Below are positions 1 through 64,000 of a stretch of DNA of 64,000 bases, piece by piece (positions within the stretch are counted from its first letter, which is position 1; each line of letters begins with the position of its first letter). The stretch is from Bifidobacterium sp. (GTDB lineage Bacteria > Actinomycetota > Actinomycetes > Actinomycetales > Bifidobacteriaceae): NCBI RefSeq assembly GCF_022647885.1, contig NZ_JALCLM010000001.1:62001-126000 (forward strand), in the 5' to 3' direction. The notes beneath the pieces were generated by a model. That model had not been told where the DNA came from. It saw only the letters and a program-made list of their open reading frames with translations, and did not search any database. Made by a program: the position numbers and the translations under genes.

Positions 1-171
1 CTCCGTGCAAAAGCAGATGATGAAGCGTTCCGACTAGTCAGAGTCATTCCCTTTGACGACAGAGAGGGCGTTGAGGCAGGGCCATACATATGTGCACCCA
101 CTCGTGCAGGGTTCACTATCGACTTTCTGTCATGGCGCACCACCGCTGCTGACATTTCCCTCCATGACTGA
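1..171 (+). CDS. 3' end of an unidentified gene (partial)
   Basis: An open frame runs from the first base to a TGA at 169-171 and encodes the last 56 residues of a protein that begins outside the window. The tail is soluble-looking, with a segment reading VRVIPFDDREGVEAGPY followed by a hydrophobic stretch FTIDFLSW. I do not recognise the family. It lies on the same strand as the glycosyltransferase downstream but is separated from it by about 450 bases, so an operon is not evident. That it is coding rests only on the absence of stops and a sensible amino-acid composition. Confidence 0.5.
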   Translation, partial: LRAKADDEAFRLVRVIPFDDREGVEAGPYICAPTRAGFTIDFLSWRTTAADISLHD

Positions 172-627
172 GATGCATTGGTCTAATACATAAGAACGCC
201 GGCACATAACAGACCATCCATGCATGAGAAAAGACATATTATGCATATTTGTCACTGTGATTCTCAAGAGGACTGATAATAGATTCACATCGGACGAAGG
301 GGTCATGGTATGAAAAGGAGAACCATCAATACTTGGCGAGCGCCACATAAATGTTCAGTGGAACCGTGCCTAAGATTGTTACCACTATCAGCACTAGCTG
401 TTAATAATCAGCCTCATATAACTGCTCTGGCAGCTAAAGCTCTCAATCAACGAATTTTTGAGATAGTACACACCCCGCGTACAGGAAAGACAGGCACACT
501 GGCATCAAGATACCTCATATCAGCATGGCCTTACACCGGATACATCCGGCGGAAATACCCGAGGGATGAGCATGGTATGAGATTATTGTGTGCACTCAGT
601 CACCACCAGTGAGCGAGGATAAAACAG
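172..627. other. intergenic stretch without a convincing gene
   Basis: This 456-base gap holds no gene I can support with confidence. One plus-strand reading frame of 100 codons (310-612) starts at an ATG preceded by AAGGGG at a reasonable distance and ends 15 bases before the glycosyltransferase. Its product is unusually rich in Arg, His and Leu, shows no domain or membrane segment, and resembles a chance frame. A small palindrome CCGGATACATCCGG lies at about 537-550. No clear promoter was seen. Confidence 0.4.
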
Positions 628-1683
628 ATGACCAGCGTATTAGCATCCCATGTGCCCTCTGACGGCGTGACGTTATCATTCATTGTCCCTGCGTACAATG
701 TGAGTTCCTATCTGGAAAGATGCCTATCGTCTCTGATACTGCCTCAAGCAGATGATATCGAGATCATCATCGTTGATGATGGCTCCACGGATATCACCGG
801 ACTCATAGCTGACGACTTTGCGAGCAGATACCCCAAGACTGTGAAAGTGATCCACCAGACAAATCAAGGTCACGGTGGTGCAATTAATACTGGACTCAAT
901 AACGTAAGTGGTGCATACGTCAAAGTCATTGATGCCGACGACTGGGTAAATGGTGATTCCCTATCCACTGTGCTTTCGACTTTGCGACAGCAGTGCTCTA
1001 GCGACGCACCTATTGACATAGTGGTCACTAATTACGTGTATGAGAAACAACATAGACGATTCAAACATACTGTGCGTTTCGATAATGTCATGACACCAGA
1101 TATGAGACTTTCTTGGGACGAGATCGGCGAATTCCGCGCACACCAATATCTCATCATGCACGCTCTGATTTTCAAAACCTCAGTGTTGAGACAGTCAGGG
1201 GTGAGCTTACCTTCGCACACTTTTTATGTCGATTTCATCTATTCGTATCAGCCACTCCCCTTCGCTTCAACCCTGCTATATCTCGATACCGATTTCTATC
1301 GATATTTCACAGGACGACATGGCCAGTCTGTGGAAACAAAAACCATGGTTTCTCGAGTAGATCAGTTGCTTCGTGTGAATCGAATCATGACACTGATTAC
1401 ACCGGAAGCAGACAGAATCCCGTCGGGCCTGTATCGATACATGATTCATTACCTGTCAATCAACTGCGTCGTAACTTCAACATTTCTTATCTTGTCAAAA
1501 AAGCAAGAAAACTACGTCATGGAACAACACCTGTGGAAACAACTGGAGCGACAGTCTTCCACCATAGCTGCAGACGTACGTGCATCGACATTATGCCGTC
1601 TCATCAATATCCCAGGTCAGACAGGCAGACTGGCGGTACGCTGTGGGTACAAAATTGCTGAAGCAGCAATTGGCTTTAATTAG
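628..1683 (+). CDS. family 2 glycosyltransferase
   Basis: The 351-residue protein is a GT-A fold glycosyltransferase of family GT2, which moves a sugar from a nucleotide donor to a cell-surface polysaccharide or lipid. The N-terminal domain shows FIVPAYNVSSYLERCL at about residues 19-34, the nucleotide site EIIIVDDGSTD near 50, and the metal-binding DADDW near 103. The C-terminal third is less conserved and lacks obvious membrane helices, so the enzyme is probably a soluble or peripheral protein on the cytoplasmic side. The start is the ATG at 628, preceded by GCGAGGAT. It converges on the histidine kinase gene with only 9 bases between stop codons. Donor and acceptor cannot be read from the sequence. 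Confidence 0.9.
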   Translation: MTSVLASHVPSDGVTLSFIVPAYNVSSYLERCLSSLILPQADDIEIIIVDDGSTDITGLIADDFASRYPKTVKVIHQTNQGHGGAINTGLNNVSGAYVKVIDADDWVNGDSLSTVLSTLRQQCSSDAPIDIVVTNYVYEKQHRRFKHTVRFDNVMTPDMRLSWDEIGEFRAHQYLIMHALIFKTSVLRQSGVSLPSHTFYVDFIYSYQPLPFASTLLYLDTDFYRYFTGRHGQSVETKTMVSRVDQLLRVNRIMTLITPEADRIPSGLYRYMIHYLSINCVVTSTFLILSKKQENYVMEQHLWKQLERQSSTIAADVRASTLCRLINIPGQTGRLAVRCGYKIAEAAIGFN

Positions 1684-1692
1684 CTCAAGCAA

Positions 1693-3015
1693 CTACTGAG
1701 GCAGCAGAATAGTTAACACAAACCAGTGATCCTCGGTACGTACAGATATTTCACCGCCATATTGTCTGGCAACGTGCCTTATGGATTTCATGCCAAAACC
1801 ATGATTCGCACCGTCTTGTTTCGTAGTCCGAAAATTACCTTCTACATCAGTTTTCAATCTCGAATCAAAATAATTCTCAATTCGGATCACCACAAAACGG
1901 TTTTTCGCATATAGTGCGAGCTTAATTAATCGACTATCACTATCAGCCAACTTCGACGTCGCCTCAATAGCATTATCCAATGCGTTTCCAAACAAGGTAG
2001 CAATATCCATAGAGGACATAGCATCCAATAACTTGCCATCCGCAACTGCCATTAATCTAATCCCACGATTGATACAGATGCTAGTTTTACTAGTCAAGAT
2101 GACATCGAGTACAGGATTCCCTGAGTGCTGCTGTGCCCCATATTGTTGAACTGCTGCCTCTAATTGTTCGAAACCTTCAGCTCTTTGCTCCGGATCAACC
2201 TGCGCGCGTAAAGCGGTGATTTGATGTTTCAAATCATGTGTCATACGTCCCAGAGTTTCAATATTTGACTTAGATTGTAAATATTCTTGATGCTGACTGG
2301 TCAGCTGCGCATTTATTGAGTTTAATTCTGCACTCGCGGCGATTCTACGCGACTGCTCTTGTTGCGCATACAAAATCGCAAAACCACAAAAATCTACAAG
2401 CGTGCGTATATAAAATACTTCTTGCCCAACAGTCCCAGAAAATGGGGTGTTTGTTGACACAAAACTCAAGTTACTCATCGCAAAAGTCACTATCGTGATA
2501 CCCGTTGTGGCAATAATTGTCGCGCGACTAGTAACCAACGACGATTGTTGGCTGAAGTTGCGCCTTTCTACACGCCAAGCAAGTGAAAAACATACCGCGT
2601 ACGTGCCTAGCAACATGAAAACTGACCAAAAACGTCCCTCTTCATCTTGCCACCCAACTCCAAGAAAAGTCACCAATTGCCAGTGCAACGATGCAATCAA
2701 CTCAGCCAGCACAAATGCGCGTGCGGTCAAGTACATCGATTCTCTTCCGCCGAGTCCACCAGCGAGATAAAGGATAGCCTGCATGCCAGCGATTGCTAAC
2801 AGCATTCCCAAAATCCACAAGGCTTTCGGCATAACACCGCCAGCGTATTGAATCGCTACCATCATTGGCAATCCGATGCCTGCAACAATAATCGTGCGCT
2901 TCAACGGCTGCCGTCGATATATCACAGCCAGATACACTATGCAGGCAAGCCACTCGCTCAGGGCAGTATATATTCTAGGAATATCGGGCAGAGCATTGGT
3001 AATAGTAGTATTCAT
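1693..3015 (-). CDS. membrane sensor histidine kinase, AgrC/GHKL type
   Basis: This 440-residue protein has about six or seven hydrophobic segments in its first 230 residues, a linker with coiled-coil character, and a cytoplasmic kinase core of the GHKL class that pairs with LytTR regulators. The phosphoacceptor histidine lies in MTHDLKHQITAL near residue 263. The ATP-binding lid shows NALDNAIEA and the glycine box GFGMKSIRHVARQYGG. The start ATG overlaps the stop of the response regulator gene by four bases (ATGA), so the pair is translationally coupled. Relatives (AgrC, ComD) sense peptides, but no AgrD-like peptide or AgrB protease gene is visible beside it, so the signal is unknown. Confidence 0.9.
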   Translation of the reverse strand: MNTTITNALPDIPRIYTALSEWLACIVYLAVIYRRQPLKRTIIVAGIGLPMMVAIQYAGGVMPKALWILGMLLAIAGMQAILYLAGGLGGRESMYLTARAFVLAELIASLHWQLVTFLGVGWQDEEGRFWSVFMLLGTYAVCFSLAWRVERRNFSQQSSLVTSRATIIATTGITIVTFAMSNLSFVSTNTPFSGTVGQEVFYIRTLVDFCGFAILYAQQEQSRRIAASAELNSINAQLTSQHQEYLQSKSNIETLGRMTHDLKHQITALRAQVDPEQRAEGFEQLEAAVQQYGAQQHSGNPVLDVILTSKTSICINRGIRLMAVADGKLLDAMSSMDIATLFGNALDNAIEATSKLADSDSRLIKLALYAKNRFVVIRIENYFDSRLKTDVEGNFRTTKQDGANHGFGMKSIRHVARQYGGEISVRTEDHWFVLTILLPQ

Positions 3016-3731
3016 CGTGATGCAGCACCAAGAAAATCAGCCAATGCAGCGAGGAACATTTTCTTTCTTGGTCTACTCACTCGAAGGTGCTCACCGTTGG
3101 ACATAATGCACTCCTGATCTTCAATGGCCTGCACATGCCGTAAATTAACGAGATAGCATGCATTAGATCGGAAGAAACCCTGTTGTGCAAGTTGAGTTTC
3201 AAGCTCCTTAAGCGTGCTGGTTATTGATAACTTACCGTCGAGAGTGTGGATAACGATGGTGTGCCTAATTGACTCAAGGAACACTACGTTGGAAAGTTCC
3301 AAACGTAATTGCTGCGCCCGAGTCTCTACCAGCATGGACTCGCCACCACGCTGCTGAATCATATCGATTGAACGTTTCATTTCTTGTTTGAAGGCAAACC
3401 AAGGGACAGGCTTCAGCAAATATGAGAGCGCTTGAACCTGATAGCCACTAATGGCATACTGCGGAGCTGCAGTGATGAAAACAATAATGACGCTTTCATC
3501 ACTTTCACGAACCTCACGAGCAATTTCCATACCATTTAAGCCAGGCATCTCAATGTCTAACAGCAACACGTCATACACCGGTGAATATTGATTAATAAAG
3601 GAGGTACCAGATTCAAATACGGCAGTAGCGAATTGCACATCGCATTCTTGCGTATAACGTTTGAGATACTCAAGAACTATTGCTCTTGAGGCTGCATCAT
3701 CTTCAACAACGCCTACGCGAATGCTTCTCAT
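3012..3731 (-). CDS. LytTR-family response regulator
   Basis: A 239-residue regulator with an N-terminal receiver domain (acidic pair VEDD near residue 10, phosphorylated Asp in LLLDIEMPGLNG near 55, conserved Lys in LLKPVPW near 105) and a C-terminal LytTR DNA-binding domain from about residue 135 (VFLESIRHTIVIHT and RSNACYLVNLRHVQ). It is the partner of the kinase whose gene overlaps it. I place the start at the ATG at 3731, six bases after GGGA; an in-frame TTG at 3743 is possible but lacks a spaced ribosome site. A TATAAT hexamer lies about 35 bases upstream. LytTR regulators usually control surface, bacteriocin or competence genes; the target here is not evident. Confidence 0.9.
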   Translation of the reverse strand: MRSIRVGVVEDDAASRAIVLEYLKRYTQECDVQFATAVFESGTSFINQYSPVYDVLLLDIEMPGLNGMEIAREVRESDESVIIVFITAAPQYAISGYQVQALSYLLKPVPWFAFKQEMKRSIDMIQQRGGESMLVETRAQQLRLELSNVVFLESIRHTIVIHTLDGKLSITSTLKELETQLAQQGFFRSNACYLVNLRHVQAIEDQECIMSNGEHLRVSRPRKKMFLAALADFLGAASR

Positions 3732-3763
3732 GTCATATCCCAACTTCTCTGAGCAGTGCGAAT

Positions 3764-3769
3764 ATTATA
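3764..3769 (-). promoter_or_regulatory. putative -10 element of the LytTR operon
   Basis: Read on the minus strand this is TATAAT, a perfect match to the housekeeping -10 hexamer, 32 bases before the preferred ATG of the response regulator. A convincing -35 box at the usual distance is absent (TTGGGT lies about 20 bases upstream). A separate promoter for the kinase and regulator pair, apart from the upstream glycosidase and GtrA genes, is therefore plausible but unproven. Confidence 0.35.
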
Positions 3770-3810
3770 TCCCTATCCTCATCTACCGCACCCAACCGCC
3801 ACCTCAGCAA

Positions 3811-4407
3811 TCAGTGTTTAGATTCCTTTTCACCCTCAGTCGGTGCTGTAACGGCAGCCATAATCCAAAACTTCAACAAGGGATAGCTGACGACTACTGC
3901 TAGCACAGTATTTACCACTGAGGCAAGAGTAGCTGCCAAGCCTGCATTCAGTCCCCACCCGATGCATAGCGCAGTCACATAACCAGGCAGCACCAAATTG
4001 ACCACAACAACAATGACAGCAAGAACAGCGTATTTCCATGCGGCCTGAGAAAAGTTTGATGCAGATTTGAACACCCACTTTTTCTGCACAATAAAATTAA
4101 CCACTTGTGCTAGTACTTCAGCCAAGAAAAAGGTAAGAAAACCACCAATACCATGTGATCCTTCTGAATCATAATTGAATATAAGAAAGCTAAAAGGCGC
4201 AGTCAGATGCAATGTTGAGACAAAAATTGCGGTGCCTACCCATGTCATCAAAAATCTGGTAATGGTGGAAATATTGGAAAGGACATTAAAGAGAATAAAC
4301 TCCCAAATATTCGGATGTCTGTCAATCCAACCTCGAAGCCGCCCTGAGCTTGCACGCTCATCACTTGAGGAAGTCAAAGACGTATCTGGTTTACGTGGTT
4401 CACTCAT
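3811..4407 (-). CDS. GtrA-family membrane protein
   Basis: A 198-residue protein with four hydrophobic segments matching the GtrA family, whose members are linked to flipping or handling lipid-linked sugars in surface glycosylation. The family pattern is visible as FNVLSNISTITRFLMTW at the first helix, with VNFIVQKKWVF between the second and third. The start is the ATG at 4407, seven bases after AAGGAG; a longer frame beginning with TTG would read through this ribosome site. The gene overlaps the 3' end of the upstream beta-glucosidase gene by eight bases, so the two are co-translated. Together with the nearby glycosyltransferase it suggests a cell-envelope glycan function. Confidence 0.85.
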   Translation of the reverse strand: MSEPRKPDTSLTSSSDERASSGRLRGWIDRHPNIWEFILFNVLSNISTITRFLMTWVGTAIFVSTLHLTAPFSFLIFNYDSEGSHGIGGFLTFFLAEVLAQVVNFIVQKKWVFKSASNFSQAAWKYAVLAVIVVVVNLVLPGYVTALCIGWGLNAGLAATLASVVNTVLAVVVSYPLLKFWIMAAVTAPTEGEKESKH

Positions 4408-6844
4408 GCGATAGCTCCTTTGCAATCTTTGAGCAAGCTGTGCGGTTACGGAAATATCCGGTCACAAATGCGGTCAGTCCACCTACTAGATGTCCGTTGG
4501 CAATTCGTACTACAGCATCGACCATTGCGGAATCAATCTGGCCACGAGTCATCTTGCACATCACTCTTGGGGGCATATTAAGTACAAACAAGGCATTGAG
4601 GTCAGGCGCTCCAGTTTTCTCTCGAGCATTTCGCTCATTCCTTTGCAAGAATTTGATTACAGCACGAACTAAGAACGAGGGAGAATCTTGCCACGATGCA
4701 ATGGGATCATTAACAGTAAAGACTGTAGGAGCAGCAGCTCTGCGTACTGGCTGCCCAAATAAAGCAGCAATCTCTGCATCATTCACATCCTTGACTTGCC
4801 CCAGCAAATACGCTCCCAGTTCAGCGTTAGCTGGCGCAGGACGAACATCACCGTCAATGTCAATATCTGTCTGTAGCCCAATATCGTTACTATGCTGCGC
4901 CAGCAGTAGCTGTCTGCGTCCTGTTTCGATATGCCACTCGTGATCCTTGCAATCAAAATGTCTGAAGGTGTAACGGTCAAAATCGATACGTGCCTGAACC
5001 TGTTCATGTGCGCGCAAAGGGATTCTCACAAAACCTTTCAGCTCTCGCTTTGGGTGTAACACACCATTCTCGGCACTTTGTACATACAGTTGAGCAACGC
5101 AGGAACCATCAACATCTGAATCGTTGTGCACTGTAAAATGCACGCCTTGTTCATCCGCTGCAAAGTCAGAAAATGAGAAATGAGAATAGCTCAATCCGAA
5201 GCCAAAGGGGAAACGCACCGGAATATCAGCACTGTGATAATACCGATAACCAACGAAAGGACCTTCCTGATAGATTGCATCACGCTGAGATGATGGATAC
5301 CAATCCGAAGTTGGGCAATCGGCGTATTGGATAGGCCAACTTTCCGCAAGATGTCCCGCTGGATTAACAGCGCCGCTAAGAACTTTAACTATTGCAGAAG
5401 CACTCGCTTGACCCGAGAGCCCTACATAGAGCAGCGCATCCACTTCATCAGCCCAAGGTAACTCCACAGGTGAGCCTGATACCAGGACAACAATTATCGG
5501 TTTACATACTTGTGCCAATGCTGCCAATAAATCATTTTGTGCCTGTGGAAGAGACATGGTACTACGATCAAGCCCTTCCGATTCATGACGCTCGTCAAGC
5601 CCCACAACAACCACAGCCATATCACTTGATTCAGCAGAAAGCAGATCGACTGCCTGTTGTATTAACTCTGGGCTCGATATTCCTTGACGCGTGTACCCCT
5701 GTGCATACCCCGACAATGCAATATCGGAGGATTTTGAACATTCCTCAAGGAGATTTTCTTCTACTGCTGGGTTGACCTTCGAGGAACCAGTGCCTTGGAA
5801 GCGGGGATTCTTCGCAAAGTCTCCAATAAGAGCGATTCGATTATCAGATGTCAATGGCAAGGTAGCGCTGTGCTCGTTCCTTGCTTGATTCTTCAACAGT
5901 ACGAATGATCGCTCCGCAACTTTTCCTGCCAGCATATGATGCGCTTGAGCCGTATGAGTTTCAAGCTGTGTACCTTCACTACGTTGAGGAATTGTGGTAC
6001 GCGCTGCAAGGCCGGCAACCTCATGTACCCGTTGGTCAAGATGCGATTCGTCCAATCTTCCTGACTGAACAGACTTCACAAGTTCGTGCACGGAAGTATA
6101 ACCAGGGGAAGGCATTTCCAAAGATCCGCCAGCTCTCACGGCTGCAGTGGCAGAATTCGAACCACCCCAATCCGAGACGACCATCCCGTCAAAACCCCAC
6201 TCTTGACGAAGAATATCTTGTAACAGATGCGAATTTTCGTGCGCATACACTCCATTAATCATGTTGTAGGAAGTCATTATGCTCCAGGGCGAAGCCTCCC
6301 GAACTGCTATTTCAAAAGCAGTCAAATACAGTTCACGCATGGTGCGCTCATCAACTACTGAATTTGAAGCCTGGCGACGGGTCTCTTGACTATTAACAGC
6401 GAAATGCTTCGGGCATGCTGATACTCCAACACTCTGTATGCCCCGAATAAGACCAGCACCCATACGACCTGTGACTATTGGGTCTTCAGAGAAATATTCA
6501 AAGTTCCGCCCACACAAGGGATCACGCTTGATATTGAGTCCAGGGCCCAACAACACATTGACTCCAAGCTCACGAGCTTCTTCGCCCAGCGCCTTCCCCA
6601 TTTCCTCTGCAAGTTCAGGATCCCAAGAATTCGCCAAAATGCTTGCAGTAGGAAAACACGTTGCAGGGACAGATTCGCCGAGGCCCAAATGATCCCCTGA
6701 ACCCAGCTGACGCCGTACACCATGAGGGCCATCGCTCATCACAAAGCTTGATATCCCTGCGCTATCATTTCCGCGAGAATCCCATTCAGAAGCACCAGAG
6801 AGTAATGCCGCCTTTTGTACAAGTGGTAAATCCTCAATCTTCAT
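4400..6844 (-). CDS. glycoside hydrolase family 3, probable beta-glucosidase
   Basis: An 814-residue GH3 enzyme in the usual domain order: catalytic barrel, alpha/beta sandwich, then an Fn3-like C-terminal domain. The nucleophile is Asp225 in MVVSDWGG. KHFAVNSQETRR near 146 is the conserved Lys-His loop and GLNIKRDPLCGRNFEYFSEDP near 102 is typical of beta-glucosidases. There is no signal peptide, so it probably acts in the cytosol on imported beta-glucosides. The start is ATG 6844 after GGAGA; an upstream extension to 6937 lacks family similarity and is rejected. A further stretch of about 90 residues after the Fn3-like domain (PTVFTVNDPIASW onward) is also seen in relatives. It is divergent from the permuted GH3 gene and heads an operon with GtrA. 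Confidence 0.92.
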   Translation of the reverse strand: MKIEDLPLVQKAALLSGASEWDSRGNDSAGISSFVMSDGPHGVRRQLGSGDHLGLGESVPATCFPTASILANSWDPELAEEMGKALGEEARELGVNVLLGPGLNIKRDPLCGRNFEYFSEDPIVTGRMGAGLIRGIQSVGVSACPKHFAVNSQETRRQASNSVVDERTMRELYLTAFEIAVREASPWSIMTSYNMINGVYAHENSHLLQDILRQEWGFDGMVVSDWGGSNSATAAVRAGGSLEMPSPGYTSVHELVKSVQSGRLDESHLDQRVHEVAGLAARTTIPQRSEGTQLETHTAQAHHMLAGKVAERSFVLLKNQARNEHSATLPLTSDNRIALIGDFAKNPRFQGTGSSKVNPAVEENLLEECSKSSDIALSGYAQGYTRQGISSPELIQQAVDLLSAESSDMAVVVVGLDERHESEGLDRSTMSLPQAQNDLLAALAQVCKPIIVVLVSGSPVELPWADEVDALLYVGLSGQASASAIVKVLSGAVNPAGHLAESWPIQYADCPTSDWYPSSQRDAIYQEGPFVGYRYYHSADIPVRFPFGFGLSYSHFSFSDFAADEQGVHFTVHNDSDVDGSCVAQLYVQSAENGVLHPKRELKGFVRIPLRAHEQVQARIDFDRYTFRHFDCKDHEWHIETGRRQLLLAQHSNDIGLQTDIDIDGDVRPAPANAELGAYLLGQVKDVNDAEIAALFGQPVRRAAAPTVFTVNDPIASWQDSPSFLVRAVIKFLQRNERNAREKTGAPDLNALFVLNMPPRVMCKMTRGQIDSAMVDAVVRIANGHLVGGLTAFVTGYFRNRTACSKIAKELSHE

Positions 6845-7210
6845 AGTTCTCCAAACCTCTTTGGTATCAACTCGACCGAAAGCCTCGCGCAGCATTGCGC
6901 ACAAGCACCATGACAGCGATTCAATCAGAAAATTCAACGGCTACATGTTCATCCTCACAACCTGTCATTTTGGCGACATAAATGGTTAGCGCTCTGTGCA
7001 ACAGCCAAAGCCCATCGCCTCAAACAGAAACTTTGACAATTCATGCTCAGAAATTGACAGTTTAGGCATATACCTTAACCTGAAGCAGATAATCCTGATG
7101 AACTGTAAGCAGCCCACACGGAGAGGTGCGGGATATTACGCGACAATTAACCGTAAGAGACGGTGAATGCGCACTGCTGCGCTTTGCGAAGGAATGGAGA
7201 ACGGTTCGAC
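6845..7210. promoter_or_regulatory. divergent intergenic region between two GH3 genes
   Basis: These 366 bases separate the start codons of two oppositely oriented family 3 hydrolases and must hold both promoters. TTGACA occurs twice in direct orientation (7033-7038 and 7054-7059), 21 bases apart or two helical turns, and TATACC lies at 7069-7074. None of these pairs has normal 17-base -35/-10 spacing, so I do not assign a promoter. No LacI-type palindrome was found by eye and no small gene is evident. Confidence 0.35.
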
Positions 7211-10108
7211 ATGTCAACAAGAAAGAATAGACGCCTCCCACTGCCAATTGCAGTGATAGCCTACATTGTCAGTGTTGCTGTGATCGTCGGATTGATTATC
7301 GGCAATCTCTATGCAAATAAGTATTCGGACCTCATCTCCGTATACTTCAATCAAAAAACATATCAAATACAAAATTCTGGTGACACCAGTGATAGCGAGT
7401 ATTTTAAGAGCAGCTTCTCGACAGATGAAGAACGTGAAGCGTATCTCAAAAAAATCGGTCAACAAATATCTGCAGAAGGTGCCACACTTCTCAAGAACGA
7501 CAACGGTCTGCCACTAGCAAAGAGTGCCAGAGTAAGCGTTTTTGGACAGGATTCTGTAGACTCAATTTATGGCGGTGGTGGGGCAGGTTCAATTGACCTC
7601 ACTAAATCTGTATCACTTGAAGCTGGACTCAAGAATGCAGGGCTCACTCTTAACCCAACATTAAGCGATTTTTACACAAATGGAGCTGGCAAAGAGTACC
7701 GGAAAAAAACTCCTGATGTGTATGGTCAAGGTAGCTTCGAAGTCAATGAAGTACCCGTATCTGCATATACGCAACAGGTAAAAGACAGTTTTTCACAGTA
7801 TGCAGATGCCGCAATTGTTGTTATAGGACGTTCCGGCGGAGAATCTAGCGATATCAGCACCACCGCAGATGCTCAGGGCAACACCTATCTTCAACTCACC
7901 AAGGATGAAAAAGATACACTGTCCTTAGCTACTAGCGAGTTCGACAAAGTCATTGTGCTGCTGAACACATCCACACCAATAGAATCAGGCTTTCTTAACG
8001 ATTACCCAATTCAAGCAGCCTTGTGGATTGGATCACTCGGGCAAGAGGGTTCAAACGCTGTCGGCAAGCTGTTAACCGGAGCATCAAACCCTTCTGGATC
8101 GCTCGTCGACACTTATGCATATGACTCAAAAAGCGCGCCAAGCATAGAAAATTTCGGCTCATACTCCATTAGCAATTCGCAGGTCGAAAATGGCAACACC
8201 TATATGGTTTATGGTGAAGGCATTTACGTCGGCTATTTATATTATGAGACTCGATACGAAGATGTGGTGCTGGGCAACGATTCATCATCGTCATATGACT
8301 ACACCAAAACAGTCCAATTCCCCTTTGGATATGGCGAATCCTATACAGAGTTCAAGTGGTCTGATTACACCGTCGACGAGCAGGACGACAATTTCAAGGT
8401 CTCTGTAAACGTGGAAAATAGCGGGGATACTGCTGGCAAAGATACTGTTCAAATTTATATGCAGCAGCCATACACCGCTTATGACCAAAGCAATGGTATC
8501 GAGAAACCTTCAGTACAACTTGTTGGCTATAGCAAAACGAAAAATCTGAAGGCAGGCGAATCACAAACCGTAACAGTGACTGTCCCTAAAGAACTCATGA
8601 AAAGCTATGATTCACAAGGCAAACAAACATATATCGTCGACAGTGGTGATTACTACCTCACAGCTGGGCACAACGCACATGACGCTGTGAATAATGTACT
8701 CGCCGCCAAAGGAAAAACTACTGCTGATGGTATGGATGCCAACGGCAATGCATCCTTCACCAGTAAGTACACCCAGAATGAGCAAGACGACAGCACATAT
8801 AGCAAATCGCTAGCCACCGGTAATGCTATTTCCAATCAGTTTACTAATGCAGATATCAGCACTTACGACAGCACATTCAAATATCTCAGTCGTCAAGATT
8901 GGGAAGGTACTTGGCCGACAGTGTATGCCAACGGTAAGTGGAATGCACCGCAGGAATTCCTCAAAGCTCTCGAAATTTCCAGTGATGATGAAGCATCATC
9001 ATCATCCGAATCCACTTCTTCTCAGGGCGACGCTAATGACACTCTTACTGTTGCCGCATTACGAGATGAAGATTTCGACAGCTCACTATGGGACACTTTG
9101 ATGAATCAAGCGTCGATTGAAGACCTTGATGAGTTGGTAAGAATGGGAGGATACGCCACCAAAGAGCTTGAAAGCATCGGGCTCCCCGCTACAACCGACA
9201 AAGATGGACCTGCTGGAATCTCTGACACGCTAGTTGGCGGTGCTAGTGGACAGGGCTATGCACCAGCGATTGTTCTAGCATCTACATGGAATGATCAACT
9301 CAGTGAAGACTTTGGCAATGCAATCGGGGAAGATAGCCTTGCTCTAGGTGTCACAGGTTGGTATGCGCCGTCAATGAATATCCACCGATCTCCATATAGC
9401 GGAAGAAATTTTGAATATTATTCAGAGGATGCTTTCTTATCGGGAGGCATCGGTGCTGCCACAGTCAAAGGCGCACAGGAGAAAGGCGTATTGCCATTTG
9501 TGAAGCATTTTGCGCTCAACGACCAAGAAACCAACCGTATAGGTATATCCATTTTTGCCAATGAGCAATCAATCAGACAAGTGTATCTTGCTCCATTTGA
9601 AACAGCTGTCAGAGATGGAAAAGCTCTTGGCATGATGGCCAGCATGAACCGTATCGGCGCACTGTGGTCAGGCGCTGACGCAGGGTTAATGACGTCCACT
9701 CTCAGAGACGAATGGGGATTCCAAGGAGCAGTAGTTACCGATCAGGCATCCTTTGCTGTATTTGCCTATGAAGACAGAGCACAAGGCTTAGCAGCAGGAA
9801 CAGATCTTTGGCTCAACACTGACGCTAGCCTCTGGAAGTTTGACGAATCCAATTTATCTGAGGCTCGACAGCAAAACATACGCCGAGCAGCGAAGAATAT
9901 AGCTTTCGCTATTTCTCGAAGTAATGCTATGAACGGTCTCACTTCTGACGGGAAAATTGTTAGAGTTACTCCACCATGGCGAATGCTCACATACGCAGGG
10001 ACTGCTCTCGTAGCTCTGATTGTTCTGGCGGGCGCGGGATACACCACTCTAAAACTTATCAAACAGCGCAAGGAGCAACCACAGCAAACTCAAGCAGCCG
10101 CTCAGTAA
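7211..10108 (+). CDS. membrane-anchored GH3 protein with permuted domain order
   Basis: A 965-residue protein with a hydrophobic segment at residues 8-33 and another near the C-terminus (about 925-945), followed by a basic tail. Between them the GH3 modules are in reverse order. The sandwich domain comes first (IVVIGRSGGESSD, WIGSLGQEGSNAVG), then an Fn3-like domain (QFPFGYGESYTEFKW), then a Ser-rich linker near 595-610, then the catalytic barrel (NIHRSPYSGRNFEYYSED, KHFALNDQETNR). The likely nucleophile is Asp844 in VVTDQAS. Family relatives with this order exist among gut bacteria. The two membrane segments would place the catalytic part outside the cell. The start ATG 7211 follows GGAGA by ten bases; a GTG at 7163 would add sixteen residues before the helix. 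Substrate unknown, probably plant or host beta-glycosides. Confidence 0.85.
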   Translation: MSTRKNRRLPLPIAVIAYIVSVAVIVGLIIGNLYANKYSDLISVYFNQKTYQIQNSGDTSDSEYFKSSFSTDEEREAYLKKIGQQISAEGATLLKNDNGLPLAKSARVSVFGQDSVDSIYGGGGAGSIDLTKSVSLEAGLKNAGLTLNPTLSDFYTNGAGKEYRKKTPDVYGQGSFEVNEVPVSAYTQQVKDSFSQYADAAIVVIGRSGGESSDISTTADAQGNTYLQLTKDEKDTLSLATSEFDKVIVLLNTSTPIESGFLNDYPIQAALWIGSLGQEGSNAVGKLLTGASNPSGSLVDTYAYDSKSAPSIENFGSYSISNSQVENGNTYMVYGEGIYVGYLYYETRYEDVVLGNDSSSSYDYTKTVQFPFGYGESYTEFKWSDYTVDEQDDNFKVSVNVENSGDTAGKDTVQIYMQQPYTAYDQSNGIEKPSVQLVGYSKTKNLKAGESQTVTVTVPKELMKSYDSQGKQTYIVDSGDYYLTAGHNAHDAVNNVLAAKGKTTADGMDANGNASFTSKYTQNEQDDSTYSKSLATGNAISNQFTNADISTYDSTFKYLSRQDWEGTWPTVYANGKWNAPQEFLKALEISSDDEASSSSESTSSQGDANDTLTVAALRDEDFDSSLWDTLMNQASIEDLDELVRMGGYATKELESIGLPATTDKDGPAGISDTLVGGASGQGYAPAIVLASTWNDQLSEDFGNAIGEDSLALGVTGWYAPSMNIHRSPYSGRNFEYYSEDAFLSGGIGAATVKGAQEKGVLPFVKHFALNDQETNRIGISIFANEQSIRQVYLAPFETAVRDGKALGMMASMNRIGALWSGADAGLMTSTLRDEWGFQGAVVTDQASFAVFAYEDRAQGLAAGTDLWLNTDASLWKFDESNLSEARQQNIRRAAKNIAFAISRSNAMNGLTSDGKIVRVTPPWRMLTYAGTALVALIVLAGAGYTTLKLIKQRKEQPQQTQAAAQ

Positions 10109-10111
10109 ATG

Positions 10112-10178
10112 ACAGTCTGTCGAGGAACGCTGTCTGCTTCCTCGACAGACTGTTTGTAACAACACTGTTTACAAACAG
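10112..10178. terminator. two overlapping inverted repeats downstream of the permuted GH3 gene
   Basis: The first inverted repeat has perfect 16-base arms (10112-10127 and 10138-10153) around a 10-base loop. The second has perfect 10-base arms (10150-10159, CTGTTTGTAA, and 10169-10178) around a 9-base loop. The right arm of the first overlaps the left arm of the second by four bases, so both cannot form fully at once. They lie between convergent genes and probably act as a bidirectional terminator, although the T-run after the first stem is short. Confidence 0.65.
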
Positions 10179-10272
10179 CGCTACTGAGATCACTACTTTC
10201 ATCATGACTCGATGAGGTTGAAGCCTTAGCTTCCAGTAATCGAAACAGCAGTAGTCCTATGCATCAGTCCCC

Positions 10273-12045
10273 TCAAGGTTGCATTGGTGCAAGTCCTTGA
10301 GCATTTCTAGCTTGGCTACGTTTAAAAGCATTTGCAGCGAACCATACACGAGATACATCCTCGGCTCGTGCGAAATCCACGCCGAGCATCTGCTGAATCT
10401 TGATAATTCGATTCTCAATGGTGTGCCGGTGCACTCCAAGTTTTTCTGAACAGTGTTTGATGTTGAAAGAGCAGTCAACGAAGGACATCAGTGTACTCAT
10501 CAAAATTGTCCCCTGACGTGTACTCTTTACCTCATCACCGAGAAGTGGATCAAAAAAGGCATTTGCGAATGCGTCCGCGATTTCTGGCGCGACAAGATCC
10601 AATTGATTAAGTGATGCAAGGCGGTCTATTCCCATAACTGGAACACTGATATCCCCCTGCGAAGCCACACTAGTTAGCTTCCCCGCATATGAAAATCCCG
10701 AAACAATAGCGCTCGCATAGCCCCCAAGCTTTTCAGACAGCAGGGCTTCATCTGCAGCTTTTGTCAGATCACTCCAGGAATGTTCAGCCGAAATCCCAAT
10801 ACTTTCTCTTCTCCCCTTCAACACACTGGAGAGGGTTTGCAGTACCGATTGCTCGCTATTGGCATCCATCACAATCCACAACATAGCATCATGGAAACCA
10901 AATAGAACCGGATTTGAGCTGTGCACCAAGGTTGCATCCGCACGAATCATCTCCACTCTAGAAGACAAGCTTTCATAAATCTCTCGAGCGACGAGTATGT
11001 CACTACGCGTTTCTTCATGATGTTCTACACCTGCATCGCGAATGCAACAGACCTTGATAGGTGAACGAGGAGCACCACCCCACAAATCATCACTCAGTTC
11101 TCTTGCCAGAGATGTATCTCCGTTGAACGCCTGCCGAAGAACGACCGAACGCGTATGGCTCATCCGTCGTGATTCCAACCTACTAACCGGAGCACTTACA
11201 GAAAGTATCTCAGCTGCAACGGTAACTGCAGAGCGCAATGACATATCTGACTTTTCTGACTGTTGTATCCCTGCAACTACATAGCCTAATGTTTCCACAC
11301 TGTTGTATAGCACCTCGGAAATGCTGCAATCTAAGCCATCTCGCAGAAAAAACATCGTTCTGGGTCTATGGCTGGAGTCTCGTTGCATGTTTCGACGCTC
11401 AATAAACTCAAGACCAAGATCTCTAGCAACGCCTCGCGGAGCGATGTGTGAACTATCAACAACTTCCCCTGTAGGAGCTAGGAATGCAGCCCATCCACCG
11501 ATACTTTCCGCTGTTTTCAAAATAACTGAATGAGTTGGGTTCTCTGAATGCGCGGCTGCAATTAAACGCCGCTGTGCTGAATACACGGTCCGCAAATCTG
11601 CATATTCGTCTTCAGCAAGCGAATGGAATACTTCTTTTTCTATCGCTTGGAAAGGAATTTCAAGCGGCACTTCGAACACAGGAAGATCGTTCTTTTCAGC
11701 AACATCAACTAATACATCAGGTACCTTACGATGTTTCACACCCGTCCCAAAACCACAAGCCAATACGCCTGCTTCACACATACCTATGATGTATTCCTCG
11801 CAGACAGATTCGAAATGCGATTGTTGTTGCCGCAAATTATCACCGCGAGCATCACTATCCCACTCCGGTAAGTTCAAACCAACAGTGAGCAGCACCTCCC
11901 CTGGCTCGGAGAAGGTTCGTGAATCCAAAATTTCACTTTGATGAATCCAAACGATGTGATGTCGTAACGCTTCTAGACTGGCGTGATTCAACAAACGCAA
12001 ATGAAGACCGTTGATTTTAAGAAGCTCCCCAACTGTAATTGACAT
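10273..12045 (-). CDS. PucR-family transcriptional regulator
   Basis: A 590-residue regulator. The N-terminal 125 residues form a PucR ligand-sensing domain (VGELLKINGLHLRLLNHASL, VLLTVGLNLPEWD). The middle is a GGDEF-like domain of CdaR/PucR proteins. The C-terminal 60 residues carry the HTH_30 helix-turn-helix (FNIKHCSEKLGVHRHTIENRI). PucR proteins usually activate catabolism or transport of purines, amino acids or GABA in response to a pathway metabolite. The gene is divergent from the aminotransferase cluster, with a palindromic candidate operator between them, so it most likely controls that cluster and itself. No clear ribosome site precedes the ATG at 12045, so translation may be leaderless or weak. 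Confidence 0.88.
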   Translation of the reverse strand: MSITVGELLKINGLHLRLLNHASLEALRHHIVWIHQSEILDSRTFSEPGEVLLTVGLNLPEWDSDARGDNLRQQQSHFESVCEEYIIGMCEAGVLACGFGTGVKHRKVPDVLVDVAEKNDLPVFEVPLEIPFQAIEKEVFHSLAEDEYADLRTVYSAQRRLIAAAHSENPTHSVILKTAESIGGWAAFLAPTGEVVDSSHIAPRGVARDLGLEFIERRNMQRDSSHRPRTMFFLRDGLDCSISEVLYNSVETLGYVVAGIQQSEKSDMSLRSAVTVAAEILSVSAPVSRLESRRMSHTRSVVLRQAFNGDTSLARELSDDLWGGAPRSPIKVCCIRDAGVEHHEETRSDILVAREIYESLSSRVEMIRADATLVHSSNPVLFGFHDAMLWIVMDANSEQSVLQTLSSVLKGRRESIGISAEHSWSDLTKAADEALLSEKLGGYASAIVSGFSYAGKLTSVASQGDISVPVMGIDRLASLNQLDLVAPEIADAFANAFFDPLLGDEVKSTRQGTILMSTLMSFVDCSFNIKHCSEKLGVHRHTIENRIIKIQQMLGVDFARAEDVSRVWFAANAFKRSQARNAQGLAPMQP

Positions 12046-12073
12046 GTGAACAGTATGTTATACCTATGATTTC

Positions 12074-12103
12074 ATGTCCATGAATTCGAATTTACATGGA
12101 CAT
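12074..12103. promoter_or_regulatory. candidate PucR operator
   Basis: A perfect 9-base inverted repeat, ATGTCCATG (12074-12082) and CATGGACAT (12095-12103), flanks a 12-base spacer that itself contains the palindrome AATTCGAATT. It lies in the 142-base gap between the divergent pucR-like and aminotransferase genes, 29 bases before the regulator start and about 85 bases before the aminotransferase start. Position and symmetry fit a regulator site; binding is inferred. Confidence 0.5.
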
Positions 12104-12187
12104 TGCATCCATTGTTTGCTCTTCGCACCTCACCTACATTGCAGATATCAACATGTGAAGTTCTGCATAACCAAGGAGCAGATTCTG

Positions 12188-13480
12188 ATGGATGTTCAAT
12201 TCAGCGATTACGAAGCCTATCTCTCACCAGCACTATACAAAACTACTGATTTAGTCGTTGAGCGAGGCCTGGGGAGCCATATCTGGACCACTGACGGTAC
12301 CAAATATTTAGATTGGGTACAGGGGATTGCCGTAAATGCCCTTGGACACAGTCATCCCAAGGTAGTAGCGGCGATTACCGAACAGGTAGCTAAGCTCACC
12401 ACAGCTTCATTCAATATGGTGAATTACCCGACCACACTCCAATTAGCAAAACGTATTGCACAGGCAGCACCTGGCGAATTGTCGAGCACATTTTTCTCTA
12501 ACGGAGGCGCAGAAGCCACCGATGGTGCTCTGAAACTAGCCAGAGCCTACACCAAACGGCCTGGAATCATCGCATTCAAAGGTTCATTTCACGGCCGGAC
12601 CTTCGGAGCAATGTCGGTCACTGCTTCAAACTCCAAATATCGCAAATATGCCGAACCTTTAGTAGGTGGCATCCATTTCGCAACATACCCCTCAGTGGAT
12701 CAATGCCCTGATGGCTATGATGCTGAACAGCGTAGCCAGTGGTGTTTGAACGATATCCAAAGAATTTTTGACTATATCTGCGCACCAGATGAGACCGCAG
12801 CAATTCTAGTGGAGCCCATCCAAGGAGAGGGAGGCTACGTTGTTCCGCCTGATTCCTTCCTCAAAGGATTAAGAAGTCTATGTGACGCTCATGGCATTCT
12901 CCTAATCTTCGATGAAATCCAAGCAGGATATGGAAGAACCGGCACCATGTTTGCCTCTGAACATGCTGGAGTTGTACCTGACATCATGACTCTCGGCAAA
13001 GCGCTAGCCGGTGGTATACCCGCAAGCGCAGTAGTCAGCACACCTGAAATCATGGAGGAATGGCATCCAGGTATGCACGGCGGAACCTTTGGCGGCAATC
13101 CAATAATGGGAGCTGCTGGCCTAGCGGTACTCGATGAGTTTGCAGCATCAGATATTCTCACGAATGTCAACAAGATGGGTGACTATCTTCGCTTGCAATT
13201 GCTCAAGCTCAAGGATCAATATCCAATCGTGCACGATGTTCGAGGCTTGGGACTCATGCTGGCCATTGAGCTTGATCATAGTGATGGTAGATCAGGTGGC
13301 GATTTGGTTGAAATTACTAGGGCACAGGCGCTGAAACGACATATGCTCACGCTCTCATGTGGCGTGAAAGGCAACGGTATGCGCATGGCAACACCTCTTA
13401 ATGTCACTCAAGACGTTATTGACGAAGGCATAGCCATTCTTGATGAAAGCTTGGCACAAGCACAACAAGCTGACGCATAA
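12188..13480 (+). CDS. class III PLP-dependent aminotransferase
   Basis: A 430-residue fold-type I aminotransferase of class III, the group with 4-aminobutyrate, acetylornithine and other omega-amino transaminases. The Schiff-base lysine is Lys271 in TLGKALAGG. The cofactor-binding aspartate lies in LLIFDEIQAGYGRTG, and FFSNGGAEATDGALKLAR matches the phosphate-binding region. The start is ATG 12188, nine bases after AAGGAG; the longer frame from 12074 begins inside the candidate operator. It is the first gene of the PucR-linked cluster, followed by two dehydrogenases, an amino-acid ABC importer and RidA. The substrate is probably the imported amino compound. GABA or a diamine is possible, but specificity cannot be read from sequence alone. 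Confidence 0.88.
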   Translation: MDVQFSDYEAYLSPALYKTTDLVVERGLGSHIWTTDGTKYLDWVQGIAVNALGHSHPKVVAAITEQVAKLTTASFNMVNYPTTLQLAKRIAQAAPGELSSTFFSNGGAEATDGALKLARAYTKRPGIIAFKGSFHGRTFGAMSVTASNSKYRKYAEPLVGGIHFATYPSVDQCPDGYDAEQRSQWCLNDIQRIFDYICAPDETAAILVEPIQGEGGYVVPPDSFLKGLRSLCDAHGILLIFDEIQAGYGRTGTMFASEHAGVVPDIMTLGKALAGGIPASAVVSTPEIMEEWHPGMHGGTFGGNPIMGAAGLAVLDEFAASDILTNVNKMGDYLRLQLLKLKDQYPIVHDVRGLGLMLAIELDHSDGRSGGDLVEITRAQALKRHMLTLSCGVKGNGMRMATPLNVTQDVIDEGIAILDESLAQAQQADA

Positions 13481-13594
13481 CAGTCACTTTCGATATCTAT
13501 CCCCACAGTGTTACCGAGAATTGCGGTCCGTCAGCATTAGAGAAATCACCATTCATATCAGAACTACACACCGCCAAACATTAAGGAGCGCGAT

Positions 13595-14614
13595 ATGAGC
13601 ACCAACGACTTGATGCACATTTCATATTTCAACATTTCCGGAGGTTTGGATTATGAGCAGAGCCTTCTTGAATCGTGGCATATGGAACACCTTGTCGAAC
13701 TCCATAGCGTCACTTGCGAAACTCCCGATGAGGAAACATTTATCGCCGCAAATCAAAAAGCAGATGGTGTGGTGGTCGAATATTTCAATATAAGCGACAG
13801 CATTATTGATCGTTTACCGCGGTTGAAGGTAGTTGGTCTGCAATCAATAGGCACCGATATGGTCGATAAGCGAGCAGCAACTGCACACGGTATTGCGGTA
13901 ACTAATGCTCCTGGCTTCTGCCAGCAAGAAGTAGCCACTACTGCAATAGCTATGATGCTAGATCTCAACCGCAAGATTAGTTTCTACGATCGAAGTGTCC
14001 GTAAGGGACGATGGGAACCTCTTGATGGTAGGATGCCGCACCGATTGCAAGGTCAAACCGTTGGTCTGGTATTTTTCGGTGGCATTCCTCAAACCATGAT
14101 GCCTGTTCTGCGAGCGCTAGGTGTGAATGTTGTGGTATTCGCGCCTACTAAAACTGCTGAGTTTATAGCCGGTTTTGGAGCAGAAAAAGTTGAGACGCTT
14201 GCTGAGCTCCTTAAGCGCTCAGATGTCGTCTCTCTGCATACTCCTCTGATTACAGAAACATATCATCTGATCTCAGAGCATGAATTTGCAATGATGAAGA
14301 GCAGCGCGGTGATTATCAACACTGCACGCGGTAGCATCATCGACGAGAAGGCCTTGGTTGCTGCACTTCAATCGCATGTGATTGCAGGCGCAGGAATTGA
14401 TGTAATCGAGGATGAAGAGAGCGAGCAATCAGCGCTAAAAACCCTTGACAATGTCGTTATCAATCCACATGCGGCATTTCTTTCTCAAGAGTCGTTTTAC
14501 CAGGCGCGAGAAATGGCCTTGAGAGGCATGGTGGATGTGCTGGTTGACCACACCACACCCCGTTATCTCGTCAATACAGCTTGGAATGCTGCGCAAAGAG
14601 GTGATGCAGCATGA
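13595..14614 (+). CDS. D-isomer-type 2-hydroxyacid dehydrogenase, CtBP-like, with altered glycine motif
   Basis: A 339-residue member of the D-2-hydroxyacid dehydrogenase family, which interconverts 2-oxo acids and 2-hydroxy acids with NAD(P). Catalytic Arg245 (INTARGS), the acidic pair in DVIEDEE near 269-275 and His292 (NPHAAFLS) are present; the HAAFLS ending resembles the CtBP branch. The dinucleotide loop is odd: where GxGxxG is expected, residues 160-165 read FFGGIP, losing the first and third glycines. Either cofactor binding is modified or the protein is no longer a normal dehydrogenase. The start ATG follows AAGGAG. Its stop overlaps the next gene by four bases (ATGA), so both are coupled. 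Confidence 0.87.
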   Translation: MSTNDLMHISYFNISGGLDYEQSLLESWHMEHLVELHSVTCETPDEETFIAANQKADGVVVEYFNISDSIIDRLPRLKVVGLQSIGTDMVDKRAATAHGIAVTNAPGFCQQEVATTAIAMMLDLNRKISFYDRSVRKGRWEPLDGRMPHRLQGQTVGLVFFGGIPQTMMPVLRALGVNVVVFAPTKTAEFIAGFGAEKVETLAELLKRSDVVSLHTPLITETYHLISEHEFAMMKSSAVIINTARGSIIDEKALVAALQSHVIAGAGIDVIEDEESEQSALKTLDNVVINPHAAFLSQESFYQAREMALRGMVDVLVDHTTPRYLVNTAWNAAQRGDAA

Positions 14615-15648
14615 GAGCAGCTATCTACAACGGATTGCGCGATATCACTCTGAAGCATGTTCCAGATCCTGTAATTGAACAGCCCACGGACGCCGTGGTA
14701 CGCATTGAGGCTAGTGCAGTATGCGGCTCTGACCTGTGGACTTACCGTGGGCAAGGTGCTGCACCAGGCACTCGTATCGGGCACGAATTCGCTGGCGAAG
14801 TACTGGCAATTGGTTCCGCCGTAGAGCAGGTGGCTGTTGGCGATTGGGTTATAGTCCCATTCCGTTTTAGTTGCGGACAGTGCCGGTATTGCCGTAGTGG
14901 TCTGCAGTCCAGCTGCAGTAACGGCGGCTTTTGGGGTCGAGACACACCCGATGCGGGCCAAGGTGAAGCTGCACGAATACCCTTTGCTGACGGAACCTTA
15001 GTGAAAGCTCTGCCTAGCGGCGAGCGTCCCGACTCATCATTGGTACCGTCATTGTTGGCATTGAGTGATGTGTTCTCAACCGGATATCACGCTGCATACA
15101 GCGCTCATATCAATCCTGGCGACACCGTTGTGGTTGTAGGCGACGGTGCGGTCGGACTCAGTGCTATACAGGCAGCACGATTGCTTGGTGCAGGTCTGGT
15201 TATTAATGCTGGAAGTAGTCACATCGATAGAAATGCCTTGGCCAGTGATTGCGGAGCCGACCACATCGTTACCACCAGGGGTGAGGAAGCTATCGAGGCA
15301 ATTCGCACTCTTACGCATGGTCTGATGGCTGATGTGGTTCTCGAATGTGTCGGGTCATCATCTTCATTTGCAACAGCTCTAGACTGTGCTGCTCCTGGAG
15401 GAACTGTGAGTTACGTTGGTTTACCTCACGGTGTGCAAGTGAGCCCTGCCGAATTGTTCTCACGCAATATCACCTTGACTGGAGGGATATGCCCTGCCCG
15501 ACGTTATATCGGAGGTCTGCTCCCCTTAGTTCTGGATAACCGCGTTCAAGCAGGAGTGGTGTTCAACAACAGTTACCACTTGTCGTCAATCGCACAGGCA
15601 TATCAAGACATGGATCAGCGTGTGACGGTGAAGGCGATCATCCAATGA
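14611..15648 (+). CDS. zinc-dependent medium-chain alcohol dehydrogenase
   Basis: A 345-residue MDR-family dehydrogenase. The catalytic zinc ligands are Cys38 (VCGSD) and His58-Glu59 (GHEFAGEV); the structural zinc site is Cys88, Cys91, Cys94 and Cys102. The Rossmann motif VVVGDGAVGLSAIQAARLLGA is near residues 174-194. Such enzymes oxidise alcohols or polyols, or reduce aldehydes. In this cluster it may handle the semialdehyde or alcohol derived from the transaminated substrate. It starts by overlap with the hydroxyacid dehydrogenase stop. The cofactor-loop residues after the second strand (NAGSSHIDRNAL) leave NAD versus NADP open. Confidence 0.88.
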   Translation: MRAAIYNGLRDITLKHVPDPVIEQPTDAVVRIEASAVCGSDLWTYRGQGAAPGTRIGHEFAGEVLAIGSAVEQVAVGDWVIVPFRFSCGQCRYCRSGLQSSCSNGGFWGRDTPDAGQGEAARIPFADGTLVKALPSGERPDSSLVPSLLALSDVFSTGYHAAYSAHINPGDTVVVVGDGAVGLSAIQAARLLGAGLVINAGSSHIDRNALASDCGADHIVTTRGEEAIEAIRTLTHGLMADVVLECVGSSSSFATALDCAAPGGTVSYVGLPHGVQVSPAELFSRNITLTGGICPARRYIGGLLPLVLDNRVQAGVVFNNSYHLSSIAQAYQDMDQRVTVKAIIQ

Positions 15649-15696
15649 ATGCCGGCGTTGAATATCGGGAATTAATCACCGTTAGACAGGAGAGGA

Positions 15697-16344
15697 ATGA
15701 TGATTGACACCATCGTATGGCCGGTCTTGATGGGACTTCCACTGACTCTATTACTTTCGGTGTCAGCTTTCGCGATTGGCTTTGTGCTTGCTGTTCCTAT
15801 TTCTCTCGCTAGCGTCAGCAAATCTGCACCTATACGAGGGCTCGCACAGCTCATCATTTGGATTGAACGAGGCATACCTCCGTTAGTGTGGCTGATGCTG
15901 CTGTATTTTGGTATAGAAATTGGCACAGTCAGACTTACTTCACTCCAAGCCGGAATTTTAGGCTTGAGCATCGTATCGATGGGGTATCTCTCTGAAATAT
16001 TGCGTTCAGGGTTCAAAGCCATTCCGAACGGTCAATTCGAAGCTGCACAAGCACTTGGCCTTGGTTATGCAAGTCGGTATTCTCGTGTGATTTTCCCTCA
16101 AGCAATAAGGACGATGATTCCTTCTTTCACTACATATTTCATTGGACTGCTTAAAGATTCAACACTGGCTTCGGCTATCGGGGTAGGCGAAATGGCATTC
16201 AAAGCTAGCTTGGTTTCAAGACAGTCATCCCAGGCGGGCGTTACTCCATTTTTCGTAGCCGCACTGTTTTATATTCTCATCAGCATTCCTATAGCCTTGC
16301 TGGCACGCCGAACTGAAAGCATTCAGCTTGAAGGGGGCAGATAA
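15697..16344 (+). CDS. amino-acid ABC transporter permease (HisM/GlnP type)
   Basis: A 215-residue inner-membrane permease with about five helices and the polar-amino-acid permease signature: the EAA loop reads AIPNGQFEAAQALGLGYASRYSRVIFPQAIR at about residues 108-138 (quoted in part: QFEAAQALGL). It contacts the ATPase encoded further downstream. The start ATG at 15697 (or 15700) follows CAGGAGAGG. It pairs with the next permease as a heterodimer, as in HisQM-type importers, and takes substrate from the binding lipoprotein of the same cluster. Confidence 0.9.
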   Translation: MMIDTIVWPVLMGLPLTLLLSVSAFAIGFVLAVPISLASVSKSAPIRGLAQLIIWIERGIPPLVWLMLLYFGIEIGTVRLTSLQAGILGLSIVSMGYLSEILRSGFKAIPNGQFEAAQALGLGYASRYSRVIFPQAIRTMIPSFTTYFIGLLKDSTLASAIGVGEMAFKASLVSRQSSQAGVTPFFVAALFYILISIPIALLARRTESIQLEGGR

Positions 16345-16345
16345 T

Positions 16346-17005
16346 ATGTCTGAAACCTCGTGGTTAAGCGTTTGGGCGGGTGCACTTCCCGAAATGCTCG
16401 ACGGCTTGAAACTAAGCCTACTCATAACGGTTGTGGTCATCCTCATCGGCATGCCCCTCGGATTATTACTGTCATTAGGTTCGGGGAGCCGTCTCAAAAT
16501 AGTGCGATGGCCTTGTTTCGCTATCGTTGAGATTGGTCGCGGAACCCCCGCCTTGGTGACTCTATATATTATCTACTATGGCTTACCTGATATTGGGCTC
16601 ACCTTTAGTGCTCTAATCTCTTCATTCATTGGCCTATCAATCACCACAGCTGCATACTCATGTGAATATATCCGTTCAGGTTTGCGATCCGTGCCTCGCT
16701 CGCAGATTGAAGCTGGTCAAGCTCTGGATTTGAAATGGTCAGATATCTACAGAAAAATCGTGATCCCGCAAGGCATGCGTATAGCTATTCCTGCGCTGCT
16801 CGGTTATTCGATTCAACTGTTCCAAATGACCTCGCTGACATACAACATCACCGTCAGAGAAATAACGGGTATCTCATATTCCTACGGTTTACAAACCTTC
16901 CAATATCTTGCGGTGTTCGCTTTGGCTGGGTTGTTGTATGCGGCGGTTTCAACACTCTGCACAATACTCGTCGCTTGGCTTGAACGAAGCGTGGCTCTTC
17001 ATTAG
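16346..17005 (+). CDS. amino-acid ABC transporter permease, second subunit
   Basis: A 219-residue permease homologous to the preceding one, with five or six membrane helices and the EAA loop visible as RSQIEAGQALDLKWSD near residue 115. The start is placed at ATG 16346 because AAGGGGG lies nine bases upstream; a TTG at 16328 would include this site within the gene. The start lies one base after the stop of the first permease, which implies coupled translation and equal subunit levels. The two permeases, the lipoprotein and the ATPase make a complete importer of the polar amino-acid family. Confidence 0.9.
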   Translation: MSETSWLSVWAGALPEMLDGLKLSLLITVVVILIGMPLGLLLSLGSGSRLKIVRWPCFAIVEIGRGTPALVTLYIIYYGLPDIGLTFSALISSFIGLSITTAAYSCEYIRSGLRSVPRSQIEAGQALDLKWSDIYRKIVIPQGMRIAIPALLGYSIQLFQMTSLTYNITVREITGISYSYGLQTFQYLAVFALAGLLYAAVSTLCTILVAWLERSVALH

Positions 17006-17176
17006 AGAGAGCGCTTAAGCGAGAAAGGGGATTCGATACGGCATCACATCCAGGGGAAGCATCATCCCCACAACTAGCGAAAAGGTTATAAAACGAAAAG
17101 CCACGAACTTCAGCACTGACGTTTGAAACAACAGCAATTTCGCAACAACCATACCTGAGGTTATGTAAGGAGAAGC

Positions 17177-18022
17177 ATGAGAAATCTGAAGAAGGCAATA
17201 GTAGGATCGTTATCCGCAGTATTCATGATGTCTGGCTTAGTAGCATGCGGGTCATCATCCGGTGCTTCGAGCAGCTCATCTAACTGCAAAGCAGCCCACG
17301 AATTTAGCACGATCACCACAGGGCAACTCACTGTAGCCATTCCAGAGTTACCTCCATTTACCAGCTATAAGGATAATAAAGCTACAGGAATTGACCCATC
17401 CATCATTAGCAAAATAGCCGACCTTGAATGTCTCAGCGTGAGTTATACACAAGTTTCTTTCGCTGAAGCCATTCCCGCAGTTCAATCAAACCGAGCAGAC
17501 ATCGCAATCGGAGATTATTACCGCACCAAAGAACGCGCCAAAGTTGTCGGCATGTCTGACGCCATGTATGCCGATCAGCTGGGAATAGTGTCCAAGGATG
17601 GCACAGATACTCTGAAGTCGCTTGAAGGGAAAAAGGTTGGCACGGTCGACGGTTACCTCTGGTTAAACGACACTAAAAAGATTTGGGGTGACAATCTCAC
17701 TATTTACTCCTCCAATGTTGAGATGCGCGAGGATATCGAATCAGGGAGAATCGTGGCAGGTTTTGATTCATATGCTACTGCTGCAGCATATTCGAAGGGT
17801 AAAGATTACAGCAGTAAGGTCGCCAAAGCGGATAGTCGAGTTTCTTCATCGGTCGACGGTGTACAAGCTGGAATCCCCTATACGAAAACCAACACCGCTC
17901 TTGGAGACGCACTAAATGCCGATATCAAGAAGCTTCGCGATGACGGTACTCTCGCTAAGATTTTCTCCGATATGGGTCTCGACACCAGCGCTACGAAAAT
18001 CACCAGTAGTGACCTCATCTAA
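17177..18022 (+). CDS. amino-acid ABC transporter substrate-binding lipoprotein
   Basis: A 281-residue extracellular binding protein (SBP_bac_3 family). The signal peptide ends in the lipobox LVAC with Cys24 or so, followed by a Ser-rich linker (GSSSGASSSSS), so the protein is lipid-anchored on the outer face. The mature part shows the family hallmarks GQLTVAIPELPPFTSY and ATGIDPSIISKIA and a second-lobe GKKVGTVDGYLW. The start ATG follows AAGGAG by four bases. A 171-base gap before the gene may contain an extra promoter, and a hairpin follows it, which fits the usual need for an excess of binding protein. The ligand is unknown. Confidence 0.92.
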   Translation: MRNLKKAIVGSLSAVFMMSGLVACGSSSGASSSSSNCKAAHEFSTITTGQLTVAIPELPPFTSYKDNKATGIDPSIISKIADLECLSVSYTQVSFAEAIPAVQSNRADIAIGDYYRTKERAKVVGMSDAMYADQLGIVSKDGTDTLKSLEGKKVGTVDGYLWLNDTKKIWGDNLTIYSSNVEMREDIESGRIVAGFDSYATAAAYSKGKDYSSKVAKADSRVSSSVDGVQAGIPYTKTNTALGDALNADIKKLRDDGTLAKIFSDMGLDTSATKITSSDLI

Positions 18023-18047
18023 CACATCTCTAGAACCAAGGAATATC

Positions 18048-18074
18048 TGGCCGGCATAACACTGATGCCGGCCA
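18048..18074 (+). terminator. intercistronic hairpin after the binding-protein gene
   Basis: A perfect 10-base inverted repeat, TGGCCGGCAT and ATGCCGGCCA, encloses a 7-base loop 26 bases after the binding-protein stop and 38 bases before the ATPase start. There is no following T-run, so it more likely stabilises upstream mRNA or acts as a partial terminator. This is a common way to make more binding protein than ATPase. Confidence 0.6.
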
Positions 18075-18111
18075 CCAAATCCGTCATTAGCACTTCGAGA
18101 GGGATACGCCC

Positions 18112-18891
18112 ATGGAACATACAGCAGACAGCGAGAGAGACACCGATATCATTTTGGAGATTGCTTCTCTTGGAAAGTCATTCCGCGATCACACTATTTT
18201 CTCTGATGTGTCATTGCGTGTGCGAAAAGGGGAAGTGTGCTCGATTATTGGGCCTTCAGGAGCGGGGAAAAGTACTTTCCTTCGATGCATCAACCTTCTT
18301 GAGCAACCTGATAAGGGCAACATGTGGATTGCTGGGCAATATATTGAATCAGGTATGAAGATTTCCAACAATGATTTGATTCAGCTCAGACGTAATGTCG
18401 GCATGGTATTCCAAAGTTTCAATCTCTTCCCTAATATGAGCGTCCTTGAGAACATCGTATTTCCTGAACAACGCGTGCTATCTCGTTCTGCTGCAGAAAG
18501 TAAGGAAGTAGCCATGGAATTGCTCAGCAAGGTCGGTCTCGCAGACCGCGCGCAAGCCAGACCTAGCCAGCTTTCAGGCGGACAACAACAACGAGTAGCC
18601 ATTGCCAGAGCATTGGCTCTAGAACCAAAAATCATGCTGTTTGATGAACCAACTTCAGCTTTGGACCCCGAAGTTGGTCTTGACGTACTCCGCGTAATGC
18701 AAGATGTTGCACGCAGTGGCATGACCATGCTGGTGGTCACTCACGAGATGCGCTTTGCACGAGAAATAGGTGATCACTTAGTAGTTATGGGCGATGGCGG
18801 AATTCTTGAGCAGGGCGACCCAGATGAAATCATGACATCACCGCAGAAGGAACGTACCCGCAAATTCTTCACGGCAGTCATTGATCGCTAA
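18112..18891 (+). CDS. amino-acid ABC transporter ATPase (GlnQ type)
   Basis: A 259-residue ATPase subunit. Walker A is GPSGAGKST near residue 46, the signature LSGGQQQR near 158, Walker [15 protein letters not shown] near 177, and the switch His lies in VVTHEMRFA. Length and the [10 protein letters not shown] pattern are typical of the polar amino-acid subfamily. The start ATG at 18112 follows GAGAGG. It powers the two permeases encoded upstream. The first 15 residues are polar and unlike the family core, which starts at about residue 16 (IILEIASLGKSF). Confidence 0.93.
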   Translation: MEHTADSERDTDIILEIASLGKSFRDHTIFSDVSLRVRKGEVCSIIGPSGAGKSTFLRCINLLEQPDKGNMWIAGQYIESGMKISNNDLIQLRRNVGMVFQSFNLFPNMSVLENIVFPEQRVLSRSAAESKEVAMELLSKVGLADRAQARPSQLSGGQQQRVAIARALALEPKIMLFDEPTSALDPEVGLDVLRVMQDVARSGMTMLVVTHEMRFAREIGDHLVVMGDGGILEQGDPDEIMTSPQKERTRKFFTAVIDR

Positions 18892-18957
18892 CTTCGCCGA
18901 GCAACGGCGTAGACACCTATGTGTCGCGCTGCCCACTATTACCCATCAGGAGAAACT

Positions 18958-19329
18958 ATGGATATTCAGACAATTACTCTTGGAAACACCGTTGCGGCCT
19001 ACAGTCATGCAACCGTAGCGAATGGTGTTGTTTTCACATCTGGATGCACCCCGCACCACCCTGACACTGGAGTTGTTCAAGGCAAGGGTATCGAGGGACA
19101 AACTCGTTTATCGCTTCAACTACTCGAGAACATACTAAAAAAAGCTGGTTCGGACCTTAACCACCTATTACAAGTGCAAGTTTTTCTTAACGATATAGAC
19201 AATGATTATGCTGCCTTTGACGCTGTATACAAAAGCATGATTCCTGCGCCCTATCCCCCTCGAGCAACTGTCGGCGCAAGGCTTCCCGGATATAGCATCG
19301 AAGTTGTTGCGCGGGCGGCCACAGTCTAA
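18958..19329 (+). CDS. RidA/YjgF-family deaminase-like protein
   Basis: A 123-residue member of the RidA superfamily, small trimeric enzymes that hydrolyse reactive enamine or imine intermediates made by PLP enzymes. The conserved arginine is seen in PYPPRATVGA, and the final strand ends SIEVVARA. The start is ATG 18958 after AGGAGA; upstream in-frame codons have no ribosome site. It is the last gene of the PucR-linked cluster, which supports a role in clearing or processing the imine product of the cluster aminotransferase. It is clearly different in sequence from the second RidA at 63118-63495. Confidence 0.88.
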   Translation: MDIQTITLGNTVAAYSHATVANGVVFTSGCTPHHPDTGVVQGKGIEGQTRLSLQLLENILKKAGSDLNHLLQVQVFLNDIDNDYAAFDAVYKSMIPAPYPPRATVGARLPGYSIEVVARAATV

Positions 19330-19350
19330 CCCTGCGCACCACAAGACTTA

Positions 19351-19701
19351 TTAGAGTTCGCCGGTGAGGAACTGAGCCCGACCAGGACCGAAACTCCAGT
19401 CCGCATCGCTATTGACGCTCAAATTCACCATGACGTCCTCCTGCCGAACACACAGCTGCTCATGGAGTTCATGAACGAGATCGGCATAGAACATCTTCTT
19501 CTGCTCTTCGGTGCACGGACGCGTGACGAGGCTGAACACCAACACCTCGTCGCTGCGCTCAATGCCCAGAGCTGTATATATTGCTGTTCTACTGATAATG
19601 CCCGAAATCCAGTCGAGTTGTTTCAGCACCAAACGAAAACCAATCGGCCCCGTAATCGAAGGCGTAAAAGTAGCGGGACTTAAGACCCATGTAGCGAACA
19701 A
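19351..19701 (-). pseudogene. 5'-truncated tautomerase-family gene
   Basis: The C-terminal 75 residues match the tautomerase_2 family (YTALGIERSDEVLVF, EEQKKMFYADL, then DADWSFGPGRAQFLTGEL), which is well conserved to its natural end. The expected N-terminal 35-40 residues, including the catalytic Pro that follows the start Met, are missing. The frame opens instead with a non-homologous segment (MFATWVLSPATFTP) from a TTG codon without a ribosome site. I therefore read this as a 5'-truncated remnant. On the same strand, a different frame over about 19594-19755 also looks protein-like (ending in RLDFGHYQ), which suggests a rearranged junction. It converges on the RidA gene. Confidence 0.55.
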
Positions 19702-19836
19702 AGTGGATCGTCATACTGGCAAGATTATCGAAAGTATAGGCGGCCGCCTCACAAAGCGATCAGCAATTTCAATCTCACCGCAAATAGGCAATGATAAGCT
19801 GATTCTTCCCAGCACAACATCGAAAGATTGGTCGAC

Positions 19837-21075
19837 ATGTCTTCAATCCCTCAAACAGTCACGGGAATGATACGACGCATCAAGACCTTTGCAAATAACG
19901 AGAAACACAGCGGTTTGCTCATGCTGTTCATGGGTGTAATCGGGTTCCTTGTATGCAACATACCTGGGACGTCACAAAACTACCGGCTCATCTCTGATTT
20001 CGCGACGAATCTTCCATTGCCTCATCTCAACCTTTCCATCTCGCAATGGGCGCAGGACGGACTGCTGACACTATTTTTTCTGGTCATCGGCCTTGACTTG
20101 CGACAAGAAATGGCAAGTGGATTCCTCAAGAATCCTCGTAATGCCGCCACCCCCATCATTGGTGCCATCTGCGGGGTTATCGTCCCTTCCCTGCTCTTCA
20201 TCGCAATCAATTTCTCATCACCATCAACCGCACAAGGGTGGACTATCCCGACAGCCACGGATATCGCTTTCTCCGTCACTGTGCTGTCTTTGGCTTCAAA
20301 ACATGTGCAACCTGCAATCAGGGCCTTCCTGCTGACATTGGCCACAGTCGATGACGTAATAGGAATCCTCCTAATCGCAATCGTGTATTCGCATCCTTCA
20401 TCGATATGGGCCTTACTGGCATTGACAGCGTGCTTATTTGCCTGGTTTCTTCTTACTCGCACGCGCAAACCCTTCTGGCCCCTGCTCATCGCCGTGGGTA
20501 TAGGCGCTTGGTATGCGATGATTCTGGCCGGAATTCACCCGACTCTCTCCGGAGTCGCTATTGGTCTGCTCACACCTGCGCTACCCATTCACCAGGAAAA
20601 TTCCCCGCGTGCGGAACGATATAGACGCAAGCTCTCTCCGATATCAGCCCTGATTGCGCTGCCGCTATTTGCCTTCTTCGCGATGGGAATTCCTCTACAT
20701 GAAGTCAGCGCCGACACCCTCACGACCCCGCTCTTCCTAGGCGTGGCCATTGGACTTGTCGTGGGAAAGCCCCTCGGCATCATGATCGCAACGAAGCTAT
20801 GCAGTATGGCAGGTCTTACGGTCGGCAACAACACACGTCCCATGCAATTATTCGGTGTCAGCCAGCTATGCGGAATCGGTTTCACCGTATCGTTCCTGAT
20901 GTCAGGTCTGGCATTCAGTGAGCAATCCTTCATTGACACTGCTCGTTTCGCGGTTCTCCTCGGATCATTGATCGCCTGTATCCTCGGCGTACTTATCCTC
21001 AAGATTGACGAGCATCAGCATTCTGCGTCTTCAGGTGTCGGTAAAGGATCAGGCCCAGTGCCACAAATGCAATAA
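19837..21075 (+). CDS. nhaA: NhaA-type Na+/H+ antiporter
   Basis: A 412-residue polytopic membrane protein of the NhaA family, which exchanges internal Na+ for external H+ for pH and salt homeostasis. About eleven or twelve helices are visible. The ion-binding pair is present in LATVDDVIGILL near residue 170, and the family pattern DGLLTLFFLVIGLDLRQEM near 73 and GWTIPTATDIAFSVTVL near 132 are clear. ATG 19837 is preferred to the TTG at 19828; neither has a strong ribosome site. The C-terminal tail after the last helix is short and His/Ser-rich. It stands alone, with no recognisable operon partner. Confidence 0.9.
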   Translation: MSSIPQTVTGMIRRIKTFANNEKHSGLLMLFMGVIGFLVCNIPGTSQNYRLISDFATNLPLPHLNLSISQWAQDGLLTLFFLVIGLDLRQEMASGFLKNPRNAATPIIGAICGVIVPSLLFIAINFSSPSTAQGWTIPTATDIAFSVTVLSLASKHVQPAIRAFLLTLATVDDVIGILLIAIVYSHPSSIWALLALTACLFAWFLLTRTRKPFWPLLIAVGIGAWYAMILAGIHPTLSGVAIGLLTPALPIHQENSPRAERYRRKLSPISALIALPLFAFFAMGIPLHEVSADTLTTPLFLGVAIGLVVGKPLGIMIATKLCSMAGLTVGNNTRPMQLFGVSQLCGIGFTVSFLMSGLAFSEQSFIDTARFAVLLGSLIACILGVLILKIDEHQHSASSGVGKGSGPVPQMQ

Positions 21076-21300
21076 CCGCAACCATGACCAATCACCGAAT
21101 ACGGAGCTAAAGATTCTGAACTGAGCTGCGGATGGAATGACATTCATGGCATGGAGATAATAACCATTCACGATTCTGAGAAATAATAATCATGGCCACC
21201 CAAGATGCCTACATCGAAGTTGTACACCTACATAGACAGCACGAATTGCATATAGGCACCCACCGCAAATCGTGTTCACGATGAAGCTAACGAGCCACTC

Positions 21301-21873
21301 TCAATGGAGCTTATCAACGCCGTGTTTGCGATTTACTTCGTCGAGTTTCTGCTGCTGCGCATCATGAAGATGACCGATTTCGTCAGCAAATACTTCTTGC
21401 GTCATAGCCTGTGTTTGTTCCATCTTTTCAGTGACTTGTTCTCTTGTCAGTGTTTTGTTGTGGCTATCCAACTCAACCCACAAATTGACAGAGAGCTCCA
21501 CAATCCCCATAATCAGGCCAACAGATACGGCTTGCAAGTAAGTACTTCCGCTCAACACACTAATGACCACAGCAATAATTGCTAAACAGAGCGCTTGAAT
21601 CGCTACATACCAAGGAGCAGGGTGATCACTACGCTGACGTTGTGAGCAGATATAACTGATACACCCACTACATACGGCACCTAAAATCGTCGAAAATACA
21701 ATGATTCCAAACAATGTTGAGGAAGAAATGCGAGTCAGCGAAAATATCTTTCCGCACAACCAACATAACAAGAAATTCACGGGAAGCAGGATGCTCTCCG
21801 TAATCAGCGCACCTTGCACCATACTCTTGAGAGGAATGGGCGACCAATCGTCATCGTTCTTCTCTGCGCCCAT
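21301..21873 (-). CDS. membrane protein with cytosolic coiled-coil tail, function unknown
   Basis: A 190-residue protein with four hydrophobic segments between about residues 20 and 135, followed by a charged Gln- and Glu-rich tail (EQVTEKMEQTQAMTQEVFADE) likely to form a coiled coil. I do not recognise the family. The start ATG at 21873 follows AGGGG by eight bases; a GTG at 21882 overlaps this site and is less likely. It is monocistronic, facing away from the PTS locus, with 225 bases to NhaA. No catalytic or binding motif is evident. Confidence 0.7.
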   Translation of the reverse strand: MGAEKNDDDWSPIPLKSMVQGALITESILLPVNFLLCWLCGKIFSLTRISSSTLFGIIVFSTILGAVCSGCISYICSQRQRSDHPAPWYVAIQALCLAIIAVVISVLSGSTYLQAVSVGLIMGIVELSVNLWVELDSHNKTLTREQVTEKMEQTQAMTQEVFADEIGHLHDAQQQKLDEVNRKHGVDKLH

Positions 21874-22143
21874 CACAATCACCCCTATCGTCAGTACTCA
21901 TCACCGCAACTATTAACACTTCATGTGACGCGTAAGCAAGCTTAAGCGCGTTCAACTCACATATCGTGGGACAACAACAGTAATAGGCAGGTATCCGAGT
22001 GCCGCATACTTGTCGATATAGTATTGCGAGAGCTCAACAGCAGCTTCAAGTATTCGAAATCCACCCTGCACACGCCACATCATCCTCAGTGTTGCGCCAC
22101 ATTACCTTCAGTGGTACGGTTACCATCAATCGCAGTAATAGCA

Positions 22144-22173
22144 GGGTTGCTACTCAGTAATGAGGCAAGACCT
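22144..22173 (+). promoter_or_regulatory. ribonucleic antiterminator (RAT) site of the PTS leader
   Basis: Thirty bases closely match, as recalled, the RAT hairpins bound by LicT/SacY/BglG proteins: GGGTTGCTACT at the 5' side and GAGGCAAGACCT at the 3' side. The lower stem pairs GGGTTG with CAAGACC around the usual mismatch. Compared with the usual CTG/CAG, the upper stem has CTC/GAG, a compensatory change. Its 3' end overlaps the left arm of the terminator by seven bases, so antiterminator and terminator exclude each other. Confidence 0.85.
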
Positions 22174-22207
22174 GAGACAGAGTTATATCTGTCTCAGGTC
22201 TTTTTTT
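22167..22207 (+). terminator. leader terminator controlled by the RAT
   Basis: A perfect 14-base stem (AAGACCTGAGACAG at 22167-22180, matching 22189-22202) with an 8-base loop runs into seven T residues (22201-22207). It is a strong intrinsic terminator 41 bases before the enzyme II start. The RAT hairpin blocks its left arm when stabilised by the antiterminator protein. Confidence 0.9.
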
Positions 22208-22247
22208 GTTTGTGCTGCGGTGTGTATCCGTGAAGAAGGAGACAACG

Positions 22248-24362
22248 ATGTCCAATACACAGGAATCTGCCGAGAGAATTATCTCCGGCATCGGGGGCTC
22301 AGCCAATGTGCGCAGTATGACTCATTGTGCTACTCGTCTCCGTTTTGAACTTAAAGACAATAACAACGTAGATCAGCAAGCTCTTGAAGCAACACCAGAA
22401 GTACTGGGAGCTGTTGCACAAAGTGGCAATCGCTATCAGGTAGTCATTGGCGGCGGTGTAGAAACCATGTATAACGCCATCGTCTCGCTACCAAGTATGG
22501 CGAATGTTTCTCATGGTGAAGAATCCGACGAAGCATCGAACGGCACAGCAGACGCATCTAATGCTGACGTTAAGGCAGCTGCGAGAAGCAAAGCGCGCGG
22601 CAAAGTCGCTTGGCTGGATTCATTCTTCGAATATCTTTCCGATTCATTCCGTCCAATTCTTGGCGTGCTTTTGGGTGCTTCGTTAATTATCGCCTTTGCA
22701 TCCGTAATGGATGCACTCGGCATTGTTGACTTCCGTTCAACTACAAAAGCTGCGGGCTGGGTATTTGTTGATGCCATGTGGCGTGGTGTGTTCTACTTCC
22801 TACCCATCATGATTGCCTACAATGCAGCGAAGAAGCTCAAGGTTGATCCCTGGCTTGGCGCAACGGTTATGGCGGCATTGATGACACCGAATTTCATGAG
22901 TCTTTCAGATGTTAAAACTTTCCCCAATGAAACTCTCTGCGTCGTCAACCAAACACTGAACACTAGTTCCTGCACCACCAAGATTTTTGGTCTCACCATG
23001 CAGTTGAACGATTACGGCGGCAATGTATTCGTTCCATTAATGATGGTTGCAGTACTCGCCTTGGTCTATCACGGTTTCAAGAAAGTCATTCCGAGTAGCG
23101 TACAAATGGTATTCCTGCCATTCCTGTCGATGATTATCATCATCCCACTCACAGCTTTCCTCATTGGACCGCTCGGCATCTGGCTCGGCAACGGCATCGG
23201 CGCAGGGCTAGCTTGGCTAAATACCACTGCTCCATTCATCTTCGCAATTCTCATTCCTATGATCTACCCGTTCCTCGTACCACTTGGTTTGCACTGGCCA
23301 TTGAATGCTCTGATGTTGGTCAACATCCAAACTCTCGGCTATGACTTCATTCAAGGCCCAATGGGTGCATGGAACTTCGCTTGCTTCGGCGCAACCGCCG
23401 GTGTGCTGTTCATCGCTTGGCGCAATAAGGATAAAGTCATGAAGCAGACCGCAACCGGCGCTTTGGTCGCAGGTCTCTTCGGCGGTGTTTCCGAACCCTC
23501 TCTATATGGCATTCATCTTCGCTTCAAGAGGATCTATCCGCGTATGCTGGTCGGCTGCTTCGCAGGCGGACTTACCCTAGCCATTTTGAGTTTGCCCTAT
23601 GGTGGAGTCAGAACCGGAGCATTCGCATTCACTTCATTGCTAACTATCCCTGTATTTAGCCCAATGTGGGTATACGCAATTTCAGTTGCGGTTGCTTTCG
23701 TAGTAGCTATGACACTAATTATCATCAGCGATTACCGCACACCTGAGCAAAAAGCTGAAGCAGCTGCAGCCTTGGCAAAAGCCGAGCAACAAGCATCTGC
23801 GGATGCTTCAGCACAGGAAGCGCTATCCACTCAGCCGGTAACAACGTTAACCGCAGATACTCCTGGGACTCTCTCAGGAACGTCTGATTCATCACCAGCT
23901 GCCGCACCCGTTTCTGTAGTTCGCGCTCCAATAGCAGGACATGTCATCACGCTCGACGAAACTGGTGACCCAGTTTTCGCCACCAAAGCGTTGGGAGAAG
24001 GAGTAGGCATCGTTCCTGATGGATCTGCCGTGGTTGCTCCTGTAAGCGGTACTCTGCTCAGCGTCGCCAAAACAGGCCATGCGTTCGGCATCAAAACTGA
24101 CGATGGTGTAGAAGTACTAGTTCATATTGGCATTGATACCGTAAAGATGAAGGGAGAAGGCTTCACCGTTGCAGTTAGCAAAGGAAGTCGAGTTAATGTA
24201 GGCGACCTGCTCACAACTGTCGATTTTGATGCTATTCGCGCAGCCGGTTATAGCACCACCACAGTTGTCACTGTTACCAATACCTTGCGTTTACATACCG
24301 TGGAACCAATAACTGATGTTAACGTGGGTATAGGGGATCCCATCATTGCAGTGGAGCATTGA
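22248..24362 (+). CDS. PTS enzyme IIBCA, glucose/beta-glucoside family
   Basis: A 704-residue sugar permease of the glucose superfamily with all three modules fused. The IIB domain comes first with phospho-Cys27 (MTHCATRLRF), then a IIC membrane domain of about ten helices (GGVSEPSLYGIHLRFK near 415), then an Ala/Gln-rich linker and a IIA domain from about 565 with the phospho-His in VEVLVHIGIDTVKM. The IIB-IIC-IIA order matches BglP/BglF beta-glucoside carriers. Control by RAT and a BglG-type antiterminator supports a beta-glucoside or sucrose-type substrate. ATG 22248 follows AAGGAG. The phosphate comes from HPr and enzyme I encoded downstream. Confidence 0.93.
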   Translation: MSNTQESAERIISGIGGSANVRSMTHCATRLRFELKDNNNVDQQALEATPEVLGAVAQSGNRYQVVIGGGVETMYNAIVSLPSMANVSHGEESDEASNGTADASNADVKAAARSKARGKVAWLDSFFEYLSDSFRPILGVLLGASLIIAFASVMDALGIVDFRSTTKAAGWVFVDAMWRGVFYFLPIMIAYNAAKKLKVDPWLGATVMAALMTPNFMSLSDVKTFPNETLCVVNQTLNTSSCTTKIFGLTMQLNDYGGNVFVPLMMVAVLALVYHGFKKVIPSSVQMVFLPFLSMIIIIPLTAFLIGPLGIWLGNGIGAGLAWLNTTAPFIFAILIPMIYPFLVPLGLHWPLNALMLVNIQTLGYDFIQGPMGAWNFACFGATAGVLFIAWRNKDKVMKQTATGALVAGLFGGVSEPSLYGIHLRFKRIYPRMLVGCFAGGLTLAILSLPYGGVRTGAFAFTSLLTIPVFSPMWVYAISVAVAFVVAMTLIIISDYRTPEQKAEAAAALAKAEQQASADASAQEALSTQPVTTLTADTPGTLSGTSDSSPAAAPVSVVRAPIAGHVITLDETGDPVFATKALGEGVGIVPDGSAVVAPVSGTLLSVAKTGHAFGIKTDDGVEVLVHIGIDTVKMKGEGFTVAVSKGSRVNVGDLLTTVDFDAIRAAGYSTTTVVTVTNTLRLHTVEPITDVNVGIGDPIIAVEH

Positions 24363-24414
24363 GTTCAGGGATTGATGACGTTGCACATGGGCTTCGTTAT
24401 GAAAGGAGGTCGCC

Positions 24415-25272
24415 ATGGAAATTCTTCGAGTATTCAACAATAATGTGGTGTTAGCGAAGGACGAACATGCCGATGAAGTAATCCTTACAGGCCGAGGTCT
24501 CGGCTTTCAAGCGAAGCCCGGCGCACACGTTGATCCACAAAAAGTTGTCAGAAAATTCATTCCCTCTGACGGACGCGATCCTGATCATATGGCCGAGATG
24601 CTGTCGTGTATTTCACCCGATATCATCCAAATTGTTACTGATGCCATGCAAGATGTTGGTCTTAAAGAGCTGTCGCAGAGCAAACCAATGCTGGTTATGG
24701 CGCTATCCGACCACGTTGGTTTTGCTCTGCAGCGCATCAAGAAGGGAATCACAGTTGAATATCCGTTACAAGCCGAGGTTGAACATCTCTACCCCGAGGA
24801 ATACAGCAAAAGCGTTGAGCTTCTTGGTGCATTAAATACCCGTCTGAACAATGCGATGCCCCGTGCTGAGGCAATCGCACTGGCGCTACATCTCGTTAAT
24901 GCGGGATTCTCCACCGGGGATTTGACGTATACATACACCATGACAGGCATTATTCAGCAGATGCTCGCCGTGGTTGAAAGCAGTTGCCGCGTCCGACTCG
25001 ATTCCAGCTCGATCAATGTTGGCCGATTCATCACACATCTGCGATATCTCTTCGTAAGGATTCACCAGCATAAGCAGCTTGAGGGTGATGAACGGTCACC
25101 AATCGCCACCGCAATTATGCAGAGCTATCCCGACGCTATGGATTGTGCGGAGAAACTGGCAACAATCGTTGAACTCCGTTTCGATGTAAATCTCACAGAA
25201 GATGAAATCGCTTATCTAGCACTTCATGTTTACCGAGTTGCTCAGCAACCTAAAGTTAAAACTCACGCTTAG
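24415..25272 (+). CDS. licT: BglG/LicT-family transcription antiterminator
   Basis: A 285-residue RNA-binding regulator. The N-terminal 55 residues are the co-antiterminator domain (MEILRVFNNNVVLAKDEH, LTGRGLGFQAKPG). Two PRD domains follow, with candidate phospho-histidines in SDHVGFALQ, ALALHLVN, RIHQHKQL and YLALHVYRV. In this family HPr phosphorylation of the second PRD activates and enzyme II-dependent phosphorylation of the first inhibits. It therefore very likely binds the RAT upstream of the enzyme II gene in the same transcript, giving autoregulation by sugar supply. The ribosome site AAAGGAGGT is near perfect. It lies 52 bases after the enzyme II stop. Confidence 0.93.
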   Translation: MEILRVFNNNVVLAKDEHADEVILTGRGLGFQAKPGAHVDPQKVVRKFIPSDGRDPDHMAEMLSCISPDIIQIVTDAMQDVGLKELSQSKPMLVMALSDHVGFALQRIKKGITVEYPLQAEVEHLYPEEYSKSVELLGALNTRLNNAMPRAEAIALALHLVNAGFSTGDLTYTYTMTGIIQQMLAVVESSCRVRLDSSSINVGRFITHLRYLFVRIHQHKQLEGDERSPIATAIMQSYPDAMDCAEKLATIVELRFDVNLTEDEIAYLALHVYRVAQQPKVKTHA

Positions 25273-25404
25273 TTATTACTACTTTGACCTCAGTAATCAG
25301 GTTGCCTCAGCAGCCTCTAATACAGCACTTGTTCGTCGCCCTGTTAAGGACGACAACAACACATCCGTAGCGATGGCTACCGGATTGTTCAGAAAGGAAC
25401 CCTC

Positions 25405-25671
25405 ATGATTTCAAAAACCGTTACAGTTGGTGCAGCATCTGGTCTTCATGCTCGTCCAGCAGCTCGTTTTTCCCAAGCCGTGGCCAATTCCGGAATTGAC
25501 GTTGATATCACTTTCCAAGGCGAAACTGTGGACGCAGCAAGTGTATTGGAGTTGATGACGCTCGGCGTCGGCAATGGCGATGAGGTAACTCTCAGTACAG
25601 CGAACGATGCGGATGCGTCAACTTTAGATGAGCTCGTGGCAATGCTTGCCAGTGATCTTGATGCAGACTGA
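25405..25671 (+). CDS. ptsH: phosphocarrier protein HPr
   Basis: An 88-residue HPr, the small cytosolic carrier that passes phosphate from enzyme I to enzyme IIA domains. The active site is His15 in GLHARPAARF. Residue 46 is Ser (DAASVLELM), the position used for regulatory phosphorylation by HPr kinase in Firmicutes; no such kinase gene is in this window. ATG 25405 follows AAAGGA. It overlaps or abuts the enzyme I gene, which starts at its stop codon. Confidence 0.95.
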   Translation: MISKTVTVGAASGLHARPAARFSQAVANSGIDVDITFQGETVDAASVLELMTLGVGNGDEVTLSTANDADASTLDELVAMLASDLDAD

Positions 25672-25672
25672 C

Positions 25673-27367
25673 ATGCTGAGCGAAACAGTGCAACATATAC
25701 TTCATGGAATTGGCGTAAGTGCTGGAGCAGTGCACGGCCCTGTAGCATTAGTCGCTACCGCGATTGGCGTAGATACTCATGAAACTCCATCGCATGACGC
25801 TGAGGGTGATAGCGCAATCGTGCATGATGCAATGCAACATGTGGCGCAACAACTTAAGGAACGTGCTGAACACAGCACAGGGAATTCGCGCGATGTTCTC
25901 ACTGCCACAGCCCAACTAGCAGCAGACAGAGGACTACTCAAAACCATCAGCAAACACTTGCAAAACGGCGAGGGTATTACTGCATCCGTCCATAACGCTG
26001 TTGGCGAGTATGCCAGTAAACTGCAAAAAATCGGTGGATACATGGCCGAACGTGTCACTGATTTATATGACGTCCGAGACAGAGTCATCTGCGAACTGCG
26101 TGGAGTACCTGCCCCAGGAATTCCAGAGCTTTCGGAGCCCAGCATTCTTGTTGCGAAAGATCTTGCGCCTGCGGAAACCGCAACCTTGGATCCGTCAATC
26201 GTATTAGGAATTGTCACGGAAGAGGGTGGCCCCACCAGCCACACTGCTATTTTGGCTGCGCAGCTCGGCATACCTGCTGCCGTCAAGGTTTCAGGAATCG
26301 TTGAGGAAGCAAAAATTGCCAACGAACTTGCTCTGGATGGTGGCGCAGGTACAGTACTCATCGATCCATCCGAAGAGGAAATCGACGAGCTCAGCACACG
26401 TTCTGCCCGCAGAGCAACATTGTTGGCGAACTCACATGGTCGAGGATTAAGTAAGGACGGCAAACACATAGCACTGCTGGCAAATATCGGCAGTGCTGCG
26501 GATGCTACAAAAGCTGCAGCACTCGATCTTGAAGGTTCTGGCCTATTCCGCACTGAATTCATGTTTCTTGATAGGCAGGATGCTCCCAGCGTTGAAGAGC
26601 AAACAGACACCTATACGCGAGTGCTTGAAGCTTTCGGCGATAGGCGTGTAGTAGTACGTACCTTGGATGCAGGTGCTGACAAGCCTCTAGCATTTACACA
26701 AATGCCTTCTGAAGAGAATCCGGCATTAGGCATTCGCGGACTGCGCTTAGGCATGCGCAAGCAAGAACTGATTGACACCCAATTAGAAGCCTTGTCTCGT
26801 GCATACCAGGCAACACACGGCGACGTCTGGGTAATGGCCCCTATGGTTGCCGATGTTGATGAAGCCCATTGGTTTGCTCAAAAAGTGCGTGCTCTCGGAC
26901 TACCAAAAGTTGGTGTAATGATCGAAGTTCCTGGTACAGCATTGCGTGCATCCAGAGTGCTGCGAGAGGTGGATTTCGCTTCGATAGGGACGAATGATTT
27001 GGCACAATACACCATGGCAGCTGATCGCCTCAACGGGGATTTAGCATCCTTGTTGAGCCCTTGGCAGCCTGCGGTTCTTGAAATGATTTCCTTGGCCTGC
27101 AAGGGAGGAGCCGAGACACAAAGTCATATGGGCGTTTGTGGCGAAGCTGGCGGGGATCCACTGCTTGCTCTCGTATTAGTCGGCCTAGGTGTCACTTCAC
27201 TGTCAATGGCACCGAAAAAAGTGGCCGCCGTGCGAGCTTCTTTGGCTATGCATAATTTCGCCAGCTGCCAACGCATGGCACAGGCAGCTTTGGATGCTTC
27301 AACAGCTGTCCAAGCCCGCGAAGCGGTGATTGCAATAGCCGATCCGGCAGTGAAAGATTTGCTGTAA
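25673..27367 (+). CDS. ptsI: PTS enzyme I
   Basis: A 564-residue phosphoenolpyruvate-protein phosphotransferase, the first enzyme of the sugar PTS. The N-terminal domain opens HGIGVSAGAVHGPV, and the phospho-histidine is in GGPTSHTAILA near residue 193. The C-terminal PEP barrel shows GLFRTEFMFLDR, RTLDAGADKPL and, near the end, the catalytic VCGEAGGDP. The start is either ATG 25673, directly after the HPr stop (TGACATG), or ATG 25661 overlapping it. Neither has a separate ribosome site, so translation is coupled to HPr. A hairpin and a long palindrome follow. Confidence 0.94.
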   Translation: MLSETVQHILHGIGVSAGAVHGPVALVATAIGVDTHETPSHDAEGDSAIVHDAMQHVAQQLKERAEHSTGNSRDVLTATAQLAADRGLLKTISKHLQNGEGITASVHNAVGEYASKLQKIGGYMAERVTDLYDVRDRVICELRGVPAPGIPELSEPSILVAKDLAPAETATLDPSIVLGIVTEEGGPTSHTAILAAQLGIPAAVKVSGIVEEAKIANELALDGGAGTVLIDPSEEEIDELSTRSARRATLLANSHGRGLSKDGKHIALLANIGSAADATKAAALDLEGSGLFRTEFMFLDRQDAPSVEEQTDTYTRVLEAFGDRRVVVRTLDAGADKPLAFTQMPSEENPALGIRGLRLGMRKQELIDTQLEALSRAYQATHGDVWVMAPMVADVDEAHWFAQKVRALGLPKVGVMIEVPGTALRASRVLREVDFASIGTNDLAQYTMAADRLNGDLASLLSPWQPAVLEMISLACKGGAETQSHMGVCGEAGGDPLLALVLVGLGVTSLSMAPKKVAAVRASLAMHNFASCQRMAQAALDASTAVQAREAVIAIADPAVKDLL

Positions 27368-27391
27368 CCCACAATCTCAGCATGCCTTCGT

Positions 27392-27434
27392 ATGAGGATC
27401 TTCTTCGATTAGTGCCAAGAGAGGAGATCCTCAT
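27392..27434 (+). terminator. hairpin downstream of ptsI
   Basis: A perfect 10-base inverted repeat (ATGAGGATCT and AGATCCTCAT) with further G-T and Watson-Crick pairs inside makes a stem of about 14 pairs, 25 bases after the ptsI stop. There is no T-run. It may end or stabilise the PTS transcript. Confidence 0.45.
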
Positions 27435-27565
27435 CGTCGATTTCGGTTCAATGCGTCGCGTCAATCCTGAGGATTCGGAATATCAAGTTCACGTCGGACA
27501 TATGTATTTAACACTGGCTCAAGTTGATTAATGAGTTGTGCACTGGGCACATCCGCATCCTAAAA

Positions 27566-27642
27566 CGAGATAACTGCAATAAAAGTGGAGCAATTGCCCC
27601 CAAAAATTGCAATTTAGCTCCACTTTTATTGCAGTTATCTCG
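27566..27642. repeat. long palindromic element, copy 1
   Basis: Perfect 26-base arms (27566-27591 and 27617-27642; core GATAACTGCAATAAAAGTG) surround a 25-base spacer. The right arm contains the stop codon and last codons of the lipoprotein gene read on the minus strand. It lies between convergent genes and could act as a bidirectional terminator. Two close relatives occur at 43002-43072 and 47237-47307. Arm differences from these are matched on both sides, so base pairing is kept. Confidence 0.85.
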
Positions 27643-28330
27643 TGATGGCGTGAATACTGCCGCTGATCAGCGAGCTGATGTTACTAGTGAAAAATTTTGT
27701 GGCATGGAAGACTTCAGCGTCAGGTAGTTGTGCTTTCCCATCGACCGTTTTGCTCTCGATCCAACCAATACACAGACCGGTTTCATCATCAACCGTCAAA
27801 GTATAGGTCACTCCGGTTTTGGATGTACCAACTCCATTACTGAACAACGCTGCAGTGCGACCAAGGACAGTCACCGAGCCCTCTTGTTTGGTGCCAGGCA
27901 TGTTCTGTTGTGTGGACGTCTTGGCGTAGGTGTCAAAGTCCTTGGTGATATTACTAATCTGGTCTTCGCTGTAACTCTTACTATCCGAGGATATGTAAGC
28001 ACCGTTGCTGTCGGGCTTATAACGTTGCCACTGCCCTTTTCCCGATGCGATGAACAATGTGTCAATATCTCCCGAAACATATCTGATATTGCCTTGAAGA
28101 TCTTGTGTTTTTGAAATCTCCATGTTATTTCCCTGCGGGTATTGCACTGAATACGTTATGGAATATTCAGCGGGGAACTCGGGGGTATAGGTGTCACCGA
28201 AAGCTCTGTCAGCAATTCCGTCAGCTGAGCCACACGCAGAAACAGCGAAAGCAACAGCAGCAATTGCTGCTGTCAGAGCTAATGCTTTTACTCGCTGCAT
28301 AAAAACTGCCTTCATAAAAACTCCCTTCAT
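27635..28330 (-). CDS. lipoprotein of unknown function with tripled start region
   Basis: A secreted lipoprotein of up to 231 residues. The signal peptide core (LALTAAIAAVAFAV) ends in the lipobox SACG. The mature domain is mostly beta-like, with no motif I recognise. It follows a CmpB-like membrane protein and an ABC-2 exporter on the same strand and may belong to that operon. The start is ambiguous: three 15-base tandem repeats each contain a ribosome-like GAAGG and an in-frame ATG (28330, 28315, 28300). All give a usable signal peptide; I list the longest ATG. The last codon and TAA stop lie in palindrome copy 1. Confidence 0.8.
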   Translation of the reverse strand: MKGVFMKAVFMQRVKALALTAAIAAVAFAVSACGSADGIADRAFGDTYTPEFPAEYSITYSVQYPQGNNMEISKTQDLQGNIRYVSGDIDTLFIASGKGQWQRYKPDSNGAYISSDSKSYSEDQISNITKDFDTYAKTSTQQNMPGTKQEGSVTVLGRTAALFSNGVGTSKTGVTYTLTVDDETGLCIGWIESKTVDGKAQLPDAEVFHATKFFTSNISSLISGSIHAITR

Positions 28331-28363
28331 CAATACTTCCTTCAAAAATCTTGCCTATATTGC

Positions 28364-29176
28364 TTAATTGCTGTGCGTCCGTGCCGACGTGTTATCAGAT
28401 GAGGTGCCAGCGCGTCCATGCGCAAAAACCATGGTGGGAAAAAGATTTTTCATACGGGTGTCATCGAAATGCGAGTCGAGGATTCTGACTGTTGCTGTGG
28501 ATGCTGCTGTAGATGTGAGTCCAAAATCCTCTTGTCTCTCCTGCCATCGGGTTATGGCAAGGCATGTGACTAGGCCGTTAATACACATGAACATGGCGAC
28601 CAGGCTGGTAGCAGCAGGCATTATCCAACCTCGGTCTGCGGTGATACGCGAGATGCCAATCCTCACACCAATCAGAGAGATAAAGCGAAAAAGTGGCACT
28701 GATACCAAGATGTAGAAGAAACCTAACACACCCCAGATCAGACCCATCTTGAGGCTTATACGCCCATCAAGGTTCAGCACATCATTCGAATAGTCCCATG
28801 ATGTTGATCCAAGCCATAAATCCTGAAAATAACTCACCAGGAATTCAACTGCTGTCCCCACTACAGAGCATGCCACGAAGCAAGTGAGCATATTTCGACC
28901 TGTCAAATACCGTGTCAACAGTTGTAGCGCGACCAAGCCAAGACCATATACCAAGCTAAACGGTCCCCACACCAATGAGGAACGATTCATCCACAGGCCT
29001 TGCGAAAAACCAACCCACAGCACTTCAATCCCATATCCTGCAATACTTCCGAATATGAACATCCAGAACAACGAGAGCACCTGTCGTCGAAGTGGCATCG
29101 CCGTACTATCACTTATAACGCTGTGTCTGGTCACCTCCCGCACCCTTTGAAGCGGCGTACCTGCTTGTACAGTCAT
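28364..29176 (-). CDS. CmpB/DUF1113-like multi-pass membrane protein
   Basis: A 270-residue protein with about six hydrophobic segments. The stretch FGSIAGYGIEVLW followed by NRSSLVWGPFSLVYGLG matches the putative ABC-transporter-associated membrane family PF06541 (ABC_trans_CmpB). Members have no proven reaction and often lie beside exporters. The start ATG 29176 follows AGAGGGA. It lies 44 bases downstream of the ABC-2 permease gene on the same strand, so cotranscription with the exporter and two-component genes is likely. The long polar N-terminal (about 30 residues) and C-terminal tails are not conserved motifs I know. Confidence 0.75.
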   Translation of the reverse strand: MTVQAGTPLQRVREVTRHSVISDSTAMPLRRQVLSLFWMFIFGSIAGYGIEVLWVGFSQGLWMNRSSLVWGPFSLVYGLGLVALQLLTRYLTGRNMLTCFVACSVVGTAVEFLVSYFQDLWLGSTSWDYSNDVLNLDGRISLKMGLIWGVLGFFYILVSVPLFRFISLIGVRIGISRITADRGWIMPAATSLVAMFMCINGLVTCLAITRWQERQEDFGLTSTAASTATVRILDSHFDDTRMKNLFPTMVFAHGRAGTSSDNTSARTHSN

Positions 29177-29220
29177 TCATCCCTCTTCCCGTCCCGCATA
29201 TTCCGGCGATTCACCAGCAT

Positions 29221-30108
29221 TTACACATCTCTTCTATTGGTAACTGCCGAAGCGATGGCGGCGAACAGTGCGACATATGCAACAAGCACCAGGAATGCGC
29301 CCCAAACCGGTAGTGAGAAGGCGCTCTGTGGCGTAATCGCACTGAAAACTTGATCTCCCGCTCCCGTGGCCGACCCGTATAACACTGCTCCTGCTGTGGA
29401 TGGGAGAAATGCAGCCACGATTCCCGAAATTGAAGGTGGAAGTATCACCATGGATCCTGGAAGCGCCCAAAACATGAGCAGAACAATGCTCACTGCGCCT
29501 GCACTTTTACGTAAAATCGCGCCAACCATCAACGACAGCACCGCTATGAATGCCATGTAAAACGGTGCGCCGATAAACATTCTCAAGATGTCGGCACTGA
29601 AATAGTCGAATACTAACCCGCGTCCGGAGAGCACATGTGCAATGACGAAAGAGACCATTATGGATACAGCCGTGACAACAAAACTCGCAATCGCAACAAC
29701 AGCAGTCTTCGCAGCCAGACTCTGCAAACGTTTTGGAACAGCATTGAAGGTACTGCGAATCTGCCCTGTACGGTATTCGTTCGTGATGGTGAACACTCCC
29801 AGAAGCATGGCGCAGAACTGAGCTCCGACAACGCCTCCTGTTGCCATGACCATCACAGAGTCGGCACTGACATCGCCGTTCGACCCTTGTATGGCTGATG
29901 CGATAGCCATGGCTATCATCATGATGACAGCGATTCCACCAAGCCAATATGTTGAGACCCGAGTTCTCATCTTGATCCACTCGCTGCTTATCAGACCTGA
30001 CCACGTTACTCTGGTCTTCCCAATAGTCGGCAGCACATGAGTTACGTCGCTTCTAGAAGCTGTGCTTTGAGATGTTGTATCGTGCGAAGTCAACGCTGTA
30101 ATGCTCAT
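29221..30108 (-). CDS. ABC-2 type exporter permease
   Basis: A 295-residue membrane protein with six hydrophobic segments, the first at about residues 55-75 and the rest from 90 to 290. The pattern FTITNEYRTGQIRSTFNAVPKR after the second segment is typical of ABC-2 permeases of bacitracin or lantibiotic exporter systems. It forms the membrane part for the ATPase encoded just upstream, whose stop lies two bases before this start. The ribosome site GGAGA overlaps the ATPase end. A two-component system precedes the pair, as in antibiotic-sensing and resistance modules. Confidence 0.88.
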   Translation of the reverse strand: MSITALTSHDTTSQSTASRSDVTHVLPTIGKTRVTWSGLISSEWIKMRTRVSTYWLGGIAVIMMIAMAIASAIQGSNGDVSADSVMVMATGGVVGAQFCAMLLGVFTITNEYRTGQIRSTFNAVPKRLQSLAAKTAVVAIASFVVTAVSIMVSFVIAHVLSGRGLVFDYFSADILRMFIGAPFYMAFIAVLSLMVGAILRKSAGAVSIVLLMFWALPGSMVILPPSISGIVAAFLPSTAGAVLYGSATGAGDQVFSAITPQSAFSLPVWGAFLVLVAYVALFAAIASAVTNRRDV

Positions 30109-30110
30109 AA

Positions 30111-31013
30111 TTATTCTCCAGTCTTGTATTCAACTGCATCTGCAGTCAGGTTGAGATATGCATCTTCAAGAGAGGATCCAACTGGCGTCAGTTCGTAGAG
30201 TGCAAAGCGGCGTTCCGCAGCGATTTGCCCGATCTCCTCGATTTCAATCCCCGTGAGTGTGGCAGTGTCACCTTCGAGTGATTTCGCCTCCACACTTCTG
30301 CTGGCAAGCAGCTCAAGCAATTGCGACAACTGGGGACTACGCACTCGCACAGAACCTTTGCCAGAGACGATGTCATCAACAGGAGCATCTGCGAGTATCT
30401 TGCCTTTGCCAATCACGATGATGTGATCAGCCGTTTGAGACATCTCAGCCATCAGGTGACTTGAGATGAGAATGGTGCGCCCTTCAGCGGCGAGAGCCTT
30501 CAAAGTGTCACGAACCCACCGCACTCCTTCTGGATCCAAACCATTGATAGGCTCGTCAAGAATAAGTACCTGTGGGTCTGCCAGAAGAGCATTGGCGATA
30601 CCCAAGCGTTGTCCCATACCAAGTGAGAATCCACCCATCTTGTTGTCGGCAACTTTGGCGAGTCCTGTCAGGTGCAGAATCTCATCAACACGTTTGGCTC
30701 CCAGACCATGCGTAGCCGCTTGAGCAAGCAGAAACTGGCTGGGGGTGTTGTGTGGGTTGAACGCCTTCGCATCAAGAAGACTCCCAACAATCTGCAAGGG
30801 ATTCTCAAAAGAGCTGAGTGCTTTGCCATCGAAGAGAACATCACCACTGTCTGGTCTGTGCAGACCGAGCAGCATCCTCATTATGGTGGATTTACCTGCA
30901 CCATTAGGGCCCAGGAATCCCGTTACCTTCCCGCCGTGAACTGTGAAGCTGGCATTATCAACAACCAGTTTCTTGCCATAGTGTTTGCTGATGTTATTCG
31001 CTGTAATGTGCAT
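30111..31013 (-). CDS. ABC exporter ATPase (BcrA-like)
   Basis: A 300-residue ATPase: Walker A GPNGAGKST near residue 38, signature FSLGMGQRLGIA near 130, Walker B VLILDEPINGLDPEG near 150, switch His in ISSHLMAEM. The C-terminal extension (TPVGSSLEDAYLNLT) is typical of BcrA-type exporters of peptides or drugs. The family core starts at MHITANNISKHYGKK, so the ATG at 31013 is preferred over an upstream GTG at 31055, although neither has a good ribosome site. It works with the ABC-2 permease downstream and is probably controlled by the NarL-type pair upstream. Confidence 0.9.
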   Translation of the reverse strand: MHITANNISKHYGKKLVVDNASFTVHGGKVTGFLGPNGAGKSTIMRMLLGLHRPDSGDVLFDGKALSSFENPLQIVGSLLDAKAFNPHNTPSQFLLAQAATHGLGAKRVDEILHLTGLAKVADNKMGGFSLGMGQRLGIANALLADPQVLILDEPINGLDPEGVRWVRDTLKALAAEGRTILISSHLMAEMSQTADHIIVIGKGKILADAPVDDIVSGKGSVRVRSPQLSQLLELLASRSVEAKSLEGDTATLTGIEIEEIGQIAAERRFALYELTPVGSSLEDAYLNLTADAVEYKTGE

Positions 31014-31112
31014 GCATTCATTGTGGAATGGCGAAAGCAACAATGAATCGTACACATGAATCGGCTTTTCTACTCCACCCGCAGTAGGAGCTAGTAGTAC
31101 CAGCCTTGGTAT

Positions 31113-31781
31113 TTAGTCGTTATCTGGCATCATTCCGGCTTGTATAGCGAAAGAAACCAGCTGCGCTCTGTCACGCGCATCAACTTTCATCATGGCTCGA
31201 TTGGCATGCGTTTTCACAGTAAACGGAGAAATAAAAATCCTTCGACTGATCTGTATATTGCTCAGTCCGTCCACGATGAGCTGCACAATCTCAAGCTCGC
31301 GAGGCGTTAGTTGTTTAAACAAAGCAGCTTTGTCCGAATCAAGAACGACGGCTTTCGGATCACTGATGTTATCGACAAGTGCATGCACTGCCCGGTCTGA
31401 CAGGGCATGCTCACCAGCTGCACTGCGTAAAATCCCCTCAGTAAGTTCACTCGGACTTGCTCCCTTACCCAAGAAGCCGTCAGCGCCAGCCTTCAACGCC
31501 GCAAGAACATTGTCATCTGCATCAAAAGTGGTCAACACCAGAATCCGAATATTCTCGGAATTTGGAAGCTTCCGTATCCTCCGTGTGGTCTCTACCCCAT
31601 CGATACCAGGCATATTCAAATCCATCAGCACTACGTCGACCTGAGTGGTTGAAAGAATGCTCAACGCGCTGATACCGTCTCCCGCTTCAGCCACAATTTC
31701 TATGTCTTGATGCGCATTAAGTATGACTCGAAGGCCTGCACGGAGCATTTCCTGATCATCAACCAGCATGACGCGTACCAT
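31113..31781 (-). CDS. NarL/LuxR-family response regulator
   Basis: A 222-residue regulator: receiver domain with VDDQE near residue 8, phospho-Asp in VVLMDLNMPGIDG near 54 and Lys in LKAGADGFLGKG near 105; then a LuxR-type helix-turn-helix from about 155 (LTPRELEIVQLIVDGLSNIQISRRIF). The kinase gene ends two bases before its ATG, so the two form one unit. The most likely targets are the exporter operon downstream and perhaps the divergent membrane-protein genes; an 18-base palindrome in the divergent region is a candidate site. Confidence 0.92.
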   Translation of the reverse strand: MVRVMLVDDQEMLRAGLRVILNAHQDIEIVAEAGDGISALSILSTTQVDVVLMDLNMPGIDGVETTRRIRKLPNSENIRILVLTTFDADDNVLAALKAGADGFLGKGASPSELTEGILRSAAGEHALSDRAVHALVDNISDPKAVVLDSDKAALFKQLTPRELEIVQLIVDGLSNIQISRRIFISPFTVKTHANRAMMKVDARDRAQLVSFAIQAGMMPDND

Positions 31782-31782
31782 C

Positions 31783-32964
31783 TCACTGCCCTACTGTTAC
31801 TGGCAAAGATGCCACAACCCAGAACAACGGGAACTCAGATTGTATTTCCATCGATCCCCCAACGGATTCGGCTCGTTCACGCATACCCACTAGTCCGTTC
31901 CCTCCTCCAGGCTCTGACGGGTGTTTGCGTGAACCATGCCTATTGACGATTTCTATCTTTAGCTGTTCAGCCTCAATATCTCTCTCCACGACAATGGATG
32001 CCATACCATCACCATATCGGTGAGCGTTCGTCAAACCTTCCTGCACTATCCGATATGCTGCGATACTCACCTGCGGAGCAATGCCATCACCAAGATTATG
32101 GATAGTGGCGTCGATATGCATGCCACCGGTTCGATACGATTCTATGAGATTCGAGATGAGCTCATGACCCGGAGTTGCTCCAAGCTCATTCTCATCACGG
32201 CCTGTATTCAGTATGGCAAGAATCTGTTGCGTCTCTTTGAGCACTTCCCGCACTGAACCACGAGCAGCCTCAAGACTGCTACGCACGCCCTCCTCATCTG
32301 AATGTAACGAAACCTCCGCAGCGCCAAGATGCATATTAATCATGGCTACCTGATGTCCCACGCTGTCGTGCAAATCTCTTGCAATACGCAATCGTTCCTG
32401 TGCAATACCCCTATCGACCGCTGCTCTTCGAGCCGTCTGTTCCTCATGAATTCTTAACTGCACCTCTTGGCGATAGCGTGCATTCCCTCGAGCAGCAGCA
32501 CCGAAGACAGCGCACACAATAACTGAAAAAGCGAAAATCGAAGAGCTTGCATCAATCGATATATCTATAGTGCCTGTGGAAAGCGCTGACGGTACAAAAA
32601 CGCTCAGCGCCAGAATCGGTGCGACTGCAATTGGGGTGAGCCCACGTAGAGTCAGCAAGAACGCCGAGAAACACACCATTGACCATGTCCCGACAGCGGC
32701 AGTATCTGACAGCAAGGTCAGCACAGGCGCAATCGCAATAACGACTAGCCCTGCCCAAGGGAAACGGTAACTTAGTGTAACTCCCAACAGTAAAACGCTC
32801 GGCGGCATGTATGCCTGCCAATCACTGCCCGAGTACGCAACGGTATAGAAAATAACCAGCGATGCAGTAAGCACGATGGATACAAGGCCCACTTCCATGA
32901 TGCGAGGCATCAGCAACCACATCGGTGTGTGCTCACTACTTCGTTTGCCGTTACGCCTTACCAC
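31783..32964 (-). CDS. sensor histidine kinase, HisKA_3 type
   Basis: A 393-residue kinase with five or six hydrophobic segments in the first 160 residues and little extracellular sequence, so it probably senses the membrane or works with the ABC exporter. The phospho-His lies in RLRIARDLHDSVGHQ near residue 205. The ATPase domain shows IVQEGLTNAHRYG and GNGLVGMRERAES. The start is a GTG at 32964, eight bases after AGAGGA. It is the first gene of the run of minus-strand genes down to the lipoprotein and is the partner of the adjacent NarL-type regulator. Confidence 0.9.
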   Translation of the reverse strand: MVRRNGKRSSEHTPMWLLMPRIMEVGLVSIVLTASLVIFYTVAYSGSDWQAYMPPSVLLLGVTLSYRFPWAGLVVIAIAPVLTLLSDTAAVGTWSMVCFSAFLLTLRGLTPIAVAPILALSVFVPSALSTGTIDISIDASSSIFAFSVIVCAVFGAAARGNARYRQEVQLRIHEEQTARRAAVDRGIAQERLRIARDLHDSVGHQVAMINMHLGAAEVSLHSDEEGVRSSLEAARGSVREVLKETQQILAILNTGRDENELGATPGHELISNLIESYRTGGMHIDATIHNLGDGIAPQVSIAAYRIVQEGLTNAHRYGDGMASIVVERDIEAEQLKIEIVNRHGSRKHPSEPGGGNGLVGMRERAESVGGSMEIQSEFPLFWVVASLPVTVGQ

Positions 32965-33000
32965 GAGATCTGTCCTCTCATGCGAATGGTTAATGCCTAT

Positions 33001-33018
33001 CTACTGCATATGCAGTAG
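33001..33018. promoter_or_regulatory. perfect 18-base palindrome, candidate operator
   Basis: CTACTGCATATGCAGTAG is a perfect palindrome 37 bases before the histidine kinase start and 126 bases before the divergent membrane-protein gene. NarL-type regulators bind inverted repeats of this size. It is placed to control both directions, but I found no second full copy elsewhere in the window, so its ligand protein is inferred. Confidence 0.45.
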
Positions 33019-33143
33019 TGCGGTCGGTCTGTCAGGAGGATTCACTTTCCCCTGCATCGGATGAAGATAGTCATACAAACCGCCGGTAGGTGAAAACACC
33101 TTGGCGTATGACGGTTCACATACAACAACACTAGGAGTACACC

Positions 33144-33710
33144 ATGAACGCTGAGACATCAACAATGGGTGAACAGACCACAGACTATGCAGGGTATGAA
33201 TACACCACAGTCCGAGCTCCTCAACAGCTCGAGAACCTCTATCGTGACGCGTACCGCAATTTCGGTTGGAATTTCGAACGTTCGGAAGTCCGTCCGCCAA
33301 TACGACCGCTCCCTTTGCTCCCAGCTATACGCTCAAATACCGCAACATTGAGTTTCAAACGCGACCGGAATATCAAAAACCAGCCGATGATGCAGGATTT
33401 GCAGCACAAGGTCAACGCTTCTCTGGCGTCAATAGCCCGCATGGAGCGTTCGAAGAAGAGCACGGCCATACTCGTCGCAGCGGTTCTGGGCATCATCGGC
33501 GCGGGATTCCTCGCAGTATCCATGTTCATAGGAGCTGTGAGCACCGGAGGCATCATCCTCGGAGCTATTGGGCTGGTCGCATGGGTCGGCGGGGCAATTG
33601 CATACTTTGGTATCAAATCCGCCCGCACCGCGCGACTCGACCCTCTGATCGACCAAGAACAGACAGTGATCTTCCAAACTGGCGAGCAGGCGGCTCGCCT
33701 CATCCACTAA
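33144..33710 (+). CDS. two-helix membrane protein of unknown function
   Basis: A 188-residue protein. The N-terminal half is soluble and basic (LYRDAYRNFGWNFE, LSFKRDRNIKNQPM), followed by a short helix likely to be coiled coil (LQHKVNASLASIARMERSKK). Then come two adjacent membrane helices (about residues 110-160) and a short C-terminal tail. I recognise no domain. Start ATG 33144 follows AGGAG. It is divergent from the two-component/exporter operon and heads a plus-strand group with a 29-residue peptide, a frameshifted membrane protein and an MFS pump, so it may respond to the same signal. Confidence 0.75.
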   Translation: MNAETSTMGEQTTDYAGYEYTTVRAPQQLENLYRDAYRNFGWNFERSEVRPPIRPLPLLPAIRSNTATLSFKRDRNIKNQPMMQDLQHKVNASLASIARMERSKKSTAILVAAVLGIIGAGFLAVSMFIGAVSTGGIILGAIGLVAWVGGAIAYFGIKSARTARLDPLIDQEQTVIFQTGEQAARLIH

Positions 33711-33755
33711 GCACCATCATCTAATCAATCTCAACAACAATCAGGAGGCAACATC

Positions 33756-33845
33756 ATGAAAGTATTTATCGCAATCATTACAGTCATCTGTGCAGGAGCA
33801 GGATTCTTCATCTGGAAAGTCAACAAAGAAAACTCTCCAGCATGA
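33756..33845 (+). CDS. 29-residue single-helix membrane microprotein
   Basis: A very short gene: ATG at 33756, seven bases after a perfect AGGAGG, TGA at 33843-33845. The product starts MKVFIAIITVICAGAGFFIW and ends with a polar, charged tail (KVNKENSPA), that is, one membrane helix with a short basic end. It lies 45 bases after the preceding membrane-protein gene on the same strand. The excellent ribosome site and clean helix make it more credible than chance. It could be a small subunit of a membrane complex or a toxin-like peptide; the function is unknown. Confidence 0.6.
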   Translation: MKVFIAIITVICAGAGFFIWKVNKENSPA

Positions 33846-34146
33846 GCAAAAGATCTCATTACTTCAACAGTACGGCTCAAAGTCAATATTCAGACTCAAC
33901 AGCCGTACTGTGATGCACTCAAAACAGTCGTTCGTCACAATCAGTCACCCGAGTTTCAAGTCCTTGTTCTAGTAACGATGCGAAGAACTTCTGAGCCACA
34001 GCAGCCATTCATCACGCAGAGCATGCTTTCGAGAATATTGCTCTGCCTGAACAGAAATCCCGGGATCAAGTGGCTGACGCACATTTGATACACACTCACA
34101 GCTGTGTCACTTTCCTTATGTTCAACAGCAAGCAGAAAGGTCGATG
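33846..34146. other. intergenic region with an inverted repeat
   Basis: No gene is supported in these 301 bases. An 11-base inverted repeat, ACAGTACGGCT (33867-33877) and AGCCGTACTGT (33901-33911), with a 23-base loop lies just after the microprotein and may end its transcript, although no T-run follows. A 10-base palindrome CACAGCTGTG lies near 34097-34106 in what should be the promoter region of the next gene. Confidence 0.4.
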
Positions 34147-34918
34147 ATGGGTAATCGGATCCGCTCGACATGGAGAAGCTATCAGGCAATGGCCGTAGTT
34201 GATAGGACAGCTCTTGCTGCTGCAGGCTCAGTCGCCAGCGGCATCAGTATGGCAGTCGTCAAAATCGGCTTGGGTATTATGACCCATTCCTTGCTGTTCA
34301 TCGTCAATGCCGTCTACTACATAGCATTGTGCTTATCACGTTTAGCTATTGTCCAACAACATCGCAGTATCAGAACCATCAGTGATTCACTGAAAAGACT
34401 TGAACGAGAAATGAGCGTGTATCACCGCACTGGATTGCTGTTATGTTTCATCGGACTCTCATATGCTGTTTTCTCGGGATTCATGTTTTTCGTCAAAGCA
34501 CCCACGCGCTACACACAGATTGTTGCTATCACCGTTGCCACCATCACCGCAGTCAAAATAGGCGTTGCAATTCGTGGGCTTGTAGTAGCCAAAAGAGAGC
34601 GTAATCCGATGGATTCTGCAATCAAATTCATCACTTTCACCGACGCTCTGCTCTCCTTGGTTGTTTGTGCAGAACGTTATGTTGGAATCTCAAGGGTCGG
34701 ACAGTGCGAGCGAGAGTTCAGGCATGCTCGGCATGGGGCTAGGTACCGCAGTAATCGTTGCTGGGCTCATCATGTTTCTTCGCCGGAACATCGGGGAAGA
34801 TTTCAAACAGAAAGCAATCGAAGAGAGCAAAGCGCTCACGCTCGAACAATTGGAGAGCACTGACTCAGTGGAAGTCATCGAGCACCATAACCGTCAGGCT
34901 ATGGAAGCAAGAAAGTAA
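34147..34918 (+). pseudogene. membrane protein gene with a probable single-base frameshift
   Basis: Two overlapping frames together make one plausible membrane protein of about 257 residues. The first (from ATG 34147, after GAAAGG) runs through three or four helices and ends its sensible part at FTDALLSLVV. The second, from about 34664, continues VQNVMLESQGSDSASE with another helix (GTAVIVAGLIMFLRR) and a charged tail to TAA 34916-34918. Removing one T from the TTT at 34664-34666 restores a single frame. Beyond the shift the first frame becomes Arg/His-rich nonsense. It is either a real inactivating mutation or a sequencing error. The family is not recognised. An MFS gene starts three bases later. 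Confidence 0.7.
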
Positions 34919-34920
34919 TC

Positions 34921-36351
34921 ATGAGCATCGAAAACAGCACCCGCCGTAACCTGATATTTGCCGTGATGCTGGCAGCTTCAATAGCTGGCGGTTTCGCACA
35001 AACATCGTTAACAACAGCACTACCCTCGGTAATGCACGACCTGAATATTAACGCCGTACTCGGCAACTGGCTTACCAGCGGGTTCTCACTCGCCATGGCA
35101 ATCATCGTGCCGGCGACAGCTTTTATGATGAAACGTTTCCATACCAAAGCTCTGTTCATCACCGGCATCGCAATTTTCACCATAGGTCTGTTTATGGCGG
35201 CAGTAGCGCCGACATTCAACGTGTTGATGCTTGCCCGCGTCATACAGGCAATAGGATGCGGCATCTCGTTGTCGATGACTCAGGTCATCATTCTGGCAAT
35301 TTTCCCAATCTCCTCACAAGGCACCGCCATGGGTGTGTACGGTCTAGCCGTCGGGGCAGCACCTGTGATAGCGCCAACCTTGACGGGACTGATTGTCGAT
35401 TCGCTCGGATGGCGACCCATTTTCTGGATATCCGCAATCATATCGAGCTTGGTACTACTACTCGCGATTTTTGTTATGGACAATGTGCTGGAAAATCAAG
35501 CAATACATATGGATATCACATCGTTCCTGCTGTGTGGCTTTGGCTTTGCTGGTATGCAGCTTGGCTTGAGCAATCTTGGCACCAGTGCCTTCTTCAGCCC
35601 CGAGGTTATAGGCACATTCATACTCTCAGCTATGTCGCTACTTGCCTTTGTGATGAGGCAGAAGCGTTTGCAAGAGCCCTTCCTTAATCTCAGACTCTTC
35701 CGTAACCGTTCATTCTCTATGGCTGTGGCATTAATCTGCATACTGTATGCGATCATGATAGCCGGCTCAACCATCATTCCCATCTATCTGCAACAGATGC
35801 GTGGATTCCCAGTCACGGAATCTGCTCTCATGATGCTTCCTGGATCATTAGTAATGGCGGCAATCACCCCACTCGCTGGCAGACTATTCGACAACATCGG
35901 ACCCAAACCACTAACTATTGTCGGTATGACAGCACTGGTCATCAGTTCTGTTGGGTTCAGCCTGCTAACTGACTCCACTAACCCGCTGTATGTAATTATT
36001 ATCTTCACTATTCGCCTGATCGCAGTTGGACTGATGATGATGCCGATTACCACATGGGGAATTGCTTCGGTTGAACAGCGTTACACCTCGGACGCCAGCG
36101 CACTGCTGACTTCTTTACGAACGCTCGCAGGAGCATTCGGTTCAGCAATCTTTGTTGCTGTAATGGTAGGGGCAGCGAGCCTGCCTACTCTGCACAGTTT
36201 GGATATACCTATTCCCCACTCTATCGCAGGTCTAGATATCTCCTTCGCGGGTATGACCGCACTATCTGTAATCGGCTTGATATTAGCCATAATCGCTTTT
36301 AGAAAACCCAAACTTGCAACAACCAAGGTTGATGAAGTCGCTAAGCGTTAA
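34921..36351 (+). CDS. MFS multidrug transporter, EmrB/QacA (DHA2) type
   Basis: A 476-residue major-facilitator protein with about fourteen helices, as in proton-coupled drug exporters. Visible marks are TTALPSVMHDL after helix 1, the loop MMKRFHTK between helices 2 and 3, RVIQAIGCGISL (motif B), and GLAVGAAPVIAPTLTG (motif C, typical of antiporters), then LGWRPIFWI. Start ATG 34921 lies two bases after the frameshifted gene, so the two were probably one operon. It ends 35 bases before a convergent oxidoreductase gene. Confidence 0.9.
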   Translation: MSIENSTRRNLIFAVMLAASIAGGFAQTSLTTALPSVMHDLNINAVLGNWLTSGFSLAMAIIVPATAFMMKRFHTKALFITGIAIFTIGLFMAAVAPTFNVLMLARVIQAIGCGISLSMTQVIILAIFPISSQGTAMGVYGLAVGAAPVIAPTLTGLIVDSLGWRPIFWISAIISSLVLLLAIFVMDNVLENQAIHMDITSFLLCGFGFAGMQLGLSNLGTSAFFSPEVIGTFILSAMSLLAFVMRQKRLQEPFLNLRLFRNRSFSMAVALICILYAIMIAGSTIIPIYLQQMRGFPVTESALMMLPGSLVMAAITPLAGRLFDNIGPKPLTIVGMTALVISSVGFSLLTDSTNPLYVIIIFTIRLIAVGLMMMPITTWGIASVEQRYTSDASALLTSLRTLAGAFGSAIFVAVMVGAASLPTLHSLDIPIPHSIAGLDISFAGMTALSVIGLILAIIAFRKPKLATTKVDEVAKR

Positions 36352-36386
36352 GGCTTAAGGCTGCAATAACCCCAATACCCAGCAAC

Positions 36387-37037
36387 TCATCGCTTCGCTT
36401 TCCAACCCTTTGCAGTGGTGATGAGGATACGTTGGCCGATGCTCTCAGGGTCGGCTACAATCTTCACAAGCTCTTGCGCCACATTAGTGAATGGCAGCGT
36501 AGGCATGCCAGGAACTTTATCCACCTGGTCCAGCGGCTTGGCAACCGCGTTGATGCTTGCCGGAGCATCCTTGAGATTGACGGGATACACAATGGTGTAG
36601 TCCAGTCCTGATTGCTCAAGCAAGGCATCGCTGGCCGCTTTGTCACGGAAGAACTTACCCAACACCGTGCGATAGGCGAGTTTCATAAACCAGGCCGCCT
36701 TATCGGCAGTGTCACCTGCACCGAATGCGGAGACCATGACTATACGCTTCACATCAGCAGTTTTGGCAGCTTGGATGATGTCCGGAACTGCACGTTGCAT
36801 GAATGAGCCATCACTGACTGCTCCCGTTATTGCAACGATTATGGCGTCCGCACCTTCAGCAGCATGCGCGAGTGCTCCTGAGTCCTGCACATCACCCTTG
36901 ATTATCTGAACTCCTTTGGCATCACTAACGGCTTCCGGTCGACGCACATAGGCGACGACCTGATGACCGGCTTCTAAGGCGTGCTTCATGGTTCGTGAGC
37001 CGACGTTTCCTGTAGCCCCTAGGATGAGGATTTTCAT
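36387..37037 (-). CDS. NAD(P)-binding NmrA/atypical SDR-like protein
   Basis: A 216-residue Rossmann protein with the N-terminal motif ILGATGNVGSRTMKHAL, VVAYVRRPE after the second strand and IVMVSAFGAGD in the middle. This is typical of the NAD(P)H-binding family related to biliverdin reductase B and NmrA. Members act as flavin or quinone reductases, or as redox-state sensors. The start follows GGAGA. It is the third gene of a minus-strand run after Rrf2 and the YhgE protein, 22 bases apart from the latter, so a stress-linked operon is likely. The substrate is unknown. Confidence 0.88.
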   Translation of the reverse strand: MKILILGATGNVGSRTMKHALEAGHQVVAYVRRPEAVSDAKGVQIIKGDVQDSGALAHAAEGADAIIVAITGAVSDGSFMQRAVPDIIQAAKTADVKRIVMVSAFGAGDTADKAAWFMKLAYRTVLGKFFRDKAASDALLEQSGLDYTIVYPVNLKDAPASINAVAKPLDQVDKVPGMPTLPFTNVAQELVKIVADPESIGQRILITTAKGWKAKR

Positions 37038-37059
37038 GGTGATTCTCCTTGTTGTTTCT

Positions 37060-39654
37060 TTATGCCGGAACTGCTGGCGTTGTTGAGATTGTTGGCACTA
37101 TCGCTGGCACTGTTGCAGTGCCGCTTTGGGATTCTTTGACAACATAGTTCTGTGTGTCATCAGAGTCGGATGGTTTCACGAGTATGCTGCGTCTTCTAAG
37201 GCTAAAGATCAGCAGCATAATGAGGTTAGTTACCAAGAACAGCGCTAGGAACAGTGCTAGCTGACTGTTAATGCTGCCACCGATCGAAATCGCGTTTCGC
37301 AGTCCATCAATAGCGTGAGTCATAGGTAGCCACGGATTGACGGCTTTAAAGAAGCCATTTGACAGCACAACAGGGTACGTTCCTCCGGACCCTGCAAGCT
37401 GGACCATCAGGAAGAGCAGCATCAGGAATGCACCAACCTTGCCAAAGATGACGTTGACCACCGTGATTAGCGACATATATCCAAGGGCTTCGAAAATCAG
37501 CATCAACAAGGTGAGAGCAGGGTTCAGCGGATGTAGTCCGAGCAGTGTGACCGCACCGAAGACCAGACTTGCTTGTGCAATCGACACCAGCAGGAACAGC
37601 GGCATCTTCTGACGCCACCAGTGCCAGCCCGAACGTGGACGATATCTCGGCACACCAGCCTCGAACATCATGTTGAATGAGAGCGCGCCGACGAATAATG
37701 CCACCGACATCATGTATGGAGCCATTGCAGTGCCATTGTTGGGCACGGAGGCATTCACCGTTTTATCGAGCTTGAGTGGTGCAGAGACTGCGTCGGCACC
37801 CGAAGATGTGGTGTTAAGAGCGCGAATGGCGCTTGTTGCCTTCCCGAATTTTGTGGACATCGTCGACAAACCGGACGACACCTTGGTCAATGCGGTATCA
37901 ACCGTGTCCTCACCGCTTTTTAGCTGCGCTGAGCCACTCGCGATGCTCGACGAGGCAATGGCGAGTTTCTGCGAGCCCGCGAGCAGCGTGCCGCTTTGGG
38001 ATGCCAGCGTTCCGGTTCCCTGTGAGAGCGTCGTGATGCCGGAGCCCAAGGTATTGATGCCTGAGCCCAAGGTACCAACCGCATTCACATAAGTACGTGA
38101 GCCTTTGCTCAGTTTTGTGGCACCTCCTGAAACCGCATTTCCATAGGTACTAATACCGCTACTGAGTTGTTGCGTTCCTGGTAGGAGCTGGGAGTCGATA
38201 GCTTTCTTCGCGCTGGTCAGACCAGAATCGAGAGTGCTTATGGCCTGTGCCCCACCTGGAAGAGCCTGAGCGGATTGCCCTGCGATAGTGGCAGATGCCT
38301 GCTTCAAAGCCGCAGTGTCCTTCACTGCCTTGCTTTGGGCATCAGCGCTGCTGGCCGCGGCGAGCTTCTTGTAGAGTGCACTCGAGTAGGTATTCAGTGT
38401 GACGAGTTGCGTCTTCATGCTTGTCACCTGCTGCGTCTGCGTGATGCCCGAATTCATCGCATCGAGAATCTGCTGCTGCTCAGCACTCCCAAGCTGCTGG
38501 AAGGCGGCGGTATTTTTGACGTTCTGAGAGGAGGAAGCCTCTTGGGAGCTCAGTAATGTATCAAATCCACTGCTCAAGAACTGGGATTCCTCTTCAATCT
38601 TCTGGCTGGCGCTTGCCGCTTGCGCGATGGCCTCCATCTGGCTGCTGGTATCAATCTGTTGAATTGCAGCATTGAGTTGTTGAATAGCTGTATTCAGTGT
38701 TGGTAGACCTGCAGTGAGCTGCTGCATCTGTGCACTTTGCGCGTCACTCATCGTCATAGAAGATGACAGTTGCTCCACTCCAGATGTCAGACTTTTACTC
38801 GCCTGTGTGAGTTTCTGTGCTCCACTCAGGCTAGAGGATGACAGCGTGGACAACCCCGATACCAACTCATTGCCCTTGGATACGAGTTGCGACGCTCCAC
38901 CAGATAATGCTGCACTTCCTGTAGAGAGCTTGTTCACACCTGTGTTGACTGTGGAAACCCCATCAGTATAGGCCTTGATACCAACAGTTAGTGTGTTAGC
39001 GCCATCTGTGAATTCCATAGCACCCTTGGAAAGCTTGAGAAGGTTGGTAGAGAGCTTATCCGTTCCTGCTGCAATCTGCACAGTGCCATCATGAAGCTGG
39101 GTTGTCCCCTGCTGCGCTGCGTTCAAAGCATTTCCGGTATCCGAGAAGTTGGTCAGTAAAGTCTTCACATAAATTTTGGTTATCTGCTGAGAGACACTGC
39201 TTTTCAATGAGGTTGCGGCGCTAGTGACCATCTTTGACGCGGTGTAGTTACGCCCCTCTGAAATGGCATAAGTGATAGTAGGTACACTTGGCGAATCACC
39301 GAGCAGGGTTCCTGCTTGCTGAGAAAGTGTTTTGGGCAGAGTCACCTTCATGTAATACGTACCGTTGGCGATACCGGCATCACCTTGTTTGGCGGAAACA
39401 AAATGATAGTCGAGACCCTTCTGCTTCTTGAGACTGGTGACTATCTGCTTGCCCAATGACAGCGACTTACCAGAAACCGTGGCAGGCTCATCTTCATTAA
39501 CCACGGCAACAGGAAGGTTCGCCACATTCCCATACGGATCCCACATCGAACTCAAAAAAATCAGATTATATAAAGCTGGTATCAGGCTCACAGCGATAAC
39601 GACCAGCACCAAGAATATTCGGCCTGTGTTCTTAGCCTTCTTAGCGTTCTTCAC
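37060..39654 (-). CDS. YhgE/Pip-family membrane protein with ABC-2-like C-terminus
   Basis: An 864-residue protein. One N-terminal membrane helix (residues 12-35) is followed by the Pip domain (AVVNEDEPA, YYMKVTLPKTLS). A long extracellular region of about 550 residues is rich in repeats such as LSTGSAALSGGASQL and LGSGINTLGSGI. Five or six C-terminal helices resemble ABC-2 permeases. Relatives are phage-infection or type VII-associated membrane proteins of Gram-positive bacteria. The start is GTG 39654, six bases after AAGGGGG; the upstream ATG at 39723 lies deep inside the rrf2-like gene. The overlap with that gene is 14 bases, implying coupled expression under Rrf2 control. Confidence 0.88.
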   Translation of the reverse strand: MKNAKKAKNTGRIFLVLVVIAVSLIPALYNLIFLSSMWDPYGNVANLPVAVVNEDEPATVSGKSLSLGKQIVTSLKKQKGLDYHFVSAKQGDAGIANGTYYMKVTLPKTLSQQAGTLLGDSPSVPTITYAISEGRNYTASKMVTSAATSLKSSVSQQITKIYVKTLLTNFSDTGNALNAAQQGTTQLHDGTVQIAAGTDKLSTNLLKLSKGAMEFTDGANTLTVGIKAYTDGVSTVNTGVNKLSTGSAALSGGASQLVSKGNELVSGLSTLSSSSLSGAQKLTQASKSLTSGVEQLSSSMTMSDAQSAQMQQLTAGLPTLNTAIQQLNAAIQQIDTSSQMEAIAQAASASQKIEEESQFLSSGFDTLLSSQEASSSQNVKNTAAFQQLGSAEQQQILDAMNSGITQTQQVTSMKTQLVTLNTYSSALYKKLAAASSADAQSKAVKDTAALKQASATIAGQSAQALPGGAQAISTLDSGLTSAKKAIDSQLLPGTQQLSSGISTYGNAVSGGATKLSKGSRTYVNAVGTLGSGINTLGSGITTLSQGTGTLASQSGTLLAGSQKLAIASSSIASGSAQLKSGEDTVDTALTKVSSGLSTMSTKFGKATSAIRALNTTSSGADAVSAPLKLDKTVNASVPNNGTAMAPYMMSVALFVGALSFNMMFEAGVPRYRPRSGWHWWRQKMPLFLLVSIAQASLVFGAVTLLGLHPLNPALTLLMLIFEALGYMSLITVVNVIFGKVGAFLMLLFLMVQLAGSGGTYPVVLSNGFFKAVNPWLPMTHAIDGLRNAISIGGSINSQLALFLALFLVTNLIMLLIFSLRRRSILVKPSDSDDTQNYVVKESQSGTATVPAIVPTISTTPAVPA

Positions 39655-40153
39655 TAGCAACCCCCTTAAGTGCTGCGCACTTGGGATCACCAAGGCCGAG
39701 TGCCGCCCAGTCGACGGTCCCATTTGAGTAATCGATTCCTTCTAAGAAGTTCGACAGAGGATATCCGCTCAACTCTTTAAGAAAGAGATTCTCCGCATGT
39801 GCAAAAACGTCCATGATCTCGTTTTCGCTCTGCAGCACTCGATCACCGCGATGGAAAATTTTCTGTGCAAAATGCGATAAGGCATAGAAATGACCATGAC
39901 CTTCTATTGCGTAGAACGCATCAAGCATCGTGATTTCACTAATTGGGCGAGCAAGCGTGTACCCACCGCCTTTGCTGGCATCTGATGTGACCAGGCCCTC
40001 GGAGACTAGACGTGGCATGATTTTCTTCAGATAGGAGGAGGAGACATCAAGCCGCTTACTGATAACCGCACTTTTTACGGGTTTATGATCTTGCTGCAAG
40101 GCAAGCATCAGCAACACACATGCTGCTTGTTCAAGACTTTTCTTGATTTTCAT
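39641..40153 (-). CDS. Rrf2-family regulator without iron-sulfur cysteines
   Basis: A 170-residue winged-helix regulator: the helix-turn-helix lies in SAVISKRLDVSSSYLKKIMPRL and the wing in SKGGGYTLARP, both typical of Rrf2. The usual cysteine triad near residues 92-104 that holds an iron-sulfur cluster is absent; only Cys near 12 and near 162 are present. It belongs with the redox or ligand-sensing, cluster-free branch (YwgB/YwnA-like). The ATG at 40153 is preferred; a TTG at 40177 is possible. It is first in a unit with the YhgE protein and the NmrA-like reductase and probably regulates them. TGACAAA (40172-40178) and TTTGTCA (40215-40221) may form an operator. Confidence 0.85.
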   Translation of the reverse strand: MKIKKSLEQAACVLLMLALQQDHKPVKSAVISKRLDVSSSYLKKIMPRLVSEGLVTSDASKGGGYTLARPISEITMLDAFYAIEGHGHFYALSHFAQKIFHRGDRVLQSENEIMDVFAHAENLFLKELSGYPLSNFLEGIDYSNGTVDWAALGLGDPKCAALKGVASEER

Positions 40154-40429
40154 TTCAACACACCAATCCAGTGACAAACTTTATCCACGGATAATCATGC
40201 ATCCGGTGACATGCTTTGTCAACAGATATCAGCGCGCGGCTTATGCCCGCAACGAACAGCCCTATGCCAGGAGGCACCATCGCAAACCGTATGGCGAAAC
40301 TTAATACTGCTGAGGACACAATTCGAGGGAACCTAATCTCATCAGCAGCCGCATGAACAACACAAGCAAATTGAGAGTAGAGCGAAATGGTGAACTTCCT
40401 AAAGATCGCTGCTAGTACCGTAGTGAGTC

Positions 40430-43006
40430 GTGAACAATGATGATGGAAGCACGAACACCACAAGTCCTGCAAACAACAGTGCCGAACCTGATCACATCAG
40501 CGTGCGCGGGGCCCGTGTAAATAATCTGAAAAACATCAATGTCGATATTCCTTTGCATCAACTGGTTGGCATCGGTGGTGTATCAGGGAGCGGCAAGTCT
40601 TCACTGGCACTCGGCGTGCTCTATGCCGAAGGCTCACGCCGATACATCGAAGCGCTTTCAACGTATACGCGCAGACGGATGTCACTAGCACCCAGAGCTG
40701 ATGTCGATGCAGTGCAACACGTTCCTGCTGCCCTGGCATTGCGGCAACGCCCTGATGTTCCAGGCATTCGCTCAACTTTCGGCACATCCAGCGAGCTACT
40801 CAATGTGCTGCGTTTGATGTTTTCACGTCTCGCCAGCCACGTCTGTCCAAATGGGCATCATGTGCCTCCTACCATCAACGTCGCCGCCGAACGGCCTATC
40901 ATCTGCCCTACCTGCGGGGCAAACGTTAAGGCTCCTGGCGCTGAAGAGCTCGCTTTTAATGCTGCCGGTGCATGTCCGCGTTGCCAAGGAACCGGACTAG
41001 TACGCGCTGTTGACGATCGCACCCTGGTGCCCGACCCATCAAAGACCATTGACGAGGGTGCAGTGCTTCCCTGGCAAATGTTCGGATTCAATGTACAGCC
41101 CGATATCGTACGTGAATTCGGGGTTCGTACAGACGTGCCTTGGAATGAACTGAGCGACCGTGAACGAAACATCGTATTCACCGGCCCCGAAGAGAAAAAA
41201 CATATCACCCTCACCAGTGTCAAAGGTGTGCACAAGCTCGACTTCACCTTCCGCAACGCACGACTCACTGTTACCAAGGAGCTCGATCGCGCAGACAGCG
41301 AGCGTCGGCTTAAGCGGGTAGCGCGCTTTCTGAATGAAGGAACCTGCCCTGAGTGCAGCGGTACCAGACTGAGCGAGGCTGCTCGCGCTCCACAGATTAA
41401 CGGACAAAACCTTGCTGATGTCAGTTCTATGACTCTTGATGATGTGCTTGCTTGGGCTCCGACTGTGACGCATAACCTGCCTGAAGATATGCAATCAATG
41501 GCGCTTGGTCTGGTGAGCACACTCGAATCCATGGCACAACGACTTGTGGAATTGGGACTGGGATATCTAACACTCGACAGGGCTGGCTCCACACTCTCGA
41601 CAGGTGAACGCCAGCGGGTTCAGCTAGCACGTGCTGTGCGAAACGAAACTACAGGCGTGCTGTATGTTCTTGACGAGCCTTCGGTCGGCCTGCACCCAGC
41701 GAATGTGGAAGGCCTTATTGGCGTGATGCAGGATCTGTTGAAAGACGGCAACTCTGTGGTGTTTGTGGATCATGACGTTCAGGTGTTGCGGCAGGCCACG
41801 TGGCTTATCGAGATCGGCCCCGATTCCGGCAGCCAGGGAGGGCGCGTTATCGCCGAGGGAACGATCAAAGATCTTATCGCTTCGCAACAGCAGATTCAGG
41901 GGCAAGCAGAGGAAAAATCACATTTGAAAGGCTCGAAGTTAGCCGGATTCCTGGCCGGAACCGAAGACATCGTCATACGCGATCGGATTCCGTCTGCGCG
42001 CATATTCGACAATGGGCACATCACCATGTCCACTAGCGCAATTCACACTGTGCATCCCCTGCAGGTCGATATCCCCAAAGGACGGCTTACTGCAATCACA
42101 GGAGTCTCCGGTTCAGGGAAAACAACTATGTTGCTCGAATCGTTGGTCCCCTCCATCAATGCTGGCAGGAACGGCCGCCTGATGCCTGAACATGTTCGAA
42201 GCGTTGATGCAGCTGGTATCACTACGACACATGTGGTTGATGCAACACCAATCGGTATTAATGTTCGTTCCACCGTAGCGACCTATTCAGGGGTCATGGA
42301 CGGACTGAGAAAGGCTTACGCACTGACTGATGCAGCGAAAGCCGATGGGCTAACGGCCTCTGACTTCTCGTACAACACCGGTTCTCTAGCCTGCACGCGA
42401 TGCGAAGGAACGGGTGAAATCTCACTCGATGTGCAGTTCTTGCCAGATGTGGTCATTCCCTGCCCCGATTGTCACGGTTCAAGATTCCTGGCGAAGGCGC
42501 AGAACTACCTTCTGAACGGAATTTCTCTACCTGATGTACTTGGACTGACCATTCACGAAGCCATTGACAGATTGTCCGATCTCCCGCGCGTGGTCCGTAG
42601 GCTGCACGCCTTCGACCAATTGGGGCTGGGGTATCTGACCTTGGGCGAGGCCACCCCTTCATTATCTGGTGGCGAGGCTCAGCGACTCAAACTTGTTAAT
42701 CAGCTTCACAAAGATCAATCTGATGCAGTATTCGTACTTGATGAGCCAAGCGTCGGACTACATCCTCTCGACGTACGCACGCTGCTTAAAGTCCTTGACC
42801 AACTAACTGAACGCGGCGCCACAGTTCTGGTTATCGAGCATGATCTCGATATCATCGCCAACGCCGATTACATCATTGATATGGGGCCAGGAGGTGGAGA
42901 ACAGGGCGGTCGTATTGTCGCCACGGGTATTCCCGCACAAGTTGCTAAGGACCCGAACTCGATAACTGGCCAATATCTGTCTCCATTACTGGCCCAGCAT
43001 AGATAA
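40430..43006 (+). CDS. UvrA-like ABC ATPase (UvrA2/drug-resistance branch)
   Basis: An 858-residue paralogue of the excinuclease subunit UvrA, about 80-130 residues shorter than the repair enzyme. It has two ABC domains: Walker A GVSGSGKSS near 50 and GVSGSGKTT near 558; signatures LSTGERQRVQLAR (altered) and LSGGEAQRLKLV; Walker B VLYVLDEPSVGLH and VFVLDEPSVGLH. Zinc-finger pairs include CPTCG, CPRCQGTG, CPECSGTR, CTRCEGTG and CPDCHGS. The segment after the first Walker A lacks the UvrB-binding domain length. This form occurs in DNA-intercalator resistance (DrrC-like). The start is a GTG at 40430 with a weak ribosome site. The final Arg codon and TAA lie in palindrome copy 2. Confidence 0.87.
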   Translation: MNNDDGSTNTTSPANNSAEPDHISVRGARVNNLKNINVDIPLHQLVGIGGVSGSGKSSLALGVLYAEGSRRYIEALSTYTRRRMSLAPRADVDAVQHVPAALALRQRPDVPGIRSTFGTSSELLNVLRLMFSRLASHVCPNGHHVPPTINVAAERPIICPTCGANVKAPGAEELAFNAAGACPRCQGTGLVRAVDDRTLVPDPSKTIDEGAVLPWQMFGFNVQPDIVREFGVRTDVPWNELSDRERNIVFTGPEEKKHITLTSVKGVHKLDFTFRNARLTVTKELDRADSERRLKRVARFLNEGTCPECSGTRLSEAARAPQINGQNLADVSSMTLDDVLAWAPTVTHNLPEDMQSMALGLVSTLESMAQRLVELGLGYLTLDRAGSTLSTGERQRVQLARAVRNETTGVLYVLDEPSVGLHPANVEGLIGVMQDLLKDGNSVVFVDHDVQVLRQATWLIEIGPDSGSQGGRVIAEGTIKDLIASQQQIQGQAEEKSHLKGSKLAGFLAGTEDIVIRDRIPSARIFDNGHITMSTSAIHTVHPLQVDIPKGRLTAITGVSGSGKTTMLLESLVPSINAGRNGRLMPEHVRSVDAAGITTTHVVDATPIGINVRSTVATYSGVMDGLRKAYALTDAAKADGLTASDFSYNTGSLACTRCEGTGEISLDVQFLPDVVIPCPDCHGSRFLAKAQNYLLNGISLPDVLGLTIHEAIDRLSDLPRVVRRLHAFDQLGLGYLTLGEATPSLSGGEAQRLKLVNQLHKDQSDAVFVLDEPSVGLHPLDVRTLLKVLDQLTERGATVLVIEHDLDIIANADYIIDMGPGGGEQGGRIVATGIPAQVAKDPNSITGQYLSPLLAQHR

Positions 43007-43072
43007 CTGCGATAAAAGTGGGGATTTTTGGCGAAAACTAGTCGAATTATCCCCACTTTTATCGCAGTTATC
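43002..43072. repeat. long palindromic element, copy 2
   Basis: Perfect 24-base arms (43002-43025 and 43049-43072; core GATAACTGCGATAAAAGTG) surround a 23-base spacer starting TTTTGGCGAAAAC. The left arm supplies the TAA stop of the UvrA-like gene, whose last sense codon AGA straddles the arm edge. The element sits between convergent genes. It is identical in all 71 bases to copy 3 at 47237-47307. Confidence 0.92.
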
Positions 43073-43077
43073 GTGTT

Positions 43078-43911
43078 TTAGACGATTTTCGTCTTGCTGG
43101 GGTCGATGAAACGCTCATCCATAATCACCTGTTTTATGTTTTGGGCACTAATTCTTCCGCTGATGGGATTCTTGATGCTGTCAATCGAAGAGTTGATGTC
43201 GGCATCGATGCCCGAGCAATATTCAAAGGCAAGGTCCGTATGTAACAGCCTACAATTTCTCAAGGTCAGCCCTTCCACATAACACAGGCCCTGATCACTT
43301 TCCACAATACAATTGACCAGTGTGAGGTTTTTCGTATTCCACCCCAGATATTCGCCGTTGATTTTGGAATCCATAATCGTCACATTCTCACAGTTCCAAA
43401 AGGCGTCCTTGGAAAGTAAAGTAGAGTCGCGGATTTGAACATTCTTGGCACCGTCAAAACAGTAGTTTCCCACTAAATCCAAATGGGAAGCGACAATATC
43501 CGTAGAATTCATACCGAAGTAATCCCCACGCGCCTGAACATTGGATAGCCGCACGTTATCACAATTCCACAAGGTTTCATTGGCATCAGAAAAATGCACA
43601 TGCTTCAACTCAACGCCTTCACATCTGCGAAAGTTTTTCTCAGCTTGAATCACACTGTCAGATACACTGATGTCTTTCGTATACCAAATACCCGAGCGCG
43701 CCATTGATTCGAGAATCGACTGTCGTACCGTGATATTTCGGCCATACCAGAGCGGATATTTCCAAGTGAAGGAACAATCGTCAAGCTCAATGTTTCGACT
43801 TTCTTTAAGAGGCGACTCCCCCTGCCCAAAAGTAACGCCTGATAGCTGAGCATCCTGCTCAGCGAATAGGGACCGCTCTCCCTCAAAATAGCCATTAATA
43901 TACTGCGTCAT
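43078..43911 (-). CDS. DUF3737 family beta-helix-like protein
   Basis: A 277-residue soluble protein of the DUF3737 family. It is built of repeating units of about 20 residues with the pattern N-V-x-I-x-D-S-x-I and aromatic-Asn-Cys-x-x-V (LWNCDNVRLSN, FWNCENVTIMDS, YLGWNTKNLTLVNC), as in right-handed beta-helix or pentapeptide-like folds. The N-terminus MTQYINGYFEGERSLF is characteristic of the family. No enzymatic activity is known. The start ATG 43911 follows GGA by five bases; a TTG at 43914 is less likely. It is divergent from a LysR gene, which may regulate it. Confidence 0.88.
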   Translation of the reverse strand: MTQYINGYFEGERSLFAEQDAQLSGVTFGQGESPLKESRNIELDDCSFTWKYPLWYGRNITVRQSILESMARSGIWYTKDISVSDSVIQAEKNFRRCEGVELKHVHFSDANETLWNCDNVRLSNVQARGDYFGMNSTDIVASHLDLVGNYCFDGAKNVQIRDSTLLSKDAFWNCENVTIMDSKINGEYLGWNTKNLTLVNCIVESDQGLCYVEGLTLRNCRLLHTDLAFEYCSGIDADINSSIDSIKNPISGRISAQNIKQVIMDERFIDPSKTKIV

Positions 43912-44043
43912 CAATATCCATTTCTGTTCGTCCCCAACACAACGTCATATCCGCAAGCACGATGCTAAGAACGATTACTTCATCTGTCTAATGCTTATAA
44001 TGAATGCCAAACTATACAAAATTTGCATGGATTGGGGACTGTA

Positions 44044-44943
44044 GTGGAACTACGCGTGCTTCGGTACTTTTTGGCTGTTGTTGAGGAACGAAACATCTCA
44101 CATGCAGCTGAAAGTATGTTCGTTTCCCAACCAACCATCTCGCGTCAGCTCAAAGATCTTGAGGAAGAACTTGGCGTTACGCTCTTTCAACGTGGCAGTC
44201 GCACCATCGCACTTACTGAGGCGGGAGAGTACCTGGCTTCACAGGCGCGGCAAATATTGGCACTCAGCGATAAAACAACAGCGAACATCCAACAGAGCCG
44301 ACAAATCACAGGCAGCGTGCTTATCGGTAGTGCGGAAGCACCAATGATTAAGACCTTAGGGCAAGCGATACATCGTTTAAATGAAACTTCACCTGGTATC
44401 CATGTCAATATATATAGTGCCGATGCCTCCGAAGTCCATACTCGTATCAACTCTGGGGTATTCGATTTTGGTGTAGTTATGGAACCAAGCGATACAAGTA
44501 ATTACCACTTTCTGCGGTTGCCTGGGAAAACCACCTGGGGTCTATTGACCAGAAAAGACTCTGCGTTAGCGCACAACACGAACATATCTGCATCCGACCT
44601 AGAAAATCTGAAACTGATCACGTCGCAGCAGCACGGCAGTGCTGATACCCTCTCCGCTTGGTTTGGCTCGAGCGATATCGCACTCGATATTGTCGCCACA
44701 TACAATCTCCTCTACAACGCATCAATGCTGACAATGGCTGGTGTTGGTTCAACCATCTGTCTTGACGGCATCATCAACACAACCGACACCGAGCTCACCT
44801 TCATCCCACTCTCACCTCGACTTGAATCACAAGCGAGTCTGATATGGCCCAAGTCACAGCCGCTCTCACCCGCCGCAAACGCACTCCTCGATGCAATCAG
44901 AGAATTCGTTCCTGACTTCGATCGTGACTCCATACTGGTATGA
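44044..44943 (+). CDS. LysR-family transcriptional regulator
   Basis: A 299-residue LysR regulator. The N-terminal winged helix-turn-helix is textbook (VLRYFLAVVEERNISHAAE, VSQPTISRQLKDLEEELGVTLFQR), followed by a linker helix and a periplasmic-binding-like effector domain starting GSVLIGSAEA near residue 95. The start is the GTG at 44044, giving MELRVLRYF; the upstream TTG frame is not family-like. It is divergent from the DUF3737 gene with 132 bases between, the classic LysR arrangement. It converges on a dead aldo/keto reductase gene, which was perhaps another former target. Confidence 0.92.
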   Translation: MELRVLRYFLAVVEERNISHAAESMFVSQPTISRQLKDLEEELGVTLFQRGSRTIALTEAGEYLASQARQILALSDKTTANIQQSRQITGSVLIGSAEAPMIKTLGQAIHRLNETSPGIHVNIYSADASEVHTRINSGVFDFGVVMEPSDTSNYHFLRLPGKTTWGLLTRKDSALAHNTNISASDLENLKLITSQQHGSADTLSAWFGSSDIALDIVATYNLLYNASMLTMAGVGSTICLDGIINTTDTELTFIPLSPRLESQASLIWPKSQPLSPAANALLDAIREFVPDFDRDSILV

Positions 44944-44953
44944 TTCCCTCGAT

Positions 44954-45865
44954 TCAGGAAACGTTATGACCTGCAGCTTCGATAAGGCCATACCACTGCG
45001 CTCTGGTTAACACGATGTCAGAACCTGCAGCAGCAAGTGCAACGCGCTCGGGATTTGTAGTTCCCAACACCACTTGCATTCCCGCAGGATGCCGAGTTAT
45101 CCAGGCGCTAGCAATCGCTAACGGGCTTACTCGGTACTGTTGTGCAAGCGAGTCAAGCGCTTCATTCAGTGCCGGATACTCTTGCGAATTGAAGAACACT
45201 CTGTCTTGAAAGCCCTTCTGGAATGGCGACCATGCTTGAATGGTGATGTGGTTCAGCCTGCAGTAGTCCACAATCCCGCCGCCATCTCTAGTTATTGAGT
45301 CCTCCTGGCTACCATATTCGACGATAAGCCTTGCGCAATAACCGTCGAATGAGTGATAGACAACTGTATTTGATTCACCATAAGTGGCTGAGTAACAGCA
45401 GATTTCAGAACTGCTATCTGCGCCTAGGAGTGTGATTCGAAACACCAAAAGCACGAACCACCTCTTCAGGCTCCACGAGTGCATCAGGACGATGCAGCAG
45501 CAACACATCGAGATAGTCAGTCTGTAAAGCATTCAATGAAGCTTCAGCTGAATCGACTATATGCTCATACGAGGAGTCGTAATACCAGGGATCGGCAACG
45601 ATACCCATCTTGCTTTGCACGACGATTTTGTCGCGTTCAGATGAACTCAATTGCACAGACTGAGCAAATCGACGTTCACACATATGTGTGCCACCGGCAC
45701 ATTAAAACCGTATAAATCGGAATGGTCGAAATATGTAACACCAACAGACCGATATGCCTCATACAAGGCGCGAATTTCTTCATCAGACTGTTCCGCTATA
45801 CGCATCATGCCACCGATAATATTTGGCTGCTGTATCCCACTTGAGCCAAAAGATACTGTTCGCAT
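44954..45865 (-). pseudogene. decayed aldo/keto reductase gene
   Basis: Three fragments in different frames on the minus strand rebuild an aldo/keto reductase of the YdhF type. The start (45865 to about 45700) reads GGMMRIAEQSDEEI and YFDHSDLYG with the catalytic Asp and Tyr region. The middle (about 45683-45414) reads CERRFAQSVQL, DKIVVQSKMGI with the catalytic Lys, and YLDVLLLHRPDALVEPEEVVRAFGVSNH. The end (about 45320-44954) reads ITIQAWSPFQKGF and VVLGTTNPERV. At least two frameshifts separate them. About ten residues are missing between EVVRAF and GVSNH, so this is not a sequencing artefact. No functional enzyme can be made. Confidence 0.88.
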
Positions 45866-45932
45866 CAATATTTCCTATCTCTGAATTCGAAGTTGTGACG
45901 AGTGCTGAAGTTCTTGCAAGCAATACTGATAT

Positions 45933-47012
45933 TCAGATGTTTACCCTAATGATCTGGTCATCATGTTGACCTGGGTCCCCACGCCCATCAGTGTTATTGG
46001 TCAATATCCATAGCATTCCGCCGGGAGACTGAACCACGTCACGGAGTCGCCCATACTCACCTTGGAACATGTTTGTTGAGTTGGAAAGATCGTTGACTGA
46101 CACGGATCGTAAAGACTCGCCACGCAGATTAGCTATATAGATGGTTCCGTTGACTATGGTCATACCACTCGGGCTTGCATCTGACGGATGCCATTGCTGT
46201 ACTGGATCAACAAAACCCTCGCGCTGCCCAATCCCTTCAACTGTCGGCCAACCATAGTTGCCACCAGCTGTAATCACATTCAGTTCATCCCAAGTATCTT
46301 GACCGAATTCCGAGGAGTATAGAGTGCCCTTGTCATCCCAAGCCAAGCCTTGTGGATTTCTGTGGCCATAGCTATATACAGGCGAGTTAGGGAAGGGGTT
46401 ATCTTGCGGAATGCTGCCGTCTGGCGACAGTCTCAGAATTTTACCTGCCAAGCTTTCAAGATCCTGAGCATTGTTGCGATTACCAGCATCACCGGTCGTT
46501 GCGTACAACATGCCGTCCGGCCCGAATGCAATACGGCCTCCGTCATGATAGCTAGCCGATGGGATCCCTGAAAAAATTGTTTCGCTCTGTCCGAGTGAAA
46601 GCGAAGAGTCTTGTCCATTCAGTTGGTATCGCAAGATTCGATTATCTTGATCTGTAGTCATATAGGCATAGAGATAACCCTCGTGTATTGCTATGCCGAG
46701 CAAACCGCCCTCACCGGAAGCAGAGGCATCTGCGATATTCCCTACCTCCCGAGCCTCGCCTGATCCTGCAAATTCAAGGATTTTGCCAGAGTCGCGTTCA
46801 CTAATCAGCGCAGTGTTATTGAGAAAAGCAATTGACCAAGGCGCATCCAAACCCTGAACGAGTGACGCAGTATCACTAGAAGCAGTGCTAGTCGAAGATT
46901 GCTGAGTGTTAGCCGTATCTTCACCAGAATTACCACTTGAACATGCGACCAGCGCAAGTGACATCACCAGTACACCAATAGCGGCCAATATTCGTCGTGC
47001 CTTTGACATCAT
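45933..47012 (-). CDS. GSDH-family sugar dehydrogenase-like lipoprotein (PQQ-type fold)
   Basis: A 359-residue lipoprotein with signal peptide and lipobox LVACSS, a Ser/Thr-rich linker, then a six-bladed propeller of the glucose/sorbosone dehydrogenase family: LDAPWSIAFL, EGGLLGIAIHEGYLYAYMT, HDGGRIAFGPDGMLYATTGDAG, GHRNPQGLAWD, YGWPTVEGIG. In soluble aldose dehydrogenases these loops bind PQQ and calcium. The catalytic His of HDGGRIAFGPDG is present. The start ATG 47012 (or 47009) follows AAGGGGGG. The gene is monocistronic. If the host lacks PQQ, the protein must scavenge it or do something else. Confidence 0.87.
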   Translation of the reverse strand: MMSKARRILAAIGVLVMSLALVACSSGNSGEDTANTQQSSTSTASSDTASLVQGLDAPWSIAFLNNTALISERDSGKILEFAGSGEAREVGNIADASASGEGGLLGIAIHEGYLYAYMTTDQDNRILRYQLNGQDSSLSLGQSETIFSGIPSASYHDGGRIAFGPDGMLYATTGDAGNRNNAQDLESLAGKILRLSPDGSIPQDNPFPNSPVYSYGHRNPQGLAWDDKGTLYSSEFGQDTWDELNVITAGGNYGWPTVEGIGQREGFVDPVQQWHPSDASPSGMTIVNGTIYIANLRGESLRSVSVNDLSNSTNMFQGEYGRLRDVVQSPGGMLWILTNNTDGRGDPGQHDDQIIRVNI

Positions 47013-47455
47013 TGTCCCCCCTTGTCTGAAATTTGCCGTTGCAAGATTTGCCCCACGTATTTGCCTATTCACCTGAATACACAGCCGCCTAGATACACAT
47101 TCACCCGCGTATCCATTCACCAAGATTGGGATATTCAAGCGGGCAGTCACACTATTCATGACCGTATATATGCACAGTGCCTATGGCAGATTCCTGTCGT
47201 TTGAATATGTTCTCATAGCTTCACCTCTTCCGCTTTGATAACTGCGATAAAAGTGGGGATTTTTGGCGAAAACTAGTCGAATTATCCCCACTTTTATCGC
47301 AGTTATCTCAAATCCGCACCTTCGAGGGGCTTTAATACAATCCCAACAAATCTCGAACCTTCGGCTAACGCCCGTTTCGTACTCTCCTTACTACCAGGCA
47401 AGGTTTCGAACAGATTCGGGCCTTCACCACCATCCAGCGAGAGGTTTGAGGAGAT
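47013..47455. other. divergent intergenic region carrying palindrome copy 3
   Basis: These 443 bases separate the divergent GSDH lipoprotein and acyltransferase-like genes and hold no gene I can support. The only strong structure is the palindromic element at 47237-47307, about 225 bases from the first start and 149 from the second. Promoters for both genes must lie here, but no convincing -35/-10 pair was seen by eye. Confidence 0.5.
47237..47307. repeat. long palindromic element, copy 3
   Basis: Same 24-base perfect arms (47237-47260 and 47284-47307) and the same 23-base spacer as copy 2, identical over all 71 bases although 4.2 kb apart. Here it lies between divergent genes, where a terminator would not be expected, and it overlaps no coding sequence. 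Flanks (CGCTTT and TCAAAT) show no clear target-site duplication. Confidence 0.92.
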
Positions 47456-48739
47456 ATGCAAAAAATTCAATCAGGACAATCCTTCTTATACCGCAGTAAC
47501 GGCTACAACAGCACAGTTCTTGAGACACGTATGACAGAACATGTGCGAGGAGACTGCATTGACGTGGCACTGTCCAAAACAGCAAGGCGTTTCCCTGACA
47601 TGGCTCAAAAATTAGTGGAACGAGATGGTAGCTATTACCTACATGCCAATCCACTCTCGCTACACGCAGCAAATACTGACAGATTTCGCACTCTGGGCGG
47701 ACTAGAAACTGGCTACCATCTCATTGACGTCACCTACACCGATAAGCTCATCAGGGTTGCCTTCCACCATTGCCTTTGCGATGGCAGGGGCATAAAACCA
47801 TTTATGGAAACGCTGATGTATTACTACTGCTGCGAGCGCTACGGCAAGAATTTTGACGACGCTGGGATTCTCACACTCAATACCGAAATTGACCCGCGTG
47901 AATATCAGGAACCGCTACCCTCATCTCCATACGACATTGACCCAGAAGCAATCAAAGCTGTAGATACTGATGGATACGCTTTGCCGGAAAGCACACCCAA
48001 CCCAGAGCATTGCTACCGCACGTCGCTCTCTGTCGATCAAGATGCATTCGTTGCCTTAGCCAAACATTTTGGTGCAACCCCAGGCATCTTAGCCGCAGAG
48101 CTCTTCTCCCAAGCAGTAGTCAACCTTCATCCCGACACAGACAAAGCCGTGATCTGCAACATGGCAGCCGATATGCGATTTGCAGTTGGCGGATTACCCA
48201 CTCGCAGGAACTGTACAGCTTCCTTGTATCTGCCGTACTCCACAAAAGAGCAGGGTTTAGGAATTGCCGAAGTGTCTTCTCAATATCGTTCACTCATCCG
48301 CGAGCAACGCTCCGAGGACTCTGCAAAAAAGGCAATCAATATGCAGGTCTCTCTCTTCAAGAAACTCGACAGCATGGATACCCTTGATAGCAAGCGTTCA
48401 ATGATGGGAATGTTCGACCACTTACTACTCAATACTTATGTGTTGAGTTATGTGGGACAAATGCAATATAACGATTTCGCCAAATATGTTGAATCAGTAC
48501 ATATGTATAGCGGCGGCATCAAAGGTCTGACACTGAATATGATTGCAGCCGGAAAGACGATAACCTTCGACATACTTCAAGGTTTCGAAGGCGACCAATA
48601 CGCTCTGTCTTTTGCCAAAGAGCTGCGTGACCTTGGCCTAGAGTGCAGCCTCAGCAATACCTCAATATGCGAAACAGGTGCTGACCATAGCCATATCACC
48701 GCTGTACAGCAACCTGAACACTGGCATACAACAGCCTAG
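47456..48739 (+). CDS. acyltransferase of the condensation/alcohol acetyltransferase superfamily
   Basis: A 427-residue protein with the active-site motif HHCLCDGRG at about residues 105-113, matching HHxxxDG of NRPS condensation domains, BAHD and alcohol acetyltransferases. The second half keeps the bridging pattern GMFDHLLLNTYVLSYVGQM, comparable to the second subdomain of such enzymes. It would transfer an acyl group from a CoA or carrier-bound donor to an alcohol or amine. No carrier protein or NRPS gene is adjacent. ATG 47456 follows GAGGAG closely. It stands alone between a divergent lipoprotein and a convergent Lrp regulator. Substrates unknown. Confidence 0.75.
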   Translation: MQKIQSGQSFLYRSNGYNSTVLETRMTEHVRGDCIDVALSKTARRFPDMAQKLVERDGSYYLHANPLSLHAANTDRFRTLGGLETGYHLIDVTYTDKLIRVAFHHCLCDGRGIKPFMETLMYYYCCERYGKNFDDAGILTLNTEIDPREYQEPLPSSPYDIDPEAIKAVDTDGYALPESTPNPEHCYRTSLSVDQDAFVALAKHFGATPGILAAELFSQAVVNLHPDTDKAVICNMAADMRFAVGGLPTRRNCTASLYLPYSTKEQGLGIAEVSSQYRSLIREQRSEDSAKKAINMQVSLFKKLDSMDTLDSKRSMMGMFDHLLLNTYVLSYVGQMQYNDFAKYVESVHMYSGGIKGLTLNMIAAGKTITFDILQGFEGDQYALSFAKELRDLGLECSLSNTSICETGADHSHITAVQQPEHWHTTA

Positions 48740-48748
48740 CGATACAGC

Positions 48749-48769
48749 CGAGAGAGCGCTCTGCTCTCG
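48749..48769. terminator. short hairpin between convergent genes
   Basis: CGAGAG and CTCTCG enclose a 9-base loop that can add further GC pairs, ten bases after the acyltransferase-like stop and before the convergent lrp-like gene end. No T-run follows, so its strength as a terminator is uncertain. Confidence 0.4.
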
Positions 48770-48865
48770 TCATGCATCATCACCTCATGAACCACTGCTT
48801 CGACCTCACTCACACGAACTCATCCACACGGTCCTCTACCTACGCACGATCCCATCCACACGAGC

Positions 48866-49330
48866 TCAATCACCAGCACTGCTTTTGATGACTCGCATGG
48901 TGGGATACGACTCTATTCGTCGGACTGCCGGCAAAGGATACATTTTTTCAGTTTGGAATCGTTCATATGCTGCACCATCTGCAACTTCAACTCTGATGAG
49001 ATAATCGACTGGTCCGAACAAACGACGCACCTCGGTAGTTTCAGGGTATGAAGCTACTACCGTCTCAAATTGCTCCACAATCTCTCGACTAGTACCTACG
49101 ATTTGCACTTGCATATACACGCAGAATGCTCTCCCTGCCACAGTCGGGTCAATTTGAGCACGATACCCAGTAATGACTCCCTCTTGTTCAAGCCTTTTAA
49201 TCCTTCTGAGACAAGGGGCCGGCGTCAAACCCACGTGTGCTGCGAGATCCACGTTGCTCATTCGACCATGTTCTAACAAGACATCAATTATTGCTCTATC
49301 AACACCATCAATAGCTATATTGTTGCTCAT
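48866..49330 (-). CDS. Lrp/AsnC-family regulator
   Basis: A 154-residue feast/famine regulator: N-terminal helix-turn-helix (VDRAIIDVLLEHGRMSNVDLA, HVGLTPAPCLRRIKRLEQEG) and C-terminal RAM ligand-binding domain from about residue 65 (AFCVYMQVQIV, EVRRLFGPVDYLIRVEV). Such proteins form octamers and respond to amino acids. It is divergent from the PhzF and ketopantoate-reductase-like genes and has 91 bases between the starts, so it probably regulates them and itself. ATG 49330 has no strong ribosome site. Confidence 0.9.
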   Translation of the reverse strand: MSNNIAIDGVDRAIIDVLLEHGRMSNVDLAAHVGLTPAPCLRRIKRLEQEGVITGYRAQIDPTVAGRAFCVYMQVQIVGTSREIVEQFETVVASYPETTEVRRLFGPVDYLIRVEVADGAAYERFQTEKMYPLPAVRRIESYPTMRVIKSSAGD

Positions 49331-49421
49331 AGAAGTATTCTAAGGCTCGAAAAGGCAACTAATTCGCGCGATTTTAGCGATATGCTTGTTGACTGTTGGT
49401 TCACAACAGAAGGATTCTCCT

Positions 49422-50264
49422 ATGACTCACAGCATCCCATTTACCCAAGTCGATGTATTTTCCGAGCAACCCTACGGTGGCAATCCACTTGCAGTAATGC
49501 TCGACGGCACAGGTCTCAGTGATGAGAGTATGCATAGAATTGCTCGTTGGACGAATCTGTCAGAAACCTCGTTTATTTTCCCTCCCACTGATCCACGAGC
49601 GGATTACAAACTCAGAATTTTTACACCAGGTGGCGAGGTACCTTTCGCTGGACACCCAACACTTGGCAGTGCTCATGCATGGCTGGAACATGGTGGCAAA
49701 GCTCATAGTGCTGACACAGTAATCCAAGAGTGTGCTGCCGGATTAATCACCATCCGACGGCATGGCAAACATCTGTCTTTCGCTGCACCGAACATGATAC
49801 GCACAGGAGTACTCGAGCAGGAATATCTCGATGCCTTGATTGCAGATATGGGCGTCAAAAGCTCTCAAGTAGTCGCACACCAGTGGGTTGACAACGGACC
49901 AGGTTGGGCGGTCATTCAACTTAACAGCGCTCAAGAAGTACTCGATTTACACCCTGAATTCACACGCGTGCCTCAAGCGATGGTCGGTGCAATCGGAGCT
50001 TACCCCGACCATTCACCCTGTGCATTTGAACTCCGTACTTTCGCACCAGGAGTGGGTGTCAGCGAAGATCCCGTATGCGGCTCTATGAATGCTTCTGTGG
50101 CGCAGTGGCTCATTGCATCAGGAGAGGCAAGCGCACCCTATGTAGTTTCTCAAGGCACATGTTTGGGTAGAACTGGACGAATCGACATTACTTCAGATAG
50201 CGATGGGATTGTTTGGGTGGGAGGAAACACGGCAAGCATGTTTACAGGCACAGCCTTGGTGTAG
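49422..50264 (+). CDS. PhzF-family isomerase/epimerase-like protein
   Basis: A 280-residue member of the PhzF family, two pseudosymmetric lobes with an active site between them; members isomerise small acids such as the phenazine precursor, but most are uncharacterised. Marks visible are FTQVDVFSEQPYGGNPLAV near residue 6, NLSETSFIFPP with the catalytic Glu near 44, GHPTLGSAHAWL near 70 and SEDPVCGSMNASVAQWL near 215. ATG 49422 lies seven bases after AAGGA; the upstream in-frame extension is rejected. No phenazine genes are nearby. It is followed by a ketopantoate-reductase-like gene on the same strand. Confidence 0.9.
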   Translation: MTHSIPFTQVDVFSEQPYGGNPLAVMLDGTGLSDESMHRIARWTNLSETSFIFPPTDPRADYKLRIFTPGGEVPFAGHPTLGSAHAWLEHGGKAHSADTVIQECAAGLITIRRHGKHLSFAAPNMIRTGVLEQEYLDALIADMGVKSSQVVAHQWVDNGPGWAVIQLNSAQEVLDLHPEFTRVPQAMVGAIGAYPDHSPCAFELRTFAPGVGVSEDPVCGSMNASVAQWLIASGEASAPYVVSQGTCLGRTGRIDITSDSDGIVWVGGNTASMFTGTALV

Positions 50265-50337
50265 CCCGTGAACTATTGAATCAACCACTGTCCCAGACTT
50301 CGAAACCAGATCTTACAGCGATGAAAGATATACAACA

Positions 50338-51252
50338 ATGAATCCGATAGACAAAGAACAATCTGTTGCCTTGATAGGTGCCGGCGCGATTGGTCTGTCG
50401 CTAGCCTCGGCATGTGCGCAACAGGGCAGGCAGGTCATAGTATGCGGGGGCCACCAACCTATTTATCATATGACCATCACCGAAGGAGATGAGACGCGCT
50501 CATGGTCGGTGATCCATACCGATAATCCCCAAGATATTATGGGAATCAAGACTGTGATTCTTGCAGTTAAAGCTCATCAGACAAGTTCTGCAGCACAGTG
50601 GATTCAAGCCGCAGCTGACAGCACAACTACCATATTGGTCGCACAAAACGGTATTGAACAGCGGCAGCGTGTAGCTCCCTATGCTGGCGACAGCGCTATC
50701 GTTCCTGCCGTGGTATATCTCAATGTTGAGCGCACTCGGCCAGGTCACGCCATCATGCGTAGGGCAGGCGATCATGATCTTTCCGTGCCAAACAACCCTG
50801 CGGGCGAGCTGATTGCCGATGGGCTTATAGGGGGTGGAATGCGAGTGCGCACGGAAGAAGATTTCTCTCGCACAGCATGGCTCAAATTATTGGTGAATTT
50901 GACCGCCAACCCTCTGACCGCACTCACAGGTCGACGTGCAGAAGTGATTTGTGAGCCACGAATCAATGCACTTGCTTATCTCATCATGGCCGAAGCACAG
51001 CAGGTTGCACAGGCAGAAGGTGTGAATCTCACCCCATCTGATGTAGACGCCGAACTGGATTGGCTCATGCATGTGCCTGTTGGCTCGACTAGCTCTATGC
51101 GCCAAGATCGGCTTGCCGGAAGGCCTCTTGAATATGATGCATTAACTGGTGCTGTAGTCCGTGCAGCAGAAAAGCATCACATCGAAGTACCCATTAATCG
51201 CATGATTCTCGCACTTCTTGCCGCCATACGACCAGGGGAACAACTTCAGTAG
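50338..51252 (+). CDS. ketopantoate reductase (ApbA/PanE)-like oxidoreductase
   Basis: A 304-residue NADPH-type reductase with the Rossmann motif ALIGAGAIGLSLASA near residues 11-25, VILAVKAHQTSSA with the conserved Lys near 80, QNGIEQ near 102, and the C-terminal helical signature WLKLLVNLTANPLTALTGR near 181. Authentic PanE reduces 2-dehydropantoate in pantothenate synthesis, but many paralogues act on other 2-oxo acids. With no pan genes around and a PhzF and Lrp partner, a different 2-oxo acid is equally likely. It starts 73 bases after the PhzF gene. Confidence 0.85.
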   Translation: MNPIDKEQSVALIGAGAIGLSLASACAQQGRQVIVCGGHQPIYHMTITEGDETRSWSVIHTDNPQDIMGIKTVILAVKAHQTSSAAQWIQAAADSTTTILVAQNGIEQRQRVAPYAGDSAIVPAVVYLNVERTRPGHAIMRRAGDHDLSVPNNPAGELIADGLIGGGMRVRTEEDFSRTAWLKLLVNLTANPLTALTGRRAEVICEPRINALAYLIMAEAQQVAQAEGVNLTPSDVDAELDWLMHVPVGSTSSMRQDRLAGRPLEYDALTGAVVRAAEKHHIEVPINRMILALLAAIRPGEQLQ

Positions 51253-51333
51253 CGCAGCCACAAATCCGCGTCACAGGAACCGATGTCTGGCAGATAATCT
51301 TGCATATGGTTGAGCACTTCATCGCATGACCAG

Positions 51334-51996
51334 TCATAGCACTGGTTGCCCGTAAATCAGAGCGTGCACACCCTGATTGAATTGCTCGCCAAGATTGTAT
51401 TGATCAGACTTGAGTAGTGGATTCAGGAATCTTCCCATGAATACCTCAGTATGAGCGGCCTCTTCAAGGATTTCTGGCTTAGCATCACCGCCAGCTCCAC
51501 CAGCAGGTGGCACACTTTCTGCAATCACATGTCCAATAACAAACACAGAGAGGTTCATGATGAGATGGATACTATTGTCCGTAACTTCATAACCTCGCGA
51601 AACCAGTACCTCCAAAATTCGAGACACCGCGAGTAATTCCTTTTTAGTGCTGATTGGGTGCGTAGCTACTAGCGGTACTGCGTTGGGATGTTCCAACAAG
51701 GTATTTCTCAACCTATTGGCTAACTTTTCTAAAATAATCTGCCAGCTGTCATTACTTAACACATCCAGCGCGTCAAGATCCAAAGCTTTAAGCCACAGAA
51801 CTTCGGTAACGCCATCAAGTAGAGCTGCTTTATCTGGCAAATGCCGATAGATAGCCGTATACGAAAAATGCATGTATTTACCTAGCATTCTCAAGGTTAA
51901 AGCATCATATCCACGCTCATCCAGAACCAACAACGCACTCTGCAAGATCGTGTCACGCGAAAGCCCAGCTCTGGTTTGAGTCTTGTTCGCATCCAT
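51334..51996 (-). CDS. TetR-family regulator
   Basis: A 220-residue repressor with an N-terminal helix-turn-helix (SRDTILQSALLVLDERGYDALTLR, FSYTAIYRHLPDKAALLDGV) and an all-helical ligand domain. ATG 51996 is preferred because GGGG lies five bases upstream; ATG 52020 has no ribosome site. The divergent region holds repeated TGTTAACA palindromes, evident TetR sites, and beyond them a dead ABC-transporter ATPase gene. The regulator thus appears to have lost its main target while staying intact itself. Confidence 0.9.
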   Translation of the reverse strand: MDANKTQTRAGLSRDTILQSALLVLDERGYDALTLRMLGKYMHFSYTAIYRHLPDKAALLDGVTEVLWLKALDLDALDVLSNDSWQIILEKLANRLRNTLLEHPNAVPLVATHPISTKKELLAVSRILEVLVSRGYEVTDNSIHLIMNLSVFVIGHVIAESVPPAGGAGGDAKPEILEEAAHTEVFMGRFLNPLLKSDQYNLGEQFNQGVHALIYGQPVL

Positions 51997-52144
51997 GTTT
52001 GCCCCAACCTTCGTGCTCATAGAGCTTGTTGTTAATGACTGCACTATTGACTATCACAGTCATCGTCCTATAACTCTTATTCTTCCACACGCTGCTTGCC
52101 ATCACTGTCGGCAATCTGGCCAAGTGATGTGAGCACATATTCTC

Positions 52145-52198
52145 ATGTTAACAATGTTAACATTTGTGTTACCATCTTCATGTAAATATTGTTAACAA
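52145..52198. promoter_or_regulatory. TetR operator cluster
   Basis: The palindrome TGTTAACA occurs three times: within ATGTTAACA (52145-52153), ATGTTAACAT (52154-52163) and TTGTTAACAA (52189-52198). The first two are in direct array with a 9-base period; the third overlaps the AAGGAG ribosome site of the dead ATPase gene. Binding by the adjacent TetR protein would block expression in both directions. Confidence 0.75.
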
Positions 52199-52211
52199 GG
52201 AGAATTTCTTA

Positions 52212-52568
52212 GTGCGAGATACATGAACAGCGTTATGTTGTGAACATATCGCCCAGTCATATGGAGACCATCAGGTATTACAAGACATCAATCTCAGTGT
52301 TGCATATGGAGAAATACTCGCTCTGCTGGGGAGGAATGACGCGGGAAAAACCACGTTGATCTCAATCGCCTGAAGATAGCGTGCACAGAGTGTGAGAGTG
52401 TATGAATGCCCTGCACAAAAATCCAGCTATATCTGCTTTGATAACTCTCAGAAGGAACTACAGCTGTTGGGGATTCAAGAGTGCATGCCAATGCTCAACT
52501 TTGAGCAGACTCACTCAATAGAGTGCGAAACAGTATGCGAAAGATTGGAATATCAACGTTTCGCATAA
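52212..52568 (+). pseudogene. remnant of an ABC-transporter ATPase gene
   Basis: A single reading frame from GTG 52212, nine bases after AAGGAG, still reads like the start of a drug-type ABC ATPase: SYGDHQVLQDINLSVAYGEI, then the Walker A region LLGRNDAGKTT. Stops interrupt it at codons 5 (TGA), 54 (TGA), 56 (TAG) and 119 (TAA). Between the second and last stops it continues SVRVYECPAQ and QKELQLLGIQECM, still alignable to ATPases. The Walker glycine has also become Asp. Everything after about 118 codons is gone. It lies directly downstream of TetR operators, so it was the repressor's target. Confidence 0.85.
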
Positions 52569-52600
52569 CAATTCGCACTGCAAAAGGGAGGCGATAGATA

Positions 52601-54277
52601 ATGCGACGAAAGCTAAACGATATCAATTCTCCCGAATATCAGAACGCGCGTTCCAACACCACTATTGTGCGCATTGCTGTAGCAATAACATCAATTGTGT
52701 TGATATTGCTGCTGGTAGCAATATCAAGCTTACATATATCAGCAGCTCGATCATCCTCAGATAACAGTCCCAAAGCAGATTCCTCAGCAAAAGATGCCAC
52801 GCCAGAAGTTCTTGAACACTCAGACGGATATCGCCCAGCTGACGAGATTGCCATACCTCATCAACGTGAGGGTGACCATGTTATAAGAATTCTCAAGTCT
52901 GAAGCTACAGACAAATATGTGTTCTGGACCACTGGGTCAGAACATGCGACTACGCTCACAGTCCCTGGGGCTCGGTTTGGATCTAGCACCGGAAACAGCG
53001 TAACAATACGTATCGTGTTGCGACACAAGGCTGCAGTGGTTGACGGGACTCCATACATCAACCCCAAAGGTGTTGTAGACGCTCACCAAGCAGGGCTAGT
53101 CGGTGACGGAGCAACCAATAATACTGCTCGATTCAATGTATTGCTGCAATTATTGCCCAAAAATATTGTTAATACGGTGTCTTTCCCAGCAGGTCACTTC
53201 GCGTTCACTGGCGTGCTAAGCATGATTAGCAATCTCAATATCATCGGTCAACACGATAAAACCTTTGTGCAAATGCCAACAGGCACTGTTGGAGGGATGG
53301 TTATCTGGTATCCAACAAATGGAGCGCAAGCCTACAACGGCATGCATGACGTCGCATGGAAAAACATCACCTTCCGTGGTGACTACCGACACCTCATTCC
53401 ATCGCAAACGATTTATCAAGCAATTATTCATGCCAACAACATCACTTTTGATGCGTGCACCTTCGATATGGTGCAACGCCCATATGGGCATGTGCTTGAC
53501 GTTGATGGCAGCTCTGGGGTGCGTGTGAGTAACAGCACTGTTATTGGATCACCGAACCGCGGGCAAACCTTCAAAGAAGCATTTCAGATGGATGTCGCCG
53601 CCCTAGGAGCAAGCGGATATTATGACAAGCACACAGTATTCAACAATCTTCCTACCATCAACATGACTATTGAGCACAACCGCTTTCTACCGTTGCGCTC
53701 AAAGTCAGGACGATTACTTCTACCTGCTGCAGCCCCTTTCGGCACACATATGGCTTACGCTAAGACAACGAATAATGATAGTTATATCCGCTTCGGAACT
53801 TTTAGCAACAATATCGTCGAAGACCCAGTTGCGTATGAAGGCGCAGGCACAGAGAATAGTGCCGTAATTCATTTTGATGCAGCAAATGACATCACCATCA
53901 GCAACAACACTTTTATCTGGACAGGCGAAACACCTCAACCCTCGTGGGCAGTAGCCTTTTATGCACGTTCACACCGGATGGTCATACCCTCAGGCTGGCA
54001 TGGCATCACTATTACTAATAATAAGTTCGAAGGTTTTGCACCTAAACGCGGAGCTTTCGAGCTGTATCGAGATCGTGGCAGTATTAGCGCCCCAGGACCC
54101 TCAATCTCTGACGTCACCATCGCCCACAACACTTTTGAAGGAACACCACGCCATATTGCATTGCAGTGGTTACACGAATATTCCCAACATTTCATCGTCA
54201 CGTATGACCAAGAGATTCACGGACATGACAATACCGTCAATAACACCATCCATCTTGATCACACGACGAAACGTTAG
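52601..54277 (+). CDS. membrane-anchored right-handed beta-helix protein
   Basis: A 558-residue protein with one N-terminal membrane helix (about residues 24-46), a Ser-rich linker, and a large extracellular domain of pectate-lyase-like beta-helix type: GLVGDGATNNTARFNVLL is the typical first turn of the superfamily, and coils such as NITFDACTFDMV, ITISNNTFIWTG, ITITNNKFEGF and VTIAHNTFEG repeat every 20-30 residues. Such proteins cleave or bind polysaccharides, but catalytic residues cannot be assigned. ATG 52601 follows GGGAGG. It begins 32 bases after the dead ATPase gene and has no obvious partner. Confidence 0.82.
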   Translation: MRRKLNDINSPEYQNARSNTTIVRIAVAITSIVLILLLVAISSLHISAARSSSDNSPKADSSAKDATPEVLEHSDGYRPADEIAIPHQREGDHVIRILKSEATDKYVFWTTGSEHATTLTVPGARFGSSTGNSVTIRIVLRHKAAVVDGTPYINPKGVVDAHQAGLVGDGATNNTARFNVLLQLLPKNIVNTVSFPAGHFAFTGVLSMISNLNIIGQHDKTFVQMPTGTVGGMVIWYPTNGAQAYNGMHDVAWKNITFRGDYRHLIPSQTIYQAIIHANNITFDACTFDMVQRPYGHVLDVDGSSGVRVSNSTVIGSPNRGQTFKEAFQMDVAALGASGYYDKHTVFNNLPTINMTIEHNRFLPLRSKSGRLLLPAAAPFGTHMAYAKTTNNDSYIRFGTFSNNIVEDPVAYEGAGTENSAVIHFDAANDITISNNTFIWTGETPQPSWAVAFYARSHRMVIPSGWHGITITNNKFEGFAPKRGAFELYRDRGSISAPGPSISDVTIAHNTFEGTPRHIALQWLHEYSQHFIVTYDQEIHGHDNTVNNTIHLDHTTKR

Positions 54278-54323
54278 TGTCATCACACCAGCAGTCTCAT
54301 ATCAATAATCAGTGCCATGTTCC

Positions 54324-55760
54324 TTATTGAGCATCGCGTACATCTGCAGCATTACTAAGCTGCCGCTTGCTATCGCTTCTATTACCTCGATATAGCATCA
54401 AACTTGGTATGGCAAGAGCCACAACCACCACACCTGCAATCACCGGATACCAAGTGGTTGGTATGCCAGTTTGTCCCGCAGCAGGAACGAAAGTCATCAC
54501 GAAAGCACACAGGCAAGCCACGATTCCCATACCTGCCATCACGTACAGTGCAGGGGCACGATAACCATGATTGCCGGTCTTGTGCAGACGACGAAGATTA
54601 ATACTGGCTACAAACATCAAGATGTACATCATCACATATAAAGCGACGGCCATACCAATCAGCAATGAAAAGACCATCGAAACACTCTTAGGAAAGACAA
54701 TATACAAACAGGCCAGAACCGTGACGATAATCCCCATCAGGAACAAAATTCCAGACTGAGCACCATGCTTATTGGTCTTTTTGAAGTAATCAGGTAAGCA
54801 TCCATCTTCTGCAGCATTGAACAAGCCTCGAGAAGGCCCAGAAATCCAGCTGATAATCGAAGCTATAGCACCGAATACTATTGCCAGTCCTACGATATTG
54901 CCCATAAACCCAAGATGGAAAGCGCTAAACATCGTTTCGAATGCCCTTACCGTGCCGTCAGAGAGATTGACATTCTTGGGAAGCACCATGGCGAGTATTA
55001 ATGTAGGCACAATAAAAATTGCGAGCGCACTAACAAAGGCCACGCCAACCACATGCGTATAGCGCTTCGGCTGTTCCATATGCTGTGCATGTACTGCGTT
55101 AACTTCCATGCCGCCGAATGCCAAAACATTTTGCACCACTAAGGCAATGCCGGCAATATTGGTGAAATTGGGAATCACCGAGCTCTGGGTCAAGGTACTG
55201 GAAATATGCTGCCCAGTAGCGAGCCAAGCAACACCTAAAATCAGCAGCAAACATGCCGGAATAATCGTACCGATGAGGCCAGCTCCAGAAGCTACTTTTG
55301 CGAAGAGGTTACCGCCTCTGAGGGTTAGCCAAATAGCCCACCAAAACACCACCACGATAACAATCATGATATATACGCCAGAATCAGAAAGATGATTGAA
55401 TCCAAAGGCAGCTGCACCAGCAGCCGCAACGAATGCTAACTGTGCGGGATACCAGACCACATTGTGTATCCACTGCATCCAGACCGCAATAAAACCGAAG
55501 CGTTGACCGAGTCCCTCTTTGACCCATTCGTATACGCCACCCTCATATGTGGCACCCAACTCAGCTGACACCAACGCTGTGGGCACGAAGAACATTACCG
55601 CTGGAATGAGGTACAGAATAATTGACTGCCACCCCAATATAGCCATCGCTGGAAGCCCTCGAAGACCAGCAATTGTAATGATTGTCATAATTGACATCTG
55701 AGATACTGAGATTAGCGTTTTCTGAGATTTCACCAGTATGTATCTTTCTGAGCTAGACAT
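54324..55760 (-). CDS. APC-superfamily amino-acid antiporter (glutamate/GABA-like)
   Basis: A 478-residue carrier with about twelve helices. It resembles the glutamate:GABA antiporter branch (GadC/YjeM): the first helix region TIAGLRGLPAMAILG, then VSAELGATYEGGVYEWVKEGLG before helix 3, and IHNVVWYPAQL. Such proteins exchange amino acids for their decarboxylated or deaminated products, often in acid resistance. No decarboxylase gene is beside it. The start is ATG 55760; a GTG ten codons later is also possible, and neither has a strong ribosome site. It stands alone on the minus strand, divergent from an MFS gene. Confidence 0.87.
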   Translation of the reverse strand: MSSSERYILVKSQKTLISVSQMSIMTIITIAGLRGLPAMAILGWQSIILYLIPAVMFFVPTALVSAELGATYEGGVYEWVKEGLGQRFGFIAVWMQWIHNVVWYPAQLAFVAAAGAAAFGFNHLSDSGVYIMIVIVVVFWWAIWLTLRGGNLFAKVASGAGLIGTIIPACLLLILGVAWLATGQHISSTLTQSSVIPNFTNIAGIALVVQNVLAFGGMEVNAVHAQHMEQPKRYTHVVGVAFVSALAIFIVPTLILAMVLPKNVNLSDGTVRAFETMFSAFHLGFMGNIVGLAIVFGAIASIISWISGPSRGLFNAAEDGCLPDYFKKTNKHGAQSGILFLMGIIVTVLACLYIVFPKSVSMVFSLLIGMAVALYVMMYILMFVASINLRRLHKTGNHGYRAPALYVMAGMGIVACLCAFVMTFVPAAGQTGIPTTWYPVIAGVVVVALAIPSLMLYRGNRSDSKRQLSNAADVRDAQ

Positions 55761-56042
55761 CGGTCAAGTCGATATCCCCATCATTATGACCTCGACAAAC
55801 CTTACTCCAATTTTGTTTTAGCTCATCTCCACACCAATATATGGACTTCCCGTGAGTTCACACAGTTCTCTATTGCGCTCCGCTTACCGGCACGCTTCAC
55901 TCTTCAAGATATTCATCGTCTATAGGGAGCTTTACCGCCTATCCACAGCTATACTTCAAGTCACTAGAAGTCTCTCAGAGCAGCAGCGCTTAGAGCAGTC
56001 ACACAGAGACGTTACGCAAAATGGCAGGAGGTCATCTCAGGG

Positions 56043-57332
56043 ATGGCAGAGAGTGTTGAACAACAGGCAAAAGCACAGCAGACTGACTTTTTACATCATT
56101 TGTTTGTACCCGTGTATATGCCTGCAATACTCTTTGCCACAGGAGAAGGCGCCCTCATCCCCGTAGTGCCTCTCACAGCAAGGGCACTAGGAGCGGATCT
56201 CGCAACTTCTGGAATCATTTCCGGATTATTGATGATAGGCGTTGTGCTTGGTGACATCCCAAGCGGTTTCGCAGTCTCAAAATGGGGAGAAACCTTTGCC
56301 ATGCGAGCGGCAGCGATTATTGCCATTATTTCGGCAATCGTGTGTTGGAAAGCTCCGAATCTCGTCGTTCTTGCCATGGGTGTGCTCATGATTGGCATTG
56401 CTTCAGCAACATTCAATCTTGCCCGCCATGCTTTCTTAACTGCTTGGACGCCACCGTGGTATCGCGCTCGTGCGATGTCTCTTCTAGGTGGAACATCTCG
56501 AATCGGATATTTTGTTGGACCCTTCCTTGCCTCCCCTGTTATTGCCTTTGCGGGAGCACAAAGCGTGTATTGGATTCATGTGTGTGCCTGCGTCACAGTG
56601 TTGCTGGTGCTGCAAGTCATGCCTGATCCAGAAAAAGCGCTGGCGCGTAATCGCGCGAGCGCCCAATCACACCGGCTTGAGGCTTCGACCACACCAGTCG
56701 TGAAAGCTCCTGCGAACAAGAAATATGCCCCATATGTGAAGCACGAGCATAAGCTACCGATTATTACGTATTTCCCTATTTTGATCCGTATGGGAAGCGC
56801 AGCAGGAATTCTTCAGATGATGCGTGCTTCTCGTCAGGTAATCCTTCCACTGTGGGGTGTACAGCTGGGAATATCCTCGCCACATATTGCTCTGATTATG
56901 GGCATCGCCGGAGCCGTAGACCTTTCACTCTTTTACACTTCAGGCCAGATTATGGATCGATTTGGCAGGCGATGGGCAGCGGTTCCTGTGCTGGTAGGTA
57001 TCAGTATCGGTCATTTGCTCATGCCTTTTGCTACTGCCGAATGGAGCTATATCTTGGTAGCTATTGTTATCTCCACAGCAAACGGTTTAGGTAGTGGCAT
57101 CGTCATGACCTTAGGTTCGGATCTGGCATCACGTTATGCGCCAGACCATATGCCTGCCTTCCTGGGTGGCTGGCGCACCTCAACCGATTCTGGTTCGGCT
57201 CTCGGCCCTCTTGCAATATCAGCGATGACTGCTGTGGCTGGGCTCTCTTCTGCCGCTGTCTTAATGGGGTGCGGCGGATTGGTTGGCGCTTACTTAATGT
57301 TCCGGTACATTCCTCGACTGGTGGGCAAGTAA
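56043..57332 (+). CDS. MFS transporter, twelve helices
   Basis: A 429-residue major-facilitator protein, with the first helix near residue 22 (VPVYMPAILFATGEGALIPV) and a long central loop (about residues 200-240) between two six-helix halves. Motif A is altered to IPSGFAVSKWGE. ARAMSLLGGTSRIGYFVGPFLASP resembles motif C of drug:proton antiporters. The substrate is not evident. ATG 56043 follows CAGGAGG by ten bases. It is monocistronic, with a hairpin after it, and 282 gene-free bases before it shared with the divergent amino-acid antiporter. Confidence 0.85.
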   Translation: MAESVEQQAKAQQTDFLHHLFVPVYMPAILFATGEGALIPVVPLTARALGADLATSGIISGLLMIGVVLGDIPSGFAVSKWGETFAMRAAAIIAIISAIVCWKAPNLVVLAMGVLMIGIASATFNLARHAFLTAWTPPWYRARAMSLLGGTSRIGYFVGPFLASPVIAFAGAQSVYWIHVCACVTVLLVLQVMPDPEKALARNRASAQSHRLEASTTPVVKAPANKKYAPYVKHEHKLPIITYFPILIRMGSAAGILQMMRASRQVILPLWGVQLGISSPHIALIMGIAGAVDLSLFYTSGQIMDRFGRRWAAVPVLVGISIGHLLMPFATAEWSYILVAIVISTANGLGSGIVMTLGSDLASRYAPDHMPAFLGGWRTSTDSGSALGPLAISAMTAVAGLSSAAVLMGCGGLVGAYLMFRYIPRLVGK

Positions 57333-57351
57333 CGAGATTCAGATAAGCAGT

Positions 57352-57381
57352 GGGCCTCGAAACTTTGAAGTCTCGAGGCCC
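57352..57381. terminator. hairpin between convergent genes
   Basis: A perfect 9-base stem, GGGCCTCGA (57352-57360) and TCGAGGCCC (57373-57381), with a 12-base loop lies 20 bases after the MFS stop and 47 before the stop of the convergent ABC permease gene. It probably terminates in both directions, although T-runs are absent. Confidence 0.6.
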
Positions 57382-57427
57382 GAATATCACAGAGATTTAC
57401 GCATGCCCATACATTAACCCTTCGTTA

Positions 57428-59509
57428 TCAATGTGCATTCATAAGCTTCGCAGTAGTAGCGACCATAGTCTGATAGAGTCCTTTATCTTTCAGCCAATTG
57501 ATGGTGCGTGTGTACTCATCAGTAATCCCGTAGAACACCGGCCCAATACTGTTGTAGTTCTTATCTTCCATTTGGAACGATATGCCTATCAGCAACCTCT
57601 TGTTAACTGCATTACCTGTCTGAGAGTCATATCCAAATATATTCGACGCGACGTCGTAGTCCGGTAGAGCTTGATAATCTTCGTCAAGTAATTTGGCCAA
57701 TGTACGAGCATCTGCAGCACCGAGTGAAGTGTTTGCTCCCCCCAAACCATCTACACCAAGGGAGCTGCCATTGTCACTATATGCGTCAGTAACTTGTGAT
57801 GATTGGATATTGTTATACCCCTTGCTTCGCAGGCTATTTGCTTTGCGATACCCAGCATCGTTGATTAAACGGTGATACGCCGCACTCTGGGTCAAGTATT
57901 TCTGATATACCGTGTATTTGCGTTCCATAGAAGACCCCGAGTGCATCCGATACGTGAATTCAACAGTCAGCACATCATATTCATTAATGTTGCAATGTTG
58001 GCATACATCCGCAGTTGTCGCCGACGATGATTGAGTATCGCTATCTTCAACATCACTGCCGGTAAATAAGGAATTATATTTCGGATCGTTTGCTTTGCTC
58101 ACAATCTCCTCATGCAAAGCGCGGGCATCTGATATGGACTGTGCGTCAGAAAGTGTGATGGAATCACTATTGCTAGCAGCATAGGGCAAACTCATCAAGT
58201 TAATAGTGGGAATGGTCACCGCAGTAATACTTTGCTGGTCAGGCAAACGACGCTCATAGCCAGTCACGTCGAAACTCGTCAGCGAAAAGAACAGTACTGC
58301 CACCACAGCGAAAGCTCCAAAGCGTTTCAAGCTGGACATATTGAATATATGAACCGTTCCGCACAATGTCATAGAAGTAATAGCGAACACCACAGGAGCG
58401 CCCAATGCCACGCCTAAAAAGAACAATCCATGGTGAGGTCGCACAGGACTATAGCTACCAGCCAAGGATTCTAGGATCAAACCAGCTAGGCAAGACCCTA
58501 CAAAAGTTGTCAGCACGGTAGCAATCAGATTAAAACCCTCAAAGGTGATGTGACTGCCCGCTCGCTCAGATCTAAACCGCCGATACAACACAGCGGAAAC
58601 ATACAAGACTATGAGACTCACAACGATAAACAACAATGTGGTTCCAAGAGAGAGCCCGCCACTATTTAGCCAAAGGTCAAGAAGGGGATGCATCCAAGAC
58701 ATGTAACGGTAGGTGCTATACGAGAAGCCATAAAGAAACATGCCCAGAGTAGACACGGTAAGCACATAAAGCCCAGGGACTATGCCATTGAGGAGCACCG
58801 ACACTAGCGCCGCAACACCCACATTGCCAGAGAGAATTGCCGCTAAGACCGTCAAGCTATATATAAATACCATGATGACCGATGCCACAATGAACCAACG
58901 CAGCAAATCACCCAAATCGGGGTTATACCGCACTTGATTCGATGTTCCCTCAGTACTTCCAGCCACCGCAACGGCATCGGAATAGTGTACCGAAGCTCTA
59001 AATCCTGCTCCACGATCGTGCGAAGTAAATCCGGAAAAACCAAAACGCACGAAAGGAATCAGCGTAATAGTCAGCACGATCTGAGGCACAAATATCAACA
59101 CGAGTCCCGAAACCACATTGCTGCGGAACAGTGCATTTCGTGTCAGTGGCATGGAATGGACCATCGCCACACGCCCCGATGAATCGAGATAAGAAAAGAC
59201 TGCGATTGCAACAATGATTGGTGCGAGCACCTGATAAGCCAAAAATCCGAAATTCTGATCATTTAACAGGGATTCTATGACATACGACCTTGGAGTCTGC
59301 GTATTGCTAACCAGCAGTGTAAGTACCGGACCGAATATGAGTAGGATCGCACTTCCTATCAACGCAATAGGCCAATATTTTCTCAATGAGTGTCGTACTA
59401 TGGCGTAAGAAATCAACGAACCAGGAATATCAGCATTAGCAGAGTGCTTATTCCAGGGGAACGATATGCGTGTACTCACCGTTGCCTCAGAGGATGCTGG
59501 TGTGTTCAT
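57428..59509 (-). CDS. ABC-2 type permease of a GntR-controlled exporter
   Basis: A 693-residue membrane protein with about ten helices in the first 435 residues, split by an external loop after the third, and a large C-terminal soluble domain of about 240 residues (QSSSATTADVCQHCNINEY contains a CxxC pair). It matches permeases of YtrA-type cell-envelope exporters, though larger than usual. The start is ATG 59509, eight bases after GGAGG; it overlaps the ATPase gene by 23 bases, so the two are coupled. The substrate is unknown. The tail may be an extracellular sensor or ligand domain. Confidence 0.85.
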   Translation of the reverse strand: MNTPASSEATVSTRISFPWNKHSANADIPGSLISYAIVRHSLRKYWPIALIGSAILLIFGPVLTLLVSNTQTPRSYVIESLLNDQNFGFLAYQVLAPIIVAIAVFSYLDSSGRVAMVHSMPLTRNALFRSNVVSGLVLIFVPQIVLTITLIPFVRFGFSGFTSHDRGAGFRASVHYSDAVAVAGSTEGTSNQVRYNPDLGDLLRWFIVASVIMVFIYSLTVLAAILSGNVGVAALVSVLLNGIVPGLYVLTVSTLGMFLYGFSYSTYRYMSWMHPLLDLWLNSGGLSLGTTLLFIVVSLIVLYVSAVLYRRFRSERAGSHITFEGFNLIATVLTTFVGSCLAGLILESLAGSYSPVRPHHGLFFLGVALGAPVVFAITSMTLCGTVHIFNMSSLKRFGAFAVVAVLFFSLTSFDVTGYERRLPDQQSITAVTIPTINLMSLPYAASNSDSITLSDAQSISDARALHEEIVSKANDPKYNSLFTGSDVEDSDTQSSSATTADVCQHCNINEYDVLTVEFTYRMHSGSSMERKYTVYQKYLTQSAAYHRLINDAGYRKANSLRSKGYNNIQSSQVTDAYSDNGSSLGVDGLGGANTSLGAADARTLAKLLDEDYQALPDYDVASNIFGYDSQTGNAVNKRLLIGISFQMEDKNYNSIGPVFYGITDEYTRTINWLKDKGLYQTMVATTAKLMNAH

Positions 59510-60392
59510 TGCCGTTACCTCCCAGTTGATACATAAATATTTCTTCAAGCGTCAATGGAATCTTGTCAAAAAGAATCGGCTGAGTACGCCGTGCGAAATC
59601 ATCCAGCTCTTCAGCAGAATTCCGCACAATAAGATAATCAACAGATCCGCTATCTCTCTTATCGAGCACATCCAAAGAATCATAGATATCAGCACTTTGC
59701 TGACCAGCCGCGCCAAAGGAGATCTGCAGTTTATGAATATCTGATTTAAGTTCGTCCAAGTCCCGTTCCACCACAACTTGCCCTTGTTTGATGGCACAGA
59801 TGCTGTCGCAATATCCTTCGAGCTCGCGCAAGTTATGAGAAGACACCACAGTAGTCATGCCTCTATCAGCTGCAGCATCAACGATAAGTTCCCATATGCT
59901 TCGACGGACGATAGGGTCTAGACCATCAATCGGTTCATCGAGCAGCATATAAGAGGGTTTTCTGGCAAAGGATAAGCAGAACATAGCCTGTTTGCGCATA
60001 CCTTTAGACATATGAGCAATTTGCATATTGCAATCGAGTTTGAATTGTGTCACGCATACTGAGAAGAGGTCATCATTCCACTTGCCGGCATATAAACCGC
60101 TAAAGAGCTTTGCTGCCTGTTTGAGCGTAAAACCATTGAGAAATGACAGATCATCAGGGACAAACACCATTGCACTTTTCACGGCGGGATTCTCATACAC
60201 CGGACTTCCGTCGTAAACCACACTTCCGCTGTCAGGTCTCAGCACTCCAGCCAGAATATTGAGAATGGTGGTTTTCCCAGAACCGTTGGTGCCAACGAGG
60301 CCATAGATGGACCCTGTTGAGACCGTCATATCAATATTGGTCAATGCGTGATGAGTTCCGAAAGTTTTGCTCACGGACCTAAGCTCAATCAT
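59487..60392 (-). CDS. ABC exporter ATPase (YtrB-like)
   Basis: A 301-residue ATPase with Walker A GTNGSGKTT near residue 36, Walker B YMLLDEPIDGLDP near 150, and switch His in VVSSHNLRELEG. The signature is degenerate (HMSKGMRKQAMFC), as often in YtrB/BcrA-type subunits. It drives the permease encoded downstream and overlaps the GntR gene by eight bases, so regulator, ATPase and permease are translated together. ATG 60392 follows GGAAAG. The C-terminal 80 residues are a family-specific regulatory extension. Confidence 0.9.
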   Translation of the reverse strand: MIELRSVSKTFGTHHALTNIDMTVSTGSIYGLVGTNGSGKTTILNILAGVLRPDSGSVVYDGSPVYENPAVKSAMVFVPDDLSFLNGFTLKQAAKLFSGLYAGKWNDDLFSVCVTQFKLDCNMQIAHMSKGMRKQAMFCLSFARKPSYMLLDEPIDGLDPIVRRSIWELIVDAAADRGMTTVVSSHNLRELEGYCDSICAIKQGQVVVERDLDELKSDIHKLQISFGAAGQQSADIYDSLDVLDKRDSGSVDYLIVRNSAEELDDFARRTQPILFDKIPLTLEEIFMYQLGGNGNEHTSIL

Positions 60393-60804
60393 GTCTTTCC
60401 CCTCGATCCTGCCTCATTGAGCGTTCCGAACCATTCATATCCGCTAATATCTGCGAGACAATAGCGGAGAAATCTTCATCATTAGGAAGCAGCAGTCGCA
60501 ATTCGCGTAGATCGTCGCGTAACCGAGATTCAGATTCGCGCAGTAAACGTGCATCTGGCTGTATATCTTTAGGAGCATGCGCAAAGCTGCCAACACCTGC
60601 AACGCTGTATATATATCCCTGCTCTTCTAGCTGACGAAAAGCTTTTTGAATAGTGTTCGGATTGACAGTCAATTCCTTAGACAATTCCCGCACCGACGGG
60701 AGCTTGGTTTCTGGCACTATCAGTCCTGAGAGTATCTGCTCTTTTATGCCAATCACCACTTGCTCATAAATGGACTTGCGGCTTTTGAGATCAATATCAA
60801 TCAT
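60385..60804 (-). CDS. GntR-family repressor, YtrA type
   Basis: A 139-residue regulator with an N-terminal winged helix (SIYEQVVIGIKEQILSGLI, LPSVRELSKELTVNPNTIQKAFRQLEEQGYIY) and only a short C-terminal helical dimerisation tail, the mark of the YtrA subfamily. YtrA proteins repress neighbouring ABC-exporter genes and respond to cell-wall antibiotics. ATG 60804 follows GGAGG. It is the first gene of the operon and a perfect palindrome lies about 120 bases upstream, so autoregulation is expected. Confidence 0.92.
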   Translation of the reverse strand: MIDIDLKSRKSIYEQVVIGIKEQILSGLIVPETKLPSVRELSKELTVNPNTIQKAFRQLEEQGYIYSVAGVGSFAHAPKDIQPDARLLRESESRLRDDLRELRLLLPNDEDFSAIVSQILADMNGSERSMRQDRGERHD

Positions 60805-60925
60805 TCACCGCCTCCTAATATTCATCTTCTTGGTCGTGTATGTGCTGACTGTGCATTGGAAGAAGTTCCGCATTCTCAATGCAGTTCAGTGCACCAGCGA
60901 TTACTACCTATTTAGCTACCGAACT

Positions 60926-60952
60926 AACTGTACTATATCACATAGTACAGTT
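60926..60952. promoter_or_regulatory. candidate YtrA-type operator
   Basis: An 11-base perfect inverted repeat, AACTGTACTAT and ATAGTACAGTT, with a 5-base centre. The core GTACTAT...ATAGTAC fits the sites known for YtrA-like GntR repressors. It lies 122 bases upstream of the GntR start and about 130 bases before the divergent VIT gene, so it could control both. Confidence 0.75.
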
Positions 60953-61084
60953 GTTGATGAACGCACTCAGACATCCTTGCCTATAGAGCGCTATGGCAGA
61001 GCAGCTGGTTCATACGATTAATCGAAAGCCGTTAATACCAGACCGCGTACGGTATTGGTGAAACGTCACGCTACATTAGTCGCT

Positions 61085-61825
61085 ATGAGCAATAAAATAC
61101 GGCAATCTGTGAAACCTCATCCGAACGAACAGCATCAGTTGGGCGGAGAGCAGTCGAAACTCAATTGGCTACGTGCTGGTGTGCTAGGAGCCAACGACGG
61201 CATCGTTTCGGTTGCAGGCACCATCATCGGTGTCGCCGGCGCTGGTTCAAATGTGAGAGCGTTACTCGTCGCCGGATTTGCTGCTCTTGCAGCAGGCGCA
61301 TTTTCTATGGCCGGCGGAGAATACGTTTCCGTCAGCACGCAGCGCGATACGGAACAGGCGTTACTTGAGAAAGAGCAATGGGAACTGAAGAACTGCTGGG
61401 ACGACGAAGTTGACGAACTAGCACAAATCTATGAAACCAAAGGCATATCACCTGCAACAGCTCGCACAGCTGCCCTTGAAGCTATGCACACCGACGCATT
61501 ATATGCGCACGCCACCGATGAACTCGGTCTCGATCCCAATGAACTCATCAACCCTTGGAGCGCAGCGTTCTCGTCGTTCATATCCTTCACATTGGGCGGT
61601 TTAATACCACTGATCTTTGCCCTAGCTCCGATTGCGACCAGCGGCACGATTGTCTGCATCGTATTCGCAGCAGCTCTTGCACTTTGCCTGACAGGTTTTA
61701 TCTCTGCCAAACTCGGAGGGGCTAATTGGCATAAAGCTGTGGTGAGAAACGTCTGTATGGGATTGGGAACTATGTTATTTGCATGGCTCGTAGGATTGGT
61801 ATTCAATACGGCAACAGGTGCATAA
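61085..61825 (+). CDS. VIT1/CCC1-family iron/manganese transporter
   Basis: A 246-residue membrane protein of the VIT family with five helices. The first reads WLRAGVLGANDGIVSVAGTIIGVAGA, with the conserved Asn-Asp-Gly. AGAFSMAGGEYVSVSTQRDTE after helix 2 is followed by an acidic helical domain of about 70 residues (EVDELAQIYETKG) that binds metal in characterised members, then three more helices. It exports Fe2+ or Mn2+ from the cytosol in family models. ATG 61085 lacks a ribosome site and may be leaderless; a TTG at 61055 is the alternative. It converges on the aminotransferase gene. Confidence 0.9.
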   Translation: MSNKIRQSVKPHPNEQHQLGGEQSKLNWLRAGVLGANDGIVSVAGTIIGVAGAGSNVRALLVAGFAALAAGAFSMAGGEYVSVSTQRDTEQALLEKEQWELKNCWDDEVDELAQIYETKGISPATARTAALEAMHTDALYAHATDELGLDPNELINPWSAAFSSFISFTLGGLIPLIFALAPIATSGTIVCIVFAAALALCLTGFISAKLGGANWHKAVVRNVCMGLGTMLFAWLVGLVFNTATGA

Positions 61826-61847
61826 TTCAGGCGATTTACCACGGCGG

Positions 61848-61911
61848 TAAGGCCAGAGCGAAATCCACGTATGCCTTGCATACATGGCGGGGGTTCACTG
61901 TGGCCTTGCGA
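61848..61911. terminator. structured region between convergent genes
   Basis: AAGGCCA near the left end pairs with TGGCCTT near the right end, and between them GTATGC and GCATAC (about 61869-61883) form a 6-pair hairpin with a 3-base loop. The nested structure lies between the stops of the VIT and aminotransferase genes and may terminate both. Confidence 0.4.
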
Positions 61912-61914
61912 CCC

Positions 61915-63111
61915 TCATGCGACGACATGCTGTATGGTAGCTAGCTTTCTCAAACTCACATCCATACGACGGATACCTTCCTTATAGGTGTCTTCGTCAG
62001 GCACAGCTCCGTACATGACGCGGAGGAAACCCTCGCCGTCTGCTCCGAACCAGGTTCCTAGGCCAACACCGATCTGAGCATCGTGAATCAGCCAATCGCG
62101 GACCTGCTCGGAAGTTCCTAAAGCACTGATGTCCACCCAGAAATAGAATCCACCTTCAGGAAGAGGACATTTCACACCAGGAATCGCATCGAGTACAGAT
62201 TGCCCATATGCTCTTCGCTCGCGCATAAGATCAACCCAAGCATCTGCATAGGCAGGATCGTTATATGCAGCGGCTACTCCCAGCTGCGCAAAGGTATTGG
62301 TTGGTCCATGCATATTAAATATCGCTATTTTTAACATGCCAAACAGCTCTCTTGGAACAACCATATAGCCAACGCGAAAGCCTGTGAGACCTAAATCTTT
62401 GGAAGTACCAAACACCGTGATAGTGCGCTCACGCATACCAGGCAGATTCGCAAACGTGGTATAGGAACCGCTATATACCTGCCTCTCAAAATCCTGGTCG
62501 ACAACAGCAATGAGATTATGTCGTTCAAGGATTTTCGCCACCTCGAGCAACTCGTCGCGCGTATACACCACAGCTGTCGGATTATTGGGATTGGTGAGAA
62601 CCAGACAACGCGTGTGCTCGGTGATACGGCTTTCGATGTCAGCTGGATCAATGTGGAAACCGTGCTCTTGTCTTACCGGCACCAGCACATTAGTTGCACC
62701 CATTTGCACAACATCGTTGATGTTTTCGGCAAATCCAGGAGAAATGTTGAGAACTTCATCTCCTGTATTTGGAGTAATACAAACACGAATTGCCAAATAC
62801 AGTCCTAATGCAGAGCTAGGTATCACCAACAGTTCCCGTTGAGGATCCACGTCTAGGCCATTGAACTCCTTGAGCTTCTTCAGCAATGCCTCTCGCAACT
62901 CCGGTTCTGCATACCCATTGGCCAGCGAATAGTGCGTACGTCCTTCGTCGAGGGCTCGCTTAGTTGCCTCGATAACATGGCTCGGTAGGCAGGGATCAGG
63001 GGAAAAGAGGTCAGCACCATTGAGCAAAATTTTTTTCTCAGGATCAAGCGCATCATAAGGAGTGAAATCTGGCGAGGCGATATTTCGCCATGAATTATCA
63101 ACGTTTAGCAT
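61915..63111 (-). CDS. class I/II PLP-dependent aminotransferase
   Basis: A 398-residue fold-type I aminotransferase of the aspartate aminotransferase group. The Schiff-base lysine is Lys238 (FGTSKDLGLTGFRVGYM), cofactor ligands are Asp205 (VVDQDFE) and the Asn in LTNPNNPT near 173, and the substrate carboxylate Arg lies in FLRVMYG near 365. It has no signal peptide. The start ATG 63111 follows a near-perfect AGGAGGTGA that overlaps the RidA stop, so both are coupled. Upstream in the same operon are RidA and an amino-acid ABC ATPase. Substrate preference cannot be deduced. Confidence 0.9.
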   Translation of the reverse strand: MLNVDNSWRNIASPDFTPYDALDPEKKILLNGADLFSPDPCLPSHVIEATKRALDEGRTHYSLANGYAEPELREALLKKLKEFNGLDVDPQRELLVIPSSALGLYLAIRVCITPNTGDEVLNISPGFAENINDVVQMGATNVLVPVRQEHGFHIDPADIESRITEHTRCLVLTNPNNPTAVVYTRDELLEVAKILERHNLIAVVDQDFERQVYSGSYTTFANLPGMRERTITVFGTSKDLGLTGFRVGYMVVPRELFGMLKIAIFNMHGPTNTFAQLGVAAAYNDPAYADAWVDLMRERRAYGQSVLDAIPGVKCPLPEGGFYFWVDISALGTSEQVRDWLIHDAQIGVGLGTWFGADGEGFLRVMYGAVPDEDTYKEGIRRMDVSLRKLATIQHVVA

Positions 63112-63117
63112 TGCCGC

Positions 63118-63495
63118 TCACCTCCTAGCGATTACTTCCACTTCGAGCTTGGCGCCTTTCGGAACACCTGCCACCTGGAATGCGGAACGTGCAGGCAACA
63201 CGCCTTGTGTGAAAAATGTGGCATACACAGCATTCATAGCTGCAAACTCATTGAGATCAGCAATAAACACTGTCGTTTTAATAACATCGGCGAGAGTCAT
63301 ATTCTGAGCATGAAGAATCGCATCGATATTGTTGAATACTTGCTTTGTCTGAGCTTCAATCGACTCTGGGATAACACCGTCTTGATTTACAGGCAATTGT
63401 CCTGACACAAATAGCAGATCGTCCGAAACTACACCTTGTGAGTAAGGACCAATCGCCGCTGGGGCTTTGTCAGTCGACACTGCTGCTTTTTCCAT
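63118..63495 (-). CDS. RidA (YjgF/UK114) enamine/imine deaminase
   Basis: A 125-residue canonical Rid[23 protein letters not shown] near residue 14, the catalytic Arg in [24 protein letters not shown] near 102, and the usual length. It hydrolyses 2-aminoacrylate-type intermediates released by PLP enzymes. It sits between an amino-acid ABC ATPase gene (49 bases upstream) and an aminotransferase gene (six bases downstream) on the same strand. It is closer to the archetypal RidA than the copy at 18958-19329, so it may be the housekeeping one. Confidence 0.93.
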
Positions 63496-63543
63496 AATCT
63501 CATTCTTTCTTTCTACTGGTATTGCGTTAACAAGGCAGAGCCT

Positions 63544-64000
63544 TCAGAATCCTTGTGTGAAATTCTTCAAAAAGCTTTGTGTACGGGGATTACTGGGGCT
63601 AGTGAACACACTCTCAGGGGTTCCCGCTTCGATAACACTTCCATCTGCCATAACGATGAGCTTGTCAGAAACGTTTCTGGCAAAATTCATCTCATGCGTG
63701 ACGATAATCATGGTCATGCCGTCATGCGCAAGATCGGTCATCACTTTGAGCACCTCACCAACCAGCTCTGGGTCAAGGGCTGACGTGGGCTCATCGAAGA
63801 GCACTGCTTCTGGTTTCATCGCCAGCGCCCGAGCAATGGCTACTCGTTGCTGCTGGCCTCCCGATAGTTGGCTCGGATAATGGCCAGATTGCTCTGAAAG
63901 TCCAACTCTATCCAGAAGTTCCCGTGCTCGTTCAAGTGTGGATTCTTTGCTTTCTTTCAAACCAAAGCGAGGGCCAGATGCAATGTTCTCAAGAGCAGTC
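63544..64000 (-). CDS. amino-acid ABC transporter ATPase (partial, cut by window end)
   Basis: The last 151 residues of a GlnQ-type ATPase are present; the frame stays open to the window edge and reads back through [17 protein letters not shown]. The signature [12 protein letters not shown], Walker [15 protein letters not shown] and switch His in [11 protein letters not shown] are visible, and the C-terminus is typical of the polar amino-acid subfamily. The Walker A part lies beyond the edge. It is upstream of RidA and the class I aminotransferase on the same strand, and other importer genes should follow outside the window. Confidence 0.92.

Follow-up and report, generated by a model that had tools for sequence, protein, structure and literature searches.

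REPINs, the described palindrome populations closest to the element considered here, are short and extragenic, occur in tens to hundreds of copies and are situated for the most part between ORFs that are unidirectional or convergent; their partner, the RAYT, is a single-copy gene flanked by the repeats (PMC3733652, PMC8049555). The name PATE is used for insertion-sequence derivatives consisting of ends only, of which an IS605 one has been described (PMC7290912). Here we analyze a family of palindromes, termed E, with three copies in a window of 64,000 nucleotides from a Bifidobacterium genome (G000). E is a dispersed family of hairpins with covarying arms, situated just past stop codons, exactly duplicated over 71 bp in one instance and placed on both sides of the gene for a protein, X (E-X-E). 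We propose, and consider probable, that E is a mobile palindrome with X as its dedicated partner, the two constituting a REPIN/RAYT-like system founded on an unrelated nuclease.

Anatomy, covariation and dispersal of E

The E unit is a 23-bp stem with a 25-nt loop, in which the outer core is near-invariant, the inner stem covaries and the loop is free. Re-reading of the window placed its three copies where the first-pass annotation had reported palindromes: copy 1 at 27569..27639 (stem 27569-27591 with 27617-27639, loop 27592-27616), copy 2 at 43002..43072 and copy 3 at 47237..47307, each of 71 bp and assigned to neither strand. The outer 9-bp core of copy 2, GATAACTGC, lies on the plus strand at 43002..43010 and is mirrored at 43064-43072; its hypervariable 25-nt loop (43025..43049, unstranded) belongs to a segment devoid of covariation family-wide. 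All ends of the copies that were read are GATAACTGC/GCAGTTATC or a variant by one base, and the outer core is likely to serve as the recognition end. Copies 2 and 3 are the same, loop included, over exactly 71 bp, as had been noted, and as this identity ceases at both element ends one of them appears to be a recent copy of the other. They are 4.2 kb apart, with no X between them. Three mirrored arm pairs distinguish copy 1 from copy 2, at positions 10/62, 21/51 and 23/49, the last being C-G versus A-T; the annotation had correctly seen that the changes are mirrored and that the spacer of copy 1 is unrelated, but had counted only two of the pairs. This copy extends by three further pairs (CGA/TCG) in 27566-27642, and its RNA fold has a z of -13.8. 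The annotation knew of no name for the element, and the window has 0 matches to Rfam families at the gathering threshold.

Within the window the 20-mer arm occurs without mismatch at 6 places, versus 0.01 expected from shuffles. Genome-wide, with up to 3 mismatches, it has 28 forward and 27 reverse matches (reversed-pattern control 0), which pair off within single elements, the partner of one arm being more diverged than this threshold. This 2.34 Mb genome harbors at least 34 members of the family, and that of a sister species (G008) harbors 113: a looser palindrome pattern recovers 33 copies in G000, 113 in the sister species and 0 in 37 other genomes (its control gave 0 everywhere save 1 in one genome), and one more G000 copy was counted by pattern, without a position. 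By the exact pattern E is present in 2 of 189 Bifidobacteriaceae genomes. The outcome that would have undone the first-pass annotation, only three copies with no compensatory variation, did not occur. Covariation was assessed in 84 distinct copies. In G000 these were drawn from 31 of the 33 copies with a known position, those of 72 and 73 bp being left out, and in G008 from 54 of the 113 copies (65 were listed, and 11 of 69-70 bp dropped). Stem pairs 2-23 are Watson-Crick in 74-84 of the 84 sequences, with many switching type, and among the core pairs tested (2-9) pair 6 is altered once in 84, whereas pairs 24-35, in the loop, show no excess of pairing. This supports the earlier argument that matched changes reflect either selection for the folded form or copying between the arms.

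In the same set of copies, supplemented for this test alone by one G008 copy read at site D, neighboring copies in G000 have loops in common to a degree reached by 3 of 2000 permutations, an effect not seen in G008 (1171 of 2000). At six sites shared by the two genomes, the loops resemble each other no more than randomly paired loops do in four cases, and show a weak likeness in the other two (random fractions 0.08 and 0.04). The site of copy 2 is filled in the sister genome G008 and empty in the genome G011. A plasmid or phage origin of E was considered and set aside, as blastn of copy 2 yielded no plasmid or phage match.

Inverted arms, a short and highly diverse spacer, an extragenic location and a single-copy partner are all features of the REPIN description (PMC8049555) and would be expected if E were a REP/REPIN moved by a Y1 transposase (RAYT) or a MITE of an ordinary insertion sequence. 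Nevertheless, this is highly improbable: none of the 27 genus genomes contained Y1_Tnp (PF01797; E<=0.001), with 5 of 14 control genomes positive; the E copies read have neither a GTAG nor a CGTC end tag; and direct repeats of at least 4 bp are absent from 48 flank pairs (2-3 bp in 1/48), as against what a MITE would leave. A MITE would also have a full-length parent carrying its ends, but the arms matched in G000 pair off within single elements, save the one arm noted above. The Y1 transposase was rejected as the partner of E, and the link to a REP-associated tyrosine transposase, raised in the annotation, gave way to one with a different protein, X. Single cores also show no excess in G000: of the 131 counted, about 66 are paired, and the unpaired remainder of about 65 compares with 64 in the control. 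The same count bears on the notion that E serves, in pairs, as a signal for DNA uptake or protein binding. Neisseria and Pasteurellaceae have uptake sequences that double as terminators, and the inverted repeats of E, with their fixed 9-bp core and their location behind genes, do resemble these; with unpaired cores at the control level we rejected the uptake-sequence reading, and give the signal explanation as a whole the slimmest chance of those considered.

Position behind genes and possible termination

Copies of E mostly lie within 30 bp of stop codons, often in gaps between convergent genes. In G000, 17 of the 30 classified copies have convergent ORFs on their two sides, an arrangement seen in 22 of 98 background pairs drawn from five stretches (p 6e-4), 37 of 44 facing stop codons are no more than 30 bp away, and 1 of 33 copies falls within an ORF, with 2 unclassified. 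The corresponding figures for G008 are 7 convergent among 12 classified copies and, for 14 copies inspected, 9 of 18 facing stop codons within 30 bp; all these contexts derive from longest-ORF calls rather than a gene finder, some being visibly wrong (site A of G008 was called divergent). In the window, copy 2 separates a uvrA-like gene (+, 40430-43006), whose TAA stop falls inside the element, from a DUF3737 gene (-, 43078-43914), and at copy 1 the facing minus-strand ORF obtains its TAA stop from the GATAA end of the element (overlap -5).

These locations raise the question of whether E simply comprises bidirectional intrinsic terminators held by selection, their common sequence reflecting function. 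The excess of convergent ORFs and the proximity of stop codons in G000, the 7/12 convergent copies in G008, and the very stable RNA hairpin that copy 2 forms on both strands, with ATAAAA before and TTTTAT after the inner stem, would all be accounted for in this way, and a role of E as a putative terminator is plausible. As the sole explanation of the family it is nonetheless very unlikely. The T-tract is positioned inside the stem, and a pattern scan of copies 1 and 2, which allowed short loops only, picked up just the inner hairpin of copy 1, on a single strand, and nothing at copy 2. Further, terminators need neither a near-invariant 9-bp outer core nor near-constant length nor one and the same core at unrelated genes, and 187 relatives lack any copy by the exact pattern. 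Under the proposed mobility of E, termination would instead be a secondary property: the RNA fold, with its A-tract, GC-rich stem and T-tract, may also act as a terminator in both directions, and convergent gene ends might tolerate E for that reason.

Protein X and its palindromes

X is a protein of about 300 residues whose front resembles AbiEi and whose back is a predicted PD-(D/E)XK nuclease. Of 32 X relatives, 27 match one PADLOC AbiEi model (E<=0.1; best E 1.2e-10) and 5 match Pfam AbiEi_4 (best 5.8e-4); in one member with ranges shown the AbiEi matches cover roughly the front 180 residues. Searches of Pfam, NCBIfam and PDB sequences did not name the nuclease domain, and DUF559 matched none of the 32 at E<=0.1. 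The structural model of one X (mean pLDDT 93.1) has a C-terminal domain of the order helix-strand-strand-strand-helix-strand, and E.GGES, R.D and E.DG..K are invariant in the 32 relatives; this predicted order, together with the invariant E, D and E.DG..K, fits the PD-(D/E)XK core (alpha-beta-beta-beta-alpha-beta). A Foldseek search against the PDB returned nothing at E<=0.001, and 14 of its top 20 entries are by title nucleases or nuclease-domain proteins, with low probabilities and TM-scores. No X relative was found in viral contigs; one is in a plasmid record and there is one partial phage match. In one annotated record that we examined, X is labeled merely hypothetical.

A close X (79-100% identity) is encoded, in one copy each, by the same 2 of 27 genus genomes that have E. 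In both it lies between two E copies, at different chromosomal sites, and in G000 it is the sole listed ORF between them. G000 encodes a second X homolog (36% identity), on either side of which lie palindromes of another family, 64 bp in length. At least 2 copies of this second family are present in G008, where only one X was found, suggesting that a family can exist without its X.

Other Bifidobacteriaceae, and Coriobacteriia, show the E-X-E design again, built from different arm sequences. Among the best 80 of 122 relatives, a matched-arm palindrome pair surrounds X in 35 loci, compared to a mean of 0.41 and a maximum of 3 in 500 shuffles with swapped flanks, and to 4/525 offset positions in the same loci. 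The remaining 45 loci have no matched pair by the criterion used. In a set with three loci from G000 and G008 added, the criterion applied there missed one of the three, L136, despite E on both sides. A 13-mer common to both flanks is found in 55 of the 80 (swapped-loci mean 3.5, maximum 9 in 200; offset control 32/402). Bombiscardovia coagulans, of the same genus and among these 45, has no palindrome near X at all. The X of Collinsella aerofaciens, outside the 80, lies between four palindromes and two further ones, all of the same family. Dispersed copies were counted in four genomes (Gordonibacter, Paraeggerthella, Raoultibacter) at 10, 12, 24 and 6, the control giving 0. Arm sequences vary among X loci, and only close X relatives have them in common: across 26 loci, the arms agree (>=0.85) for 5 of the 12 locus pairs whose X are similar (normalized score >=0.55), several of these being closely related genomes, and for none of the 313 remaining pairs.

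It is conceivable that X alone is mobile, being a nuclease gene that inserts within or next to palindromes already present, in which case E would be a terminator or structural repeat of the host and recombination would have spread it. X does lie between two E copies, and site D, which is E-X-E in G000 and a single E in G008, resembles an insertion at, or a deletion between, existing repeats; E also occupies terminator positions, and one copy appears to sit in the loop of an older hairpin. However, E is limited to the two genomes with a close X, arm sequence follows X relatedness, and the exact 71-bp copies 2 and 3 of the window arose with no X between them, so that we regard this alternative as unlikely, if the least unlikely of the alternatives. 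Sites A and D also prompted us to consider integron-like cassette ends. At site A of G008, two E copies whose loops are almost identical enclose a sugar ABC-transporter operon. A G000 pair at 915196/919682 has 22 of 25 loop bases in common; the genes between are also in G008, where no second E at the counterpart is among the matches listed. The cassette reading was rejected, as this pair fits local copying of E alone better.

We return to E as the proposed mobile palindrome and X as its partner. E would be a short non-autonomous element that colonizes, one copy at a time, the gaps immediately behind genes. Against this reading weigh the 45 loci with no matched pair, the second palindrome family of G008, where only one X was found, the weak Foldseek matches, the loops at sites shared by G000 and G008, and, in G008, the loops of neighboring copies and the distances to stop codons. 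On the sequence relationships given above, it is X that would move E: it would recognize the outer core and the folded arms and cut or nick the hairpin or the target, with new copies arising without target duplication.

A proposed nuclease-palindrome system in relation to known systems

More broadly, we lean toward the view, by a narrower degree than for the partnership itself, that E represents a new class of mobile element, in which hairpins of near-constant length are copied by an AbiEi-fused PD-(D/E)XK nuclease that reads its own arms. Nuclease and palindrome would have co-evolved, the class would be widespread in Bifidobacteriaceae and Coriobacteriia, and palindromic populations would have at least two evolutionary origins, each with an unrelated enzyme. 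No description of a nuclease-palindrome system was found in the open-licence literature; subscription papers were mostly outside this search, and an earlier description is possible. If the proposal is true, a second, unrelated enzyme with co-varying palindromes would make hairpin populations a general outcome, and the tens of nuclease-palindrome pairs with different arms would offer a comparative system for how hairpins get copied. It would also account for dispersed repeats in these Actinomycetota and provide a likely role for a protein annotated as hypothetical.

Palindrome-associated elements with a Vsr-like nuclease are a possible precedent, one that our literature search did not confirm. 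Like PATEs and MITEs, E would be non-autonomous, with palindromic ends only, and moved in trans; unlike them, it is accompanied by no Y1 enzyme in the 27 genus genomes and by no duplication of 4 bp or more in the 48 flank pairs. With REPIN/RAYT it shares dispersed extragenic inverted arms with a diverse spacer and one close, repeat-flanked X. E differs in lacking the GTAG/CGTC tag and in having arms that form one continuous 23-bp hairpin of near-constant length, and its partner is AbiEi-like and PD-(D/E)XK-like rather than a Y1 HUH enzyme. The order of motifs in X (R.DF.W - E.DG..K - E..RE - RF) is one that, by eye, we take to resemble the DUF559/Vsr pattern, and the predicted structure has the fold order of PD-(D/E)XK nucleases, even though none of the 32 members matched DUF559 itself. 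Finally, the front of X resembles AbiEi, the antitoxins of type IV toxin-antitoxin systems, in the PADLOC matches, but, unlike AbiEi, X bears a C-terminal nuclease-like domain.

Anatomy and spread of the E palindromes

The three long palindromes of the window (27569-27639, 43002-43072 and 47237-47307), each measuring exactly 71 bp, belong to a dispersed family, here termed E, with at least 34 copies in the source genome (2,342,264 bp in a single contig, the window spanning its 62001-126000), not merely the three noticed in the first-pass annotation. A 20-mer arm allowing up to 3 mismatches gives 28 forward and 27 reverse matches genome-wide, against 0 for the reversed pattern; the pattern ATAACTGC-N40-70-GCAGTTAT recovers 33 copies and misses a variant at 1059509. 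The latter pattern also recovers 113 copies in a sister species of the same genus (G008) and 0 in 37 further genomes of the same search, its control being 0 everywhere but one genome with 1. With a stricter pattern, 189 genomes of the family yield 30 copies in the source genome, 106 in G008 and 0 in the remaining 187. The length is 71 bp in 31 of the 33 positioned source copies (the others being 72 and 73 bp) and in 54 of the 65 G008 copies listed (69-70 bp in the other 11).

Pair-by-pair covariation in 84 distinct 71-bp copies (31 source and 54 G008 rows, with one duplicate) reveals three parts in E: a fixed core of 9 bp, a stem segment of 14 bp that covaries, and a free loop of 25 nt. Watson-Crick pairing holds at pairs 2-9 in all 84 copies, with a single change (pair 6, in one copy; pair 1 lay outside the test). 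Pairs 10-12, 14-15, 18-21 and 23 switch type, yet stay paired in 74-84 of the 84 as against means of 41-72 with shuffled partners, these being counts of sequences rather than events, as related copies are non-independent. In pairs 24-35 of the same copies pairing is no higher than expected. The compensatory changes noted in the first-pass annotation are borne out, as is the identity of the second and third window copies, which are alike over exactly 71 bp and mismatch at the first base outside each end. Its account of the first copy holds for the mirrored arm changes and the different loop, but the changed stem pairs number three instead of two. RNA folding z-scores are -13.8 for the first copy and -12.6 and -10.8 for the two strands of the second. 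Lone cores show no excess in the source genome, where about 66 of 131 occurrences are paired (twice 33) and the control gives 64.

Genomic setting and probable movement of E

With contexts called from longest ORFs, the 30 classifiable source copies comprise 17 convergent, 10 tandem and 3 divergent cases (of the rest, one is within an ORF and two are at edges); the convergent share exceeds the background of 22/98 ORF pairs (Fisher p = 6e-4). A stop codon lies within 30 bp of E in 37 of 44 facing stop codons, and the GATAA end of E itself supplies the stop codon of three ORFs, two of them within the window. Of the 14 copies in the G008 DNA examined, 7 are in convergent, 4 in tandem and 1 in divergent settings, one is within an ORF and one at an edge, with 9/18 facing stop codons within 30 bp. 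The flanks of 48 copies show base bias: A is favoured at -1 (39 copies), -4 (25) and -5 (28), and T at +1 (34), +4 (27) and +5 (24). Direct repeats of at least 4 bp are absent from these flank pairs (one pair has a repeat of 2-3 bp), and pairing extending outside E is not significant per copy. One G008 copy (C2:165974-166044; stretch L127:13975-14045) is centred in a surrounding imperfect palindrome, TCTTCGTCA...TGACGAAGA, as though E had entered the loop of an older hairpin, an arrangement that is not general among the 48 flanks. In the window, the UvrA-like protein at 40430-43006 (858 aa) may be a paralogue rather than the repair UvrA, because it scores under the NCBIfam UvrA cut-offs (695.8 vs 1147 bits and 675.9 vs 729.8). 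Two overlapping minus-strand ORFs at 44954-45683, by eye aldo-keto reductase halves in different frames, look like a broken gene.

Six of the sites compared are occupied by E in both genomes: the uvrA end, 866211, 868206, 878124 and the chromosomal sites A and D. G011, third closest among the genomes read, contains no E by pattern, and its sequence has none at site A, site D or the uvrA end. Loop sharing between source copies less than 6 kb apart is above chance (3/2000 permutations reach it), driven by 105002/109237 (25/25) and 915196/919682 (22/25); G008 neighbours show no excess (1171/2000). The genes framed by 915196/919682 are also at that place in G008 with no second E among the copies listed, which suggests that the element was copied by itself. 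Elsewhere in G008 (C2:201827-206122; L107:1828-6123) a sugar-type ABC-transporter operon, encoding a DUF624 protein, a solute-binding protein, a permease (Pfam) and by eye a second permease, lies between two E with nearly the same loop; this site has a single E in the source genome and none in G011, and represents a gain or loss of genes delimited by repeats. Another G008 stretch (C2:152996-155822; L127:997-3823) carries an array of E, the partner protein X, E, a gene pair and E, whose counterpart has one E in the source genome and the gene pair without E in G011.

The probable partner protein X

The first-pass annotation had raised a REP-associated tyrosine transposase (RAYT) as a possible partner, a suggestion that fails in the genus, as no Y1 transposase was detected in 27/27 genomes at E<=0.001. 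Instead, site D of the source genome encodes a 305-residue protein, X, between two E copies. A close relative (79% identity) is present in just one other of the 27 genomes, G008, at a different site and again framed by two E copies; by simple arithmetic, the probability that E and close X coincide by chance in one and the same pair among 27 genomes is 1 in 351. A second source homologue at 852807 (36% identical) is framed by a different palindrome family of 64 bp, AACTGTGC...GCACAGTT, which also occurs apart from it in both genomes, yet G008 yielded just one X. Copies of this second family, 63-65 bp long, lie at L142:1186-1249, 1280-1343 and 2410-2473; L126:1935-1999 and 13354-13417; L127:12318-12380; and L033:1379-1442. 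Distant homologues (31-38% identity) occur in five other genomes of the genus; in those six loci there are a few isolated palindromes, of which the longest (67 bp) adjoins X in G017, and none forms a matched pair.

Beyond the genus, a survey with each species represented by one genome gave 122 X relatives, of which the best 80 loci were analysed; by record titles these are Actinomycetota, mostly Coriobacteriia and Bifidobacteriaceae. Palindromes of 44-100 bp number 91 in 71.8 kb within 450 bp of X vs 119 in 1,123 kb farther off. The flanks share a 13-mer at 55/80 loci (swapped loci: mean 3.5, maximum 9 in 200; offset control 32/402), and in 42 of these 55 it is an inverted-repeat arm. At 35/80 loci X lies within a palindrome pair with matched arms (swapped flanks: mean 0.41, maximum 3 in 500 shuffles; offset-position control 4/525), whereas by the same criterion 45/80 have none; paired loops can be direct or inverted copies of one another. 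Among 26 loci, arms agree in 5/12 pairs with closely related X, which take in near-identical X from related genomes, and in 0/313 other pairs. An extra own-family palindrome lies more than 900 bp away in the DNA examined at 8/55 loci (swapped arms: mean 0.15). In four genomes (two Gordonibacter, Paraeggerthella and Raoultibacter, which we take to be Eggerthellaceae) one pattern recovers 10, 12, 24 and 6 dispersed palindromes (control 0), all 54 bp though 48-62 was permitted, with covarying stems and free loops by eye. A separately found Collinsella aerofaciens X, annotated 'hypothetical protein', is preceded by four palindromes and followed by two more of the same family (L224:2005-2305 and 3410-3552, a 900-kb record labelled plasmid). 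The X frame ends early in 4/80 loci.

Thirty-two X relatives share invariant E.GGES, R.D and E.DG..K motifs and additional arginines. Pfam is nearly silent on them; one AbiEi model matches 27/32 at E<=0.1 (best 1.2e-10). In an AlphaFold2 model of the Bombiscardovia coagulans X (mean pLDDT 93.1, pTM 0.89) the C-terminal core runs helix-strand-strand-strand-helix-strand, the predicted order being that of PD-(D/E)XK nucleases. Foldseek gave no match at E<=0.001; its top 20 rows, all with low TM-scores, hold 14 nucleases or nuclease-domain proteins by title, including Card1, McrC, EndoMS, TnsA and AvaII, and 6 others.

Proposed mechanism and relation to REPIN/RAYT systems

We consider the association of X with palindromes strongly supported, and from it infer an enzymatic step. 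Most economically, X would recognise palindromes of its own family by their core and folded arms and cut DNA, such that a copy arises elsewhere without target duplication. New copies would settle in the gaps that follow genes, since there a stable hairpin working in both directions might be least harmful or act as a terminator. We found no description of such a nuclease-palindrome system in the open-licence papers searched; if X moves E, its enzyme class makes the system categorically new. REPIN populations are described as having two inverted arms, a highly diverse spacer, extragenic spread and a repeat-framed single-copy partner (PMC8049555, PMC3733652), and E with X displays all of these descriptive features. 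However, the defining features of RAYTs are lacking, with no Y1 enzyme in the 27 genus genomes and no GTAG/CGTC tag in the E copies inspected, and E with X thus appears to work like a REPIN/RAYT system without being a member of that group.
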